This document shows positions 1 through 60,683 of a DNA stretch of 60,683 nucleotides, one piece after another. The DNA is taken from contig CANKLZ010000003.1 of NCBI GenBank assembly GCA_947483795.1, forward strand, positions 1 through 60,683. The letters run 5' to 3'. A program made the position numbers and the translations under genes. Every line of letters begins with the position of its first letter. Position 1 is the stretch's first letter. The notes under the pieces were generated by a model. It did not search any database. It was not told the DNA's origin and saw nothing but the letters and a program-made list of their open reading frames with translations. The DNA is from Micrococcales bacterium. GTDB taxonomy: Bacteria > Actinomycetota > Actinomycetes > Actinomycetales > Microbacteriaceae.

Positions 1-36
1 GCGAATCTCATTCGGACTGATGCTTAGATCTGCCAT
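1..36 (-). CDS. atpA: ATP synthase F1 subunit alpha, N-terminal fragment
   Basis: Only the first 12 codons are present (reads MADLSISPNEIR); the gene runs off the left edge. The sequence matches the usual start of the alpha subunit, the catalytic-ring subunit of F1. It follows atpH by 23 bases in the order B-E-F-H-A, so it is the next gene of the ATP synthase operon. The reverse strand carries GAAGTAGAGGAAC just upstream of the ATG, a plausible ribosome binding site. The identity rests on context as much as on the short peptide. Confidence 0.9.
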   Translation of the reverse strand, partial: MADLSISPNEIR

Positions 37-59
37 CTTGTTCCTCTACTTCTGAAGCG

Positions 60-887
60 TTAGCTTCGGTTGATGCTGCTGGAGGCCTTTACCAACTGCA
101 GCTTTAGGTTTTGCAGACGGGTGCTTACGCTTCCGTCGATTATTTCACCAGCAATTTGAACGACCATCCCACCGAGAATCGAAGGATCGATCTCAACGTT
201 CAGGCTGATTTGCTGACCATAAGTACCAGCCAGGGTTGAACGCAAGCGCTCAATCTGACTACGTTCTAGTTCTTTAGAAACTGTGACTGTTGCCACAAGT
301 GACTCACCGTAGGCTGCAACCTGCTTAGCAAACTGGTCAATCACAATAGCAACGCGACGACCACGAGCTGATCCAACAGCCTGGTTGATAAGAGCGAGAG
401 TTACTGCATTAGCCTTTGAGCCAATTAGTGCATGAACCAGAGCAAGCTTTGTAGCTTTAGGTGCACTCTTGTTGCTCAAAGCAAACTGAAGATCTCGGTC
501 ACTTGCAACAACCTGCTGGAAGCTAAACACTTCGCTTTGGACTTCGTCCAAAACGTTAGTCTTTGCAGCAGTTGCTGCAGCTGCGTGAACACCCAACTGC
601 TCAAGAACAATAACCAAGTCCATGCTCCTGGAGAATCTAAGAGCAGAAACTTTCTTCACAAACTCGATTGCGTTTGCACTGACCTTTGTGTTGAACACGC
701 GCTCGATGAGCTCATTCTTAGCATCGCTCTCAGTGGAAGTGTCTGAGAGGATGCCACGCAACTGGGTAGAACCCGAGATTGCATCGGCAACTACAAATAG
801 GTCAATCGCAAAGCTTAGGTCTGATCCAAGGTATGCAGATGCATCTGCTTTAGCTTGAGCCAGCGCTTGACGAGTTGAGGAGGCCAT
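60..887 (-). CDS. atpH: ATP synthase F1 subunit delta
   Basis: This is the 275-residue delta (OSCP-type) subunit of the peripheral stalk, which ties F1 to the b subunits. It is much longer than the roughly 180 residues of E. coli delta, as is usual in Actinobacteria, but it is not the b-delta fusion of mycobacteria because a separate b gene lies just upstream. The C-terminal part (about 180-265) carries the conserved VTVSKEL...LGGMVVQIAGEIIDGSV core of the family. The start codon overlaps the atpF stop by one base (TAATG), so the two are translationally coupled. Confidence 0.95.
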   Translation of the reverse strand: MASSTRQALAQAKADASAYLGSDLSFAIDLFVVADAISGSTQLRGILSDTSTESDAKNELIERVFNTKVSANAIEFVKKVSALRFSRSMDLVIVLEQLGVHAAAATAAKTNVLDEVQSEVFSFQQVVASDRDLQFALSNKSAPKATKLALVHALIGSKANAVTLALINQAVGSARGRRVAIVIDQFAKQVAAYGESLVATVTVSKELERSQIERLRSTLAGTYGQQISLNVEIDPSILGGMVVQIAGEIIDGSVSTRLQNLKLQLVKASSSINRS

Positions 888-1438
888 TAGTTCTTCTTGC
901 TGTCTTTCTCTAGATCTGCCAGGAAGCCATCAACCATGCTGGTTGCATTCTTGTCTTCTTTGAGGCTCTGCTTCAAGACCGCTGATGCAAGATCTAGTGC
1001 AAGAGTGCCAACTTCAGCACGAAGAGCAATTATTGCAGCCTGACGTTCAGCTTCAATCTGCTTCTTCGCTGACTCTGTCATACGAAGAGCTTCAAGAGCT
1101 GCGGCTTCTTTGAGTTCAGCAAGAATCTGAGCACCTTCAGCTCTAGCTGATTCGCGAATCTGAGCTGCCTCAGTGCGAGCTAGAGCCTGTTCGGCTTCGA
1201 TGTTTGCTGTTTTCTCTGCCGCCTCAGCCTGAGCCAACTCTGCCTGAGCTAGACGACCTTCGATAGCCTCTGCCCTTGCATCCATGTTCGCTTTGAAGTT
1301 AGGCAAAACCTTGCGCCAAAAGAAGACCAACAGGGTGCTGAAAACAACAGCTGACCACAAAATGTCCGGCCAGGCCGGCAGAAGTGGGTTAGCTGAGGCT
1401 TCAGTCCTCATAAGTTGGTGGAAAACAGTATTCATCAA
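887..1438 (-). CDS. atpF: ATP synthase F0 subunit b
   Basis: This is the 183-residue peripheral-stalk subunit. One hydrophobic membrane segment (about residues 22-45, containing PDILWSAVVFSTLLVFFW) is followed by a long Ala/Glu/Gln-rich coiled coil (about 50-150) that reaches up to delta. It sits between atpE (7-base gap) and atpH (one-base overlap). Nothing is unusual in length or composition for the family. Confidence 0.95.
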   Translation of the reverse strand: MMNTVFHQLMRTEASANPLLPAWPDILWSAVVFSTLLVFFWRKVLPNFKANMDARAEAIEGRLAQAELAQAEAAEKTANIEAEQALARTEAAQIRESARAEGAQILAELKEAAALEALRMTESAKKQIEAERQAAIIALRAEVGTLALDLASAVLKQSLKEDKNATSMVDGFLADLEKDSKKN

Positions 1439-1445
1439 TTGAAAC

Positions 1446-2578
<1,133 letters not shown>

Positions 2579-2736
2579 TAGCTTCTCAGTAAACAGTTTT
2601 GACTCCTGTTTCGGGGCAGGCTATGCCTAACCTTGCGGCGATTTACAGTGGGTTACCGATGCTACTGGAGCAAGCGATACTCAAATCGTATCAGCATCAA
2701 CGGACTCCGAAATGTAAAATCCTCGGAAATTTTCAG

Positions 2737-3159
2737 TTATTTATCTGATTGAACCACTGGCGTTAGACGTGCCTTGGCAATCAATAAAGAGTCCAAGATC
2801 AGGGTCCCAAGAACAGCCGCCACTATGGTGAAAAAGACAATAGGTCTAGCTTGAGTTGTTAGCCACTCAGCCCGGCTCAAAAGGCTAAAAATCACCAGGA
2901 AGAGCACCATCTTGAAGACCCAACCTCCCAGAACTGCTCCCATGAAACCAGTCAAACCGAACCTTGAACCAATAAGAACGCTGAGGGCTGTGAGTCCTGT
3001 GAATAGCAAAGCCAAGAGGCCTCCTGCTAGCGCAGCCAAAACGCCTGGGTTACCGGCAACTAGGAAACCAACGCCTGAACCAACCAAAGTGATCACTAGG
3101 ACAAGTAGAGCACCAAGCTTTAGAACACGCTGCATAACTGATTTCACATCATCTAACAT
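2737..3159 (-). CDS. AtpI-like four-helix membrane protein
   Basis: This 140-residue protein has four predicted membrane helices (roughly 13-31, 36-60, 70-95 and 103-125). It sits directly upstream of atpB, the position of atpI, whose product assists assembly of the c ring. Sequence similarity to AtpI is not obvious by eye, so the name is mostly positional; actinobacterial homologues (such as mycobacterial Rv1303) are usually called ATP synthase protein I. I chose the internal ATG at 3159, preceded by AAGAAAGACTC. A start at 3246 would overlap the end of wecA by almost 100 bases. The chosen start still overlaps wecA by 11 bases. Confidence 0.72.
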   Translation of the reverse strand: MLDDVKSVMQRVLKLGALLVLVITLVGSGVGFLVAGNPGVLAALAGGLLALLFTGLTALSVLIGSRFGLTGFMGAVLGGWVFKMVLFLVIFSLLSRAEWLTTQARPIVFFTIVAAVLGTLILDSLLIAKARLTPVVQSDK

Positions 3160-4273
3160 TCTGAGTCTTTCTTCTTCTCTTGCGGATTCGGGTAATTTCA
3201 GGCCAAAGCGTATACAGAAGTGAGGATGAGATGGACACAGTCGCAAAGAGAACTACCAAAACTACATCAGTAAGGAACAAGAGGAGACAGCTCACAGATA
3301 CCGATGCACTCCAAAAGTAGAAGACCAGAACTGACCCGACATGGCCATGGCCAAAATCTTGAAGCTTGTGATGCAGATGCAGTCGGTCAGCTGAGAACGG
3401 TGACTTGCCTGCAGCCAAGCGACGCGCTACAGCCAAAGCAAAGTCCAAAAGTGGCAGTAGCAATATGGAGATAGGAAGAATTAGCGGCAATACGGCAGGA
3501 ACTAGATCGTCTCGCTTTAGTGAAGCTGGATCTATCTGACCGGTAACGGTAAGTGCAGAGGCCGTCATAAGTAGCCCAAGAAGTAGCGCTCCCCCATCGC
3601 CCATGAAAATCTTTGCCGTATGCCAGTTGTGCGGCAGGAAGCCGACACAGATACCAATAACTATCGCTGAAATTACCGTAGCAAGATTGAAATAGTTGGT
3701 TGGCGATATCTGCTGGGACAGCAAATAGGAGTAAATAAAGAAAACTACGGTTCCGATTAACACCACTCCGGCTACCAGACCATCTAGGCCATCAATGAAG
3801 TTCACCGCGTTCATAACCAATACCGCTAGGAGAACAGTCACCACAAAAGAGACACCAAAGGACCCAACAGTTAGCCCGAAGATAGGTAGCGAAACAATCT
3901 GCACACCGTTCCAAGCCAAAACTCCAGCTGCCAGAAACTGACCAGCAAGCTTGATAGTCCAGTCAAGGTCATACAGGTCATCTAAGAATCCAATAGCCAT
4001 CACGACCAAAGCAGCAAGTGAGATAGCAATGATCGGTCCTGGGTCAGCAAAGACAACATCGAACCAACCAATAGGTGCTGCAATTGCAATGGAGACCACA
4101 AAACCAATGAACATGGCAAGGCCACCGATACGTGGGGTTGGCTTGGTGTGCATGTCTCTGGTTCTAATCGCCTTTGGATAAATCTGGTATCGATCAGCTA
4201 GCTTTCTCACAACAAAGGTTGCCAGGTAGGTAACCGCCCCAGCTATTGCCATTAAAAGAAGATAGGCGCGCAC
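3149..4273 (-). CDS. wecA: Undecaprenyl-phosphate GlcNAc-1-phosphate transferase (WecA/TagO family)
   Basis: This is a polytopic membrane enzyme of 374 residues. It transfers a HexNAc-1-phosphate from UDP-sugar to undecaprenyl (or decaprenyl) phosphate, the first step in making wall-linked glycans. Family signatures are DDLYD (98-102), NFIDGLDGL near 157, MGDGG near 224 and the cytoplasmic HLHHKL His motif near 300. About ten membrane helices are visible. The start is GTG and overlaps the tsaC stop by one base (TAGTG). The order prmC-tsaC-wecA-atpI-atp matches the mycobacterial cluster that contains rfe, which supports WecA rather than MraY. Confidence 0.9.
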   Translation of the reverse strand: MRAYLLLMAIAGAVTYLATFVVRKLADRYQIYPKAIRTRDMHTKPTPRIGGLAMFIGFVVSIAIAAPIGWFDVVFADPGPIIAISLAALVVMAIGFLDDLYDLDWTIKLAGQFLAAGVLAWNGVQIVSLPIFGLTVGSFGVSFVVTVLLAVLVMNAVNFIDGLDGLVAGVVLIGTVVFFIYSYLLSQQISPTNYFNLATVISAIVIGICVGFLPHNWHTAKIFMGDGGALLLGLLMTASALTVTGQIDPASLKRDDLVPAVLPLILPISILLLPLLDFALAVARRLAAGKSPFSADRLHLHHKLQDFGHGHVGSVLVFYFWSASVSVSCLLLFLTDVVLVVLFATVSISSSLLYTLWPEITRIRKRRRKTQNVR

Positions 4274-4968
4274 TAGCCCGCGCTGACTTCGAGTAAATCT
4301 CCAACTACAGAGCGAATCTTGGCCTCTGAAAGAGCACCGCGTCTAACTATCTTTATGTTTCCAGTGGTGCTCAAAGTTCCTGCCATGTCATAGGTATCAA
4401 CCAAAGCAGTTAAATCTAGGATGGTCGATGCTTCACCCTTAGGACTAGGTCCACCATCAAGGAACACACTCACCGACTTATCCAAATATTCCAATGCTTG
4501 CTGACAAGTTGTAGCAGCTGGCTCACCAGTGAGATTCGCACTTGAAACAGCTAGCGGTCCAGTTTCTTCGATTAGAGCTAAAGCAATCTTGTGATCTGGA
4601 ACCCGAAGAGCAACAGTTCCCTTGGTCTCCCCCAGATCCCATTGCAAAGAAGGTTGAGCTTTCAAAATCAAAGTCAAAGCACCCGGCCAAAATGTCTCAG
4701 CCAGTTTGATAGCAGCATCAGGGAGTGACTCCACTAATGCTTTAGCCATGTTGAGGTTGGCGATAAGAACTGGAGGTGGTGATTGTCTACCTCTACCTTT
4801 AGCATCCAACAGAGCTTGGACAGCTTCAGGAGAAAATGCATTTGCAGCAATTCCATAAACAGTGTCAGTTGGGATAACAGCGAGTTCGGTTCTGCCGAGA
4901 GCCACTTTGGCTAAGCGCATTCCAGTAAGTAGTTCAGTGTCAACTGAGCAATCAAAAACTTTTTGCAT
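4273..4968 (-). CDS. tsaC: L-threonylcarbamoyladenylate synthase (TsaC/Sua5/YwlC)
   Basis: This 231-residue enzyme makes threonylcarbamoyl-AMP from Thr, bicarbonate and ATP, the first step of the t6A37 modification of ANN-decoding tRNAs. It shows the YrdC fold signatures: LTLILKA, the KGRGRQSPPPVLI stretch with its KxR residues, TVALRVPDH and PLAVSSANLTGEPA. It lacks the extra Sua5 C-terminal domain, so it is the short TsaC type. It lies 15 bases after prmC in the conserved operon. Confidence 0.93.
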   Translation of the reverse strand: MQKVFDCSVDTELLTGMRLAKVALGRTELAVIPTDTVYGIAANAFSPEAVQALLDAKGRGRQSPPPVLIANLNMAKALVESLPDAAIKLAETFWPGALTLILKAQPSLQWDLGETKGTVALRVPDHKIALALIEETGPLAVSSANLTGEPAATTCQQALEYLDKSVSVFLDGGPSPKGEASTILDLTALVDTYDMAGTLSTTGNIKIVRRGALSEAKIRSVVGDLLEVSAG

Positions 4969-4983
4969 TTCTAACTACCCGTC

Positions 4984-5835
4984 CTATCTGATCGCTGTGG
5001 TCGCTCTGTCGCGACCTGATAAATCCTTATGGGTTGCACACTGACGCCAACCTAGGCTCAATATTAGTTGTCTAATGGCATCGCCCTGCATGTCAGCGTG
5101 CTCAATAATCAACGCTCCGCCTTCTCTCAGCAATCTCTTAGCTGAGATCTCAACCTTTCTAACTAGGTCAAGCCCATCTGCTCCACCATACAAAGCCATC
5201 CTTGGGTCGTGTAAATGGACCTCAGGATAGATAGGGACCATCTCATCAGGAATGTAAGGCGGATTAGACACCAACACATCTACCTGACCGTCTAACTCAG
5301 GGAAGGCATCTGCAAGATCGCCTTGAACAAGTGTTGCCTGAGGCGCATACTTAGCCAAGTTTGCTCTTGTATAACTAAGAGCATCTTCACTAAGTTCAAT
5401 AGCGAATACTTTGGCATTAGGCACTTCAACGGCAAGTGACAGTGCAATGGCACCTGAGCCAGTAGCTAGATCAACGGCAATTGGATTCGCGACAGGAACA
5501 GCTTTTAGAGCATCAACGGCTAACTGGGTAACAGTTTCGGTTTCAAATCGAGGAACGAAAACACCAGGCCCAACTTTTAGTTCCAACTGTCTGAAGTATG
5601 CAACCCCGGTTAGGTGCTGCAGAGGATACCGCTCAGCTCGTTTGTCTACAAGCTCAAGAAACTTTTGGTCTTGAACTGAATCCATTGATTCACCTGTGAT
5701 TGCTTTTACTTGCAGTTCACCACGAGAGAGCTCAAGCACAAATCCTAAAAGAATCTCAGCATCTGCCTGAAAGGATTCAATGCCTGCTAGTTCAAACTTC
5801 TTTGAAGCAAGTTCGATAGCAGCAGAGAGCTTCAT
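4984..5835 (-). CDS. prmC: Peptide chain release factor N5-glutamine methyltransferase
   Basis: This 283-residue SAM-dependent enzyme methylates the Gln of the GGQ motif in RF1 and RF2. The SAM-binding motif is DLATGSGAIALSLA (122-135) and the catalytic NPPY is at 191-194. FVPRFETE (93-100) is the family's VPRPETE segment with Pro replaced by Phe. Its start overlaps the stop of prfA, its substrate's gene, by one base, the usual prfA-prmC pairing. Confidence 0.96.
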   Translation of the reverse strand: MKLSAAIELASKKFELAGIESFQADAEILLGFVLELSRGELQVKAITGESMDSVQDQKFLELVDKRAERYPLQHLTGVAYFRQLELKVGPGVFVPRFETETVTQLAVDALKAVPVANPIAVDLATGSGAIALSLAVEVPNAKVFAIELSEDALSYTRANLAKYAPQATLVQGDLADAFPELDGQVDVLVSNPPYIPDEMVPIYPEVHLHDPRMALYGGADGLDLVRKVEISAKRLLREGGALIIEHADMQGDAIRQLILSLGWRQCATHKDLSGRDRATTAIR

Positions 5836-6914
5836 TACTCGCTCTCACCAAGAGCAGCTAATCTAGCTTCCTCATCAGCTTGGATAGCTGATTGAACCAC
5901 AGGCTCTAATGCACCATCCATTACCTGATCTAGGTTGTATGCCTTATAACCAGTTCTATGATCAGCAATCCGGTTCTCAGGGAAGTTATAGGTTCTGATT
6001 CGCTCAGAACGGTCAACGCTTTTAACCTGAGATTTTCTAGCGGCACTTAGTTCAGCCTCTAATACTTCTTGCTGTGCTGCTAGTAGTCGCGCTCTTAGAA
6101 CACGCATAGCAGCCTCACGGTTTTGTAGCTGAGACTTTTCGTTCTGCATGGACACAACGATTCCAGTTGGAATGTGAGTCAGACGAACAGCCGAGTCAGT
6201 TGTGTTAACCGACTGACCACCAGGGCCCGATGACCTAAACACATCAACGCGAATTTCATTCGCTGCAATTTCAAGTTCTTCAGGAGCGTCAACTTCTGGG
6301 AAGACTAGAACTCCAGCAGCTGATGTGTGAATACGTCCCTGGGTTTCCGTGACTGGAACACGCTGAACTCTGTGCACACCGCCTTCATACTTCAGGTGAG
6401 CCCATACTCCTTCAGCAGGATCTGATGATTTGCCTTTGATGGCAATCTGAACATCTTTGTATCCACCAAGATCTGATTCGTTCTTGTCTAGGATTTCTGT
6501 CTTCCAGCCCTTGCTGTTGGCGTACTGGATATACATTCTGAAAAGATCAGCTGCGAAAAGTGCTGATTCAGCACCACCTTCACCAGCCTTGATTTCCATA
6601 ATGACATCGCGACCATCATCAGGGTCTCTAGGGATTAGTAATCGACGTAGTTTCTCAGTTGCCTCATGTAGTGCTTCTTCTAAAGAAGGAACCTCATCAG
6701 CAAAAGCTTCATCTTCTTTAGCCATGTCTTTAGCGGCATCAAGATCAGACTGCATAGCGTTGACTGCGTGGTATGCAGAAACAATTGCGTTTAGCTCTGC
6801 GTATCTGCGGTTTAGCTTTTTAGCTAGTACTGGATTGGCGTGGACTGAGGCCTCTGAAAGTTGTGTTTGCAACTCTGCATGTTCAGCCAGTAATGCCTGG
6901 ACTGAAGATAACAT
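5835..6914 (-). CDS. prfA: Peptide chain release factor 1
   Basis: This 359-residue factor reads UAA and UAG in the ribosomal A site and triggers peptide release. The GGQ motif is at 232-234, and the stop-codon-reading tripeptide PVT is at 187-189 (PxT, the RF1 type). It has full length with a coiled-coil N-terminal domain. The rho stop and prfA start overlap by one base (TAATG). In most Actinobacteria rpmE lies between rho and prfA; it is absent here. Confidence 0.97.
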
Positions 6915-8524
6915 TATTCGCTTTCAGATCCGCTTGCTACAGGCATGGACTTCTGAACCATCATTAGGAACTCAACGTTGCTCTTAGTTTCCTTTAGACG
7001 GTTAAGAACAAGTTCAAGTGCCTGCTGCTGTTCTAGACCGGCAAGTGCACGACGAAGCTTCCAAACAATCTTGGTCTCATCAGGGCTCATCAACATTTCT
7101 TCACGACGAGTTCCAGATGCGTTCACATCAACAGCTGGGAAGATTCTCTTGTCAGCTAGTGATCGTGAAAGACGAAGTTCCATATTTCCAGTTCCCTTGA
7201 ACTCTTCGAAGATAACCTCATCCATCTTTGAACCAGTCTCAACTAGAGCGGTTGCAAGGATGGTTAGTGATCCACCGTCCTCAATGTTTCTAGCTGCACC
7301 AAAGAAACGCTTTGGTGGATAGAGTGCTGATGAATCAACACCACCGGAAAGAATACGACCTGATGCTGGAGCTGAGAGGTTGTATGCACGACCAAGACGA
7401 GTAATTGAGTCAAGCAACACAACAACGTCGTGGCCCATCTCAACTAGACGCTTCGCACGCTCAATTGCAAGCTCGGCCACAGTTGTGTGATCTTCTGCTG
7501 GACGGTCGAAAGTTGAAGCAATAACTTCACCCTTGACAGTTCTCTGCATGTCTGTAACTTCTTCAGGACGCTCATCAACTAGAACAACCATTAGGTGAAC
7601 CTCTGGGTTGTTGACAGCAATTGAGTTAGCAATAGCCTGAAGCACAAGAGTCTTACCAGCCTTTGGTGGCGAAACAATCAGACCACGCTGGCCCTTACCA
7701 ATAGGAGCTACTAGGTCAATAATTCTGGTTGATAGCTTGTTTGGCTCAGTCTCTAGACGAAGCCGAGTCTGTGGGTAAAGAGGAGTTAGCTTGCCGAATT
7801 CAACACGGTTCGCAGATTCTTCAGGTGTCTGACCGTTAACAGAGTCAACACGAACAATCGCATTGAACTTAGTTCTTGACGGTGAATCACCTTCACGAGG
7901 CTGACGGATGGCACCAACAACCGCGTCACCCTTACGAAGTGAGTACTTCTTGACCTGGCCAAGAGATACATAAACATCGTTAGGACCAGCTAGGTAGCCG
8001 GTGGTTCTTACGAACGCGTAGTTATCCAAAATGTCCAAGATACCTGCTACAGGTACTAATACATCATCAGGAGAAATCTCGGTATCAACTTCATCGCGCT
8101 CGTTGTTGCGACGTGGACCACGGTCACGGAAACGATCATTGCCCCCACCGCCGCCACCTGAACGGTTGCGGTTACGGTTACGGTTGCGGTTTTGACCTTG
8201 ACGGTCATTACGCTCTGGACGCTCCGGACGGTCGCCATCGAATTCCCGATCGCGAGCTGGACGCTCAGATGTGCTCTCTTGGGTGGATTCTGTTCTAGGA
8301 GCTGACTCTGCAGGAGCTGCTGAACGATTACGAGTTCTGTTGTTGTTGCTTCGCTCTGGAAATGCATCAGGAGATTTAGTTTCAGGAGCAGCAGCCTGTG
8401 GTGCTGCGTCTTCACTCTTGCGAGAACGGGCAGGCTTCTTGGCCTCTACCGGTGCGTCGGTTGCAGGAACTGCAGTTACTCTACGTGATCTCTTTGGGGT
8501 ACTGTCTTTTTGGATTTCATCCAT
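6914..8524 (-). CDS. rho: Transcription termination factor Rho
   Basis: This is a hexameric RNA translocase/ATPase of 536 residues. An actinobacterial disordered N-terminal extension (about 1-150) is rich in Arg, Asp, Asn and Gly and includes an alternating Asn-Arg tract (about 112-121), a six-Gly run and basic residues. It is followed by the RNA-binding domain (about 152-240) and the ATPase core with Walker A PPKAGKT (about 286-292), [11 protein letters not shown] and [11 protein letters not shown]. The reading frame stays open to 8683, but I chose the ATG at 8524. It is preceded by AAGAAAGAG and gives the usual acidic/basic N-terminus, while the upstream extension is low in Rho-like character. 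Confidence 0.95.
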
Positions 8525-8584
8525 GTTTGTATGACTCTTTCTTGATTTAGCAATCGGTTTCTTAGTTGAGGTGGATTGCTTGGT

Positions 8585-8622
8585 GCACGACCTTGTCGTG
8601 CTCGAACCGTAAGTATTTACGG
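8585..8622 (-). promoter_or_regulatory. Two tandem hairpins in the rho leader
   Basis: Two perfect inverted repeats sit between thrB and rho: GCACGAC-3-GTCGTGC (8585-8601) and CCGTAA-4-TTACGG (8607-8622). Neither is followed by a U-run on the rho-coding strand, so they are not simple intrinsic terminators. They are candidates for structured leader RNA, possibly for the autoregulation known for rho leaders in other bacteria; that role is inference. Confidence 0.45.
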
Positions 8623-8642
8623 GATTTGGTACTAGGTAGCTA

Positions 8643-9593
8643 TTATTTAGCCCCAAGATTTCTGTACGTTGTAACAGTAGCACCTTTGAAGTCCACAGCC
8701 AACATTAAAGGGGTCCAACTGGGGAAATGTTCAGCCGCAAGGCTCGCTGCAGCCAGTCTTTGAGCGGGATCGCTGGCTAAAACCAACACCGATGGGCCTG
8801 CCCCTGAAACAACAGCCGCATGGCCTGCACTTCGAAGAGTGGTGATTAGAGCGTCCGTTTCAGGGATAGCCTTTGCTCTGTAGTTCTGGTGCAAACGGTC
8901 TTCAGTGGCTGCCAATAACAGCTCTGGGCTTTGGGTGAGAGCTGCGATAAGTAGAGCAGATCTCGAGACGTTAAACACAGCGTCATCGTGCGGAACTGAC
9001 TCTGGTTGCAAAGATCTTGCCAGCTCTGTTGACATTTTATTTTTAGGAACTAGAACCAACGGAGACACACCTCTATGCACAAACAACTTCTTGTGCTTAG
9101 GTCCTGTTTCATCCTGCCAAGCAATTGTTAGGCCACCGAATAGTGCTGGTGCAACGTTGTCTGGATGGCCTTCAAGTTTTGTTGCAATATCTAGAAGCTG
9201 CGTCGAACTAATCTCAACTATTCCTTCAAGTAAACCTTTAGCTGCCATGATGCCTGCAACAACAGCAGCACCTGATGAACCCATTCCCCTGCCGTGCGGA
9301 ATAAAGTTGTGGGCCTTTAATCTCAAACCAGGTAACGGTTGTCTTAGATACTGAAAAGTGTAAGCAATTGCTTTGACAACTAGATTCTCATCTCCGGTGG
9401 CAACTTCTCCAGCACCCTCTCCAATTACTTGAACCTGAGCATCGAGTGCATCAACTGCGATAACTTCAAGTTCATCGTAAAAAGATAGCGCCATACCTAA
9501 AGTGTCAAAACCAGGACCTAAGTTTGCAGTTGTAGCTGGAACTTTCACAACAACTCTGCGGCCAAGCATTGCGTTAGCTTGATCTAAACGCAT
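8643..9593 (-). CDS. thrB: Homoserine kinase
   Basis: This is a GHMP-family kinase of 316 residues that makes O-phospho-L-homoserine from homoserine and ATP, the penultimate step to threonine. The first GHMP motif is PATTANLGPGFDTLG (about 18-32) and the ATP-binding loop is GRGMGSSGAA (about 97-106). The C-terminal motif VSGAGPSVLVL (about 262-272) closes the domain. Its start overlaps the thrC stop by one base, and thrB, thrC and hom form one compact threonine unit. Confidence 0.96.
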   Translation of the reverse strand: MRLDQANAMLGRRVVVKVPATTANLGPGFDTLGMALSFYDELEVIAVDALDAQVQVIGEGAGEVATGDENLVVKAIAYTFQYLRQPLPGLRLKAHNFIPHGRGMGSSGAAVVAGIMAAKGLLEGIVEISSTQLLDIATKLEGHPDNVAPALFGGLTIAWQDETGPKHKKLFVHRGVSPLVLVPKNKMSTELARSLQPESVPHDDAVFNVSRSALLIAALTQSPELLLAATEDRLHQNYRAKAIPETDALITTLRSAGHAAVVSGAGPSVLVLASDPAQRLAAASLAAEHFPSWTPLMLAVDFKGATVTTYRNLGAK

Positions 9594-10672
9594 TAGTTTT
9601 TATCCAATCCAAGTATTTCTGCAACCTCAGCTGTTTCTTTGGAACAAGAAACTGGAGAGATGTCATTACCGCTAGCATCTTTCAAAGCCCAACCAGAATC
9701 CTTGAGTCCGTGACCGGTAACAGTCACAACAATCTTTGCGCCTGAAGGAACTTTGCCTAGCTTTGAGTTCTTGAATAAACCAGCAGCGCCTGTCGCAGAT
9801 GAAGGTTCCACGAAAACGCCAACCTCATTAGATAGGTAACGGTGCATCCAAAGAATTTCTTCATCAGATACCGCTCCGAACTCTCCCCTACTGCAATCCT
9901 GGGCACTAAGCGCCAGATCCCAAGAAGCTGGGTTGCCAATACGGATAGCTGTGGCAATGGTTTCTGGATTAGCTATCGGATGTCCTGCTACAAACGGAGC
10001 TGATCCTTCAGCCTGAAATCCCCACATTACTGGAACACCCTTGATATTTCCTTCGTTGAACTCTTCTAAATACCCTTTGAAATAAGCACTGTAGTTACCA
10101 GCGTTACCTACTGGCATAACGTGGAAATCTGGAGCAAAACCTAGCGATTCAACAACCTCAAAGCTAGCTGTCTTCTGACCTTCGATACGGTCTGGGTTCA
10201 CTGAGTTCACAAGATGGACAGCATAGTTCTCACTAAGTTCACGTGCTAGGACCAAACAGTCATCGAAGTTACCCCTAACCTGCAAGATCTCTGCTTTATG
10301 AGCAACTGCCTGAGCTAATTTACCCATGGTGATCTTGCCTTCAGGAATAAGCACAACAGACTTAATTCCAGCGGCTGCTGCATAGGCTGCAGCGCTGGCA
10401 GAAGTATTTCCAGTTGATGCACAAATCACAGCTTTTGCACCGTGAGCCAATGCCTTGGTTACAGCCATTGTCATACCGCGATCTTTGAATGAACCGGTTG
10501 GGTTCATTCCTTCGACCTTTAGCCAAACTTCAGCTGCACCGACAAGTTTGGCAAGTGCTGGAGCATGAACCAGCGGAGTGCCACCTTCGCCAAGGGTAAC
10601 TACCTTGGTACCAGGAGCAATATCTAGTCGATCGAAATACTCGTTGATTACTCCACGCCATTGCTGTGCCAT
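9593..10672 (-). CDS. thrC: Threonine synthase
   Basis: This is a PLP enzyme of 359 residues that converts O-phosphohomoserine to threonine. The PLP lysine is K63 in NPTGSFKDRGM, and the phosphate-binding glycine loop is PVGNAGNYSAY (about 177-187). It is of the short bacterial type found in Actinobacteria. It is two bases from hom upstream and overlaps thrB downstream. Confidence 0.96.
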   Translation of the reverse strand: MAQQWRGVINEYFDRLDIAPGTKVVTLGEGGTPLVHAPALAKLVGAAEVWLKVEGMNPTGSFKDRGMTMAVTKALAHGAKAVICASTGNTSASAAAYAAAAGIKSVVLIPEGKITMGKLAQAVAHKAEILQVRGNFDDCLVLARELSENYAVHLVNSVNPDRIEGQKTASFEVVESLGFAPDFHVMPVGNAGNYSAYFKGYLEEFNEGNIKGVPVMWGFQAEGSAPFVAGHPIANPETIATAIRIGNPASWDLALSAQDCSRGEFGAVSDEEILWMHRYLSNEVGVFVEPSSATGAAGLFKNSKLGKVPSGAKIVVTVTGHGLKDSGWALKDASGNDISPVSCSKETAEVAEILGLDKN

Positions 10673-10674
10673 TT

Positions 10675-11991
10675 TTATACTCCTTCAACTCTGATAACAG
10701 AGGTGATCTGTTCAACGGCAGCACTGGCGTCGAGCTCGCTTACTACAGCAGCTAATGATTTATCACTAGCCTCATGAGTTCCAATTTCCAACCAAGCAGT
10801 GCTTTCAGCTTGAATCATCTTTGATGACTGCTCAACTGTTTCTATCGAAACGTCGTGAGCCGCGAAGATGTTTGCTACCGCGGCCAGTACACCTGGCTGA
10901 TCAGTTACTTCCAAAGTGATTTGGTAACGAGTCTTGATTCTGCTGATCGGTAATACTTCTAAATCAGCGTGCACTGAATCAGCAAGACCCGGACCACCTG
11001 CGACGTGACGCTTTGCCGCAGAAACTAAATCACCCATCACTGCAGATGCTGTTTGAATGCCACCCGCTCCTGCTCCATAGAACATCAGACTTCCCGCTGC
11101 CTCTGCTTCAACGAATACCGCATTGAAGGCACCACGAACTGCGGCCAATGGATGTTCCAAGGGAACCATCGCTGGGTAGACGCGTACTGATATTCCGTCC
11201 TCTGGATGCTCTGCATCAGCTGGAATCATTTCACAAATAGCTAACAACTTAATCACATAGCCATCACGCTTAGCTGCAGCTATTTGAGCTGCTGTGACTT
11301 TGGTTATTCCTTCGCGATACACCTTCTCCAAAGGAACTTCTGTATGGAAGGCAAGAGATGCAAGGATAGCCACCTTTTGAGCAGCGTCATAGCCTTCAAC
11401 ATCAAGAGCTGGATCTGCTTCAAGATAACCGAGTTTGGTTGCCTCTTGCATAGCCTCTTCAAGAGTCGCTCCGGTTGTATCCATGCGATCGAGAATGAAG
11501 TTAGTCGAACCGTTGACGATACCCATGATGCGCTTGACCTTGTCACCAGCAAGAGATTCACGAAGCGGTCTAATGATTGGAATTGCTCCAGCCACAGCAG
11601 CTTCAAAGTAAAGCTGAGCTCCGACTTGTTCAGCAACGTCAAACAGTTCAGTACCGTGCGTAGCAAGTAAGGCTTTATTAGCTGTGATTACATCGCTACC
11701 GGAATTTAGGGCTGCCAAGATAAAGGTTCTGGCAGGTTCAATGCCACCCATGACCTCGATAACAATATCTGCACCGAGAATAAGTTGATCGGCATCTGTT
11801 GTGATGAGTTCAGTTGGTATGCCGTATCCCCTAGCTGCTCTCTTATCTCTAACCAAAACACCGGCTAACTGCAGTTCAGCACCAACGCGAGCAGCAAGCT
11901 CATCCTTGTTCTCCAAAATAAGTCTGGCGACCTGAGAACCAACTGAACCTGCTCCTAAAAGAGCAATCCTTAGTGGGCGGTATTCAATCAT
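10675..11991 (-). CDS. hom: Homoserine dehydrogenase
   Basis: This 438-residue enzyme reduces aspartate semialdehyde to homoserine with NAD(P)H. The Rossmann loop is LLGAGSVGSQVA (about 11-22), the catalytic and substrate region is GIVNGSTNFILDRM (about 157-170), and the C-terminal ACT domain (about 345-430, ITLEVTDQPGVLAAVANIFA) is the site of threonine feedback in homologues. The ATG overlaps the lysA stop by 4 bases (ATGA). It is monofunctional, without an aspartokinase domain. Confidence 0.96.
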   Translation of the reverse strand: MIEYRPLRIALLGAGSVGSQVARLILENKDELAARVGAELQLAGVLVRDKRAARGYGIPTELITTDADQLILGADIVIEVMGGIEPARTFILAALNSGSDVITANKALLATHGTELFDVAEQVGAQLYFEAAVAGAIPIIRPLRESLAGDKVKRIMGIVNGSTNFILDRMDTTGATLEEAMQEATKLGYLEADPALDVEGYDAAQKVAILASLAFHTEVPLEKVYREGITKVTAAQIAAAKRDGYVIKLLAICEMIPADAEHPEDGISVRVYPAMVPLEHPLAAVRGAFNAVFVEAEAAGSLMFYGAGAGGIQTASAVMGDLVSAAKRHVAGGPGLADSVHADLEVLPISRIKTRYQITLEVTDQPGVLAAVANIFAAHDVSIETVEQSSKMIQAESTAWLEIGTHEASDKSLAAVVSELDASAAVEQITSVIRVEGV

Positions 11992-13382
11992 TTAGACACC
12001 TTCAAGTCTCTAGAAAGCAAATCTTCTTCAGTTTCAGATCTGACAATCAGATCTGCCTTACAGTCTTCAACAGCAACAACAGCAGCCCTGGCTAGGTAGT
12101 TGTAATTGCTAGCTAGTGAGAAACAGTATGCACCAGTTGTTGCCACCACAACTAGATCATTAGGCGCAACATCTTCTGGAAGATACGCGTCACGAACGAC
12201 AATATCCCCAGATTCACAGTGTTTACCAACGACTCGAGATAGCGCTGGGATGGCCTCGGATTCTCGTGAGGCTAGCAAAACACTGTAATCAGCACTGTAA
12301 AGGGCAGGTCTTGCGTTATCGCTCATACCGCCATCGATACTCACATACTTTCTAACATCGGCATCTTCCCCGACAAGGACGTCCTTAGTTGTACCAACGT
12401 TATAGATGGTGATACCTGCGGGGCCTACTATAGCCCGACCTGGTTCATAGGCCAGAACAGGAATAGGAATTCCATACTTGGCACATTCACTAGCCACAGC
12501 ATCTGTAATTGCTGCTGCAACTTCTTCAATAGCTAGCGGGTTATCGGCTGGTGTATAGGCAACACCAAAACCTCCACCTAAGTTCATTTCAGGAACTGGG
12601 CCACCCTTGAGAATCTCGGCTTGCAGTGACACTAATCTCTTGGCTGCTTCGACAAATCCTTCAACTGCAAAGATTTGTGAACCAATGTGTGAATGAAGAC
12701 CCAAGAACTGCAGGTGCTTATGGGATCTAATCTTTTCAACTAGTGAAGGAACATCAGCCATTGCGATACCGAACTTCTGATCCTCACGAGCTGTGGCTAA
12801 GTATTCGTGAGTATGAGCGTGCACACCACTGTTGACACGAAGTCGAACTGGTTGAATACGATCTTGAGCACCAGCAGCTGAAGCAATTCTTTCAATCTCG
12901 ATATCGCTGTCAATAACAATCACGCCAACGCCTGCAGAAACAGCTCTCCCGATTTCGCTATGAGATTTGTTGTTACCGTGTAAGCCAATGCGAGAAGGAG
13001 CAATACCCCCAGCTAATGCAACGGCTAGCTCCCCACCAGAGGAAACGTCGATGTTCATGCCGAGTTGATCAACCCAACGAACTACCTCAGTGGAAAGAAA
13101 TGCTTTACTCGCGTAGTAAATCTTTGATTGAGTTCCATGGCTTTGCGCAGCTGAAGAAAAAGCAGCAATTATTTGCTCTGCTCGTTCAAAGAACTCTTTT
13201 TTGTCCAAAATATAAAGTGGTGAACCGAACTGAGCCACCAAGTCACCAACAGCAACCCCACCAACTTCGATGTGACCTTCTGAGTCGCGTCTTAAGCTCT
13301 TCGGCCAAATACCAGTAGCTATGGCGTTTACATCTTTTGGCTTGGTAAGCCAAGCTGGAGCTAACAGATTCTCATTCATCAC
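11988..13382 (-). CDS. lysA: Diaminopimelate decarboxylase
   Basis: This is a PLP enzyme of 464 residues that converts meso-diaminopimelate to lysine. K93 in YYASKAF is the PLP lysine, GGGFGVAY (about 268-275) binds the phosphate, and CESGD (about 391-395) supplies active-site residues. Two adjacent starts are possible: GTG at 13382 and ATG at 13379. The second gives a one-base TGATG overlap with the argS stop. dapE and dapD of the same pathway are elsewhere in this window (43875-45931). Confidence 0.96.
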
Positions 13383-15034
13383 ATACGCTCCGGTGCACTT
13401 ACGCCAAGAACCTTGAGGCCATTGGCTAGGACTACAGATGCAGCGTTATTCAGCCACAATCTAGTTCGGTGAACACTCTCGACGGCGTTACCTGAAAGTG
13501 GAGTCACTCTGCAAGCGTCATACCAGCGGTGATATGCTCCAGCGACTTCCTCTAGATAGCGAGCTACCAGGTGCGGAGCACGCTCAGTTGAAGAGTGAGC
13601 CATAACTGCAGGAAAACGAGCAAGAGCTGCCAGCAGGTTTGATTCACTTTCGTGAGTAAGCAAACTTGGATCAAATTCACTGTCGTCCACGGAGAGCGAT
13701 GCAGCGTTGTTAGCAACCTGCTTGGTTCTTGCGTGAGCATACTGAACATAGAAAACAGGATTGTCATTGGTTTTCTTTGAGAGTTGGTCAAGGTCGATAT
13801 CGACCATTGAGTTGATTGAAGATCTGGTCAGAGCATATCTGGCTGCATCCACACCAACTGCATCAACTAGGTCTTCCATGGTCACAACAGTTCCAGCCCG
13901 TTTAGACATTCTAACCGGTTCACCATCTTTGACTAGGTTTACCAGCTGACCAATAAGAATTTCCAGATTCACTCCCGGTTCATCACCGAAGGCAGCACAC
14001 ATAGCCATCATTCTCTGGACATAACCATGGTGGTCAGCACCGAGCATATACAAGGCCTGATCGAATCCACGTTCACGCTTATCTAGGTAATAAGCAAGAT
14101 CTCCAGCAATGTATGCAGCTTCGCCATCGCTTTTGATAACTACGCGATCTCTGTCGTCACCAAATGTTGTTGACCTAAGCCAGACAGCACCATCTTGGTC
14201 ATAGATGTGACCAAGTGCCCGAAGACGTTCGATTGCTTTTTGAACTGCACCATGCTCATAAAGTGAGTTCTCGTGGAAGAACACGTCGAAGTGCACGCCA
14301 AACTTTTCTAGAGATTCACGAATTTCGCCAAACATCAGATCCACACCAGCGGCTCTAAACGTTTCCTTAGCTTCATCATCTGGAAGAGAAGCAGCATCTG
14401 GATGCAAAGCAACAACTGCTTGTGCAATTTGATTTATGTATTCCCCTGCATAACCATCCTCTGGGGCATCCTCTGAACGAGCGGCTGCTAAAAGTGATCT
14501 TGCAAATCTATCTATCTGTGCGCCGTGGTCATTGAAGTAATACTCTCTTGTTACATCAGCACCTTGGGCTTGAAGAATACGTGCCAGTGAATCGCCAACA
14601 GCTGCCCAACGAGTTCCACCAATGTGAATCGGACCGGTTGGGTTAGCGGAAACAAACTCGAGGTTCATTTTGATTCCAGCAAGTAGAGAACCTGTCCCAT
14701 AAGTAGCTCCAGCACTAACAATCTGCTTTGCAAGTTCTCCTGCAGCGGCAGCACTCAAAGTGATGTTGATAAAACCAGGTCCAGCGATATCTACTTTTGA
14801 TATTCCAGAGATTTGCTCAAGCTCAGTGGCCAATAGTGTTGCTAAATCTCTTGGGTTAGATCCAAGCTTTACTCCCCACTGCATGGCAACGTTAGTAGCC
14901 CAATCCCCGTGGTCGCGATTCTTAGGTCGCTCAACAACCACTTCTGCAGGCAGGTCAATAACAGCCAACTTGCCCTGGGTCTGCAAAGAGCCCAGGATTA
15001 CAAGAATGTGACTGGATAGATCTGCAGGGGTCAC
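13379..15034 (-). CDS. argS: Arginyl-tRNA synthetase
   Basis: This is a class I synthetase of 551 residues. The N-terminal additional domain (1-90) is followed by [18 protein letters not shown], in which HIGG stands in the HIGH position. The KMSKS-equivalent is VRMSKRAGT, and the C-terminal anticodon-binding domain is the DALR type. The frame is open up to 15286 but would run through the tRNA-Arg gene, so the upstream part is not real. I chose the GTG at 15034 with AAAGG eight bases upstream; a GTG at 15043 is the alternative. It is divergent from tRNA-Arg, its own substrate class. Confidence 0.94.
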
Positions 15035-15144
15035 GTAATGCACCTTTACTTGAGGGAATAATTTGTTGGGCCAAGAGGCCACAACGCCTATGCCAGTAAT
15101 GACGATAAGTCTAACAAACCGCCACCGACGGCCATAGAGTGCTC

Positions 15145-15174
15145 CTGATATGGGGCTATATCGGCTGGTAGTCT
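15145..15174 (+). promoter_or_regulatory. Promoter of tRNA-Arg
   Basis: CTGATA (15145-15150) and TAGTCT (15169-15174) are separated by 18 bases, which puts the transcription start a few bases before the tRNA 5' end at 15190. Divergent from argS. Confidence 0.45.
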
Positions 15175-15189
15175 GAAGGTAATCCGCTA

Positions 15190-15261
15190 GCCCCCATAGC
15201 TCAGGGGATAGAGCACCGCCCTCCGGAGGCGGGGGCGCAGGTTCGATTCCTGCTGGGGGCA
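15190..15261 (+). tRNA. tRNA-Arg (anticodon CCG)
   Basis: A complete cloverleaf is present. The acceptor GCCCCCA pairs with TGGGGGC, the anticodon stem CCGCC/GGCGG encloses the loop CTCCGGA (anticodon CCG, reads CGG), and the T arm is GCAGG-TTCGATT-CCTGC. The discriminator is A at 15261. CCA is not encoded; the next bases are CATG, where ATG is the start of the downstream DedA gene. Confidence 0.95.
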
Positions 15262-15262
15262 C

Positions 15263-15895
15263 ATGATAAAAAACGCACTGCCGCACCTCGACCTCGAAAG
15301 CATCCTCGAAGGACTAGGGCCTCTGGCCATGGTGATTGTCTGCCTAATCATCATCACGGAAACGGGCCTACTCGTAGGATTCTTCCTACCCGGTGACTCA
15401 CTGCTGTTCACAGTTGGACTGATGATTGGTACAGGACTGATTGATGTCCCGATCTGGTTGGCCTGCATACTCATCTCAGCTTCAGCAGTAGCTGGTGACC
15501 AGTTGGGTTACTTCATAGGAAGAAAAGCTGGCCCAGCAGTATTCAAAAGACCCAATTCAAGGTTGTTCAGCCAAAAGAATGCTCTTCGGGCCCAAGATTT
15601 CTTCGTCAAGTATGGAGCTAAGGCCGTTATTTTTGCTCACTTCGTTCCGATCATGAGAACCTTCGTACCAGTAGCCGCAGGTGTTGGGAAAATGAATTAC
15701 TCCTATTACCTGCGATACAACATCATCGGAGCTTTGACCTGGGGAATACTTGTTCCACTTATTGGGTTCTTCTTGGGTCAAATAGAGTTCGTGCGTGAAA
15801 ACGTTGTTCTCGTAACCTTGGTTTTGGTCGGACTCTCACTTATTCCAGTGGCGTTAGAAATACTGAAGGCTAAGAAGAAAAAAACTAAGCCTTAA
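15263..15895 (+). CDS. DedA family membrane protein
   Basis: This 210-residue integral membrane protein belongs to the DedA/SNARE-associated family, whose members act as undecaprenyl-phosphate or phospholipid flippases. It carries [11 protein letters not shown] (about 40-50) and the conserved amphipathic segment [24 protein letters not shown] with its Arg, followed by GVGKM and GxxxG helices. The N-terminal [12 protein letters not shown] is family-like, which supports the ATG at 15263 even though that codon begins only one base after the tRNA-Arg discriminator. There is no separate leader or clear Shine-Dalgarno. The 3' end overlaps convergent rdgB by 11 bases. Confidence 0.9.
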
Positions 15896-16451
15896 AGTAA
15901 CTAATTAGCGAACTCAAGGCTTGAGCTCTGTGGCTCAGAGCGTTCTTCACCTCTGGCTCTAGTTCAGCTGCCGTTTGATCAAAGCCTTCTGGAATAAATA
16001 CGGGGTCGTAGCCGTGACCATTGGTGCCACGTTCCTCAGTTGCTATTGACCCTGGCCACACTCCAGTGAAAGATGTTTCACCATCATCGGTTACCAAGGC
16101 TATTGTGCAAAGAAATGATGCGGCACGATGTTCTGCAGAGATGTCCTTTAGTTGAGCGAGCAGTAATTGACGATTAGCAACGTTATCTTTTGTGCCTGAC
16201 CAGATTGCCGTAAAGATTCCCGGTGATCCACCAAGTATTTCCACTGCTAACCCTGAGTCATCTGCCAGAGCCGGAAGCCCAGTATGTTTATGAGCAGCCC
16301 TAGCTTTGATCAAAGCGTTCTCTAAAAAAGATATCCCATCTTCAACAGGCTCAGGACCGTCGTAGCCAATCAGATCAAAACCAAGTGGAGCAAGTATTGC
16401 CCTCAGCTCTGCGACTTTACCTTGATTGTGGGTGGCTAAAACAATCTGCAT
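15885..16451 (-). CDS. rdgB: dITP/XTP pyrophosphatase (RdgB/HAM1)
   Basis: This 188-residue house-cleaning enzyme hydrolyses dITP, ITP and XTP to monophosphates. The start LATHNQGKVAELRAIL is the substrate-phosphate-binding motif. ALADDSGLAVE contains the metal-binding Asp pair, and GTNGHGYDPVFIP is the base-recognition segment. It follows rph by only two bases, the common rph-rdgB pairing of Actinobacteria. Confidence 0.95.
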   Translation of the reverse strand: MQIVLATHNQGKVAELRAILAPLGFDLIGYDGPEPVEDGISFLENALIKARAAHKHTGLPALADDSGLAVEILGGSPGIFTAIWSGTKDNVANRQLLLAQLKDISAEHRAASFLCTIALVTDDGETSFTGVWPGSIATEERGTNGHGYDPVFIPEGFDQTAAELEPEVKNALSHRAQALSSLISYFKA

Positions 16452-16453
16452 TA

Positions 16454-17182
16454 TTAGTTCTGCCCCAAAGCACTGTTTTGAATATCAGTCAGTTCTTTGG
16501 TTCCAATCAGAGCCAAATCTAGTAGGGAGTCAAGCTCTGCTCTGTCAAAAGGCACACCCTCTGCAGTTCCCTGAACTTCAACGAACTTACCAAGACCAGT
16601 AACAACAACGTTCATGTCTGTTTCTGCTCGAACATCTTCTGTGTAGGCAAGATCAAGCATTGGTTCACCATCAATGATTCCTACAGAGATTGCTGCAATA
16701 GAGTCAACAATTACTTTGTTCTTGGCTGGAATATGACCATTTGCAATTCCATAGTTGATGGCATCCACTAGAGCTACATATGCACCAGTAATTGCTGCAG
16801 TTCTAGTTCCACCGTCAGCCTGCAGAACATCACAGTCAATAATGATGGTGTTCTCCCCAAGTGCCTTGAAATCAACAGCTGCTCTTAGAGCACGGCCTAT
16901 GAGTCTTGAGATTTCGTGGGTACGTCCGCCAACTTTACCTCTGACGGATTCACGATCATTTCTGTCATGGGTAGCTCTCGGTAGCATTGCGTACTCTGCT
17001 GTTACCCAGCCTTCACCCTTGCCTACTTTCCAACGTGGCACGCCTGGAGTAAATGAAGCTGTGCAGAGCACTTTAGTTGAACCAAAGGAGATTAGTGCTG
17101 AACCTTCAGCATGCTCGCTCCAATTGCGCTCAATTGTTACTGTGCGCAACTGATTTGCGTTACGGCCGTCTACTCTAGTCAT
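16454..17182 (-). CDS. rph: Ribonuclease PH
   Basis: This is a phosphorolytic 3'-5' exoribonuclease of 242 residues that trims tRNA 3' ends. The opening [13 protein letters not shown], the [17 protein letters not shown] segment, [12 protein letters not shown] and [19 protein letters not shown] are all family hallmarks. It is preceded by a good Shine-Dalgarno (TAGGAAG), unlike most operon-leading genes in this window. It is the first gene after murI, 16 bases away. Confidence 0.97.
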
Positions 17183-17198
17183 TTGTCTTCCTACCTAA

Positions 17199-18002
17199 TT
17201 ATTGAATCTGCTCAACACTTTGAACTTCTGGCCCTAAGAATCGTCTAGCCAGTTTCGCAAAACTTTCAGCATCACCTGTTGCTTGGAAGCGCAAGGACGG
17301 TTTACCAACATCCGTTCTCAAAAGATTGTGAGCTACCAAAGTGCGATAAACATCCTTAGCTGTTTCCTCGGCGCTAGAAACTAAAGTGACGTCTTCACCC
17401 ATTACGTATGCAAGAGCTCCGGTGAGAAGAGGATAGTGTGTGCAGCCCAGAACAAGTGTGTCAACATCAGCATTCTTGATGGGTGCAAGGTAAGTTTCAG
17501 CAAGAGCTATAACCTCAGGTCCTGAAGTGATACCGCGTTCGACATAATCAACAAACTCTGGACAAGCAGCGCTTATGAGTTCAAAGTCAACCGCTGCAGC
17601 AAAAGCATCATCATATGCTCTTGAGGTAATGGTTGCACTGGTTCCGATAACCCCAACTTTGCCATTACGGGTTGCAGCAACCGCTCTTCTAACGGCAGGT
17701 TGAATAACTTCAACTACAGGGATACCACGGCCTTCTGTATATCTCTCACGTGCATCTCTAAGCACTGCTGCGGAAGCAGTGTTGCAAGCAATAACAAGAA
17801 GCTTGACGCCTTCATCAACCAAGCGATCCATGACATCAAGAGCTAAAGTTCTGACCTCTTGAATAGTTTTTGTCCCATAAGGTGTGTTTGCTGTGTCACC
17901 TAGATAAATAACAGATTCATTAGGTAATTGATCAATGATTGCTCTGGCGACAGTTAGACCTCCGACACCGGAGTCAAAGATACCTATAGGAGCGTTATTC
18001 AC
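17199..18002 (-). CDS. murI: Glutamate racemase
   Basis: This 267-residue cofactor-independent racemase supplies D-glutamate for peptidoglycan. The two catalytic cysteines are C73 in [10 protein letters not shown] and C187 in GCTHYP, and the N-terminus [13 protein letters not shown] is diagnostic. The start is GTG with no Shine-Dalgarno; TAGACT ends exactly six bases upstream, so the transcript is probably leaderless. The gene order murI-rph-rdgB is conserved in Actinobacteria. Confidence 0.96.
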
Positions 18003-18008
18003 TGGATA

Positions 18009-18014
18009 AGTCTA
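18009..18014 (-). promoter_or_regulatory. -10 element of murI (leaderless)
   Basis: TAGACT on the minus strand, six bases before the GTG start. No Shine-Dalgarno intervenes. Confidence 0.5.
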
Positions 18015-18025
18015 TTGGCGAAAGA

Positions 18026-18295
18026 TTATTCGTCGCCTGAGCCTTTACCATCTTCGTTTTTCTTCATTTGTTCATAGATGTCTTTACATTCAGGGCAGAC
18101 CGGGAACTTCTCTGGATCACGACTAGGGATCCAAACTTTGCCACACAGAGCAATAACTGGATTACCCATCACTGCAGATTCGACAACCTTGTCTTTTCTG
18201 ACATAGTGCGCATATCTCTCATGATCTCCTGGCTCAATGTTCTGGGTCTGAGGATCTACAACTACGGTAGGTCTATTAATAGTTTCCTGTTCCAT
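18026..18295 (-). CDS. DUF3039 family protein
   Basis: This small protein of 89 residues matches the actinobacterial DUF3039 family (DHERYAHYV near 24-32, ALCGKVW, CPEC). The arrangement H30, C51, C67 and C70 looks like a single structural zinc site; that is inference. The function is unknown. It lies between the malic enzyme and murI, as often in Microbacteriaceae. A clear Shine-Dalgarno (AGAGGA) precedes the ATG, so it is translated from a normal leader. Confidence 0.88.
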   Translation of the reverse strand: MEQETINRPTVVVDPQTQNIEPGDHERYAHYVRKDKVVESAVMGNPVIALCGKVWIPSRDPEKFPVCPECKDIYEQMKKNEDGKGSGDE

Positions 18296-18306
18296 TTATT
18301 CCTCTA

Positions 18307-19695
18307 CTACTTAGAAGCTAATCGAACTGCGTCAGCTACACGCTGGGTTACATCATGATGGAACACACTAGGAACTATATACGACGCGTTCAACTCCTCA
18401 GGCTCAACACAGTGAGCCAGTGCATCGGCGGCTGCCAAAAGCATCTTTTCGGTAATCACATTTGCTCCAGCATCAAGTAATCCCCTGAAGAAACCCGGGA
18501 AAGCTAGAACGTTGTTGATCTGGTTTGGGAAATCACTTCTACCTGTTGCCACTACAGCTGCGAACTGTGCTGCTTTAGCAGGTTCAATTTCGGGTGTTGG
18601 GTTAGCCAAAGCAAAAACAATTGAGTTAGCGGCCATTTTCTCAATGTCGGTTGCTTCCAACAGGTTTCCAGCTGAAACACCGATAAACACATCCGCGCCA
18701 ACTAAAGCATCCTTAAGGCTTCCAACCTTGCCACTTTTATTAGTCTCTTGAGAAATCCAACCCAGCGATGAATCCGGGTTTATGTCCTCTCGCCCGACGT
18801 GAATGATGCCCTTTTGATCGGCAACTACTGCATGCCTTAGACCCGCAGCGAAAAGAAGTTTTAGAACTGCAGTTCCGGCAGCACCCGCACCACTCATAAC
18901 TAGATGCACATCGCCAATATTCTTGTTTACAACTTTTAGAGCATTACGAAGGGCAGCCAGGCAGACAATTGCAGTTCCGTGTTGGTCATCGTGGAAAACT
19001 GGGATATCAAGTTCTGCTCTAAGCCTTGCTTCTATCTCAAAACATCTTGGAGCAGAGATATCTTCTAAGTTGATTCCAGCAAAAACCGGGGCTATTGCCT
19101 TAACAGTTCTTACTATTTCTTCAGTGTCTTGAGTGTCTAAACAAATAGGGAAAGCATCGATGTTGGCGAAACGCTTGAACAATGCAGCTTTACCTTCCAT
19201 GACAGGAAGAGCTGCCAGGGGTCCAATGTTACCCAAACCAAGAACTGCAGAGCCATCGCTAACGACCGCGATGGTGTTTCGCTTAATTGTCAGTCTTCTA
19301 GCATCCGCTGGATCTTTAACAATTGCCTCGCATATGCGAGCAACACCTGGAGTATAGATAAGAGATAGGTCATCTCGGTTGCGGATAGGAAGCTTAGACT
19401 CGATGGTTAGTTTGCCACCTAGGTGGGCAAGAAATGTTCGGTCCGAGACTTTACCGACAACAACTCCAGCGACTAACTTGAGGCTTTCAACAATTTGTTC
19501 AGCGTGCTCTGAGTTAGTGCAGGCACAGGTTAGGTCAATTCTTACTCGTTCAGCATCTGAATGATTCACATCTACTGCTGTTACAGATCCACCTGAACGT
19601 TCAATGATAGACGTGAGCTCGCTTACCGCGGTGTTTTTTGCAGGAGCTTCTAAACGAATTGTTATTGAATACTGAACAGATGGCAACATTGACAT
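18307..19695 (-). CDS. Malic enzyme with N-terminal ACT-like domain
   Basis: This 462-residue enzyme oxidatively decarboxylates malate to pyruvate, linking the TCA cycle to pyruvate supply. Residues 1-90 form an ACT-like regulatory domain (YSITIRLEAPAKNTAVSELT). The malic core follows, with SLIYTPGVARICEAI, the metal site FHDDQHGTAIV and the NAD-binding GAGAAG. It is of the short, bacterial type without a phosphotransacetylase tail. The cofactor (NAD or NADP) cannot be fixed from the sequence. The ATG has CAGACT six bases upstream and no Shine-Dalgarno. Confidence 0.93.
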   Translation of the reverse strand: MSMLPSVQYSITIRLEAPAKNTAVSELTSIIERSGGSVTAVDVNHSDAERVRIDLTCACTNSEHAEQIVESLKLVAGVVVGKVSDRTFLAHLGGKLTIESKLPIRNRDDLSLIYTPGVARICEAIVKDPADARRLTIKRNTIAVVSDGSAVLGLGNIGPLAALPVMEGKAALFKRFANIDAFPICLDTQDTEEIVRTVKAIAPVFAGINLEDISAPRCFEIEARLRAELDIPVFHDDQHGTAIVCLAALRNALKVVNKNIGDVHLVMSGAGAAGTAVLKLLFAAGLRHAVVADQKGIIHVGREDINPDSSLGWISQETNKSGKVGSLKDALVGADVFIGVSAGNLLEATDIEKMAANSIVFALANPTPEIEPAKAAQFAAVVATGRSDFPNQINNVLAFPGFFRGLLDAGANVITEKMLLAAADALAHCVEPEELNASYIVPSVFHHDVTQRVADAVRLASK

Positions 19696-19701
19696 GCTTA
19701 T

Positions 19702-19707
19702 AGTCTG
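19702..19707 (-). promoter_or_regulatory. -10 element of the malic enzyme gene (leaderless)
   Basis: CAGACT on the minus strand ends six bases before the ATG at 19695; no ribosome binding site lies between. Confidence 0.4.
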
Positions 19708-19734
19708 CCACGACTAACAAGATGGACCTAACCT

Positions 19735-20982
19735 CTAGTTAGTGGCAGCGTCTCCAAGAGTCGCGACAATGATGACTTCACTGCCATCTCTAAGTACTAT
19801 CAGAGTTACCTGAGCGTTAGCGGGCCGAGCTCGGATAGCTGCAGTTAGTGTTTTTGCGCTGTCTATCTTGCTACCTTCACACTCAATCACCACATCCCCC
19901 TCTAGAAGGCCTGCTTTCTCCGCTGGACCATCAGGGGTGAGCTTTTCAATACGGGCACCAACGCTAAATGATGCTGAAGAATCCGAAAATTTTGCATCAG
20001 CAACCATAGCCCCTAGTAGGCCATGGCTAACTTTTCCAGTCTTGATGATTTGATCTGAAACACGCTTAGCTACATTTGATGGAATTGCAAAACCAACACC
20101 TATGTTGCCTCCCTGTGAGCTGCTACTTGCAGCGCTGGCGATAGCAACGTTGATTCCAATCAACTGACCTTTATCGTTAACCAGTGCCCCACCAGAGTTA
20201 CCAGGGTTGATGGCGGCATCGGTTTGAATAACATCCAAGTTGACCGGAGCCCTGTCATTGCTGTTCTGCCACAATTGAAGACTTGAGTTGCCATCTTCTG
20301 GGACGGCTGCGGAATCAACAGAAATAGTCCTGCTCATAGCAGAAATAACACCAGAGGTGACCGTTGCGTCATAACCAAGCGGCGAACCAATTGCTACTGC
20401 AAAATCACCAACATTAACTTGAGCGCTATCCGCAAACTCAATTGGGCTAAAGCCAGATCCGGTAGCCTTAATGACCGCGAGGTCATTAGTTGGATCTATT
20501 CCGACAATTGACGCTCTAAAAATTTTGCCAGCTGAAGTTTTAATCTCAATTCTGGCTTTTTCAGTTTCGCCATCCAAAGAGACAACGTGGGCATTGGTCA
20601 CAATGTAGCCGTCAGTTGTTAGGACAACTCCTGATCCAGTACCTGCTGAACTTCTGCCCGAAACAGAAAGAGTGACAACAGATGGCAACCCTTTGGCTGC
20701 GGCAGCTGAGACCCAGTTCACGTTACTTGGATTAGTGATGACAACATTTTGTGTTGAAGAAATAAATGGGAAAGATCCGGTAGCCCCATAAGCACCTAAA
20801 TAAGCTCCAACGATAGAACCGATTGTGGCGATTAGTACGACAACTAGAGTGGTCGGTGCCTTACGTGCCACTGGAGCTTGAACTGGCTGAGCCGGAGTGG
20901 GTATGGAGACTTTCTCCCCTAGAAATTGAGTGTTAAAGTGACTTTTGTTATCTGTCAATTGCTTGCCCTCATCTGTCTGCAT
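19735..20982 (-). CDS. htrA: HtrA/DegP-like serine protease with PDZ domain
   Basis: This is a membrane-anchored, extracytoplasmic quality-control protease of 415 residues. A cytoplasmic tail (1-44) precedes one membrane helix (about 45-66). The trypsin-like domain has the triad H132 (VTNAHVV), D167 (TNDLAVI) and S263 (NPGNSGGAL), and a single PDZ domain follows (about 325-410). The architecture matches the actinobacterial PepD/HtrA type. The promoter lies within a pair of direct repeats (20981-21005), so regulated expression is plausible. Confidence 0.94.
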   Translation of the reverse strand: MQTDEGKQLTDNKSHFNTQFLGEKVSIPTPAQPVQAPVARKAPTTLVVVLIATIGSIVGAYLGAYGATGSFPFISSTQNVVITNPSNVNWVSAAAAKGLPSVVTLSVSGRSSAGTGSGVVLTTDGYIVTNAHVVSLDGETEKARIEIKTSAGKIFRASIVGIDPTNDLAVIKATGSGFSPIEFADSAQVNVGDFAVAIGSPLGYDATVTSGVISAMSRTISVDSAAVPEDGNSSLQLWQNSNDRAPVNLDVIQTDAAINPGNSGGALVNDKGQLIGINVAIASAASSSSQGGNIGVGFAIPSNVAKRVSDQIIKTGKVSHGLLGAMVADAKFSDSSASFSVGARIEKLTPDGPAEKAGLLEGDVVIECEGSKIDSAKTLTAAIRARPANAQVTLIVLRDGSEVIIVATLGDAATN

Positions 20983-21005
20983 TTATCCAACTTTATGTAT
21001 CCAAC
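20981..21005. repeat. Tandem 11-base direct repeat at the htrA promoter
   Basis: ATTTATCCAAC (20981-20991) and ATGTATCCAAC (20995-21005) on the plus strand differ at one base and are spaced 3 bases apart, giving a 14-base period. They cover the -10 region and start codon of htrA. This could be an operator or a duplicated promoter; either is inference. Confidence 0.4.
20990..20995 (-). promoter_or_regulatory. -10 element of htrA (leaderless)
   Basis: TAAAGT on the minus strand, seven bases before the ATG at 20982; it lies within the direct-repeat region. Confidence 0.45.
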
Positions 21006-21045
21006 TACATAATTTTATGAATATCTGCTGACAAAGACCTGAAAA

Positions 21046-21891
21046 TCAACAACGCCAAGCAGATGAGCCATTGAGACAAGGTGAGTTCACTAGTTTTGGC
21101 GGTTCTTTGATGCTTTTAGGGGGATCAACTGACCCCACATTGAAAGTAACCTGATTTGCATTAGTAACTAAATCTGGCTTAACTACACTCCAACTTGTAA
21201 GTCCATCGAATAGATACTCAACGGAATATGAGACCGCCAGCAAAACCCTCACATCACCTACTCTGCCAGGAATGTAAGTTGGCTTGGGCAGAGCACTGGT
21301 TTTAGTTGTAGCCCCAACCGCTGCAAAGGTCCACTTATATTTCGCCGGCTTGAATCGAACCTGAGCGGCTAAACCTAACAACTTGGTTTTCAAAGTCTGA
21401 ATCCTTGCTGAAGAAGAGAATGAGACTTGCTGTTTCACCTTTATCCCTTTTGATGGCTTGAGAAAAATTCTAGGAATCTCAGGTTTGAATGTCTTGAGAG
21501 CTGACTGGAGCTTCGACTGACTGGGCTTACCGATGTTAACTATTGCAATGGCTTGGCTTGGCGGATACAAACTCCAGCATCCGACATGCCCCGAAGATAA
21601 CAAACTGTAGGTCAAATCTAAGCTCAAACCGTTTGGATAGACCAAACACTTAGGCGCAGTGCTGGTCTGTGAACCAATAATCAGGTTCAATGAACCATTG
21701 GACCCTTTGATCAGTAGTGCCTTTGAGGCGCAAAGAGTTAGCTGAGTTGAATTGCTAACCGCACCTACAGACGTGCTGACGGAACTAAAAGCACTTGGAC
21801 AACTAGGCGCTGCTACCCAGCCTGAAGTAGCGAGAGCGATTGAAGCTAGTAACAGCATGCAAGGAGCATACGGAATTGGCACCAAATGCAC
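21046..21891 (-). CDS. Secreted Cys-rich protein of unknown function
   Basis: I do not recognise a family. The 281-residue product has an N-terminal hydrophobic signal (about 10-28, CMLLLASIALATSGWVA). The mature part has six cysteines (31, 54, 82, 105, 272, 281). Residues 170-235 (VRFKPAKYKWTF...GDVRVLLAVSYSVEYLF) resemble the beta-sandwich PKD-like stretch of other actinobacterial secreted proteins. There is no C-terminal anchor. The start is GTG, with TATATA six bases upstream and no Shine-Dalgarno. It lies just past the terminator of tRNA-fMet, so it needs its own promoter. Confidence 0.7.
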   Translation of the reverse strand: MHLVPIPYAPCMLLLASIALATSGWVAAPSCPSAFSSVSTSVGAVSNSTQLTLCASKALLIKGSNGSLNLIIGSQTSTAPKCLVYPNGLSLDLTYSLLSSGHVGCWSLYPPSQAIAIVNIGKPSQSKLQSALKTFKPEIPRIFLKPSKGIKVKQQVSFSSSARIQTLKTKLLGLAAQVRFKPAKYKWTFAAVGATTKTSALPKPTYIPGRVGDVRVLLAVSYSVEYLFDGLTSWSVVKPDLVTNANQVTFNVGSVDPPKSIKEPPKLVNSPCLNGSSAWRC

Positions 21892-21897
21892 TTAAGT

Positions 21898-21903
21898 TAT
21901 ATA
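21898..21903 (-). promoter_or_regulatory. -10 element of the 281-residue secreted protein gene (leaderless)
   Basis: TATATA ends six bases before the GTG start at 21891. It is squeezed between the start codon and the tRNA-fMet terminator. Confidence 0.45.
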
Positions 21904-21907
21904 CAGC

Positions 21908-21942
21908 AAAAGAAAAGGCCCCAACTTTCGTTGGGACCTTTT
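21908..21942 (-). terminator. Intrinsic terminator after tRNA-fMet
   Basis: Arms 21913-21925 and 21930-21942 pair over 13 positions with one mismatch and a 4-base loop. On the minus strand the stem is followed by a T-rich tail. It lies 7 bases after the tRNA 3' end. Confidence 0.85.
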
Positions 21943-21948
21943 CACTAT

Positions 21949-22025
21949 TGGTTGCGGAGGCAGGATTTGAACCTACGACCTCCGGGTTATGAGCCCGGCG
22001 AGCTACCGAACTGCTCCACCCCGCG
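21949..22025 (-). tRNA. Initiator tRNA-fMet (anticodon CAT)
   Basis: The acceptor begins CGCGGGG and ends CTCCGCA, giving the C1-A72 mismatch typical of bacterial initiators. The anticodon stem CCGGG/CCCGG provides the three G-C pairs next to the loop CTCATAA. CCA is encoded (21949-21951). It is 27 bases from the end of the UPF0182 gene on the same strand, so it is either read through from that gene or has a promoter inside the gene's end. Confidence 0.96.
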
Positions 22026-22052
22026 GCGAAGTTCCAGCCTAACACAATCCAG

Positions 22053-24914
22053 TTACTTTTTGCTTGCCTCCAAAGCAGCATCGATAGCAGCCTTTAGGCG
22101 GGCATCTGCTTTACCAAATGCAGTCCAGTCTCCAGCTTTCATCGCATTATCTTTGTCAATCATGGCCTGACGAGCATTCGCAAGAGCAGTTGCTAATCGT
22201 TGCTCGTTAGTTTGACCTGGGTCAACAGGAGGGATTACTCCCCCGCCAGTTCCACTGTTTCCAGAGAACAATGCGTTTAGAGCAGAATCCAAGTTGTCCT
22301 CGAAAGCGATCTTGTCACCAAAAGCGACTAGCACTTTCTTCAATAGTGGGAAAGAAGTTTCACCAGTTGATTGAATGTAGACAGGTTGAACATAAAGCAA
22401 TCCACCACCGATAGGCAGAGTCAAAAGGTTTCCATTTAGAACCTTGGTTGAACCCTGTCTAAGGATGTTCAAAAGCTTAGATACTTCGCTGTCGGAGTTG
22501 AAGTTGTTCTGAACTTGACCAGGCCCCGGAACAATTGTCGTCCTCGGCAGAGTGAGCAAACGAAGTTTTCCATAATGCTCTGAAACTTCTCCGTCCTTAT
22601 CTCCAGCATCTGAGTCAGCCACCAAATAACCTGTCAAAACGTTGCGACTGGCATCGCCGGTTGATTTAGGAATGAAGGTTGAGTAGATAGAGAAGGATGG
22701 GTTCTCTTGAGTAGGCACCTGCAATGTCAAGTAGTAAGGAGGCTGAAGTGAACCTGTGCCCTGGCCTTGGTCTACTGGATCATTAGGAATCATCCACGCG
22801 TCCTGCTGAGAATAGAAAGCTCCAGCATCAGCCACGTGATACTGACCCAGGATTCCACGCTGCATTTTGAACAAATCTGCAGGGTATCTAACGTGAGAAA
22901 GCAGAGCACCAGACATCTCAGAAACTGGCTTGACGGTGTTCGGGAAGATCTTCATCCAAGTTTTTAGGATTGGGTCTTTGTCATCCCAAGCGTAAAGTTT
23001 CACAGAACCGTCGTATGCATCAACAGTTGCCTTCACTGAGTTTCGGATGTAGTTGATGGAGCCACGCATGATTGGCGCTGATGTAGAGCTATCTGCAATG
23101 GTACTGTCAAAATTCTCTGCCCTTGAATATGGATAGTTTGCCGAAGTGGTGTAACCATCAACGATCCAAACAACTTTCTCATCAACAATCGCGGGATAAA
23201 TGTCGTTGTCCAAGGTGAGGTAAGGGGCTACCTGAGCAACTCGTTCTCTAGGATTCCTGTTATACAAAATCTGAGATGCGTCGGTAACCGCATCCGATAG
23301 AAGAATCTGCTCACTTTGAAATTTCATCGCATATGACAAACGCTTGAAAATGTCATCAAGCTTAGGGCCGCCATTGCCCTTAAATGTGGTCATAGTCTGC
23401 TGATCAGTGGATGAACTGTCTTCCCCAGCTGGATAGTCAAGTTCCTTATCCGCAGCTCCTTCTGGCGCACCAACAATTGAATACTCAGGTGATTTCTCTC
23501 CAAAGTAGATTCTTGGTTCATACTTGCCCAACAAACCTGTAGAAGGAATTCCGGATTGCAAGAAAACTGGCTGTCCATCAGCTGAACGCTGGTTTCCGTA
23601 GGCTGCGACCATGCCGTAACCATGAGTGAAGACAACAACATTGTTATACCAAGACTGTGAAGTTCCTAAACCTGATTGGTTTAGTTCACGAACGGCAAGA
23701 ACAGTGTCTTGAATCTTTCCCTTGATCTTGTAACGGTCAACATCCAGATGATTTTCAAATCCGTAATACTGGCGGTACTGCTCAAGTTGCTTGAATGAGG
23801 AGCTAACTAGGTTAGGGTCAAGAATTCTGATTTGCGCGGCAGTTTGAGCATCCTCTTTCAAAGCTCCCGCAGTTGCTGTGGTCTTTGCGTCATATTCAAC
23901 AGTTTGAACTTTATCGAGGCCATATGCGGCTCGAGTAGCTTCTATGTTTCGCTGAATGAATTCTGCTTCCAAAGTTCTTTCGTTTGGAACTACCTGGAAG
24001 GTCTGAACGATACCTGGCCAGACTCCTCCGAGCACAACTGCAAGCACAAGCATTAGTGAAGTTCCCAGAACTGCGAGTCTCCACTTTGCAATGACAGCAG
24101 CAGCCACGAACAGAAGTGCCACAACAAAAGCAATTGCAGTCAAGATTTGGGCAGCTGGAATACTTGCATTCACATCAGAGTAGGTAGCTCCAGTGAACAA
24201 ACCTGAAGGGCTGGTAAGGGTTTCATACTGACCCAACCAAATAGTCAATCCAAGCAGGACCATAAAGACGGCTGAAAGAACGGCTACTTGAATACGTGCG
24301 GTCCTTGAAAAAGTCGATTGCTTACCGTTGAACTTAATTCCGCCATAAACCAAGTGGAACAAAATAGCTGGGATCAATGCCAAGAAAGTTACAACCATCA
24401 AAAACGAAACTAGGTCGATATAGAAGGGTAAGTCAAAAAGGTAAAAACTTACGTCCATTTTGAACTGTGGATCTAGAACTCCTGTGTAGCTGTGGTTCAA
24501 GAACAACAAGACTTTTTCCCACTCAGAGCTCTGCGATGAACCGACAAAGATTCCAAGGGCTGCTGGAACAAGAATGAACAATCGTTTGCGAAGTCGATCG
24601 AGGATCTGGCGGTATTCAGTTAAATCTCTTCCAAAGAAGTCATTACTGGTTGCATAAATTGGTCGTAGACGCCAAGCCAGGTAGATGTTTATCCAAACAA
24701 CTAAACCTGCAATCAAAGCAGTGATGGCGAAAACTCCAACTTGAGCCCATATCTGTGTCGTAAACACCGATAAGAATCCGAGTTGGTCAAACCACAACAC
24801 ATCGGTGTAAACGCTAGAAGCGCTTAGCAATGCAACTGCTAGCACAGCAACGATTCCGACGGATATCGCTAAAGGTGCGCGCTTACGAATTTCTGCTTGG
24901 CTCGTTTGAGTCAT
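22053..24914 (-). CDS. UPF0182 family large membrane protein
   Basis: This is a 953-residue protein of the UPF0182 family, conserved in Actinobacteria (mycobacterial Rv3193c). Seven membrane helices lie in the first roughly 330 residues, starting with the VYTDVLWFDQLGF family motif near 36-48. A very large extracytoplasmic domain follows, and a short Ala/Lys-rich C-terminal helix. The biochemical role is unknown. The ATG has a good Shine-Dalgarno (GGAAAG). It lies 18 bases after the ylbL-type protease gene, with which it forms a conserved pair. Confidence 0.94.
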   Translation of the reverse strand: MTQTSQAEIRKRAPLAISVGIVAVLAVALLSASSVYTDVLWFDQLGFLSVFTTQIWAQVGVFAITALIAGLVVWINIYLAWRLRPIYATSNDFFGRDLTEYRQILDRLRKRLFILVPAALGIFVGSSQSSEWEKVLLFLNHSYTGVLDPQFKMDVSFYLFDLPFYIDLVSFLMVVTFLALIPAILFHLVYGGIKFNGKQSTFSRTARIQVAVLSAVFMVLLGLTIWLGQYETLTSPSGLFTGATYSDVNASIPAAQILTAIAFVVALLFVAAAVIAKWRLAVLGTSLMLVLAVVLGGVWPGIVQTFQVVPNERTLEAEFIQRNIEATRAAYGLDKVQTVEYDAKTTATAGALKEDAQTAAQIRILDPNLVSSSFKQLEQYRQYYGFENHLDVDRYKIKGKIQDTVLAVRELNQSGLGTSQSWYNNVVVFTHGYGMVAAYGNQRSADGQPVFLQSGIPSTGLLGKYEPRIYFGEKSPEYSIVGAPEGAADKELDYPAGEDSSSTDQQTMTTFKGNGGPKLDDIFKRLSYAMKFQSEQILLSDAVTDASQILYNRNPRERVAQVAPYLTLDNDIYPAIVDEKVVWIVDGYTTSANYPYSRAENFDSTIADSSTSAPIMRGSINYIRNSVKATVDAYDGSVKLYAWDDKDPILKTWMKIFPNTVKPVSEMSGALLSHVRYPADLFKMQRGILGQYHVADAGAFYSQQDAWMIPNDPVDQGQGTGSLQPPYYLTLQVPTQENPSFSIYSTFIPKSTGDASRNVLTGYLVADSDAGDKDGEVSEHYGKLRLLTLPRTTIVPGPGQVQNNFNSDSEVSKLLNILRQGSTKVLNGNLLTLPIGGGLLYVQPVYIQSTGETSFPLLKKVLVAFGDKIAFEDNLDSALNALFSGNSGTGGGVIPPVDPGQTNEQRLATALANARQAMIDKDNAMKAGDWTAFGKADARLKAAIDAALEASKK

Positions 24915-24932
24915 TTTCTTTCCTTTTTCTTT

Positions 24933-26012
24933 TTATTTATTACAAGTTAGTAGTTGATCTAATCCAGTGTTTGAAGCAATTGCTCTTACTGCATTCAAAG
25001 AATCTTGGATGGTGGTAACTCTCACTACCTTCAAACCTTCTGGAATATTTCCAATTACCTGATCACAGTTTTCGCTCGGAACTAGGAACCATTCATGCCC
25101 TGCTCGTCTAGCGCCATACATCTTCTGTTTAGCACCGCCGATAGGTCCAATCTTGCCATCAAGATTGATAGTTCCGGTGCCAGAAATCCTTTTGCCGCCA
25201 GTAAGTTCGCCTGGAGTGAGTTTGTCGTAAATAGCTAGTGCCAGCATTTGACCTGCACTTGGGCCACCAACGTTTCCTACCTGGATATCTATCTCGAAGG
25301 GAATAGTTGGGACAGTTTGAACCAAAATGCCCATGCGCCACTGCTCATCAATGATTTTGGGCAGCACGCTTACGGAAAGCTTTTTACCGTCACGAACGAT
25401 TTGCATGTCAACAGTACGTTGGCCTTTGGTTTCTGCGACCAAGCGTCGTACTTGGTCTAATCCGGTCGCTATTTCTCCCTGCACGGTTAGCAAAGTGTCC
25501 GCAGCCTTGAGGATGTTTCCTGCCGGACCCTTCTTCTCAACCATCGTTACTTTGATTTCCGTAGTAAATGGAATACCCAGAAGGCGAAGAGCAGCAGCTT
25601 TGGAATTGGCTTGTGAGTCCAACATCATGAGATCTGATTGCTCATCCAGCCTCGCCCTATCCCAGCCCGCAGGATAAATGTCGGTGATGTTGACAATCGA
25701 CACACCGGAATCTAATTTTGCCAAGCCCAGTTCAAGCCAAGAAGCTCCTCTTTCTGGCCCTCCTTTGAGGGTCACAGTAAGCATGCTCAAATCACCTGAA
25801 ACTGGATATGTAACTTTCTTAGGTATTTCTATAACAGGCTTGTCCCCGATGTTTGCCAACAAGTTATAAGTCGGTCCTGGTTGCTCAACAAGATAAGGAG
25901 TTGGAGCAAAAACTAGGAACAAGCTTCCGCCAAGAAGCGCAGTTGTTGTTAACCAGCCGAATACCTTTCTAGACAGGTACTTCTTGGGCCGTTTATCTTC
26001 AAAAGAATTCAT
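24933..26012 (-). CDS. YlbL-type PDZ / Lon-like membrane-anchored protease
   Basis: The protein has 359 residues with an N-terminal membrane anchor (about 17-36), VEQPGPTYN, a PDZ-like domain (about 150-220) and a Lon-type proteolytic domain. The Ser-Lys dyad is S252 (GGPSAG) and K295 (GGAKQKM). The family acts outside the membrane in protein quality control; substrates here are unknown. It is divergent from the DUF2342 gene across 163 bases and upstream of UPF0182, the mycobacterial Rv3194c-Rv3193c order. TAGGCT ends seven bases before the ATG. Confidence 0.93.
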   Translation of the reverse strand: MNSFEDKRPKKYLSRKVFGWLTTTALLGGSLFLVFAPTPYLVEQPGPTYNLLANIGDKPVIEIPKKVTYPVSGDLSMLTVTLKGGPERGASWLELGLAKLDSGVSIVNITDIYPAGWDRARLDEQSDLMMLDSQANSKAAALRLLGIPFTTEIKVTMVEKKGPAGNILKAADTLLTVQGEIATGLDQVRRLVAETKGQRTVDMQIVRDGKKLSVSVLPKIIDEQWRMGILVQTVPTIPFEIDIQVGNVGGPSAGQMLALAIYDKLTPGELTGGKRISGTGTINLDGKIGPIGGAKQKMYGARRAGHEWFLVPSENCDQVIGNIPEGLKVVRVTTIQDSLNAVRAIASNTGLDQLLTCNK

Positions 26013-26019
26013 CTAGCCC

Positions 26020-26025
26020 AGCCTA
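26020..26025 (-). promoter_or_regulatory. -10 element of the YlbL-type protease gene (leaderless)
   Basis: TAGGCT on the minus strand with seven bases to the ATG at 26012; no Shine-Dalgarno. Confidence 0.5.
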
Positions 26026-26175
26026 AACGAGCACACCGACAGGCAGACCAATCTTCAGGAAGTTCTAGGCTTACATTGCCCGTATAGCAACGCTTATGGC
26101 GAACATTCTGAAAGAACTCTTACTCTTTCGAGCAATTTGACCAAGTAGCGTTTACCTTAGAGTTCAAGAGGAAAA

Positions 26176-27504
26176 ATGAGCGAAGAAAACGAAAACGGAT
26201 TGCCCGACCCAGAGGAACTAAGACGTATCTGGGAAGAAATGCTGAGTCAAGGCTTTGATCCTGAAGCCCTGGCTAAAGCGGCCGGTTTTGATGGCAGCCC
26301 TGAGTCTCTCCAACAACTGTTTGCGAATATTCAAGGTGCATTTCTAATTCCAACGCCCCCTTCGGAAGGATCTGGCGTTAACTGGCAAGCCGCAGCCCAA
26401 AGCGCAAAAGAATTAGCCAAAGTAGGTTCAACTTCATCCGATGACAAAGCTAGAAAAGAGCTTTTAGACGCGATTGGTATTGCCAACCTTTGGCTCAATG
26501 AAGCCACCGTTATGTCTGAGGTGCTTGTTGAACCAAAGATACTAAGTCGAACTCTTTGGGTGGACGATGCCCTTCCACTATTCAGAGCATTGGCAGAGCC
26601 TGTTGCTGACCGAATGAATAGGAGTCTTGGCGAAGCAATCCAACAGCAGCTTCCGGAAGAATTTCAGGAATCTCTGAAAGGCGCCAGTGAGATTATGCGC
26701 TCTGCAGGGGCCATGATGTTTGCCATGCAGTTGGGTCAAGCTCTTGGTCAACTCTCAAGAGAAGCTCTGACTGGAACTGAGGTTGGTTTACCAATCTATG
26801 TTGACCAACGACCTGCTTTTGTGATTCAGAATCTCCAAGAGTTCATCAAAACATTGGAACTCGGTAGTGACCAAGATCAGGCATACATCTACCTAGTGCT
26901 TCGCGAGCTAGCACACACCAGACTGTTCAAGCACTCGAAATGGCTAAGAGAAAAAGTAGTAGCTCAGATTCGTGAATACGCTGCGGGTATTTCCTTCGAT
27001 ACCAGTCGCATTCAAGAACTCAGCGAAGACTTTGATCCACAAAACCCTCAAGAACTTCAAGCAGCGCTTGAGTCAGGTGCATTCCTTGCACCGAGATCGC
27101 CAAGCCAACAGCTTGCGCTGGACATTATCGAAACCAACCTTGCCCTGATTGAAGGTTGGGTTGATGCTGTTACTAGTTCTGCTGGAATTCGCCTTCCGAA
27201 AGCAGACGCTATCCGTGAAGCAGTAAGAAGAAGGCGAGCAACCGGTGGCCCTGCTGAGCGCACCTTCCAAACTCTGGTTGGACTCGAACTTCGCCCTAAG
27301 CGATTGCGAGAAGCAACTGCGCTATGGCAACAAATCGGATCTGCTTTAGGAAATGAAAAACGTGATGCACTTTGGGATCACCCGGACTTGTTACCAACAG
27401 CCACAGATATTGATAACCCAGATAAATACGTAGCCCGAATCAAATCTGATTTAGGTATTCCAGATGCAATGGATCAAGCCTTGAGAGATTTACTCGGCGA
27501 ATAA
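26176..27504 (+). CDS. DUF2342 / zincin-like protein with degenerate HExxH
   Basis: The protein has 442 residues and belongs to the actinobacterial DUF2342 (Zincin_2) family, mycobacterial Rv3195. The usual zinc-protease HExxH is replaced here by RELAH (243-247), so the first zinc-binding His is an Arg. The surrounding segment (HTRLFKHSKWLREKVVAQIREYAAGI) is otherwise family-like. It may therefore be a non-catalytic member. The N-terminal 60 residues are acidic and helical. It is preceded by a clear Shine-Dalgarno (AGAGGA), with a likely -10 TACCTT at 26153-26158, divergent from the YlbL-type gene. Confidence 0.85.
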   Translation: MSEENENGLPDPEELRRIWEEMLSQGFDPEALAKAAGFDGSPESLQQLFANIQGAFLIPTPPSEGSGVNWQAAAQSAKELAKVGSTSSDDKARKELLDAIGIANLWLNEATVMSEVLVEPKILSRTLWVDDALPLFRALAEPVADRMNRSLGEAIQQQLPEEFQESLKGASEIMRSAGAMMFAMQLGQALGQLSREALTGTEVGLPIYVDQRPAFVIQNLQEFIKTLELGSDQDQAYIYLVLRELAHTRLFKHSKWLREKVVAQIREYAAGISFDTSRIQELSEDFDPQNPQELQAALESGAFLAPRSPSQQLALDIIETNLALIEGWVDAVTSSAGIRLPKADAIREAVRRRRATGGPAERTFQTLVGLELRPKRLREATALWQQIGSALGNEKRDALWDHPDLLPTATDIDNPDKYVARIKSDLGIPDAMDQALRDLLGE

Positions 27505-27540
27505 CTGTTGAGAACCCAAGCGATAACTAACTTTTCTAGG

Positions 27541-27546
27541 CAGACT
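27541..27546 (+). promoter_or_regulatory. Candidate -10 element of the E1/cyclodehydratase-like gene
   Basis: CAGACT ends seven bases before the GTG at 27554. The gene is only 49 bases after DUF2342 and may also be read from upstream. Confidence 0.3.
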
Positions 27547-27553
27547 GTATTTC

Positions 27554-28612
27554 GTGTTCCATCGAATCAATAAAGCCCAACCAGCTATCTGGCGTGATCC
27601 AAACACTATTCAAATTGGGCTAGATAAGAACAAGATTGAAATTGAAGAGTTAACCCTCGCTCAACAACAAATCATCGCTGCTTTATACAGTGGAGTGGTT
27701 GACGGCCAACAAGAAGTTTTGGATGAAACTTTCAAAACTGAACCTGGAACCACCAACCAGTTGATAGCCAAACTTGGCTCACTGATAGAGCGACCTGAAA
27801 CAGTAAGCAACGTATATGGTGATTGGCAGCAGATAGCGTTCGCTGAACTAACTAGAGCAGCACTTGACTACGAAGTGAATCCAGAAATGGTTCTAGCTGA
27901 GCGTTGGCAACGAGTAGTACACATCGACCAGTTGGATAAGTCAGGAGTTCTGCTGACCAAGGGTTTGCTTGCTAGCGGAGTTGGAAAAGTTGTCACGCAT
28001 GATGATTCCAGAATCCTAAACACAGATTTAGGTGAGCTTGGATTCAGTAAAGAATTTCTTGGTCAAACAAGATTTGATGCAGTTAGATCAGATCTCCAAA
28101 AACTCTCTCTCCCTCAATCTAAAGTTCAAAGGTTTGTGAATCTCAACGTCAAACCCAATAGAGATCTAAAGATCTCTTTTGCAATCACAAGCGGACATCT
28201 AGCCACTAGACCCTCAACCTATATACGTTGGGTAAATCGTGATGTTCCTCACCTAAATATCACTTTTGATTTATATGAAACTCAAATCAGCCCCATTGTT
28301 ATTCCTGGCCAGAGCCCTTGCCTAAACTGTTTCGCAGAATACAAGGTTGATGAAGATCCAGCTTGGCCAGCTATTGCATCGCAACTCATCGAGTTACCTA
28401 GAACTAGAGATGACAGCTCTTCGCTCTTAAGTTCGGCTGGATTGGCACTCAGAGCAATTCTTAGACACTTAGATGAGTCGGCAGGGTTCAAGGTATCAAC
28501 TGAGAATAAAAATGAATACAAAGATGGCTACCGAATCGAATATGCATCAGGCAACGTCTATCGAACTAAATATGACTTCCATAAACTCTGCAACTGCAAA
28601 GGCTTAGATTAG
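27554..28612 (+). CDS. Orphan E1-like / cyclodehydratase-like protein
   Basis: The protein has 352 residues and is not a textbook enzyme. Residues 120-185 resemble the adenylation fold of ThiF/MoeB E1 proteins: a hydrophobic strand, LLASGVGKVVTHDDSRILNTDLG with an acidic pair at 150-151, and a helix ending in KLSL. C256-x2-C259 and C346-x-C348 look like the paired Cys zinc site. VIPGQSPCLNCFAEYKVDEDPAWP strongly resembles cyclodehydratase C proteins of azole-forming peptide systems. No YcaO partner or precursor peptide is seen here. It occupies the place of mycobacterial Rv3196. The start is GTG. Confidence 0.65.
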   Translation: MFHRINKAQPAIWRDPNTIQIGLDKNKIEIEELTLAQQQIIAALYSGVVDGQQEVLDETFKTEPGTTNQLIAKLGSLIERPETVSNVYGDWQQIAFAELTRAALDYEVNPEMVLAERWQRVVHIDQLDKSGVLLTKGLLASGVGKVVTHDDSRILNTDLGELGFSKEFLGQTRFDAVRSDLQKLSLPQSKVQRFVNLNVKPNRDLKISFAITSGHLATRPSTYIRWVNRDVPHLNITFDLYETQISPIVIPGQSPCLNCFAEYKVDEDPAWPAIASQLIELPRTRDDSSSLLSSAGLALRAILRHLDESAGFKVSTENKNEYKDGYRIEYASGNVYRTKYDFHKLCNCKGLD

Positions 28613-30274
28613 ATCTAGATATCTGCTCTTAGTTCTTGGGCGGTCTTCTGCCGTGTCCCTGTTCGACCAGGTTATAAACAAAGAGTCTTTTGCTCTGGTC
28701 ACTCCAACATAAAACAGTCTTTGTTCTTCGGCTATTTGAAGCTCAGTCTTGGCATAACTAATTGGTAGGTAGCCTTCGATGGCTCCAATGATGAACACTG
28801 CCTTGTATTCCAAACCTTTAGCAGCGTGGATAGTGCTCAATGTTATCGACTCGCGAGTTGGTTCATGCTGTGAACGTTGTCGTTCCTCTAGTTCGTTAGC
28901 AAAAGTTTTGATAGTTGCCTCAGCACCAAGTTCATCTGCGATCTGAACTAAAGAGTTCAGCGCTTCCCACTTTTCAAGTGCGCTACCCGACACATCGGGT
29001 GCGATGCTCTGCCAACCAAGGCTTCTAGCAATAGCAGAAACTGTTTCGTACAGTTCCTTGTCCGAAGGGTTAGCAGCTTCAGCTCTGACCATGCGAACTG
29101 CAGACATAATCTCTGGTCTATTGAAGAAACGCTGGCCACCACGGACCTGATATTCAACCCCTGCTTTACTCAAAGCATTCTCAAGCTGCTCAGACTGGGC
29201 GTTGATTCTGTATAGGACGGCGATTTGACTTGCCTTGATGCCGCTGGAACGTAAATCTTTGATCTTGCCGGCAACCCAGTCGCACTCTTTATCTTTAGTT
29301 GAAAACTCTAGAACCTCTGGTTCTACTCCTCTAGGGCGAATGGCCTCAAGCGGTTCAAACTTTTGGTTTCCCCGCACCCTATTGGCAACAGAGATTATCT
29401 CTGGAGTGGATCGGTAGTTCTTATTCAAGGAGATGACGTTTGCTCCAGGATATCTAGAATCAAATGTTTCTAAGAAAGATGCGCTTGCACCACTGAAGGA
29501 GTAAATGGTTTGGTTGGGATCTCCAACCACACAGAGGTCGCTCCTATCGCCAAGCCAAGTATCCAGAAGTTCCTGTTGAAGTTTAGAAATATCCTGATAT
29601 TCGTCAACAGTGAAGAAGCGGTACTGGGAATGAACATGAGCTAGCGCTCTTGGTTCTGCTTTGAGCATTCCAGTGCACAGCATCAAGACATCTTCCCAAT
29701 CGATTTGCTTTGCTTTTACCTTTGCGTCTTCATAGGCAACTTGAATCTCATAAGACTTGATTGGAGCAAGACCTTGAATAAGTGGTCTAGTTGTGATCTG
29801 ATCCAAGTACTGCTCAAGACTCAGCATTGAATACTTACGCCATTCAATTTCTGATGCGACATCTCTTATGGTGTTTGCGTCGAGTCTTATTTTTAGCGTT
29901 TCTGCAGCTGATCCAATTGCTCGCGATTTTGATTCCAAAACTCTCGGTGCCTCAACACCAAAGAAGTCTCGCCAGAAATACTCAAGTTGCGATAAAGCCG
30001 CAGCGTGAAATGTCTTGGCATTTACCGAATGCACACCTAGTGAGCGAAGTCTTGCTCTGAGTTCCCCTGCAGCTCTATTGGTATATGTCAGAGCCATGAC
30101 TCTGTTCTCCGAGAAATCGCCACGCAAAATTCCGTAGGCAATGCGATGGGTAATTGTTCTGGTCTTACCAGTTCCTGCACCAGCAAGAATTACTGTTGGG
30201 CCTAGCAGCGACTGAGCTGCTTCACGTTGCTCCTCATCGAGAGCATTGAGAATGTCCTCAGCTTCGTACTGCAT
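28604..30274 (-). CDS. UvrD2-like superfamily 1 DNA helicase
   Basis: This is a 3'-5' helicase of 556 residues. Motif I is ILAGAGTGKT (K37), motif II is VDEYQD (223-228), motif III is VVGDPNQTIYSFSGA, and the C-terminal motifs LSTIHAAKGLEYKAVFI and EEQRLFYVGVTRAKD are present. It ends soon after motif VI. The mycobacterial UvrD2 in the same gene context is about 700 residues with an HRDC domain; that domain is missing here. It lies 3 bases after nudC and overlaps the convergent gene by 9 bases. Confidence 0.9.
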   Translation of the reverse strand: MQYEAEDILNALDEEQREAAQSLLGPTVILAGAGTGKTRTITHRIAYGILRGDFSENRVMALTYTNRAAGELRARLRSLGVHSVNAKTFHAAALSQLEYFWRDFFGVEAPRVLESKSRAIGSAAETLKIRLDANTIRDVASEIEWRKYSMLSLEQYLDQITTRPLIQGLAPIKSYEIQVAYEDAKVKAKQIDWEDVLMLCTGMLKAEPRALAHVHSQYRFFTVDEYQDISKLQQELLDTWLGDRSDLCVVGDPNQTIYSFSGASASFLETFDSRYPGANVISLNKNYRSTPEIISVANRVRGNQKFEPLEAIRPRGVEPEVLEFSTKDKECDWVAGKIKDLRSSGIKASQIAVLYRINAQSEQLENALSKAGVEYQVRGGQRFFNRPEIMSAVRMVRAEAANPSDKELYETVSAIARSLGWQSIAPDVSGSALEKWEALNSLVQIADELGAEATIKTFANELEERQRSQHEPTRESITLSTIHAAKGLEYKAVFIIGAIEGYLPISYAKTELQIAEEQRLFYVGVTRAKDSLFITWSNRDTAEDRPRTKSRYLDLI

Positions 30275-30277
30275 TAG

Positions 30278-31222
30278 TTAGCCGCTTATCTCTGTAGCTG
30301 AAACTATTTCTTCACCAAGCCAGTGCTCAATCATGGACCTAGCAATGGATATCTTTGCAGGCAACAAAATGTTTTTCGCTTCTGCTTTTAGTTCTGCTCT
30401 AGTGAACCAACGCAACTTAGCGATTTCCACCCCATCAGGCTTGATTGATTCTGGTGTGTTACTCGAATCCACCTGAGCTGTAAAACCCAACATCAAAGAG
30501 TATGGATAAGGCCAAGCCTGGCTACCTATGTAAACCGGATTCGTTACCAGTAGCCCAGATTCTTCTTTCATCTCTCTAATTACTGCCGCCTCAAGAGATT
30601 CTGCTGCTTCAACGAATCCAGCAAGAATGGACCAACGATTCTGATCCCAACTTCCTTGGGTCCCTAAAAGCAATCTGTCTGCATCATCAGTAATGCTGAC
30701 AATTACAGCAGCATCGGTTCTTGGGAATAGCTGCCTATCTTCGCTAACGCAAAGTCTTGACCAGCCGCCCTGCTGCATGACAGTTATCGCACCACAGTTA
30801 GGGCAGTGTTGATGTGTTTCGTGCCAGTTGTGAATTGCTAATGCTTGGGTGAATAGAGCCGCATCTCTTGGATGTAAACCTGAGCCACTCTTTCTAAGTT
30901 CATGCCAATTAGTTTCATTAGGCTCAATCGCTTTAGCAGCATTGTCAGTTAGTACAGACAATACAATTGCTGTGCCTTCAACCTGATCACCGAGAGCAAG
31001 GGTTGTTCGACCTAGATAGACCCGGTATTTACCAGCGGTAGCCTGCTCAGTATTCAGAAGTTGAAGGTGGCCATTTTGAATGAGGGTTCGACCTCGATGC
31101 AGAACAATGATTCTGGTTTCTGCCTCTAGCCAAAGTGCATCGAAGAGTTCAGAGTTATCCCTTGCGTCCCCATCGCGGTTTAGTACCGCTTGGGCCATTG
31201 GCAAATGTAATGGGATATTCAT
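30278..31222 (-). CDS. nudC: NAD+ diphosphatase NudC-like Nudix hydrolase
   Basis: This 314-residue enzyme cleaves NAD(H) to NMN and AMP and can act on NAD-capped RNA in homologues. The Nudix box is complete (202-224, with REMKEESGL). The family motif SQPWPFPxS appears as SQAWPYPYS (234-242). The zinc ribbon has C140, C143 and C158, but the fourth position is Glu161, so it may be incomplete. The promoter is TATAGA, seven bases before the ATG, with no Shine-Dalgarno. It is in an operon with the helicase, as in mycobacteria. Confidence 0.92.
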   Translation of the reverse strand: MNIPLHLPMAQAVLNRDGDARDNSELFDALWLEAETRIIVLHRGRTLIQNGHLQLLNTEQATAGKYRVYLGRTTLALGDQVEGTAIVLSVLTDNAAKAIEPNETNWHELRKSGSGLHPRDAALFTQALAIHNWHETHQHCPNCGAITVMQQGGWSRLCVSEDRQLFPRTDAAVIVSITDDADRLLLGTQGSWDQNRWSILAGFVEAAESLEAAVIREMKEESGLLVTNPVYIGSQAWPYPYSLMLGFTAQVDSSNTPESIKPDGVEIAKLRWFTRAELKAEAKNILLPAKISIARSMIEHWLGEEIVSATEISG

Positions 31223-31229
31223 GAGACTT

Positions 31230-31235
31230 TCTATA
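31230..31235 (-). promoter_or_regulatory. -10 element of nudC (leaderless)
   Basis: TATAGA on the minus strand, seven bases before the ATG at 31222. Confidence 0.5.
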
Positions 31236-31256
31236 TGTAATGAATCTATGCGTGGC

Positions 31257-31272
31257 GATAACCGAAGTTATC
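31257..31272. promoter_or_regulatory. Perfect inverted repeat between nudC and the phosphotransferase-like gene
   Basis: GATAAC-CGAA-GTTATC forms a perfect 6-base palindrome in the divergent promoter region. It is 22 bases from the nudC -10 box and 13 bases from the -10 box of the plus-strand gene. It could be an operator controlling both; no regulator can be named. Confidence 0.35.
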
Positions 31273-31284
31273 AATGTTCTTGTC

Positions 31285-31290
31285 TAACCT
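31285..31290 (+). promoter_or_regulatory. -10 element of the phosphotransferase-like gene (leaderless)
   Basis: TAACCT ends seven bases before the ATG at 31298. It is the same hexamer as at dapD and tatB, and it decides this start over the ATG at 31274. Confidence 0.5.
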
Positions 31291-31297
31291 AAAATGC

Positions 31298-32392
31298 ATG
31301 GGCAAACCTTCCTTGATTTTAGCCGCGTTAGCAGCCGATGCACTCCCTGGTCTTCGATTCATTCAGGTTCAGAACCTAACCAGAGATGAAGTCGATATCA
31401 AAGTCGAGTTGCTAACTACCGACGATGGCCGCCTAATCCAACTCAAGTCCCCCCTAAGCTCCTTGGCAAATACAGATCTCGGAACAGAAGTTAGAGCTCT
31501 GCAGGTGCTAAAGAACCTGTCCTTACCTTTCAGTATCTCGGCTTTTCTAGGTAAAACCTCCCCTAAAGCCATCCGCAACGCCCTTGCCTTCGAATACGTC
31601 CCCGGGACACCTATAGTGATGCAAAGGCTTCGACTGGATGAGCCAATAGTTAGTTCCCTGGGTCAAGCACTATCTGCTATTCACTCAATACCTTCAGCCA
31701 TAGTCGCAAACTCAGGATTACCTGAATATGACCCTGCTCAAAGAGTGCGTGAACGGGTAGCCGAGTTTGACCGTGCCATGGACTCCGGAAAGATTCACCC
31801 CGACCTCCTTGAACGCTGGCAGAGTGCTCTTTTTGATGTAAATCTGTTCAAATACCAGCCAACTGTGGTGCACGGTTCACTCGAAAGTGACTTTGTCTTG
31901 ACAGAGGGCAATGACGTGGTCGGAATCATAGAGTGGGGAAACCTATCCATCGATGACCCTGCAATTGACCTTTCCTTTATTGTTGGTGAGGCTCAACCTG
32001 ACATAGCTGAAGCCATCGTCTTGGCCTATGAGGGCTCCACTAGAGCAGATCGAAACATTAGACAAAGAGCTCATTTGTACCACGAACTTTCTTACATCAC
32101 CTATCTGCTTAGTTCAATTAGCCGAGAAGATGAGGAAGAGATCGAAAGTGCAGCTGGTTTGCTAGCTGAGTTACACGCCGAACTTCTAGCAGGCAATCTA
32201 CCTTCTCTTCGACCTAGCGAGTTTGCAACGAATGGCCCAGAAGTGATTGTCCCTATCTCTCAAGCTGCCTCATTTACCGCGCCTGTGACCATAGTTACCG
32301 AGTCCATTGAGGTTATTGACCTAGCCGATGCTTCACCAATCAGCCCACTAGCTGAGCCGGCTCCTAAAAAGGACGAAGACGAGCTTTTCTAG
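31298..32392 (+). CDS. Aminoglycoside/choline-phosphotransferase-fold protein, probable pseudokinase
   Basis: The protein has 364 residues from the chosen ATG. The fold of APH-type kinases is recognisable: an N-lobe, LAFEYVPGTPI hinge, TVVHGSLESDF in the catalytic-loop position and IIEWGNLSIDDPAIDL in the metal-loop position. The catalytic Asp of the HGD motif is Ser, the following Asn is not in place, and the metal-binding Asp before Trp is Glu. ATP-dependent catalysis is therefore doubtful. The C-terminal 60 residues are acidic and low-complexity. The ATG at 31274 is in frame but has no promoter or leader consistent with its neighbours. Confidence 0.75.
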   Translation: MGKPSLILAALAADALPGLRFIQVQNLTRDEVDIKVELLTTDDGRLIQLKSPLSSLANTDLGTEVRALQVLKNLSLPFSISAFLGKTSPKAIRNALAFEYVPGTPIVMQRLRLDEPIVSSLGQALSAIHSIPSAIVANSGLPEYDPAQRVRERVAEFDRAMDSGKIHPDLLERWQSALFDVNLFKYQPTVVHGSLESDFVLTEGNDVVGIIEWGNLSIDDPAIDLSFIVGEAQPDIAEAIVLAYEGSTRADRNIRQRAHLYHELSYITYLLSSISREDEEEIESAAGLLAELHAELLAGNLPSLRPSEFATNGPEVIVPISQAASFTAPVTIVTESIEVIDLADASPISPLAEPAPKKDEDELF

Positions 32393-32448
32393 AGTTTCCG
32401 AACTACCCTAGGTGCAGGTAATCTAGTGATTGAAAAGAAAGTAGTGTC

Positions 32449-32673
32449 ATGGAAATCAGAATCGGCTTACAAAACACAGCCCGCGAACTCTCATTTGAAT
32501 CAAAGGATGGCGCTAGCGAAATCGAGAAGATTGTTGAGTCTGCCCTTGGTTCTGGTGCTAAGCAGTTGAAGCTAACTGACGAAAGAGGTCGGTTGTTCAT
32601 TGTTCCTGTTGACGCTATCGCATACGTCGAGATCGGTGCTGAAGAAGCCCGAAGAGTTGGATTTATTGCCTAA
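32449..32673 (+). CDS. DUF3107 family protein
   Basis: This small soluble protein of 74 residues matches DUF3107 throughout (MEIRIGLQNTARELSFES, then LKLTDERGRLFIVPVDAIAYVEIG). The family is conserved in Actinobacteria (mycobacterial Rv3208A) and its function is unknown. The gene ends with a TAATG overlap into the next gene. A likely -10 (TAATCT, 32419-32424) gives a short leader with a weak GAAAG ribosome binding site. Its neighbourhood with a ferritin-like protein and RhlE is conserved. Confidence 0.9.
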   Translation: MEIRIGLQNTARELSFESKDGASEIEKIVESALGSGAKQLKLTDERGRLFIVPVDAIAYVEIGAEEARRVGFIA

Positions 32674-32945
32674 TGGAACTTGCATTCATTCTTGTTTATG
32701 GTTCACTTCTTGGCCTAATGGCCCCTTACATGATTTCAGGTAAAGAGAACTATGGAGTTCTTTTAGCTCCTGGTCTGTCTCTGGTTTATGGATTCGTATC
32801 CTGGACTGTATGCACCTGGGTCGGTCTTAGCTACGAAGACTTCTGGATCTGGGCAATCACAATGCTAGGTATGCCAGCCGTGATGGTGTTCGGTGTTCGC
32901 TTCGTTCGTGAACGTCGCTTAGCTCACGAACCAGCTGCAGTTTAA
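32673..32945 (+). CDS. Small three-helix membrane protein
   Basis: This 90-residue protein has three predicted membrane helices (about 3-20, 30-48 and 57-75) and a basic tail (RFVRERRLAHEP). No family is recognised. It is translationally coupled to DUF3107 by a one-base overlap, so the two are co-expressed. It is convergent with the ferritin-like gene, three bases apart. Confidence 0.75.
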   Translation: MELAFILVYGSLLGLMAPYMISGKENYGVLLAPGLSLVYGFVSWTVCTWVGLSYEDFWIWAITMLGMPAVMVFGVRFVRERRLAHEPAAV

Positions 32946-32948
32946 TTC

Positions 32949-33725
32949 TTAGGCTGCTAGACCTATAACTTCCATCCGCAAGCCATGAGCTCCAGTTAGT
33001 TCTGAGATTAGTGGTTCAAGTTTCGAGTATGCGGCTAGGTTCACTTGATTCTCTTCTTCCACGCTTAGCTTTTTAGTCTTTGGTATGTGAGCGAGCTTAC
33101 GGTTATCAAAGGCTGCTCGAAGTTCCAACAGGACATCCCCCATCAACCTTCTTCCCCACAGAGCTAATCGATGACCTAGAACTGGATCTGCTGCAATTGA
33201 TTCAGCAAGAACACGTTTAGCAAACTTCTCAAAAGTCTTATCCTTTAACGCCTTCTCAACCTCAGCCTGCAAGTCATCATCTAAACCGGTAGCCAGCCTT
33301 GAATAGAAGTCATCAAGCAAACCTGATGTCAGATATACCTTGATGACCACTTCATACCAGTCAAGTCCGATGGTGTTCGAGTGAAAAACTGCAATACGTT
33401 CTTTGAAGGGATTCATCTCCGCAGCTGGATCGGCTCCTAGTTCAACTAGTTTTCTGGACAGTTGGCGATACTTATCAAAACTCTTCGCTGTTGCCTCACT
33501 AAGTTCAGCTTTGTACTGAGTGTTAGGCGAATACTTCAAAGCAGCAGTCAAGATCTCGAAGTTAGCCAATTGAAGGTAAGCCAGTTGACCTAAGAATGCT
33601 TTTGGTTCAGGGGTATAAGGCTTGAGATTTATAGCCTTGGTATTGCGGGCTACCTTCTCCTCACTACGAGGAGCTACTGTAAGTTGCTTGGCAACCTTAC
33701 GAAGACGTTTCAACCATTCGAACAC
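32949..33725 (-). CDS. Ferritin-like fold protein
   Basis: The protein has 258 residues and is almost all helical. It corresponds to the actinobacterial ferritin-like proteins found next to RhlE (mycobacterial Rv3210c), related to MiaE-type tRNA hydroxylases. Segments such as LAYLQLANFEILTAALKYSP and GLDWYEVVIKVYLTSGLLDDFY match this group. A full set of E-x2-H di-iron ligands is not obvious, so enzymatic activity is uncertain. The start is GTG with TAAGAT six bases upstream. Confidence 0.75.
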   Translation of the reverse strand: MFEWLKRLRKVAKQLTVAPRSEEKVARNTKAINLKPYTPEPKAFLGQLAYLQLANFEILTAALKYSPNTQYKAELSEATAKSFDKYRQLSRKLVELGADPAAEMNPFKERIAVFHSNTIGLDWYEVVIKVYLTSGLLDDFYSRLATGLDDDLQAEVEKALKDKTFEKFAKRVLAESIAADPVLGHRLALWGRRLMGDVLLELRAAFDNRKLAHIPKTKKLSVEEENQVNLAAYSKLEPLISELTGAHGLRMEVIGLAA

Positions 33726-33731
33726 CGAACC

Positions 33732-33737
33732 ATCTTA
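33732..33737 (-). promoter_or_regulatory. -10 element of the ferritin-like gene (leaderless)
   Basis: TAAGAT on the minus strand, six bases before the GTG at 33725. Confidence 0.45.
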
Positions 33738-33790
33738 ACCTGCCAAATAGGTGGTTAGACTTGCCTAGATAAGACAGGCGGCCAAAACTA

Positions 33791-35167
33791 TTGGATTTTA
33801 GCGAATTAGGCATCGATTCGGATATCGTTGCTGCACTAGCCTCAAAAGGCATAATCTCACCATTCCCTATTCAGGAGCAGGCAATCCCCCTTGCCCTGAC
33901 TGGCCAGGACCTAATTGGTCAGGCAAAGACTGGTACCGGTAAGACCCTAGGTTTCGGCCTACCGATCATTCAAAGACTAGGAACTGACCCGGCTCACGGA
34001 GCAAAAGCCCTAGTAGTTGTTCCTACCCGTGAATTAGCCATTCAGGTAGCAGAAGACCTCACTTTGGCATCTTCAAACAGAAATGTTCAAGTAGTGGCTA
34101 TCTACGGTGGTAAATCCTACGAAGGTCAGGTGGCCCAGATTGATGCTGGAGCACAACTTATTGTTGGAACCCCAGGTCGATTGATTGACCTCAGTAACCA
34201 AAGAAAACTAGACCTATCAAAGATTGAATGCATGGTTCTGGACGAAGCAGACGAAATGCTAGATCTTGGATTCTTACCCGATGTTGAAAAACTTTTTGCT
34301 TTCACCCCTGCTGGTCGTCAAACAATGTTGTTCTCAGCAACTATGCCTGGACAAATTGTTTCGCTAGCTCGAAAATACCAAAACAAGCCAGTACACATCA
34401 GAGTCAATGACCCTGATGAAGGTCACACTAAAGCTGACATCAAACAATTCTTCTATCGTGCTCACGCAATGGATAAAGATGAAGTTGTTGCAAGAATTCT
34501 TCAAGCCGAAGGCCGCGGCAAAACCGTAATCTTTACTAAGACCAAAAGACAAGCTGCCAAAGTTTCAGATGAATTATCTGATCGTGGCTTTAGTGCAACA
34601 GCCCTGCATGGAGATATGTCTCAAGAGGCTAGAGAAAAGTCGATGGACTCTTTCCGCAGTGGCAAGCGAGACATTCTTGTTGCTACCGAAGTGGCGGCAC
34701 GTGGAATCGATGTTGATGATGTCACCCACGTAATCAACTACACAGTCCCTGAAGATGAGAAGGCCTACCTGCACAGAACCGGTAGAACAGGTCGTGCCGG
34801 GAGAACCGGTATCGCAGTTACATTTGTTGACTGGGAAGATCTAGTTCGATGGTCACACATTGACAAGGCATTGGAACTAAACACTCCTGACCCAGTTGAA
34901 ACCTATTCCTCTTCACCTCACCTATTCACAGATCTTGATATCCCAGCAGGCACTAAAGGCAGAATTGCTGCTTCGAAGCGCCCATCTGATTGGAAACCAG
35001 GCGATCATGAAAAGCCAAAAGGTGCAAGACCTGGGAACAATGGCAGGCCACAGCGCAAGCCGCAAAACAGTTCTGCAAAACCACAGGCCGCTAAAGCTCA
35101 AACCCCGAAGCCTTCAAGCGATCGTCCACCTAGAAACAGAACACGCACTCGAAAGTCTGGCGAATAG
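33791..35167 (+). CDS. rhlE: DEAD-box RNA helicase (RhlE-like)
   Basis: This is an ATP-dependent RNA helicase of 458 residues. The Q motif (FPIQEQAIP, about 24-32), motif I AKTGTGKT, PTRELA, motif II DEAD (VLDEADEML), SAT and motif VI HRTGRTGRAGRTG are all intact. The last 80 residues are a basic, Pro/Lys/Arg-rich disordered tail suited to RNA binding. The start must be TTG at 33791, because a stop lies seven codons upstream and no other start fits. It is divergent from the ferritin-like gene. Confidence 0.94.
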   Translation: MDFSELGIDSDIVAALASKGIISPFPIQEQAIPLALTGQDLIGQAKTGTGKTLGFGLPIIQRLGTDPAHGAKALVVVPTRELAIQVAEDLTLASSNRNVQVVAIYGGKSYEGQVAQIDAGAQLIVGTPGRLIDLSNQRKLDLSKIECMVLDEADEMLDLGFLPDVEKLFAFTPAGRQTMLFSATMPGQIVSLARKYQNKPVHIRVNDPDEGHTKADIKQFFYRAHAMDKDEVVARILQAEGRGKTVIFTKTKRQAAKVSDELSDRGFSATALHGDMSQEAREKSMDSFRSGKRDILVATEVAARGIDVDDVTHVINYTVPEDEKAYLHRTGRTGRAGRTGIAVTFVDWEDLVRWSHIDKALELNTPDPVETYSSSPHLFTDLDIPAGTKGRIAASKRPSDWKPGDHEKPKGARPGNNGRPQRKPQNSSAKPQAAKAQTPKPSSDRPPRNRTRTRKSGE

Positions 35168-35169
35168 TT

Positions 35170-36084
35170 TTAAAACTCGTGGTTCAGTGTTGGCTTAGTG
35201 CCAGTTCCTAGTTCAAGAATTCTCTTCAGCATTTCAATTGAAGTGACGTGCAATCCCAGAGGGTTATGTGGCTTCACATCAAGGCCGTGATAGTCACTTG
35301 AACCAGTTGTGACCAAGTTATGCTCAGCAGCAAAAGCCTCAAGAATATCTCGGTGATCACTTGACACTTCCTTGTGTTTGGTTTCGAGACCTAAAAGCCC
35401 TGCTGCAACCATGTCCTCGAAATGCTTTCTAGGAAATGACTCTGGCTGGACATCCTCGCTACTTGTTCGAGCCAGTGGATGCGCAATCACAGGCACGCCA
35501 CCAGCAGCACGCACTATCTTGATTACCTCAAGCACGTCAGGTGCATAGTTCTTGACATAAAAAGGGCTCTGTTTGGAGATTGGCGAATTAGGTGAGTTGA
35601 AAACCTCATCGACGTTGTCGAATTTCTTTAGCTGCACCAGTGCCTTTGCGATATCAGGTCGGCCCATTGTTGAATCTTTCTGAGCAATATGCATTACTAA
35701 TTCGAAGCTCAACTCCGTATAGACCGATTGCAGATTGGACACAAAGTCCTTGACTCTTTGGATTCGGTCTTTCCTATTGTCCTCAAGCACTTTTACAAGA
35801 GCCGGATGTTCTGGGTTAGGTAAGTAAGCAAGTAGATGTATTCCGAAAGGCTCAATATCACCATTGCTATCAGGAACACGTCCTTCAGTTGTTATCTCAA
35901 CTCCAGGGATGAAAGTTAGCCCTAACTCATTTGCCAATTCTGATGCTTGAGCCCAGCCATCTGTTCGGTCATGGTCAGTCAAAGCGAATACATCGACTCC
36001 TGCGGCCTTGATTAATGGGATTAACTCTTCAACGGTGTCTGCACCATCTGAGTTTTTAGAGTGAATATGGAGATCTATTTTCAT
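35170..36084 (-). CDS. PHP-domain phosphoesterase
   Basis: The protein has 304 residues. The metal-binding PHP motifs are DLHIHSKNSDG (4-14), LTDHDRTDG, PGVEITTE, HIAQKDSTMGRPDIAKAL, IAHPLA and SSDYHG. Homologues (TrpH/YciV, RNase AM) are 5'-3' exoribonucleases or nucleoside-3',5'-bisphosphate phosphatases; the true substrate here is not determined. It has a normal Shine-Dalgarno (AAGGAA). It ends two bases from the convergent helicase gene. Confidence 0.9.
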   Translation of the reverse strand: MKIDLHIHSKNSDGADTVEELIPLIKAAGVDVFALTDHDRTDGWAQASELANELGLTFIPGVEITTEGRVPDSNGDIEPFGIHLLAYLPNPEHPALVKVLEDNRKDRIQRVKDFVSNLQSVYTELSFELVMHIAQKDSTMGRPDIAKALVQLKKFDNVDEVFNSPNSPISKQSPFYVKNYAPDVLEVIKIVRAAGGVPVIAHPLARTSSEDVQPESFPRKHFEDMVAAGLLGLETKHKEVSSDHRDILEAFAAEHNLVTTGSSDYHGLDVKPHNPLGLHVTSIEMLKRILELGTGTKPTLNHEF

Positions 36085-36123
36085 AACGATTCCTTTCCTA
36101 CTCTCTCAAGATACAGGTAACCA

Positions 36124-36153
36124 CTGACAGTTCTTCCATAAAACTGGCAGAAT
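36124..36153 (+). promoter_or_regulatory. Promoter of the Xaa-Pro aminopeptidase gene (leaderless)
   Basis: CTGACA (36124-36129) and CAGAAT (36148-36153) are separated by 18 bases, and seven bases follow to the ATG. This is one of the few leaderless promoters here with a recognisable -35. Confidence 0.5.
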
Positions 36154-36160
36154 AACTTTT

Positions 36161-37573
36161 ATGAGCAAAAACGCAACTAAGAAACTAACCGCCCGAGGTT
36201 CTGCAAGATCGCACCGACCTACCGGCAAGAAATTTGTCAAATACATCGGAAGTAACTGGGCACCAGATACTTCTAAGTTACCTGCCCAAGACAAGGTAGC
36301 TCCTTTCGCAAAGGCTCGTAGAGAAGTTGTTGCGAAGGCATTCAAAGGCAAGGTTTTAGTTATCCCAGCAGGTGGAGAGATAGCTCGTTCGAACGATACT
36401 CACTACCGCTTCCGTGCGCACTCTGCATTTGCCCATCTAACCGGATGGGGTTCTGCAACTGTTCCTGATTCTGTTTTAGTTATCGATGCAAGAGGAAAGA
36501 CTGCGAAGACAGTTCTTTACTTCCGTGAAACTGCTGGCAAGAACACTGATGAGTTCTTCGCTAACAGTCAGATTGGTGAATTCTGGGTTGGATCTCGTCC
36601 AGGGCTAAAGCATGTTTCTGCTCTTCTAGATATCAAAACCAAATCTCTTGCAAAGCTTGAGTCAGACCTGAAGGAAGTTAAGGGTAAGAACCTACTAACG
36701 ATGGAAAAGAGCACTGCTCTAGTTGAATTTGTGAGTGAACTTCGCCTCATCAAAGATGCTTACGAAATCAAAGAGATGCAGAAATCTGTTGATGCATCAG
36801 TAAAAGGGTTCGAAGCCGTAGTCAAGAGCCTAAAGTCTGCAACTCTTCACCCTAGAGGTGAACGAATTGTTGAAGGTGCTTTCTTTGCTCAAGCGAGAGC
36901 TGAAGGTAATGACCTAGGTTATGAAACTATTGCAGCAGCTGGTAACCATGCCTGCACATTGCACTGGATCATCAACAACGGTCCAGTCAAGCCAGGCGAA
37001 CTTCTTCTTCTCGACGCAGGTGTTGAAGTAGACAGTCTTTACACTGCGGATATCACCAGAACCCTTCCTATCAATGGAAAGTTCAGCAAAGTCCAGCTTG
37101 AGATTTATCAAGCAGTTCTAGACGCAGCAGATGCAGTATTTGCTATGGCAAAACCTGGTGTTACCTACTCTGAGATGCACAAGACAGCTATGAGAGTTAT
37201 TGCTCAAAAGACTGCCGACTGGGGTTTCTATAAAGGTGGTTACGAAGAGTCACTAAAGCCTGAAAACCAATGGCACCGTCGTTACATGATTCACGGAACC
37301 GGTCACCACCTAGGACTCGATGTTCATGACTGTGCTCAGGCAAGACGTGAGATGTATCACGACAAAGCTCTTGAAGAAGGCATGATCTTCACCATTGAAC
37401 CAGGTCTCTATTTCCACAAAGACGACCTAACTGTTCCTAAGGAATTTAGAGGTATTGGTGTTCGTATCGAAGATGACGTCTTGGTAACCAAGACTGGAGT
37501 CAAGAACCTAAGTTCCGCTCTTCCAAGAAAGCCTGCAGAGGTTGAAGCTTGGATGAAGAAGTTGCAGGCCTAG
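36161..37573 (+). CDS. pepP: Xaa-Pro aminopeptidase (aminopeptidase P family)
   Basis: This is a cytoplasmic dinuclear metallopeptidase of 470 residues. An N-terminal creatinase-like domain (about 45-195) is followed by the pita-bread catalytic domain. Ligands appear in LLLDAGVEVDSLYTADITRT (two Asp), HGTGHHLGLDVHD (His), TIEPGLY (Glu) and VRIEDDVLV (Glu). It removes N-terminal residues preceding proline. The stop TAG is part of CTAG shared with the convergent gene. No Shine-Dalgarno precedes the ATG. Confidence 0.94.
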   Translation: MSKNATKKLTARGSARSHRPTGKKFVKYIGSNWAPDTSKLPAQDKVAPFAKARREVVAKAFKGKVLVIPAGGEIARSNDTHYRFRAHSAFAHLTGWGSATVPDSVLVIDARGKTAKTVLYFRETAGKNTDEFFANSQIGEFWVGSRPGLKHVSALLDIKTKSLAKLESDLKEVKGKNLLTMEKSTALVEFVSELRLIKDAYEIKEMQKSVDASVKGFEAVVKSLKSATLHPRGERIVEGAFFAQARAEGNDLGYETIAAAGNHACTLHWIINNGPVKPGELLLLDAGVEVDSLYTADITRTLPINGKFSKVQLEIYQAVLDAADAVFAMAKPGVTYSEMHKTAMRVIAQKTADWGFYKGGYEESLKPENQWHRRYMIHGTGHHLGLDVHDCAQARREMYHDKALEEGMIFTIEPGLYFHKDDLTVPKEFRGIGVRIEDDVLVTKTGVKNLSSALPRKPAEVEAWMKKLQA

Positions 37574-38073
37574 GCCTTAGCTTCTCCACCTTTTTCATAT
37601 GCGGCAGTAGCTTGGCTCAGTAGTTCGCTTGGAACTAGAACTTCATACTTCTTCGCTACTACTTGAGATGAACTAGCAAAACTTCTTTTGGTTTTAGACA
37701 GGCTAAACCGAAGAACTTGAAACAGCATTCCAAAGCCTGCTCCCACCAAGATCGCTGAGCCAAGGCTGAATACGTTAACGGTTGTTCCTGGGGTGCTTTC
37801 ACTAGGAACTGTTCCAAAAAGAATAAAGACAATAAGACCTAGCCATGAACCTGTAATTGCTCCGTTGAGAGCCACTCGACCATAACTGATTCTTGCTCTC
37901 ACCCGCTCAACTGTTGAGAGGTTTGTGCCAACAATGGCTATCGAGGTTGCTGGAAAGTCCCCTAGGATGATGCGTTCAACGTAAGCAACTGCATCTAAGT
38001 AGTTGTTGAAATCCGCCACCGCAGATCCATTGGGTAATGATCCTGCTAATCCCCGAAGGTTTCTCTTTGCCAT
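37570..38073 (-). CDS. General stress protein 17M-like membrane protein
   Basis: The protein has 167 residues. The N-terminal soluble part (about 15-70, DAVAYVERIILGDFPATSIAIVGTNLSTVERVR) resembles the general stress protein 17M-like domain. Two membrane helices follow (about 75-95 and 103-125) with a basic stretch and a soluble tail. Homologues sit next to the MgtE-N/CBS gene in Actinobacteria (mycobacterial Rv1231c-Rv1232c), as here, divergently. Function unknown. Confidence 0.8.
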   Translation of the reverse strand: MAKRNLRGLAGSLPNGSAVADFNNYLDAVAYVERIILGDFPATSIAIVGTNLSTVERVRARISYGRVALNGAITGSWLGLIVFILFGTVPSESTPGTTVNVFSLGSAILVGAGFGMLFQVLRFSLSKTKRSFASSSQVVAKKYEVLVPSELLSQATAAYEKGGEAKA

Positions 38074-38079
38074 TTATCT

Positions 38080-38085
38080 AGTCTG
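38080..38085 (-). promoter_or_regulatory. -10 element of the stress-17M-like gene (leaderless)
   Basis: CAGACT on the minus strand ends six bases before the ATG at 38073. Confidence 0.35.
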
Positions 38086-38106
38086 CCAGAGACAAAGCCC
38101 TTGGTC

Positions 38107-38112
38107 TAAGGT
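38107..38112 (+). promoter_or_regulatory. -10 element of the MgtE-N/CBS gene (leaderless)
   Basis: TAAGGT ends six bases before the GTG at 38119; the stretch between (TAAGAG) is too close to act as a ribosome binding site. Confidence 0.4.
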
Positions 38113-38118
38113 TAAGAG

Positions 38119-39369
38119 GTGAGTGCCTCTAGAGTTTTTATCGCCCGTTTAGTGGGCTGTGGCGTCTTTGACCCTGCCGGTGACCGTGTAGGTAAAGTCA
38201 TTGACGTTTTAGTGGCATACCGTAAAACTGGAGCTCCTAGAGCTACCGGCATGATGATTGAGATTGCTGGCAGACGAAGAGTCTTTGTTCCTATTGCAAG
38301 AATCACCTCTATCGTGCCAGGCCAAGTTATTACCAATGGTCTGGTTGATCTAAGAAGATTCACTCAAAGAGGCCAAGAGGTCCGAGTTATCGCAGAGATG
38401 CTTGGTAGAAAAGTAAGCCTTTCTGACGGCTCAGGTCAGGGAACCATTGAAGATTTAGCTATTGAAGAGAACGATAGAAAAGACTGGATGGTCAGCGATC
38501 TATTCGTTAGACGACCAAAGACCTCGAACACTCCTTTTGGTCGAGGAACCACGTTGTTTGTGAAGTGGAACCAAGTCATTGAAGAAGGCAGAACTGAAGA
38601 ATCTCAGAGTGCTGAGCAGCTAATTGCAACCTATTCAGACATGAACCCAGCTGACCTTGCCTCTGCCCTTCTGGATCTGCCTGAAGAACGAATGATTGAA
38701 GTAGCTGAGGAACTAGATGATGAACGTCTAGCTGATGTTCTAGAAGAACTTCCCGAAGAAGAACAGATTGAAATTGTTCAAGACCTAGATGATGAACGTG
38801 CCGCTGAGGTTTTAGACCTCATGCAACCAGATGACGCTGCCGACCTTATGCAGAACCTTCCTGGCGACAGAGCAGAAGCAATTCTTGAGCTGATGGATGA
38901 AGAAGAGGCTGATGACATTCGTCGCCTAATGTCATTCGGTGAATTCACTGCAGGTGGTCTGATGACTACTGAACCTGTCATCTGTTCATCAGAGGCAACG
39001 GTTGCTGAAGCTATGGCTTTGATTAGAAAGAAAGATGTTGCACCAGCACTAGCTGCATCAGTGTTTGTAACATTGCCTCCATTTGAAACCACCACTGGAC
39101 GCTACCTAGGTATGGTGCACTTCCAAAGACTTCTTCGCTACCCGCCACATGTTCGCCTTGGCACATTGCTGGATACCGATGTTGAGCCAGTGATTGCTGA
39201 TACACATATCTCTAAGATTCACCGCACCATGGCTAACTACAACCTGGTAGCTATTCCTGTTGTAGATGCTGAGCAAAGACTTATTGGAGTAGTAACAGTA
39301 GATGACGTTCTAGATCACCTACTCCCTGATGACTGGAGAAGCGATGATGGTGGTGACACTCATGGCTAA
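38119..39369 (+). CDS. MgtE-N and CBS domain regulatory protein without membrane domain
   Basis: The protein has 416 residues. A PRC-barrel-like N-terminal part (about 1-160) is followed by the superhelical MgtE N domain (about 170-275, repeats such as LADVLEELPEEEQIEIVQDLDDERAAEVLDL) and a CBS pair (about 285-405). It lacks the transmembrane Mg2+ channel of MgtE. It could therefore sense Mg2+ or nucleotides in the cytoplasm; that is inference. Homologues are mycobacterial Rv1232c. The next gene overlaps its 3' end by 8 bases. Confidence 0.88.
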   Translation: MSASRVFIARLVGCGVFDPAGDRVGKVIDVLVAYRKTGAPRATGMMIEIAGRRRVFVPIARITSIVPGQVITNGLVDLRRFTQRGQEVRVIAEMLGRKVSLSDGSGQGTIEDLAIEENDRKDWMVSDLFVRRPKTSNTPFGRGTTLFVKWNQVIEEGRTEESQSAEQLIATYSDMNPADLASALLDLPEERMIEVAEELDDERLADVLEELPEEEQIEIVQDLDDERAAEVLDLMQPDDAADLMQNLPGDRAEAILELMDEEEADDIRRLMSFGEFTAGGLMTTEPVICSSEATVAEAMALIRKKDVAPALAASVFVTLPPFETTTGRYLGMVHFQRLLRYPPHVRLGTLLDTDVEPVIADTHISKIHRTMANYNLVAIPVVDAEQRLIGVVTVDDVLDHLLPDDWRSDDGGDTHG

Positions 39370-39868
39370 ATCACGTAACCGTCTAGATACTCCGCTATCA
39401 GCTAAGCGTAAGCCTATAGTTCCACGTATTAATCGCGAACAGTTTGGTCGAGCATCTGAGACATTTGCTCGTGCCCTTGGTACCGGTGGCTTCCTCATTG
39501 GCTTAACTATTTTCTGTATTGTCTGGCTACTTTGGAACACTCTTGCTCATCCGTCTCTTGCTTTTGACCCTAGAGCTACTAACTTCACCCTGCTCACTCT
39601 CTTGCTGTCACTGCAGGCATCATATGCAGCCCCATTGATTTTGCTAGCGCAGAACCGTCAAGATGACCGAGACCGCGTAAAGACGGAACAAGATCGTCAA
39701 TTAGCCGAGCGCAACCTTGCCGATACTGAGTATCTTGCTCGTGAAGTTGTGGCCTTACGTTTAGCCATGGATGAAGTTGCTACCAAGGAATTCGTCAGAG
39801 ACGAGATACGCGATGCCCTGGAAGAAATCCTTGCTGAGCTAAAGAAGAATTCGAACGACTCAAAGTAA
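39362..39868 (+). CDS. DUF1003 family membrane protein
   Basis: This 168-residue protein has two membrane helices (about 40-62 and 75-98: LTIFCIVWLLWNTL and FTLLTLLLSLQASYAAPLILLAQNRQ) and a C-terminal amphipathic coiled coil, matching DUF1003. I chose the ATG at 39362 (MAKSRNR), preceded by GGTGGTG; the frame is open further into the upstream gene. It overlaps mrp downstream by one base (TAATG), so the three genes are coupled. Confidence 0.88.
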   Translation: MAKSRNRLDTPLSAKRKPIVPRINREQFGRASETFARALGTGGFLIGLTIFCIVWLLWNTLAHPSLAFDPRATNFTLLTLLLSLQASYAAPLILLAQNRQDDRDRVKTEQDRQLAERNLADTEYLAREVVALRLAMDEVATKEFVRDEIRDALEEILAELKKNSNDSK

Positions 39869-40986
39869 TGACTACACTGCAGGAAAGAGTTCTAGAAACT
39901 CTCAGCTTGGTTATTGACCCTGAACTTAGAAAACCAATCACTGAACTCGATATGGTTGGTGCTATAACTGGTTCTGAAAATGCATTCAGTGTTGAGATAA
40001 AACTAACTGTCAGCCACTGCCCTCAGGCTACACAGATTGAAACTCGGGTTAACGAGGTTTTAGCCGACGAGTTCTCCACCTCAGAGATATCAGTAGTTAT
40101 GAAAGTTATGACAGCTGAAGAGCTCAATGAGCTCAAGGTAAAACTTCGTGGTGGCCGTGAGCCTAAATCAAATCCTTTTGGGGTTGGCAGTGCTACCCAA
40201 GTATTTCTAATTGGTTCAGGTAAAGGTGGAGTTGGTAAAAGCTCTCTAACTGTAAATTTGGCAGTTGAGCTGGCTAATCAAGGTTTTGATGTTGGAATTT
40301 TGGATGCTGACATCTTTGGTTTCAGCATTCCAGCACAACTTGGCACTACCGATCGACCAACACGTCTAGATGACATGATCTTGCCTCCCATCGCTCACGG
40401 TGTAAAGGTCATTTCAATTGGAATGTTTTTACCTAGCAATGAACCGGTTGCCTGGCGAGGACCGATGCTCCATAAAGCTGTTGAACAGTTCCTAACTGAG
40501 GTGCACTGGGGTTCATTGGACTATCTCCTAATAGACATGCCTCCCGGCACAGGTGATGTTGCGATATCTGTCGGGCAATTGCTTCCGAATGCCAGAAGTA
40601 TTGTTGTGACAACTCCACAGCAAGCCTCCTCCTATGTTGCTCAAAGAAGTGGTTCAGCCAGTCACAAGATAGGCCAAGAGATTTTTGGAGTTATTGAGAA
40701 TATGTGTGGGCTCAGAATGCCTGATGGCTCAACTCTTGAGATATTTGGCACCGGTGGTGGCCAAGTGGTGGCCGATGACCTATCTAAGTTCTCAGGTACT
40801 GAGGTAAAACTTATCGGTCAGATTCCAATAAGTGTTCCACTCAGAACAGGCTCTGATACTGGAACACCTCTAGTTGTTTCTCTAAAGGATGACCCAGCGG
40901 CTATTGAAATAGCCAAAATAGCCAAACTAATGAGCGAGGCCAAGCTTCCTCCTGCTAATCGCACTTTGAAAGTGGACATAGCCTAA
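39868..40986 (+). CDS. mrp: Mrp/ApbC/NBP35-type Fe-S carrier ATPase
   Basis: This is a P-loop ATPase of 372 residues thought to load Fe-S clusters onto apoproteins. An N-terminal DUF59 domain (about 5-85) with C51 is followed by the deviant Walker A GSGKGGVGKSS (116-126), LDADIFG and DMPPGTGD. The usual CxxC cluster motif after NM is reduced to NMCGLRMPDG with a single Cys. That suits the actinobacterial form but leaves the cluster ligands unclear. Confidence 0.92.
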   Translation: MTTLQERVLETLSLVIDPELRKPITELDMVGAITGSENAFSVEIKLTVSHCPQATQIETRVNEVLADEFSTSEISVVMKVMTAEELNELKVKLRGGREPKSNPFGVGSATQVFLIGSGKGGVGKSSLTVNLAVELANQGFDVGILDADIFGFSIPAQLGTTDRPTRLDDMILPPIAHGVKVISIGMFLPSNEPVAWRGPMLHKAVEQFLTEVHWGSLDYLLIDMPPGTGDVAISVGQLLPNARSIVVTTPQQASSYVAQRSGSASHKIGQEIFGVIENMCGLRMPDGSTLEIFGTGGGQVVADDLSKFSGTEVKLIGQIPISVPLRTGSDTGTPLVVSLKDDPAAIEIAKIAKLMSEAKLPPANRTLKVDIA

Positions 40987-40989
40987 ACT
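40984..40989 (+). promoter_or_regulatory. -10 element of the aldehyde dehydrogenase gene (leaderless)
   Basis: TAAACT ends seven bases before the ATG at 40997 and overlaps the mrp stop codon. Confidence 0.4.
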
Positions 40990-40996
40990 TTCGGTT

Positions 40997-42517
40997 ATGA
41001 CTGAATCTTTCATCAAAGACCTAATCTCCCACCTAGGTGCTACTTCAACAACAGTTGGAGTTATCAATCCAAACACTGGCAAGGTGTTTTATGAGCTTCC
41101 TCAGCACAATGCTGAACAGGTTGCCTCAGCGGTGAACGCAGCAAGGTATGCGCAAAAGGCTTGGGGAAAGACAGACCCAAAAGTAAGAGCTAGGTTTCTG
41201 TACAAATTGCACGACCTGATTCTTGAAGACCAAAATGAACTTCTAGACATAGTTCAGTTAGAAACCGGCAAAGTAAGAGCTCATGCTTTTGAAGAAATTG
41301 CTGGTGGTTTAGGTGCAGCAAGGTATTACGCGAAAGTAGGCCCGAAAGCGCTGAAATCTAAGAGCACACACGCAGGTGTGCCAATCATTACTAAGACTTG
41401 GGTGAACCACGTGCCTGTCGGAGTAGTCGGTGTAATTACTCCATGGAACTATCCCCTTGCTCTATGCATGCTAGATGTTCTGCCAGCCCTTATGGCCGGT
41501 AACGCGGTTGTGCAAAAGTCAGACAATCAGACAACCCTTACTGCCCTCAAGGCTAGACAGATGGCAATCAAAGCTGGATTAGATCCAGCACTATGGACTG
41601 TGGTTGCAGGCGATGGAGCAACCGTAGGTAACGCTCTAACCGATAACGCCGATTACATCGCCTTCACCGGTAGCGCTGCAACTGGAAGATTAGTTGGAGC
41701 AAGGGCAGCAGCAAGACTTATTCCTTTCAGCCTTGAGCTAGGCGGAAAGAACCCGCTAATAGTTTTACCTTCAGCAGATCTTGATAAAGCAGCAGAATCT
41801 CTTATTGGTGGTGCCTTTGGTTCTGCTGGACAGCTTTGTGTTTCTATCGAACGTGCATATGTGCCAAACAACCTAAAGACTCAATTCCAAGACATCTTGG
41901 CCAAAAAGGTCAATGAACTAAAGCTTGGAAGTAGCAAAGACTTCAGCTTAGATATCGGAACGCTAACCGGTGCGAACCAGTTAGCTCGAGTTTCAGGTTT
42001 TGTTGATGATGCCGTCAATAAAGGTGCCAAGGTATTAGCTGGTGCTAAAGCACTTCCTGAGATTGGTCCTTACTATTACGCTCCAACCATTGTGACCGAT
42101 GTTGATCCTTCAATGAACATGTTTGCCCATGAAGTATTTGGGCCAGTGGTTGCGATCTATGGTTACGACACTATTGATGAAGCTGTTGAACTAGCCAACA
42201 ACACAACCGAAGGCTTGAACGCATCTGTGATTGGTAACACTCGTGAAGCCAAACAAGTTGCTGAACGAATTATGGCTGGAACTGTGAACATCAACGAAGG
42301 TTTCCGCGCCACCTTCGCCTCACTTGACACTCCAATGGGTGGAATGAAGAACTCAGGTCACGGCAGAAGAAATGGTGTTGACGGGCTTTTGAAATACACC
42401 GAAGCTCAGGCTATTGGTGTTCACAACGGATTACTTCACTTCCCCAGCCGAGGTCACCAATACAACAGAATGGCTCCTCTACTGAACCTGTTGTCAAAGA
42501 TTATGAGACGACTCTAG
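40997..42517 (+). CDS. Aldehyde dehydrogenase, succinate-semialdehyde dehydrogenase-like
   Basis: This is an NAD(P)-dependent dehydrogenase of 506 residues. Catalytic residues are N151 (TPWNYPL), E247 (LELGGKNP) and C281 (GQLCVS); the cofactor loop FTGSAATGR is near 223-231. Overall it resembles GabD-type succinate-semialdehyde dehydrogenases, though the exact aldehyde cannot be read from the sequence. The stop forms the CTAG shared with tatB. Confidence 0.9.
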   Translation: MTESFIKDLISHLGATSTTVGVINPNTGKVFYELPQHNAEQVASAVNAARYAQKAWGKTDPKVRARFLYKLHDLILEDQNELLDIVQLETGKVRAHAFEEIAGGLGAARYYAKVGPKALKSKSTHAGVPIITKTWVNHVPVGVVGVITPWNYPLALCMLDVLPALMAGNAVVQKSDNQTTLTALKARQMAIKAGLDPALWTVVAGDGATVGNALTDNADYIAFTGSAATGRLVGARAAARLIPFSLELGGKNPLIVLPSADLDKAAESLIGGAFGSAGQLCVSIERAYVPNNLKTQFQDILAKKVNELKLGSSKDFSLDIGTLTGANQLARVSGFVDDAVNKGAKVLAGAKALPEIGPYYYAPTIVTDVDPSMNMFAHEVFGPVVAIYGYDTIDEAVELANNTTEGLNASVIGNTREAKQVAERIMAGTVNINEGFRATFASLDTPMGGMKNSGHGRRNGVDGLLKYTEAQAIGVHNGLLHFPSRGHQYNRMAPLLNLLSKIMRRL

Positions 42518-42867
42518 GTCGCTTCGTTATCAAAAGGTGCAGCTTCACCCAGATTTAGCTTTTGCTGAGAACGAGTCTTCACCTGATTTAGATCCGCATG
42601 CTTCACAACAGGTGTGTCATCTAAAAGTGCTTCTCTAATGATTCTTCTTGGGTCATATTGTCTTGGATCTAACTTCTTCCAGTCCAGGTCCTCAAAACCT
42701 TCGCCAAGTTCATCCTTCATTTGCGTTTGAGCAGTGTTTGCCATGGCTCTCATCTTCTTGATGAATTGAGCAAATGCTTTGGCGTAGCCAGGTAATCGCT
42801 CTGGCCCCAAAATGAATAGGGCTAGCACCAGCAAGATCATTATCTTTTCGCTACTCAGTCCAAACAC
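42514..42867 (-). CDS. tatB: Sec-independent translocase subunit TatB
   Basis: This 117-residue protein starts with the typical N-terminal membrane helix ending in the GPERLPGYAK hinge (about 8-30). An amphipathic helix and a charged cytoplasmic tail follow. It binds twin-arginine substrates together with TatC (not in this window). The start is GTG with TAACCT six bases upstream. Its neighbourhood with mrp and an O-methyltransferase matches the mycobacterial arrangement. Confidence 0.92.
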   Translation of the reverse strand: MFGLSSEKIMILLVLALFILGPERLPGYAKAFAQFIKKMRAMANTAQTQMKDELGEGFEDLDWKKLDPRQYDPRRIIREALLDDTPVVKHADLNQVKTRSQQKLNLGEAAPFDNEAT

Positions 42868-42873
42868 CCTTTT

Positions 42874-42879
42874 AGGTTA
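42874..42879 (-). promoter_or_regulatory. -10 element of tatB (leaderless)
   Basis: TAACCT on the minus strand, six bases before the GTG at 42867. An AAAAGGG run abuts the start but is too close to act as a normal ribosome binding site. Confidence 0.45.
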
Positions 42880-42932
42880 CCTGCTTGCCTACCATCTAGA
42901 TAGCCAAACCCTAGATATGCTCTTTGTAGATC

Positions 42933-43565
42933 ATGGTTGACAAGATATCTAGCTGGAAATACTCGGAAGAATTCCATAAGGAACCCGAGGTAATTGCCCG
43001 TGCGCGGGCTAGGGCTGAAGAAATGGGCATTGAGTCCATCACCCCTTCAGTTGGAGCAGCACTAGCTGTTCTTGCAGCCAGCATGAATGCCAAGGCAATT
43101 GTTGAAGTGGGTACCGGAGCTGGAGTATCTGGCCTGTGGCTGCAATCAGGTAATTCCACTTCAGTACTTGCATCCATTGACCCTGAGATTCAGCATCAAG
43201 ACTTAGCCAAGATTGGCTTCGAACAAGCAGGAATAGCCAGCACCAGACTTCGAATGATTAATGGTCGTTCATCAGAGGTTCTAGTGAACCTAGCTGATGA
43301 AGCATATGACCTGGTACTACTCGATGGAGATATTGATACGCTGCTCTCCCAAGTCAAAGAAAGCCTTCGACTTTTACGTCCAGGCGGAGTTTTAGTAATC
43401 CCCCACGCCTTATGGAGAGATAGAGTACCTGATCAAGTTCTTCGCGATGAAATAACCGAAGAATTCCGAACTGTTTTGCAATTCATCAACAACAATGAGC
43501 TTTTTGTATCCACGCTCAGCACAATGGGTGATGGTTTGCTTATTGCAAGCAAGAAACTGGCTTAA
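42933..43565 (+). CDS. SAM-dependent O-methyltransferase
   Basis: This 210-residue class I methyltransferase is of the catechol-O-methyltransferase-like family (mycobacterial Rv1220c). The SAM motif is VEVGTGAGVSGLWL (about 57-70); SIDP and LVLLDGD (about 128-134) follow. The substrate is unknown. It is divergent from tatB, with a probable -10 TATGCT (42916-42921) and a very short leader. It is followed by a strong terminator. Confidence 0.88.
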   Translation: MVDKISSWKYSEEFHKEPEVIARARARAEEMGIESITPSVGAALAVLAASMNAKAIVEVGTGAGVSGLWLQSGNSTSVLASIDPEIQHQDLAKIGFEQAGIASTRLRMINGRSSEVLVNLADEAYDLVLLDGDIDTLLSQVKESLRLLRPGGVLVIPHALWRDRVPDQVLRDEITEEFRTVLQFINNNELFVSTLSTMGDGLLIASKKLA

Positions 43566-43567
43566 AG

Positions 43568-43599
43568 AAATAACCACCTGATCACTCAGGTGGTTATTT
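43568..43599. terminator. Bidirectional terminator between the O-methyltransferase and DUF3117 genes
   Basis: Perfect 14-base arms (43568-43581 and 43586-43599) around TCAC. The A/T-rich ends let it serve both strands of this convergent pair. Confidence 0.9.
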
Positions 43600-43606
43600 A
43601 CAAGAC

Positions 43607-43780
43607 TCAGCGCTTTTTGATTCCGGCCAAAACCTTCTTCATCGCCTCGACTTCATCATCATTGACTGAGATAACTAGTCGGCCGCCACCTTCCAGTGGA
43701 ATACGCAAAACTATTAATCCGCGAGCTTCACGCTCGGCTTCCATTGGACCGTCACCGGTACGAGGCTTCATTGCTGCCAT
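43607..43780 (-). CDS. DUF3117 family small protein
   Basis: This is a protein of only 57 residues: it starts MAAMKPRTGDGPMEAE, has the GLIVLRIPLEGGGRLV core and ends in a Lys-rich helix (MKKVLAGIKKR). This is the actinobacterial DUF3117 family; the function is unknown. It has one of the best Shine-Dalgarno sites here (AGGAG, seven bases before the ATG), so high translation is likely. An open frame on the opposite strand is a shadow of it. Confidence 0.93.
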   Translation of the reverse strand: MAAMKPRTGDGPMEAEREARGLIVLRIPLEGGGRLVISVNDDEVEAMKKVLAGIKKR

Positions 43781-43874
43781 TAGAGACTCCTAGATACTTG
43801 GAACTCCTATTAAACCACGCTTTGGAGACAGATTTGGGGCCTGTTAGAAACCTGATGTATCCATTTGATTACTT

Positions 43875-44951
43875 TTAGGCAGAAAGCCAATCTGAAAGGG
43901 CCTTTTCACAGGCATATATCTGGTCTATTTCCACGCCTTCATCATCAGCATGGGCTTTATTTGGGTCCCCAGGGCCAAAGTTCACAGCAGGGATACCAAG
44001 CGCACTAAACCTAGCCACATCGGTCCAGCCGTACTTAGGGAAAGGAACAGTGCCGGTAGCAGCCACGAAGGCTGCTGCTTCTGGCAGATCTAACCCAGGT
44101 CTTGCTCCATCGGCAAAGTCAGTTACCTCCAGATCGAAGCCAGCAAATAGCTCCCGAAGATGAGCCTCAGCCTCAGCACTGTTCTTGCTAGGAGCAAACC
44201 TGTAGTTCACAGTAATGAGAGCTTCATCAGGAATAACGTTGGCAGCAATTCCTGAGTTCATTAGGACAGCATTCAGGCTCTCTCGATAGACCAGTCCATC
44301 AACCTCAACTTCTTGAGGAACATAGTTAGCCAAGATGGCCAAAGGAACTGCTGCCTTATGAAGAGCATTCTCACCCATCCATGGCCGAGCTGAGTGAGCC
44401 TTTACTCCCGATAACTTGATGACAGCTCGAAGGGTTCCATTACAGCCACCTTCAACACGAGCACTACTTGGTTCACAAAGAACAGCAAAGCTGCTCTCTA
44501 AAAGTTCTGGTCTATTTCTTGAAATACGACCCAATCCATTAAGAGCTGAGTCCACTTCTTCATGGTCATAGAACACCCAAGTCACATCGACATTAGGAGA
44601 AACAAGTGCAGCGGCTAGCTTTAGTTGAACAGCAACTCCAGCCTTCATATCTACCGTGCCTCTACCCCAGAGAACATGAGATCTTTCAAGATTGATGAGT
44701 TTGGTAGGTAGGTTATCGGCAACGGGCACAGTGTCGATGTGTCCTGCGATAACCACTCGCTTATCTCTACCTAGGTTGGTCCTAGCAATGATGGCATCGC
44801 CATCACGGATAACCTCTAGATGCCCATACTGTTTCAAAGCAGATTCAATGGCATCAGCCAGTTCCTTCTCATTACCTGAGACAGATTCGATCTCACAGAT
44901 GACTCTAGTTAGGTCAACGACATCACTTTTTAGATCTAGATTTACACTCAC
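43875..44951 (-). CDS. dapE: Succinyl-diaminopimelate desuccinylase
   Basis: This is an M20 metallopeptidase-family enzyme of 358 residues that frees LL-diaminopimelate from its N-succinyl form. Metal-site motifs are AGHIDTVPVADN, GRGTVDMKAG and YDHEEVDS, and the dimerisation domain (about 175-285) is present. The start is GTG, and TAGGCT ends six bases upstream. It is divergent from dapD, the preceding step in the pathway, with only 29 bases between starts. Confidence 0.95.
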   Translation of the reverse strand: MSVNLDLKSDVVDLTRVICEIESVSGNEKELADAIESALKQYGHLEVIRDGDAIIARTNLGRDKRVVIAGHIDTVPVADNLPTKLINLERSHVLWGRGTVDMKAGVAVQLKLAAALVSPNVDVTWVFYDHEEVDSALNGLGRISRNRPELLESSFAVLCEPSSARVEGGCNGTLRAVIKLSGVKAHSARPWMGENALHKAAVPLAILANYVPQEVEVDGLVYRESLNAVLMNSGIAANVIPDEALITVNYRFAPSKNSAEAEAHLRELFAGFDLEVTDFADGARPGLDLPEAAAFVAATGTVPFPKYGWTDVARFSALGIPAVNFGPGDPNKAHADDEGVEIDQIYACEKALSDWLSA

Positions 44952-44957
44952 CTAACG

Positions 44958-44963
44958 AGCCTA
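44958..44963 (-). promoter_or_regulatory. -10 element of dapE (leaderless)
   Basis: TAGGCT on the minus strand, six bases before the GTG; four bases from the dapD -10 box. Confidence 0.5.
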
Positions 44964-44967
44964 CTTG

Positions 44968-44973
44968 TAACCT
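44968..44973 (+). promoter_or_regulatory. -10 element of dapD (leaderless)
   Basis: TAACCT ends seven bases before the ATG at 44981. The GTAGGG next to the ATG could weakly act as a ribosome binding site if a leader existed. Confidence 0.45.
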
Positions 44974-44980
44974 TGTAGGG

Positions 44981-45931
44981 ATGAATAATTTAGACGCACC
45001 TACACAAGCCTGGGGCATGGGCCTTGCTACCATCTCAGCCGATGGCACCATCTTGGACACCTACTATCCAAAGCCTCAGCTAGGACCAGCACCAACCGGT
45101 GATGAGGTTTACCTCATGGACAAAGACTTTGATGCCCTTCTTGGTAAAGACCCAAGACGCAACGTGGAGGTCAAGGCTGTTCGAACAGAGATCAACCTGA
45201 ACGACCCTGTTTCTTCAACTCCAGATGCATACCTAAGACTTCATTTGCTATCTCACCTACTGGTAAAGCCAAACACTCAAAACCTTGAGAACCTTTACGC
45301 TCACTTACCAATAGTTGCATTCTCATCAATAGGCCCAATATCAGTTTTAGATTATGAAAGACTCTTGCCTACCCTTTCAAGAAGTGGCATCACAGTTCAC
45401 TCAGTTGATAAGTTCCCAAGACTTGTTGACTATGTAGTTCCTAAGGGTGTGCGTATCGCAGACACCAATCGAGTAAGACTAGGTGCTTACCTCTCCCCAG
45501 GGACCACAATCATGCATGAAGGCTTTGTTAACTTCAACGCTGGAACTCTAGGGGTAGCTATGGTTGAAGGACGCATATCCCAAGGAGTCGTCGTTGGTAA
45601 CGGCTCTGATATTGGCGGTGGAGCATCAATTATGGGAACTCTATCGGGTGGTGGTAGAGAGCGAGTTCAGATTGGTGAACGAGCGCTTCTAGGAGCTAAC
45701 GCAGGTATCGGTATCTCTATTGGTGATGACTCTGTTGTTGAAGCTGGTTTGTATGTAACAGCAGGAACCAAGGTAACCATCATTGATGGTGGCGAAGAGA
45801 GAACAGTCAAGGCTGTTGAACTCAGCTCTCTGCCAAATCTTTTGTTTAGAAGAAACTCGCTCAACGGAAGAGTTGAAGCGCTCCCTAGATCTGGAACAGG
45901 GATTACCCTCAATGCTTCCCTACACGCCTAA
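44981..45931 (+). CDS. dapD: Tetrahydrodipicolinate N-succinyltransferase
   Basis: This 316-residue enzyme of the actinobacterial (long) type transfers succinyl from succinyl-CoA to tetrahydrodipicolinate. The C-terminal left-handed beta helix is seen in the hexapeptide repeats from about 165 to 270 (VRLGAYLSPGTTIMHEGFVNFNAGTLG, then GGGASIMGTLSGGG). Together with dapE and lysA it gives lysine and meso-diaminopimelate by the succinylase branch. Confidence 0.95.
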   Translation: MNNLDAPTQAWGMGLATISADGTILDTYYPKPQLGPAPTGDEVYLMDKDFDALLGKDPRRNVEVKAVRTEINLNDPVSSTPDAYLRLHLLSHLLVKPNTQNLENLYAHLPIVAFSSIGPISVLDYERLLPTLSRSGITVHSVDKFPRLVDYVVPKGVRIADTNRVRLGAYLSPGTTIMHEGFVNFNAGTLGVAMVEGRISQGVVVGNGSDIGGGASIMGTLSGGGRERVQIGERALLGANAGIGISIGDDSVVEAGLYVTAGTKVTIIDGGEERTVKAVELSSLPNLLFRRNSLNGRVEALPRSGTGITLNASLHA

Positions 45932-46049
45932 AACCAAAAACTTAGTGTGTTGGAGGATGCGTTACACGAGTCACTACTTCAAAATCTGTGCACGCAGAAT
46001 CGATTTTCCAAAAGCAATCCTTGTATGAACATATCCTAATTAACAAAAT

Positions 46050-48716
46050 TTACTTGATCTTGATTAGTCCTGAAGTCTTACTAACGTCAAAGTATCCAAG
46101 GTTACTCACAACAACTAACAGACTGATACTCCTACCTCGATCTAGTGCTGTCGCAACATAGGTTGAGTTGTTTGCATCAACTATGCTAACGCCGTCGCGA
46201 AGCCATTGATATAGAACTTGATGAGGGGTTGATGGTAGCTGAATAGTTGACACTAAAGTGGCTCCAACTTTACCAAGACCACTTAATGCAATCGCTGGCA
46301 CACGCATTGAAGCTTTTCCAACTAGGTTTAGTGCTGTTTTAGTTTCACAAGTTACATCCCTGCTTTGATACTTAGCACAAACGCGAACAGAAACCTCTTT
46401 CCCAGCATCCTGAGGTGCTAGAAGATACTCAGGCATTACGTGACCAGACAGGACTTTTCCGTCAACCATCCATTCAAACGAATATGCGAGACGGCTGGAT
46501 CGAGGAGCCATTCTTGCCACAACTTTCTTACCAACTGTAAGCAAACCCTTCAACTCCAAACCTAAGTTGAGAGGTTGGATAAACACTGAGTCACTCACTT
46601 TTAGTGCTGGCAAATGGCCGACCTTGAATGCACTCACGGACAAAGAAATTGATTTGCCGTAATCAAGAGGAGACAGGTTGTAGTTCTTCTCAGTGGATTC
46701 AGGGATCACCTCTCCATCGCGCAACCACTGGTATCTCAACTCGACTCCCTTGCCCCAAACTCCAGGGTTGCCCCTCAAGGTAACACCAACTTTGCCAGCG
46801 CCAGACACCAGAGGAATAGGCTGCACGCTTAGTGGGGGCAACTCGTTGTAGCTGTAAATGTATCCGTCTCCGCCAGCCACAAAGAGTGTGCTATCTAGAA
46901 CAGCCAAACCAGTTGAGAAGCTACCAAGTGGTAAAAACTTGTCGAACCTGCCGAGTAAAACATTGAAATGACCGACTAAGTTTTGAGACATGTTGGCTAT
47001 CCAGATTCCACTGCTATCCTGTGCCCGATAGTTTGGGGCGATCCAATCGGAGGGTAGTGAAGCTGTAGATAACAGTTCTCCGTCTTCCGCAAACACACTC
47101 ACGCTCTTTAGCCCAATACAAGCTAACTTTCCTGGGAAAGCATGAGCGCTCATTGCGCTTTGACATCCATTAACACTTGTAAGCTCTTCGCCTGTGGAGG
47201 AATTGAACCTCTTCAAGCTTGAATCATGTGTGGGCTGCCAAATAGTTTCACCGGAAATAGCAGGTTGAACTCCATAGCCTTGAAAATTTAGCACCTTAGC
47301 TACTGACATGTCGAGTGCGCGCAGAATGACTAGCCCGTTGTGACAAGGAATGTATAGAAGTCCATTTTTCTCGATACCGTTGTCAAGTCCCCAGATTTGA
47401 CAGACCTTATTTGGCGCACCAAATTGCTCTGTTACCTCGTTATATTCCCTGATCCAGGTGCCGTCAATAGGTGAACGGCTGACGATAAAAAGCTTGTTTG
47501 AGGAACTGATGGGGTAGGTAAAATGATTTCCAGTTAGCCCAGTGGCAACCCGTTTGTTCTCCTGCAGAGTCTTCGGGTTTAGAAATGCAATCCAACCGTC
47601 GCCGGTCAAAGGAGTTACCACGACTTGATTCTTCCAAGTTCCAAGGAAAGCTTCTGTTCGGCCTTGATAACCCGCGAATCCGAAGTACTCACTTTTCTTT
47701 AGGCGTTCAAGTGACTTGTCGAATTCAATAACGAATCCAGTAATCGCATTTTGACAACCGCCATATCCATGACAATCATGCCAAGAACCTGGTTTCTTGG
47801 TCTGGGGATGATCACTCAACATAGCCAGAGAATCCTCGCCAACCAAGTCAGGCTGCCTTGAAGGGGAAGTATCATCCCAGTTCGAATATGCCCCAGAGCA
47901 TAAAGGAGTAAGTGAGGCGTCGCATGTAGAAATTGAAACCCCTTTTTCTGGCCCACCAGCCCAGTTCCATGAAATTCGTCTCTCCCCTGAGTTGCTTGGA
48001 ATAACTGTAGATTTACCGCCAAGCCAAATATTTTGACCCGCCACAAGTTTTCTAACAAACTCGTTCTCCGCCGCTGAAGTAATCGAAACTAAGTGTCCTT
48101 TGGTGCCCATGTAATTGGATGCTTCGGCCAAACGATTAGCGGAACTCCATGAGCCGGACCAGTTCAACACGGGCTTATAGAAGTTTTGAGTTCCAGGCAA
48201 TTGAGATACTGGGCCTTGCACCTCTTCTGATCGAATAGTCTCGAACTCGACAAAGAATCCGAAAGTTTCACCTCTACCGCCGTTATCGTTCCAAGTGCCG
48301 GTACTGTGAATTTCCAAGTGAGGTTCTATGTAACGTCCATTCGGCTCGCCTGGTGCCCAGTTGGTGTACTGAAGCGGCTGACCTGCCTCAACTCCATCAA
48401 CCCAAACAAATTCGGAGGATTCGTCTCTCTTTGCGCCTAACCATCCGATAGGACCAAGGGTAGACACAAAAGCATTCTCCTCCGCCGAAGTTATGTTGGC
48501 TAAGTGTCCCCTAACGCCGTTGAAGGTCATCGATTTGGCAGCGGTATGCGCCTCTAGCCAGCCAGTTCTGTTAGGCACAAACGCGTAAAAGCTGTTGGTC
48601 CCAGGCATCTGGTATGCAGCATCAATCTCTTGGGAATTAGCCACCGTGCTCGATGTTTGGATACCAATAAGTGCCAGCAGCAAAGCGGTACTAGCAGAAA
48701 AAAGTTTTTTTGACAT
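46050..48716 (-). CDS. Secreted tandem C-type-lectin / beta-propeller / Ig-repeat protein
   Basis: The protein has 888 residues. A signal peptide (1-26) is followed by two C-type lectin domains. The first (about 38-160) has EPN at 124-126 and WND at 142-144, the mannose-type Ca2+/sugar site. The second (about 173-332) has QPD at 288-290, GED and WHD at 312-314, the galactose-type arrangement. A propeller-like region (about 340-625) and three Ig-like repeats of the YQWLRDG type (about 633-714, 718-798, 805-888) follow. No LPxTG or C-terminal membrane anchor is seen. I chose the ATG at 48716 with AAGGAG ten bases upstream. The ligand is unknown. Confidence 0.85.
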   Translation of the reverse strand: MSKKLFSASTALLLALIGIQTSSTVANSQEIDAAYQMPGTNSFYAFVPNRTGWLEAHTAAKSMTFNGVRGHLANITSAEENAFVSTLGPIGWLGAKRDESSEFVWVDGVEAGQPLQYTNWAPGEPNGRYIEPHLEIHSTGTWNDNGGRGETFGFFVEFETIRSEEVQGPVSQLPGTQNFYKPVLNWSGSWSSANRLAEASNYMGTKGHLVSITSAAENEFVRKLVAGQNIWLGGKSTVIPSNSGERRISWNWAGGPEKGVSISTCDASLTPLCSGAYSNWDDTSPSRQPDLVGEDSLAMLSDHPQTKKPGSWHDCHGYGGCQNAITGFVIEFDKSLERLKKSEYFGFAGYQGRTEAFLGTWKNQVVVTPLTGDGWIAFLNPKTLQENKRVATGLTGNHFTYPISSSNKLFIVSRSPIDGTWIREYNEVTEQFGAPNKVCQIWGLDNGIEKNGLLYIPCHNGLVILRALDMSVAKVLNFQGYGVQPAISGETIWQPTHDSSLKRFNSSTGEELTSVNGCQSAMSAHAFPGKLACIGLKSVSVFAEDGELLSTASLPSDWIAPNYRAQDSSGIWIANMSQNLVGHFNVLLGRFDKFLPLGSFSTGLAVLDSTLFVAGGDGYIYSYNELPPLSVQPIPLVSGAGKVGVTLRGNPGVWGKGVELRYQWLRDGEVIPESTEKNYNLSPLDYGKSISLSVSAFKVGHLPALKVSDSVFIQPLNLGLELKGLLTVGKKVVARMAPRSSRLAYSFEWMVDGKVLSGHVMPEYLLAPQDAGKEVSVRVCAKYQSRDVTCETKTALNLVGKASMRVPAIALSGLGKVGATLVSTIQLPSTPHQVLYQWLRDGVSIVDANNSTYVATALDRGRSISLLVVVSNLGYFDVSKTSGLIKIK

Positions 48717-48735
48717 AAAGTGATACTCCTTAAGT

Positions 48736-48765
48736 AGTCTTTCCAACTGCGAACCCAATTGACAA
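48736..48765 (-). promoter_or_regulatory. Candidate promoter of the lectin gene
   Basis: TTGTCA (48760-48765) and AAGACT (48736-48741) on the minus strand are 18 bases apart, giving a leader of roughly 15 bases that holds the AAGGAG site. The -10 is a weak match. Confidence 0.3.
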
Positions 48766-48880
48766 CAAGTTTAGTAGTTTCAGCGAAACGCATAAGATTT
48801 TGAGCCCTGTGTTCCTTGGAAACCCTGATCCACGCGCAAGTTTGATGGACCTGTCGAGTCATTAAGGAATAAAACAGCCC

Positions 48881-49231
48881 TTAGCTGGGGCCGATATTCA
48901 AATGAAGAACTAGTTCTTCAGGATTCATGCATCCGAGTTCTAATCTCTGAAACTTCGAATTTTTAAGTTCAACACGCAAGACTCGTTGGCCCCTAGTCCA
49001 ATTGCAAAAGATTTTGACTCCACGCTTACGAAAGTGCCCTAGGACAGCAAGTCCTGGCAGCCCCGTGCCACCTAGTCTCACGCCCAAAGAACTCAAGTCC
49101 AGCTTGTCCGCAACCTGTGCAGAGACAATATTGACCAAAGGAAAGCTCAGATCTCCGGAAAACCCACCAACACGCTCCCAAAAACCAAGCAAAACTTTTA
49201 GCTGGTTATCTTTCACAAATACTTTCGCCAT
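48881..49231 (-). CDS. Small PH-like domain protein of unknown function
   Basis: The protein has 116 residues and no named family that I can be sure of. The pattern LPGLAVLGHFRKRGVKIFCNWTRGQRVLRVELKNSKFQRLEL, ending in a PEELVLHL helix, looks like a short bacterial PH-type beta barrel with a C-terminal helix. No signal or membrane segment. It has a ribosome binding site (AGGGG). It sits in a minus-strand island with the lectin and a small membrane protein. Confidence 0.65.
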   Translation of the reverse strand: MAKVFVKDNQLKVLLGFWERVGGFSGDLSFPLVNIVSAQVADKLDLSSLGVRLGGTGLPGLAVLGHFRKRGVKIFCNWTRGQRVLRVELKNSKFQRLELGCMNPEELVLHLNIGPS

Positions 49232-49269
49232 TTTAACCCCTGTCCTTTTCTAGCCGCTGAGTGAATGGA

Positions 49270-49542
49270 TTAGTTCTCCTGTATCGAGGGACCAACATTG
49301 CTCATCAATGGCCCATAAGTGGTGCCTAGTGCGGTTACAAGATAAACAACTTCGAGAAACACCAAGGTGTAAATCGTAAATTTCTTGTACTTACCTAATC
49401 GGCTTTGCGCTGGAAGGAAAACTAGGAATCCAGCGCCAGGGAAATAAATCGAGGCTGCGACAGCTAACACACATAGCGAAAGCGCGGCAACCCGGTCTTT
49501 AGTCCAAGCATTTGTATTGATGGATTTGGATTCAGCAATCAC
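49270..49542 (-). CDS. Small two-helix membrane protein
   Basis: This is a 90-residue protein with two or three hydrophobic helices (about 18-45 and 55-77) and no recognised family. The start is GTG preceded by TAAGGAGTATCA, an 11-12 base block also found before the lectin gene. It follows thiL by 51 bases on the same strand. Its grouping with the lectin and PH-like genes is by position only. Confidence 0.65.
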   Translation of the reverse strand: MIAESKSINTNAWTKDRVAALSLCVLAVAASIYFPGAGFLVFLPAQSRLGKYKKFTIYTLVFLEVVYLVTALGTTYGPLMSNVGPSIQEN

Positions 49543-49593
49543 TTGATACTCCTTAGAAATGGATTAGTTGCCGACTGTTTGGTGCAGTTTCTA

Positions 49594-50571
49594 TTACCCA
49601 CGTATTGAATCCCATCCGTTTTCTTGTAATTCGAGTTCATCAAGTAAAACAAGAATTTCACTTGAAGGCAGAACTCGACCTATAGGCTTGAACTCCTTTG
49701 GGAGAGTTGCATCACTTGGGAAAGTAGCAAGCAGTGCATGATCTTCTCCCCCAAAGAGAACCCAGTTCTCAGGTGTAACTTCTAGTCTCAAAGCTGCCAG
49801 CTCAAGAACAGCTTCAAAGCCAAGTAATGCTGACTTATCAATTTGGATGGTTACTCCTGATGCTTTAGCAATTCTTGATGCATCTTTAGCTAAGCCATCC
49901 GAAATATCCAGCATTGCTGTTGCTCCTGCTTTGTTTGCTAGAACTCCAGCAGGTATAGGTGGCATTGGTCTTAACTGGATGGAAACTAAATCGTCGAACG
50001 CATGCTTGGCATCAGCGATGTCTGATTGTAGAAGTTCTAGTCCAGCAGCTGCCTTACCTAGAGTTCCTGCTACTGACAAGATATCTCCTGGCTTAGCCCC
50101 ATTTCTAAGTACTGGCTCTAAGCCTTCAAGATCGCCATGAGCAGTCACTGAGATAAACACTTGGTCTGCTCGTGCCAGATCTCCACCCACAACAGATGCT
50201 CCAGGGGCTAGTTGAGTTAGCCCTGCATTTAGTCCATCGGCAAAGTCTTCTAGCCAAGAGATTTGAGTATCCCCTGGCAGCGCAATAGCAACTACTAGTG
50301 CAGTTGGCTTTGCCCCCATGGCTGCAACATCAGCAACATTAGATGCAATAGCTTTGAAGCCTAAGTCAAAGCCATTTGACCACTCGAGTTTAAAGTCATG
50401 GCCCTCGATCATGGTGTCTGTGGTTACAACAAATCTGCCATCAGCACTAGAAACCACAGCTGAATCATCCCCTGGCCCAACGATGGCGTATTCACCTTGG
50501 ATGAGCTTGCCGATTGTGCGACGAAGCGACTCGCTCTCGCCTAGATTTGCCAAGGTGTTATTTTGCTCCAC
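49594..50571 (-). CDS. thiL: Thiamine-monophosphate kinase
   Basis: This 325-residue enzyme phosphorylates thiamine monophosphate to the active diphosphate. Motifs VGPGDDSAVV (about 32-41), TTDTMIEGHDF, SNVADVAAMGAKP and LFGGEDHALLATFP are diagnostic. The start is GTG, and TACCTT ends six bases upstream. There is no riboswitch leader: the gene appears to have no 5' leader at all. It is divergent from the DUF3515 lipoprotein. Confidence 0.94.
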   Translation of the reverse strand: MEQNNTLANLGESESLRRTIGKLIQGEYAIVGPGDDSAVVSSADGRFVVTTDTMIEGHDFKLEWSNGFDLGFKAIASNVADVAAMGAKPTALVVAIALPGDTQISWLEDFADGLNAGLTQLAPGASVVGGDLARADQVFISVTAHGDLEGLEPVLRNGAKPGDILSVAGTLGKAAAGLELLQSDIADAKHAFDDLVSIQLRPMPPIPAGVLANKAGATAMLDISDGLAKDASRIAKASGVTIQIDKSALLGFEAVLELAALRLEVTPENWVLFGGEDHALLATFPSDATLPKEFKPIGRVLPSSEILVLLDELELQENGWDSIRG

Positions 50572-50577
50572 GTTTCA

Positions 50578-50583
50578 AAGGTA
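50578..50583 (-). promoter_or_regulatory. -10 element of thiL (leaderless)
   Basis: TACCTT on the minus strand, six bases before the GTG; it shares two base pairs with the DUF3515 -10 box. Confidence 0.5.
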
Positions 50584-50587
50584 GCCT
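50582..50587 (+). promoter_or_regulatory. -10 element of the DUF3515 gene (leaderless)
   Basis: TAGCCT ends seven bases before the ATG at 50595, overlapping the thiL -10 by two base pairs. Confidence 0.5.
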
Positions 50588-50594
50588 GTTTATG

Positions 50595-51035
50595 ATGAAG
50601 ATTTTGCGAATATTGGCACTAGCGCTCCCGCTAGTGCTCAGCGGCTGTTCCGCTACCGTAGTGCTGCCTCCAGCACCTCTATCTAATGACCCAGGATGCG
50701 CTGAGGTTATTGTCAGGCTTCCTAGTGAAACAGATGGTCAAGCCAAAAGAACAACTAACTCACAGTCGACTGGCGCCTGGGGAACACCAGTAGCCATTAC
50801 ATTGACCTGTGGTCTAGAGCCAGTGATGGCAAGCACCCTGCCTTGCATAACTGCAGGTGATGTTGACTGGTTAGTGGATGATTCAGATCAACCTAATTAC
50901 ACATTTATTAGTTTTGGTAGGACACCTGCGACAGCGATCACGATTGATTCAACGAAGTCCTCAGGAGCTAACGTTTTAGAGGATCTAGGACAGGCCGTTC
51001 AGTTCACTAAACAGAGCAAGAAGTGCTTGAACTAG
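50595..51035 (+). CDS. DUF3515 family lipoprotein
   Basis: This 146-residue protein has a lipoprotein signal (LALALPLVLSGC, lipobox LSGC at about 14-17) followed by the DUF3515 domain: CAEVIVRLPSE, TGAWGTPVAITLTCGL and a C-terminal DW...Y...SFGRTPATAI part. The function is unknown. It lies beside ddl and thiL as in other Actinobacteria. Two ATGs are adjacent (50592 and 50595); the spacing to TAGCCT favours the second. Its stop shares CTAG with ddl. Confidence 0.9.
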   Translation: MKILRILALALPLVLSGCSATVVLPPAPLSNDPGCAEVIVRLPSETDGQAKRTTNSQSTGAWGTPVAITLTCGLEPVMASTLPCITAGDVDWLVDDSDQPNYTFISFGRTPATAITIDSTKSSGANVLEDLGQAVQFTKQSKKCLN

Positions 51036-52114
51036 TTGCGTTCGAACGCTAACTGAATCAAGTTGTCTATTAGCTCAGGGTAAGAAACCCCTGACGCTTC
51101 CCAACACTTCGGATACATCGAAATCGGTGTGAACCCAGGCATCAGATTAAGTTCATTCACAAAGAAGCCATCCTTGGTCAAGAAGAAGTCCGCTCTAGCT
51201 AAACCAAAGCAACCTAGAGCATTGAAGGCTCTTCTTGCTAGGGCCTGAAGTTCAAACAGCTCATCTTTAGTTAGATCTGCAGGGCAGATAAGTTCAGCTG
51301 CGTCATTGCGGTACTTAGCTTCAAAGTCGTAGAACTCACCTGAGCGAATAACAATCTCACCAGCTACTGATACTCGAGGTGCTCCCCCGCCTAACTTCGA
51401 AAGTACAGCACACTCAACTTCTCTACCAACTAAACCTTTTTCAACAGTCACTTTGCTATCTTCAGCAAAAGCAACTTCAAGTGCATGAGCAAAATCAGCC
51501 ATGTCTTTGACTTTAGAAACCCCAATTGAAGATCCAGCTCTTGCTGGCTTCACAAACAAAGGAAGAGAACCTAATTCTCTTACCTTCTCTAGAGTGCTTT
51601 CAGGATCTCTAAGCCAAGAGTCTTTAGTGATAACAACATGTGGTGTTACAGGAAGGCCTGCTGCAATAAAAAGTGCCTTAGAGAATTCTTTATCCATACC
51701 TGCAGCACTAGCAAAAACACCGTTACCAACATAAGGAAGGTTATGTAATTCTAGGAAGCCCTGCATGGTGCCATCTTCACCATTTGGTCCATGAAGGACC
51801 GGGAAGACAACGTCTACGTTGCCTAGCGATGTTATTCCCGTTGAATCCTGGACCTTTAGTTCTTTAGAACCACCGGTTGGCCAAATAACGGTCTTGCCTG
51901 CGAATTGAACACTAGGTAGTTCACCTTCGGTTAGAGTCCATTTGCTTGAATCATCTACCTCAGGAACAAATACGCCATCACGAGTAATTCCTACTGGAAT
52001 GACTTCGTACTTATCTCTGTCGATGGCTGAGAGGACTCCACCGGCTGTGGCACAAGAAATAGAGTGCTCGTTCGATGCTCCACCAAAAAGAATGACAACT
52101 CTTTGCTTAGCCAT
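51032..52114 (-). CDS. ddl: D-alanine--D-alanine ligase
   Basis: This ATP-grasp enzyme of 360 residues makes D-Ala-D-Ala for peptidoglycan. Motifs FGGASNEHSISC (about 10-21), HGPNGEDGTMQG (about 109-120), VKPARAGSSIGVSKV, ARADFFL and NELNLMPGFTPISMYPK are all intact. Its start overlaps the gpsA stop by one base, and gpsA-ddl adjacency is conserved in Actinobacteria. Confidence 0.96.
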   Translation of the reverse strand: MAKQRVVILFGGASNEHSISCATAGGVLSAIDRDKYEVIPVGITRDGVFVPEVDDSSKWTLTEGELPSVQFAGKTVIWPTGGSKELKVQDSTGITSLGNVDVVFPVLHGPNGEDGTMQGFLELHNLPYVGNGVFASAAGMDKEFSKALFIAAGLPVTPHVVITKDSWLRDPESTLEKVRELGSLPLFVKPARAGSSIGVSKVKDMADFAHALEVAFAEDSKVTVEKGLVGREVECAVLSKLGGGAPRVSVAGEIVIRSGEFYDFEAKYRNDAAELICPADLTKDELFELQALARRAFNALGCFGLARADFFLTKDGFFVNELNLMPGFTPISMYPKCWEASGVSYPELIDNLIQLAFERN

Positions 52115-53115
52115 TACTCAGCCTCTGGTGCATCGTCGCCTTTGGTAAGAGATGGACCGATGTCTTTAGGGCTCATCTTTCCTTCGATTACTAACTGGAC
52201 CTGCTCAACGATAGGCATCTCAACATTCCTTTGAGCGGCTAGTCGAAGGATTGGAGCCACAGAGGTTAGACCTTCAGCTGTTTGGGAAAGACGCTTGAGC
52301 ACTTCTCGTTTTGAATAACCCTTGCCAAGCATCTCTCCGGCTTTGTGGTTACGAGAGAGTGGAGATTCAGAAGTAGCAATTAGGTCGCCAAGACCGGCTA
52401 GCCCAACCATGGTTTTCTTCTTAGCGCCGAAGGCAACTGCGAATCTAGAGATCTCGGCTAGGCCACGAGTCATGATTGAAGCTTTGGTGTTCTGACCGTA
52501 ACCAACTCCGTTGACGATTCCGATAGCAACAGCGATGAGGTTCTTGAGAATTCCACCGAACTCCGTACCAATCACGTCTTTGTTCGTAAAGGTAGTGAAG
52601 TAAGAGTTGGTGGCAGCTTGAGCAACTAGAGAGGCGTTCTCTTCTGATGTGCAGGCAGCAACACAAGCTGCTGGCTGTTCGCTTGCAATCTCTAGTGACA
52701 AGTTAGGACCCGACACCACACAGATTAGATCTTTATCAATCTTGAGAACATCTTCAATCACTTCACTCATACGAAGGCTTGATCCTTGCTCAACACCTTT
52801 CATGAGTGAGACAACGATTGCACCCTCTTCAATGAACTTGCCCCACTCTTCAAGGTTGGCACGCAGAGTTTGGGAAGGTACGGCAATATGAACTTGCTCT
52901 GCACCTTTTAGTACTTCTGCAATATTTGATGATGCAACAAGTTCTTTAGGCAGGTTTATGCCAGGCATGTAGTCACCGTTACGGTGGGTTGTGTTGATTT
53001 CTTCAGTTAGCTCTTCGCGACGAGACCAAAGCATCACTTCGTTGCCTGCATCCACCAATACCTTGGCGAATGTGGTTCCCCAGGAACCTGCACCAATAAC
53101 CGCTATACGAGCCAT
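52114..53115 (-). CDS. gpsA: Glycerol-3-phosphate dehydrogenase (NAD(P)+)
   Basis: This 333-residue enzyme reduces dihydroxyacetone phosphate to sn-glycerol-3-phosphate for phospholipid synthesis. The dinucleotide site is GAGSWGT (7-13); SLMKGVEQGSSLRMSE, SGPNLSLEIA and GLAGLGDLIATSESPLSRNHKAG are typical. It is next to the plsC-type acyltransferase that uses its product's derivatives, 2 bases apart. Confidence 0.96.
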   Translation of the reverse strand: MARIAVIGAGSWGTTFAKVLVDAGNEVMLWSRREELTEEINTTHRNGDYMPGINLPKELVASSNIAEVLKGAEQVHIAVPSQTLRANLEEWGKFIEEGAIVVSLMKGVEQGSSLRMSEVIEDVLKIDKDLICVVSGPNLSLEIASEQPAACVAACTSEENASLVAQAATNSYFTTFTNKDVIGTEFGGILKNLIAVAIGIVNGVGYGQNTKASIMTRGLAEISRFAVAFGAKKKTMVGLAGLGDLIATSESPLSRNHKAGEMLGKGYSKREVLKRLSQTAEGLTSVAPILRLAAQRNVEMPIVEQVQLVIEGKMSPKDIGPSLTKGDDAPEAE

Positions 53116-53117
53116 AA

Positions 53118-54011
53118 TTACTTGCCCTTTGCTTTCTTCACAACAATCTTGCCGCCAGAAACTTTCGCGTGATCAGGTAGAGGCTCAAGCCCCTGAGCTG
53201 CTCTTCTTTCGTTTTCAGCTTTGATAATCAGGAACTTTTTGAAATTACCGTGCTCAGGTAAACCATGCTCTGAAGGAACGAATCTCTTGGCTGGAGCTTT
53301 TTCTCCTCTAAGGTCTTCAACTAGTTTGGTAATTTCAATCATCACATCATCGCTTAGAGCCAGAAGGTCATCTACGTTCACCTTCTTGTCTTTATACAAA
53401 GTCTTGTCAATTGGTTTACCAATAATCATGTTGACCTTGTGCCAAGGCTTAGGTCTCAACTTTGAAGAGTATGTGTCCATAACCTTTTCAGTTCCCCACT
53501 GACCTAAAGGAACAATTGGAACACCGGTTTCTAGAGCCAAACGAATAGCTCCGGTTCTTGCTCTCATTGGCCACTGATTTGGTTCTCTAGTTAGAGAGCC
53601 CTCAGGGAAGATAGCAATGCAGTGACCTGATCGAAGAACTGTGTACGCAGATTTCATTGGATCTTTATTGCCACGACCTGTTCTAAAGACAGGAATCTGA
53701 CCACAGGCCAGCAACACAGGTCCAACGATGGGAGTTCTAAATAGACCCTCTTTGGCTAAGAAGTGAGGGGCACGCTTTAGTTTGAAGAACATCATGTATG
53801 CAACAGCTAGTGCATCCAGAGTTGTAACGTGATTGGCAACAAGAACATAACCTCCTGTTTTAGGAAGGTTTTCTTTACCTGTGACATTGATTCTGAACAT
53901 GAGTAGCACAAAGATTCTTAGAAGCCATGCCAAAAGAAACATTTGCCACGTTCGCTCGACCCCTGGACGCAAGTCCGGCATCTTGATTGATTCAGCGCTC
54001 TTCTTAGCCAT
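53118..54011 (-). CDS. plsC: 1-acyl-sn-glycerol-3-phosphate acyltransferase
   Basis: This membrane-associated acyltransferase of 297 residues makes phosphatidic acid. The catalytic HxxxxD is H61-D66 (NHVTTLD), and the glycerophosphate site is FPEGSLTRE (about 135-143). A hydrophobic N-terminal helix (about 23-40) anchors it. The C-terminal 50 residues form a basic tail (ending KIVVKKAKGK). It lies in the murA-plsC-gpsA-ddl operon. Confidence 0.93.
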   Translation of the reverse strand: MAKKSAESIKMPDLRPGVERTWQMFLLAWLLRIFVLLMFRINVTGKENLPKTGGYVLVANHVTTLDALAVAYMMFFKLKRAPHFLAKEGLFRTPIVGPVLLACGQIPVFRTGRGNKDPMKSAYTVLRSGHCIAIFPEGSLTREPNQWPMRARTGAIRLALETGVPIVPLGQWGTEKVMDTYSSKLRPKPWHKVNMIIGKPIDKTLYKDKKVNVDDLLALSDDVMIEITKLVEDLRGEKAPAKRFVPSEHGLPEHGNFKKFLIIKAENERRAAQGLEPLPDHAKVSGGKIVVKKAKGK

Positions 54012-54014
54012 CTA

Positions 54015-55328
54015 TTACTCCGAGTAAGTGAACTGCGCACCTAGGGCAGTTAGCTTGTCTAGGAAGTGTTCGTATCCTCTAGAAATAAGTTGAACGTTAG
54101 AAACGTTAGAAACACCTTCGGCTGCCAAAGCAGCAACGATGTGACTAAAGCCACCACGAAGATCCGGAACTCTAATGTCAGCTCCATGCAACTTGGTAGG
54201 ACCTGAGATCACAGCCGAGTGGTTGAAGTTTCTCTGACCAAAGCGACATGGGTTACCACCCAGACATTCACGATAAATCTGAATCTGAGCACCCATCTGA
54301 ACTAGAGCATCAGTGAAACCGAATCGGTTTTCATAAACGGTTTCGTGAACGATAGATAATCCCGTTGCCTGAGTAAGAGCAACAACCAATGGTTGCTGCC
54401 AGTCAGTCATAAAGCCAGGGTGAACATCTGTTTCGATTACTACAGGTTGTAGTTGACCACCTGGGTGAGAGAAGCGAATACCGTCATCTTCAATAACGAA
54501 TGCTCCCCCGATTTTTCTGAAGACGTTTAGGAAGGTGGTCATCTCTGGCTGACGTGCTCCACCAACAAAGATTTCTCCCCCAGTAGCAAGAGCAGCAGCT
54601 GCCCATGATGCTGCTTCGTTTCTATCAAACAGCGCACGGTGTGAATAACCATTGAGGTTAGCAACGCCTTCAATACGAATAACGCGATCAGTATCAACGG
54701 AGATGATTGCACCCATCTTCTGCAAGATAGCAATCAGATCCATGATCTCTGGCTCAACAGCAGCACCAGATAACTCAGTTAGACCTTCAGCTTTGGTTGC
54801 AGTTAGCAACACCTGCTCGGTTGCGCCAACGCTTGGATAAGGCAAAGAAATCTTTGCACCCTTCAAACCGTTAGGTGCTGACATACGAGTTCCGTTAGGA
54901 AGCTTCTCAATTACTGCACCGAAGTTACGGAGAACTTCTAAGTGGTAGTCAACAGGACGATCACCGATGTGACAGCCACCAAGGTCAGGTATAAAGGCTT
55001 CACCTAATTGGTGAAGAAGAGGGCCACAAAACAAGATAGGAATTCTCGAAGAACCGGCGTGAGCATCGATGTCAACCATGCGAGCAGATTTCACGTTAGT
55101 TGGGTCTAGTTTCATGACTCCGTCATCGCTGAAGTCAATCTTCACACCGTGGAGCTCTAACAGTCTCTGCACAACCTCAACGTCGCTGATTTTAGGAACA
55201 TCGCGTAATTCGCTAGGGGTATCACCTAGAAGAGCTGCAACCATAGCTTTAGTCACAAGGTTCTTAGCACCGCTTAGCTCAACTCTTCCATTGAGTGGCT
55301 TGCCACCTTGAATTTGAATCTGACTCAT
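54015..55328 (-). CDS. murA: UDP-N-acetylglucosamine 1-carboxyvinyltransferase
   Basis: This 437-residue enzyme of the first committed peptidoglycan step transfers enolpyruvate from PEP to UDP-GlcNAc. C119 in GGCHIGDRP is the fosfomycin-target cysteine (some bacteria have Asp). [17 protein letters not shown] (about 18-34) binds substrate, and the C-terminal [17 protein letters not shown] is conserved. The ATG overlaps the leuD stop by 4 bases, coupling wall and leucine genes. Confidence 0.96.
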
Positions 55329-55930
55329 TTAGCTCCTAGTGCCGGAAGTGTCTTTGGCATCCAATTAGGTCTTCTTGACTCGAAGTCGGTAATCGAACTC
55401 TCATCTCTAAGGGTAAGACCGATGTCGTCAAGACCTTCTAATAAACGCCAACGTGTGTATTCATCTATTGAGAACTCAACAGTCAAATCCCCCAAAGTAG
55501 CGGTTCTGTGAACCAAATCAATAGTTATTTCAACCCCAGGGTTTGAAAGGATTGCATCCCAAAGCTTCTCTGTGTCTTCGTCAGTAATCTCACCAGCAAT
55601 AAGCCCTTGCTTACCGGAGTTTCCCTTAAAGATGTCGGCAAACTTGGATGACAAAACAGCCTTGAAACCATAGTCACGCAAAGCCCATACAGCGTGCTCA
55701 CGAGAAGATCCTGTACCAAAATCAGGACCAGCTACCAATACTGAACCGTGCTTATATGCTGGGTCATTCAATACAAACTCTGGATCATTACGCCATGATG
55801 CAAACAGTGCATCTTCAAAACCTGTCTTGGTAATTCTCTTTAGATAAACAGCAGGAATGATCTGGTCAGTGTCAACGTTAGATCTTTTCAGAGGAACAGC
55901 AATGCCAGTGAAGGTAGTGAACTTTTCCAT
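55325..55930 (-). CDS. leuD: 3-isopropylmalate dehydratase small subunit
   Basis: This 201-residue swivel domain of the isopropylmalate isomerase interconverts 2- and 3-isopropylmalate with Leu[17 protein letters not shown] (about 18-33) and [25 protein letters not shown] (about 68-92) are diagnostic. The start overlaps the leuC stop by one base. Confidence 0.96.
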
Positions 55931-57348
55931 TAGTTCTCCTCCAAATCAGCAGGCGCAGAAAGTGTGCCACGAATGGCAGTAGCTGCTGCTACCAGTGGCG
56001 AAACCAAATGTGTTCTAGCGCCTTTACCCTGACGACCTTCAAAGTTTCTGTTGGATGTTGATGCTGCTCGCTCCCCTGGAGCTAACTGGTCTGGGTTCAT
56101 ACCAAGACACATTGAACATCCTGCGAATCGCCACTCAGCACCAAAGTCTAAAAAGATTTTGTCTAGACCTTCATGCTCAGCTTCAAGTCGAACTCGAGCA
56201 CTGCCAGGAACTACCAGCATGCGAACGTTCTCTGCTTTAGTTCTACCTTTAAGGATTGCAGCTGCAGCTCTTAGATCTTCAATTCGGGAGTTGGTGCAAG
56301 AACCCAAAAACACAGTGTCTACCTTGATGTCTTTCATCTTGGTTCCAGCAACTAGATCCATATATTCAAGAGCTCTAACAGCAGCTGCTTTTTCATTAGG
56401 GTCAGTAAATGAATCTGGGAAAGGAACAACATCATTTAGAGATACACCTTGACCTGGGTTAGTACCCCAAGTAACAAAAGGATCAAGGGTATTGGCATCT
56501 AAGAAAACTTCAGCATCAAACTCAGCTCCCGAATCAGTAGCCAAAGAATCCCAATACCTAACTGCATCATCCCAGTCAGTTCCCTCAGGTGCATGAACTC
56601 TGCCCTTGAGATAGTCATAGGTAGTTTGATCTGGAGCAACCATTCCTGCTCTGGCTCCTGCTTCGATTGACATGTTACAAATAGTCATTCGAGCTTCCAT
56701 AGAAAGATCTCTGATGGCTGACCCACGGTACTCAAGAACATAGCCTTGACCACCACCGGTACCAATCTTGGCAATCACAGCCAAGATGATGTCTTTAGAG
56801 GTAACTCCCGCTCTAAGTTTTCCCTCGACGTTAATAGCCATGGTTTTGAAAGGCTTTAGAGGAAGAGTCTGGGTAGCTAGAACATGCTCAACTTCGCTTG
56901 TTCCAATACCTAGCGCAAGAGCTCCAAAAGCACCATGAGTTGAAGTGTGTGAATCACCACAAACCACAGTGATACCAGGCATGGTGAGACCTAATTGAGG
57001 CCCAACCACGTGGACGATACCCTGCTCGATGTCGCCTAGGGAGTGAATACGGATACCGAACTCTTTAGCATTATGTCTAAGCGCTTCAATCTGAGTTCGG
57101 CTAGTTGGATCAGCAATCGGCTTATCGATATCTACGGTCGGAGTGTTGTGATCTTCTGTAGCAATAGTAAGGTCAGGTCTTCTAACCTGACGGCCAGCCA
57201 ACCTCAGACCATCAAAAGCCTGAGGGCTGGTTACCTCATGTAAAAGGTGAAGGTCAATGAACAATAAATCAGGTGCGCCGTTCTCCCCTTTGACCACCAC
57301 GTGGTCATTCCACACCTTTTCGGCGAGGGTTAGGTTCGTTTTAGTCAA
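55930..57348 (-). CDS. leuC: 3-isopropylmalate dehydratase large subunit
   Basis: This 472-residue aconitase-family subunit carries a [4Fe-4S] cluster. The cluster cysteines are in [15 protein letters not shown] and [26 protein letters not shown] is the substrate region. The start is TTG (no ATG fits), with GAAGGTG six bases upstream as ribosome binding site. It heads the leuC-leuD-murA-plsC-gpsA-ddl run. The IclR regulator gene usually divergent from leuC in Actinobacteria is not present. Confidence 0.95.
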
Positions 57349-57394
57349 TGTGACACCTTCAATAGGGCTGAACTAGAAGTTTACCAGCGTGGGC

Positions 57395-57400
57395 TAGATT
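57395..57400 (+). promoter_or_regulatory. -10 element of the MFS transporter gene (leaderless)
   Basis: TAGATT ends six bases before the GTG at 57407. Confidence 0.45.
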
Positions 57401-57406
57401 GGCTAA

Positions 57407-58645
57407 GTGAGTGATACCGAGGATATTCAACGCAGAACCATCAAAGTACTGGCTTTAGGCCAGGTTTTAGGTGGTTTTGGACTTGGTTCTGTCCTCTCGA
57501 TTGGCTCTCTTTTAGCAAAAGACCTAAGCGGATCTGAGGCTTGGGCAGGCTCTGCAGCTACCTTTAGCACCCTTGGTTCAGCCATTTGGGCTATTCCACT
57601 AGCCAGACTGGCCTACGCCAGAGGTAGGAGAATTTCCCTGGCAATGGGTGCAGGATTCGCAATTACTGGAGCTATTGCAGTTATAAATGCAGCAGGCCTG
57701 AGATCATTTCCGCTTTTACTTCTAGGCATCTTTCTTTTAGGTGCAGGGTCCGCTACATCTCTTCAAGCCAGATTTGCCGCAACCGATATCCCTTCTGCGG
57801 GTAAAACTGGACGGTCTATCGGACTTGTGGTCTGGGCAACAACAGTTGGTGCCGTTACTGGACCTAACTTGTTTGGTCCAGGCGAAGAACTGGGTAAAGC
57901 TTTAGGGCTAGCTCCTCTGGCAGGTCCATTCCTGTTTACCGTTGCTGCACAAACCTGTTCAACGCTTGTCTTCTGGTTTGGGCTACGACCAGATCCATTG
58001 AAATACGCTCAAGAAATCGGCAAAGATGCGGGCAAGGCAAAACACAAGATATCTTTCAAGTCAGCTATTCAAACCCTCAAGGCATATCCAGTAGCAAGGT
58101 TTGCTGTGATGAGCATCGCTTTGTCACACATGGTTATGGTTTCAGTGATGGCGATGACTCCAGTTCATCTTCAACACATGGGCTACGACATTGTTGTGGT
58201 TGGTTTCACAATCAGTTTGCACATTGCTGGCATGTATGCGATATCACCAGTGATGGGATTCTTGGCAGACAAAGTTGGCAAAGTCCAAACAATATTCATC
58301 GGTCAGGCTCTATTTGTAGCAGCGCTTCTGTTCGCAGGTCTAGGTCATGCCGATCGTTTGATGGTAACCATAGGACTGACACTTTTAGGTTTGGGCTGGT
58401 CAGCAGCAACAGTTGCAGGCTCTGCACTACTCTCCGTCACTTTGCCTCCTGAAGAGAAAACCAATGTTCAGGGGCTCAGCGACTCTCTCATGAATCTAAG
58501 CGGTGCATTTGGTGGAGCTATCGCGGGTTTACTTTTGGCAAGTTTTCACTTTGAAGGGCTAAACGCTATTGCATTAGTTCCTGTATCGGTTGTGACTGTT
58601 CTAATCTTTGCTATTTCAAGAAAGAACAAATTAGCGAATAGCTAG
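57407..58645 (+). CDS. Major facilitator superfamily transporter
   Basis: This is a 12-helix transporter of 412 residues, with the loop motif GFLADKVGKVQT between helices 8 and 9 and a long central loop near 195-225. The substrate cannot be told. It stands divergent from leuC, where Actinobacteria usually have an IclR-type regulator. The start is GTG. The 3' end overlaps the convergent sugar kinase by 15 bases. Confidence 0.88.
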   Translation: MSDTEDIQRRTIKVLALGQVLGGFGLGSVLSIGSLLAKDLSGSEAWAGSAATFSTLGSAIWAIPLARLAYARGRRISLAMGAGFAITGAIAVINAAGLRSFPLLLLGIFLLGAGSATSLQARFAATDIPSAGKTGRSIGLVVWATTVGAVTGPNLFGPGEELGKALGLAPLAGPFLFTVAAQTCSTLVFWFGLRPDPLKYAQEIGKDAGKAKHKISFKSAIQTLKAYPVARFAVMSIALSHMVMVSVMAMTPVHLQHMGYDIVVVGFTISLHIAGMYAISPVMGFLADKVGKVQTIFIGQALFVAALLFAGLGHADRLMVTIGLTLLGLGWSAATVAGSALLSVTLPPEEKTNVQGLSDSLMNLSGAFGGAIAGLLLASFHFEGLNAIALVPVSVVTVLIFAISRKNKLANS

Positions 58646-59530
58646 AAGCTCATCCCAGGTAGGCCCTGAACAGCCACCTTCTTTTTGAATAGAGAACTCA
58701 GCTGCACGACAAGCTAGCTCTAGAGATTCTTGTAAACCATTGCCTGTAGCAAGGGCTGCTAAGAACGCTCCAGTGTGAACGTCCCCTGCACCATTGGTAT
58801 CAACAACTGGAACTCTGTATCCAGGAGCAACGGCAATCACTTTCCCCTGATGATGTAACTCGGCACCTTCAGAGCCTTTACGAAGCAATAGCCAACAGTT
58901 AGCAGACACAAAAGGTGAAAGTCTTTCAAATTCACTCTGGTTACAAGAAATCAAAGATGCGTTTTGTCCGAGCCAAGTTAGCACTTCATCGCTTAGCTGC
59001 GAGGTAGTTGGTCCTGGATCAAAAACAATCTTGCTCTTGATAAGACCACTGGCAAATAGTTCTTCAAAAGCCTGCTTAGAGGTTGGATATACAAGCTCAT
59101 AACCATAAATAACTAGCCAAGCCTCAGAGTCATACTCATACTGCTTGAGCTCAGCAAAACTTCTAATCCCCTCAGCACCACTCTGGGTGACAAAGCTACG
59201 CTGACCATTAGGTTCAACTAAAGTAATGCAAAGTCCAGAATCTCCAGTTGAGTAATCCTCTACTCCCAGGGCCTCAACATTTTCTCTCGACATGGCTTCG
59301 CGAATCATGTCAGCTCTAGGGCCTATACCTAGTGGGGTGCAGTGGCCAACGCTTAGTCCCAGGCGAGACGCCGTGGCTTCAAGGTTGAGCGCTCCACCTA
59401 CCCTGCTGAAGCTCTTGGTGGCTAACACATCGCCACCAGGGGTAGGTAGGTGTGGCACATAGGTAATCTGATCCACTAGCCCACTGGCTAACGAGAGGAT
59501 ACGTGAGGGGCGAAATTCGTCTAACTGCAT
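58631..59530 (-). CDS. PfkB-family carbohydrate kinase
   Basis: This ribokinase-fold kinase of 299 residues has FSRVGGALNLEATASRLGL near its N-terminus and the PfkB signature DTNGAGDVHTGAFLAAL (about 244-260), with the catalytic Asp in GAGD. The sugar or nucleoside substrate is unknown. I chose the ATG at 59530; a start at 59572 would lie inside the tRNA-Glu terminator. TAGGCT ends seven bases upstream and there is no Shine-Dalgarno. Confidence 0.87.
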   Translation of the reverse strand: MQLDEFRPSRILSLASGLVDQITYVPHLPTPGGDVLATKSFSRVGGALNLEATASRLGLSVGHCTPLGIGPRADMIREAMSRENVEALGVEDYSTGDSGLCITLVEPNGQRSFVTQSGAEGIRSFAELKQYEYDSEAWLVIYGYELVYPTSKQAFEELFASGLIKSKIVFDPGPTTSQLSDEVLTWLGQNASLISCNQSEFERLSPFVSANCWLLLRKGSEGAELHHQGKVIAVAPGYRVPVVDTNGAGDVHTGAFLAALATGNGLQESLELACRAAEFSIQKEGGCSGPTWDELLAIR

Positions 59531-59537
59531 TACTACT

Positions 59538-59543
59538 AGCCTA
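59538..59543 (-). promoter_or_regulatory. -10 element of the PfkB kinase gene (leaderless)
   Basis: TAGGCT on the minus strand, seven bases before the ATG; it sits 10 bases past the tail of the tRNA-Glu terminator. Confidence 0.5.
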
Positions 59544-59552
59544 GCCTTTGCC

Positions 59553-59586
59553 TTAAAACAAAGCGCCTCCAAGAGCCTTGGAGGCG
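59553..59586 (-). terminator. Intrinsic terminator after tRNA-Glu
   Basis: Perfect 10-base arms (59564-59573 and 59577-59586) with a 3-base loop, followed on the minus strand by CTTTGTTTT. It lies 7 bases after the tRNA 3' end. Confidence 0.88.
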
Positions 59587-59593
59587 ATAGTTG

Positions 59594-59666
59594 TGACCCC
59601 AGCGGGATTCGAACCCGCGCTACTGCCGTGAGAGGGCAGCGTCCTAGGCCGCTAAACGATGGGGCC
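59594..59666 (-). tRNA. tRNA-Glu (anticodon CTC)
   Basis: A full cloverleaf is present. The acceptor GGCCCCA pairs with TGGGGTC (one G-T pair), the anticodon stem CTGCC/GGCAG encloses the loop CTCTCAC (anticodon CTC, reads GAG), and the T arm is GCGGG-TTCGAAT-CCCGC. CCA is not encoded. The leuCD/tRNA-Glu neighbourhood is conserved in Actinobacteria. Confidence 0.95.
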
Positions 59667-59682
59667 GAAGAGCAACTTCTCT

Positions 59683-59711
59683 ATTATGCCAGAGTCTTTG
59701 AAGGCTTGCCA
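59683..59711 (-). promoter_or_regulatory. Promoter of tRNA-Glu
   Basis: TGGCAA (59706-59711) and CATAAT (59683-59688) on the minus strand are 17 bases apart, with the start a few bases before the tRNA 5' end at 59666. Confidence 0.45.
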
Positions 59712-59723
59712 GAGCGAGCCTGA

Positions 59724-60614
59724 TTAGGCCAATACATTCAGGGCTTTTGGAGAGACCACACAGGTAACCGGAGCTGCTCCGACATGTTCGCCATCCGAAT
59801 ATGCAGGCATGCCAGGCGAGTGAAGCTCGATACTCTCCACCCGCATTATCTCTACGGCTGGATGCCCAACATGGCCACCGTAGTAGACCGTTGGGAATAT
59901 TTTTATCAGTTCTAGACGACTAATAGCATTCAAGATAAACAGATCTAGCTTGCCATCATCAACTTTCGCTTCAGGGGTAATCAACAATCCACCACCATAT
60001 GAAGGTGAGTTAGAAACAGTACAGAGAATAGCCTCAAAGACTCTTTCAACACCATCAACTACTGCTCTATAAGGAATTGGCTTGAAAGCAGCTAATTCCC
60101 TATACATAGCAAAACGGTATTTGATTGGACCTGTGATCCACTTCCACTTATTAGCCCTGGCGTTACAAAGTGCATCAAATCCTGCAGAGACCGCCCCAAA
60201 AGAATAGAAAGTTCTGTCGTTCGACTTTGATTCAATCAAGTCAACCTTACGAGTCTTGCCAATCTTCGCTACCAGAGTAGCTACGCCTTCAACAACATTA
60301 TGAATAGGTAAACCTAATGCTCTTGCAGAATCATTACCTGTTCCAGCTGCAATGAGCCCAACCGGAATATCACTCTTCACAACAGCATTTACACCAAGGT
60401 GGAACATGCCATCACCACCGACAACAACTAGACCATCGATGATCTTCTTTTCAACAGCCTCTTTGGCATTCTTAGCTGCCTGTTTAAAACTTTCCGCAGA
60501 AAGGTCAATAATCTCAATGGCGTGCTTAGCAAATTCTGCTAGAGCCTGTTCCCCAAAAACTTTTCCCTTACCTCGACCTGAGGTTGGATTGATAACTATT
60601 CCAAAAGTGGTCAT
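59724..60614 (-). CDS. Diacylglycerol/lipid kinase family protein
   Basis: This 296-residue kinase of the DagK/YegS family has INPTSGRG (8-15), VVGGDGMFH (64-72, nucleotide site) and LIAAGTGND (87-95). A second beta-sandwich domain (about 130-290) ends with SDGEHVGAAPVTC. It probably phosphorylates diacylglycerol or a related lipid; the substrate is not proven. Its ATG overlaps the stop of the upstream membrane protein by 3 bases. Confidence 0.9.
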   Translation of the reverse strand: MTTFGIVINPTSGRGKGKVFGEQALAEFAKHAIEIIDLSAESFKQAAKNAKEAVEKKIIDGLVVVGGDGMFHLGVNAVVKSDIPVGLIAAGTGNDSARALGLPIHNVVEGVATLVAKIGKTRKVDLIESKSNDRTFYSFGAVSAGFDALCNARANKWKWITGPIKYRFAMYRELAAFKPIPYRAVVDGVERVFEAILCTVSNSPSYGGGLLITPEAKVDDGKLDLFILNAISRLELIKIFPTVYYGGHVGHPAVEIMRVESIELHSPGMPAYSDGEHVGAAPVTCVVSPKALNVLA

Positions 60615-60683
60615 TTCAACTTTCCAAGTGAATAAGCATTCAGTGTCACAAAGAGCACCGATAGTGACCCTAGCAGCGCAGCA
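60611..60683 (-). CDS. C-terminal end of a membrane protein (partial)
   Basis: Only the last 23 codons are in the window, reading AALLGSLSVLFVTLNAYSLG then KLK and TGA. The stop overlaps the ATG of the lipid kinase. The hydrophobic run is the last membrane helix of a protein whose family cannot be told from this fragment. Confidence 0.6.
   Translation of the reverse strand, partial: AALLGSLSVLFVTLNAYSLGKLK

Follow-up and report, generated by a model that had tools for sequence, protein, structure and literature searches.

Putative leaderless promoters at start codons and recurrent symmetric -10 elements between divergent genes in a freshwater genus of the Microbacteriaceae

Introduction

Leaderless mRNAs are well known in Actinobacteria, as the initial annotation of the DNA studied here had stated, and such genes are published for nearly all members of the phylum: a share of about 20% of the genes is given in the cited section of PMC3160421. 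Further shares in the cited sections of PMC3160421, PMC3898074 and PMC12340547 amount to 26% of the genes with a primary transcription start site (TSS) in Mycobacterium tuberculosis and to about 30% of the open reading frames on average in Deinococcus-Thermus. 'Closely juxtaposed divergent promoters' are called a common feature of M. tuberculosis in a passage of PMC3898074. The bidirectional promoters of Escherichia coli and Salmonella share a symmetric -10 and have TSSs that are mostly 18 bp apart, with 10 and 23 bp also being common; 24% of those in E. coli are located between divergent genes and yield two mRNAs (cited parts of PMC12825309 and PMC10268837).

Here, a stretch of 60,683 nucleotides (the window) from a freshwater actinobacterium, which belongs to a genus of the Microbacteriaceae, was analysed. 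Starts were called blind in the window and in 20 further stretches from that genome, 460,683 bases in all, and, for comparison, in 100 kb of E. coli K-12 (78 starts).

Results

A TAnnnT-like hexamer at a fixed distance before start codons had been noticed in the window, and this was borne out genome-wide by a sharp excess at 6 or 7 bases in divergent starts that was absent in E. coli. Among the divergent starts of the own genome (n = 108), TANNNT ended 6 bases before the start in 22 and 7 bases before it in 12 cases (34 of 108 together), against a background of 2.1 per position (~2 expected), and genes that follow a same-strand gene within 10 bases (n = 129) had it in 7 and 4 cases, respectively, vs. 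1.1; these counts are low estimates since the start caller misses part of the annotated starts (with settings near those used, it matched about 69 of 82 in E. coli, ~84%). In the 100 kb of E. coli, TANNNT was found at 6 or 7 bases in 0 of 78 starts. An excess was also seen without gene calls: when ATG or GTG codons that open a frame of 60 codons or more were screened for a hexamer scoring 6 bits or above, 48 in the own genome had one at the 6/7-base spacing, vs. 9–17 at four shifted spacings; the corresponding figures for E. coli were 2 and 2–6. The 6/7-base excess was clear in two congeners and in the genome G506; eight other actinobacteria pooled had the motif there in 48 of 539 starts, with only 2 of 51 in G035. 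About half of the divergent starts are without the motif.

The hexamer is of the TA[GA]nCT type and ends 6–7 bases before ATG or GTG. In a mixture model of the own genome the spacing was 6 in 68% and 7 in 27%, and the log-likelihood at the true spacing was 75–85 better than at shifted spacings. The model assigned 25% of the own genes and 40% of the divergent own genes to the leaderless class, fractions that are soft in view of the shift controls, in which 13–22% of the own divergent genes still fell into a spurious class; weight was placed on position counts and conservation. For the divergent genes of G006 one shifted control (36%) exceeded the true spacing (26%), although the overall fit of that control was 44 log units worse. 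TTG was the start codon in 0 of 147 leaderless calls vs. 62 of 450 Shine-Dalgarno (SD) calls, which is not independent evidence since the model also learns start preferences. A -35 signal was sought in 143 aligned cases and none was found; a -35 element was dropped. The anti-SD tail of the 16S rRNA was looked for in the incomplete own assembly and not found.

The initial annotation listed twenty operon-leading genes of the window as apparently leaderless. The putative -10 hexamers of 14 of them, with the share of congeners that have a hexamer at this spacing, are:

18009..18014, minus strand: TAGACT of murI (Asp/Glu racemase), 6 bases before GTG 18002; 8.0 bits; 1/1
19702..19707, minus strand: CAGACT of malic enzyme, 6 bases before ATG 19695; 4.8 bits; set without relatives
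21865..21870, minus strand: TATGCT of a secreted-like protein (281 aa), 6 bases before the corrected ATG 21858; 4.6 bits; 4/5
26020..26025, minus strand: TAGGCT of a YlbL-type protease, 7 bases before ATG 26012; 8.2 bits; 8/8
27541..27546, plus strand: CAGACT of an E1-like gene (352 aa), 7 bases before GTG 27554; 4.8 bits; 4/9
31285..31290, plus strand: TAACCT of an APH-like phosphotransferase, 7 bases before ATG 31298; 6.7 bits; 11/11
33732..33737, minus strand: TAAGAT of a MiaE/ferritin-like gene, 6 bases before GTG 33725; 5.3 bits; 17/17
36148..36153, plus strand: CAGAAT of pepP, 7 bases before ATG 36161; only 2.7 bits; 14/17
38080..38085, minus strand: CAGACT of YflT/17M, 6 bases before ATG 38073; 4.8 bits; 8/10
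38107..38112, plus strand: TAAGGT of MgtE_N/CBS, 6 bases before GTG 38119; 4.6 bits; 14/15
40984..40989, plus strand: TAAACT of aldehyde dehydrogenase (ALDH), 7 bases before ATG 40997; 7.3 bits; 15/15
42874..42879, minus strand: TAACCT of tatB, 6 bases before GTG 42867; 6.7 bits; 11/11
57395..57400, plus strand: TAGATT of an MFS gene, 6 bases before GTG 57407; 5.4 bits; 7/7
59538..59543, minus strand: TAGGCT of a PfkB gene, 7 bases before ATG 59530; 8.2 bits; 1/1

In 17 of the twenty (the secreted protein at its corrected start) a hexamer scoring 4 bits or more is present at the 6/7-base spacing, as against 0.58 expected from shuffled upstream sequences, with a matrix that was partly trained on the same genes. 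A better-scoring hexamer is located elsewhere within 34 bases in six of the twenty (htrA, nudC, pepP, MgtE_N, ALDH and thiL); in ALDH the competitor, 12 bases off, scores 7.4 bits. A 4-base SD core is present in five, overlapping the hexamer in MgtE_N and tatB and upstream of it in the other three, and the remaining 15 match the SD in 0–3 bases.

Conservation was scored as [TC]ANNNT at 6 or 7 bases of any congener start within 12 codons; matches below 50% identity or beginning after residue 40 were left out, as were congener rows identical over 120 bases. Shifted-spacing controls gave 0–5.2 matches on average, single shifted positions reaching 16/23 at the dap pair and 11/13 at thiL. Genes taken as SD-led or internal mostly had 0 congeners with the hexamer; exceptions were gene 53115 (5/9), DUF2342 (4/11), an O-methyltransferase (3/14) and gene 39868 (2/16). 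The TATGCT pattern before ATG 21858 is kept in L005–L007, and this start replaced the one at 21891. Congeners of the E1-like gene outside the 4/9 carry variant hexamers. The CAGAAT of pepP is preceded by TGG, like an extended -10, and relatives have TGGCAGAAT.

Taken together, 17 of the twenty genes were accepted as leaderless, one of them with its start moved to 21858, and thiL is ambiguous (see below). Two had to be given up: htrA has the hexamer in 0 of 8 congeners, its relatives have an SD leader and its own start is likely TTG 20952 behind GAGGG; nudC is without the motif (1 of 13 congeners). That the genes lead operons had been deduced in part from the motif itself, and murI, ALDH and malic enzyme are located 23, 10 and 39 bases, respectively, behind same-strand genes. 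Position, conservation and the 6/7-base excess give good support to two coexisting modes, leaderless at many leading genes and SD-led inside operons. Leaderless initiation is, however, not the rule, given the 25% and 40% of the mixture model, which come close to the ~20% of genes published for Actinobacteria (PMC3160421), and the near-complete separation of both modes dissolved on a wider view. Among 18 divergent starts at 26–57.4 kb, 12 are leaderless (thiL counted) and 6 are not by our own classification, the genome-wide share is roughly 40–50% of the divergent starts, and orthologues switch mode within the genus: DUF2342 has an SD leader in its own genome and in L005–L007 and appears leaderless in L199, L012, L013 and L015.

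Four of the twenty genes form two divergent pairs with closely spaced putative -10s:

44958..44963, minus strand: TAGGCT of dapE, before GTG 44951; 22/23 congeners
44968..44973, plus strand: TAACCT of dapD, before ATG 44981; 23/23 congeners
50578..50583, minus strand: candidate TACCTT of thiL, 6 bases before GTG 50571; 1.3 bits; 13/13 congeners at 6 or 7 bases
50582..50587, plus strand: TAGCCT of DUF3515 (PF12028), before ATG 50595; 7.4 bits; 9/9 congeners

The -10s of dapE and dapD are back to back with 4 bases between them and the start codons are 29 bases apart. In 23 of 23 congeners both reach 4 bits or more, with a gap of 27–31 in 22 and of 38 in one; the start distance of 30 is outside the 7–25 bp TSS range of bidirectional promoters. 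The hexamers of thiL and DUF3515 overlap by two bases, with start codons 23 bases apart, and are the only overlapping symmetric -10s within the window, the thiL hexamer being weak. AAAGGTAGCCT is present there in 8 of 9 congeners, but both sides reach 4 bits in only 2 of 9. Another start of DUF3515 was rejected, having the hexamer in 0 of 9 congeners as against 9 of 9 for 50595. At thiL an alternative CAGGCT at 11 bases scores 5.0 bits, above TACCTT; if used, it may leave a leader of 4–5 bases.

The gap of divergent pairs (13 of 109, outside 1–500 bp, were dropped) had a median of 38.5 bp with both genes leaderless (n = 18), 61 bp with one (n = 35) and 107 bp with none (n = 43; two vs. zero, p = 5e-5). 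Motif-bearing start pairs within 60 bases (5 bits; four genus genomes, 1.26 Mb) numbered 14 at 6 or 7 bases, and none occurred at any of four shifted spacings. Eight other actinobacteria (800 kb) had 3 such pairs, and 1 at one of four shifted spacings; the layout is thus not claimed to be strictly exclusive to the genus.

The genus has a recurrent class of overlapping symmetric -10s in which 17 or 22 bp separate the start codons. Two patterns, P17 (CAYN5TAGNCTAN5RTG) and P22 (CAYN6AGNNTANNCTN6RTG), were searched with their reversed forms as controls. P17 was found in 43 of 60 genus genomes (59 sites vs. 4 reversed) and P22 in 49 of 60 (85 vs. 2), the own genome included and sites summed by hand. 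Of 41 matches inspected, 28 have, on both sides, a frame that stays open for 60 codons or more or else runs off the stretch, and 13 have one side without an open frame, as does the sole own-genome P22 site (L104). In the family Microbacteriaceae, P17 was present in 56 of 199 genomes, of which 52 outside the genus had 63 sites vs. 48 for the control (summed by hand). In a sample of the phylum P17 was not above the control (18 of 246 genomes, 19 sites vs. 31, summed by hand) and P22 was little above it (25 of 149 genomes, with the own one among them; 25 sites vs. 17).

Discussion

We consider it very likely (probability roughly 0.85) that leaderless -10 promoters are located at the start codons and packed divergently, the tightest of them sharing one symmetric element. 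Position, conservation, geometry and open reading frames are read directly from the DNA; transcription start points, leaderless translation and firing in both directions are what they suggest. The housekeeping RNA polymerase would read the -10 TA[GA]nCT, or CAnnnT behind TG in some promoters, with no detectable -35. Transcription would begin at the first letter (A or G) of the start codon, and ribosomes would read the leaderless mRNA directly from its 5' AUG or GUG, SD sites serving operon-internal genes and leading genes that retained a 5' UTR. Since ~12 bases before the start codon suffice for a leaderless promoter, two of them would fit back to back between divergent genes, and in the closest pairs of the genus one symmetric element (TAGnCTA or AGnnTAnnCT) would fire both ways. 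In the genus, one symmetric -10 is probably the promoter for two divergent leaderless mRNAs with exactly 17 or 22 bases between the start codons; each ATG would be the +1 of one gene, in the 17-base form it would in addition contribute the T at -18 to the promoter opposite, and the intergenic region would be one shared promoter. The start distances in P17 and P22 are 18 and 23, which putative TSSs would reproduce, giving the spacings favoured by known bidirectional promoters.

Genome compaction could instead have brought two independent directional promoters close to each other in the tight pairs, with a symmetry that arises from compatible hexamers and without any coupling. This has some plausibility, and we hold it to be somewhat improbable: the gaps are scattered over 17–48, and by reasoning 17 and 22 are the registers in which two TAnnnT hexamers overlap without conflict, but both strict forms, with 17 and 22 bases, are found repeatedly across the genus while their reversed controls stay near zero, and identical gene pairs carry the element in different genomes. 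Symmetric sites close to start codons are typical of operators, so the palindromes between close divergent starts might also be repressor operators that happen to overlap promoters. The dut/DUF3093 element is indeed symmetric beyond the hexamers (TTAGA...TCTAA), and in Bradyrhizobium the csoR-cueA operator covers overlapping -10s with one gene leaderless (cited section of PMC5057107). Such operators are an unlikely explanation, since different pairs share, by eye, only the -10 letters at a fixed distance from both starts and most of the genes with names code for housekeeping enzymes. That the genes are ordinary leadered ones, with TAnnnT near starts by chance or by mis-called starts, is very improbable in view of the shift and shuffle controls and of conservation, although it does hold for htrA and nudC, is possible for thiL and finds room in start calling that was only ~84% exact on E. 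coli.

The leaderless part is ordinary and expected for Actinobacteria. Shared promoters, if real, would unite leaderless mRNAs and bidirectional promoters in a very compact divergent arrangement with both genes intact. The same letters would act as start codon, as +1 base and as part of the promoter facing the other way, and promoter and protein sequence would therefore constrain each other. An exact prediction is that 5' ends on opposite strands are 18 or 23 bases apart, and natural pairs such as menB/menC would let one ask how one element splits polymerase between two genes.

The TA-led genes of Actinobacteria and Deinococcus-Thermus, as portrayed in the cited sections of PMC3160421, PMC3898074 and PMC12340547, have a TAnnnT -10 at a fixed distance from the start codon and no SD, and leaderless initiation is confined to the first gene of an operon. 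The genes described here resemble them, with a 4-base SD core in five of the twenty. Otherwise alike, they differ from those published in the cited sections by a more defined middle of the hexamer (R at 3, C at 5) and by recurrent tight divergent pairs. In M. tuberculosis, prpD/Rv1129c are likewise divergent neighbours that are both leaderless, but their TSSs are at internal start codons and an overlapping -10 is not described in the cited part of PMC3898074. The csoR-cueA divergon of Bradyrhizobium has overlapping -10s and a csoR mRNA that is leaderless by 5' RACE; unlike here, cueA has a 42-base leader and it is a single case with an operator (cited section of PMC5057107). Of the three TSS spacings that are common among bidirectional promoters, two (18 and 23) are matched by start distances in the genus (cited part of PMC12825309). 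Compared to those promoters of E. coli and Salmonella, as far as the cited parts describe them, both putative mRNAs would be leaderless here, so that the promoter would be the entire intergenic region.

A −10 hexamer at a fixed distance from start codons

Start codons were called with a gene caller blind to upstream sequence, which recovered 82 of the 85 annotated genes entered for 100 kb of E. coli K-12 and, at settings near those applied here, placed about 69 of these 82 starts exactly. The sample covered 460,683 bases of the source assembly (1.16 Mb, 80 contigs, 82% complete; G+C content of the sampled part 46.5%). MAGs carrying the labels Rhodoluna sp., Micrococcales and Auritidibacter are its closest named relatives, and we infer that it stems from a freshwater organism of the Luna type within the Microbacteriaceae. 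The motif search at fixed distance proposed in the initial annotation indeed gave a peak at 6 or 7 bases: among 108 divergent starts, TANNNT ended 6 bases upstream in 22 and 7 bases upstream in 12 (mean elsewhere, 2.1), compared to 0/78 starts at these spacings in E. coli. For the 129 starts that follow a same-strand gene by no more than 10 bases, the motif counts at 6 and 7 bases were 7 and 4, versus 1.1. The peak was also visible in the congeners G006 and G017 (200 kb each) and G506 (400 kb; 21 and 5 of 88 starts, versus 1.35). Eight other actinobacteria (100 kb each) had 48 of 539 pooled starts at 6/7, single genomes ranging from 9/60 to 2/51. When counted without gene calls (ATG/GTG starts only, frames of at least 60 codons, threshold 6 bits), 48 starts of the source genome had the hexamer at 6/7 versus 9–17 at four shifted spacings; in E. 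coli, it was 2 versus 2–6.

Trained on the source genome's starts, a mixture model with leaderless, Shine-Dalgarno (SD) and background classes arrived at TA[GA][AG]CT, spaced 6 (68%) or 7 bases (27%) from the start, plus a distinct AGGAGG-like class; it assigned 25% of all and 40% of divergent genes to the leaderless class. Shifted spacings fitted 75–85 log units worse but nevertheless took up 13–22% of the divergent genes, and in G006 one shifted control took up 36%, above the 26% of the true spacing; the leaderless fractions are therefore soft. Adjusting the strict TANNNT count for non-TANNNT motifs and wrong starts, roughly half of the divergent starts would be leaderless. An alignment of 143 cases from three genomes together showed no −35 preference. 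TTG starts were found in 0/147 leaderless versus 62/450 SD calls, numbers that are not independent since the model also learns start preferences; their absence is expected as well if the start codon is the first transcribed base.

Predicted leaderless genes in the window

Twenty genes had been described as having such a hexamer and no SD. Most of the names given to them agreed with Pfam matches.

Candidate leaderless genes with Pfam matches, and tRNA genes of the window
murI: racemase
malic enzyme gene: malic enzyme
htrA: HtrA-like
secreted-like 270-aa protein (21046-21858): no match at E 0.001
YlbL-type protease gene: PDZ/Lon_C
352-aa "E1-like" protein (27554-28612): no match at E 0.001
nudC: NUDIX
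phosphotransferase-like gene: APH
ferritin-like gene: MiaE_2
pepP: M24/AMP_N
stress-17M-like gene: YflT
MgtE-N gene: MgtE_N
aldehyde dehydrogenase (ALDH) gene: Aldedh
tatB: TatA_B_E, score sub-threshold
dapE (start 44951): M20
dapD (start 44981): hexapeptide/THDPS
thiL: AIRS
DUF3515 gene: DUF3515
MFS gene: MFS
PfkB gene: PfkB
15190-15262: tRNA-Arg(ccg); one gene start set by the blind caller ran through it
21949-22025: tRNA-Met(cat)
59593-59666: tRNA-Glu(ctc)

By hexamer scores and conservation, 17 of the twenty were accepted, thiL was ambiguous, and htrA and nudC were rejected. At 6/7 bases, 17/20 genes reached 4 bits or more (0.58 expected after shuffling the upstream sequences) with a matrix partly trained on these same genes, and six of the 20 had a better-scoring hexamer elsewhere within 34 bases. 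pepP was accepted through conservation (motif in 14/17 relatives), and ALDH had the motif in 15/15 relatives, though its start lies 10 bases past the preceding gene. For the secreted protein, the start is ATG 21858, preceded by TATGCT; three comparison stretches (L005-L007) retain this pattern. Malic enzyme, murI and PfkB had 0–1 relatives each in the conservation test. nudC failed both tests. The htrA motif was found in 0/8 relatives, whose genes are preceded by an SD-bearing leader; the start of htrA here is probably TTG 20952.

The separation of the two initiation modes, described as near-complete, was overstated: 12 of 18 divergent starts (26–57.4 kb, thiL counted) were classed as leaderless by these tests. 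The DUF2342 (Zincin_2) gene (26176) was SD-led here and in L005-L007 and leaderless in L199, L012, L013 and L015, a predicted switch between an SD leader and leaderless initiation within the genus. The DEAD-box helicase gene (33791-35167) combines a TTG start with a leader that ends in GACAGGCGGCCAAAACTA, as do 5 of the 10 relatives shown. The aconitase-family gene (57348) has a conserved leader, with TAAACT ending ~29 bases and AAGGTG/GAGGTG ~5 bases before the start.

Divergent pairs and putative shared −10 elements

Divergent gaps, pooled from the source genome, G006 and G017 with leaderless genes assigned by the model (13 of 109 pairs outside 1–500 bases dropped), had medians of 38.5 bases with both genes leaderless (n = 18), 61 with one (n = 35) and 107 with none (n = 43; both versus none, p = 5e-5). 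Without gene calls, four genus samples contained 14 motif-bearing start pairs (5 bits) at most 60 bases apart when the hexamer was sought at 6/7, and none at any of the shifted spacings. At dapE/dapD, both −10s were kept in 23/23 congeners (at least 4 bits, spacing 5–8); the distance between starts is 27–31 bases in 22 of them and 38 in the remaining one.

At thiL/DUF3515, AAAGGTAGCCT was kept in 8/9 congeners; the ninth (L205) had TTAGCCTA instead, with starts 18 apart. On one reading, the layout alternates between 23- and 18-base forms. The thiL motif is found at 6/7 in 13/13 congeners, but a shifted position also scores 11/13, and the hexamer TACCTT of the window reaches 1.3 bits versus 5.0 for CAGGCT 11 bases off, so a thiL leader of 4–5 bases is possible. 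On the other reading, all congeners have an element of the 18-base type, formed by TAGCCT and CAGGCT, and thiL would carry a few leader bases in most of them. At least 4 bits on both sides were found in only 2/9 congeners.

Two strict patterns capture the tightest pairs. Of 60 genus genomes, the source genome included, 43 contain P17 (CAYN5TAGNCTAN5RTG, starts 17 apart) and 49 contain P22 (CAYN6AGNNTANNCTN6RTG, starts 22 apart); the source genome itself has no P17 and a single P22, where just one of the two sides has an open frame. Summed by hand, the genus had 59 P17 and 85 P22 sites, versus 4 and 2 for the patterns read backward; the sites are not independent, more than half of those of P17 being one element resembling that of menB/menC. 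Beyond the genus, neither pattern was clearly above control (phylum samples for both, a family sample for P17). Forty of the 144 sites, chosen by eye for varied loci, were inspected in stretches holding 41 matches. A frame of 60 codons or more, or one still open where the stretch ends, lay on both sides of 28 matches (P17 9/15, P22 19/26) but not of the other 13; among all CAY/RTG pairs at the same gaps in the same DNA, the figure was 31/175, with nearly all of the 28 included.

Named divergent pairs at P17 or P22 sites
L217: menB/menC
L232: dut/DUF3093
L233: deoC/DUF167
L239: yaaA/cobalamin adenosyltransferase
L252: msrA and aldo-keto reductase
L249: EamA transporter and msrA-like frame (frame read by eye)
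L153: NAD(P)HX dehydratase/FMN oxidoreductase

The family match started at residue 1–4 in 6 of 13 scanned proteins of these pairs. At msrA (~position 1200; identified by Pfam in L252 and by eye in the remaining stretches), the palindrome AGCCTAGGCT was kept 6 bases from the start in L231, L249, L255, L250, L252 and L256. The partner is an EamA-like transporter or an aldo-keto reductase (L231/L249/L255 versus L250/L252/L256), as if it had been exchanged at a shared promoter.

Discussion

Leaderless initiation is confirmed in silico, ordinary in kind and overstated in degree. The best explanation overall is that leaderless −10 promoters are used and that the tightest divergent pairs share one symmetric element (probability about 0.85). 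That such an element forms a genus-wide class of putative promoters for two divergent leaderless mRNAs is likely, if less firmly so, as judged from geometry, recurrence and open frames across the genus. The odds of both are slightly reduced by the ambiguous thiL hexamer.

In the parts of the literature covered, leaderless genes were reported in 86/89 actinobacterial genomes, at around 20%, with TAnnnT signals and leaderless initiation possible for the proximal operon gene only (Zheng 2011, PMC3160421), and for 26% of M. tuberculosis genes with a primary TSS (PMC3898074). The finding as first described is therefore the expected state of the phylum; the part going beyond the ordinary, and worth following, is the proposed shared symmetric promoter of two leaderless genes. 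Among the papers listed, with few subscription journals covered, none was seen to describe both genes of a shared-element pair as leaderless. The nearest cases among them are csoR-cueA, where one side is leaderless, and prpD/Rv1129c in M. tuberculosis, where both genes are leaderless and the text covered describes no shared −10. In E. coli and Salmonella, a shared −10 is known from bidirectional promoters, whose opposite TSSs are mostly 18 bp apart, with 10 and 23 also common (PMC12825309, PMC10268837). With the start codon taken as +1, the P17 and P22 layouts would have exactly the 18 and 23 spacings.
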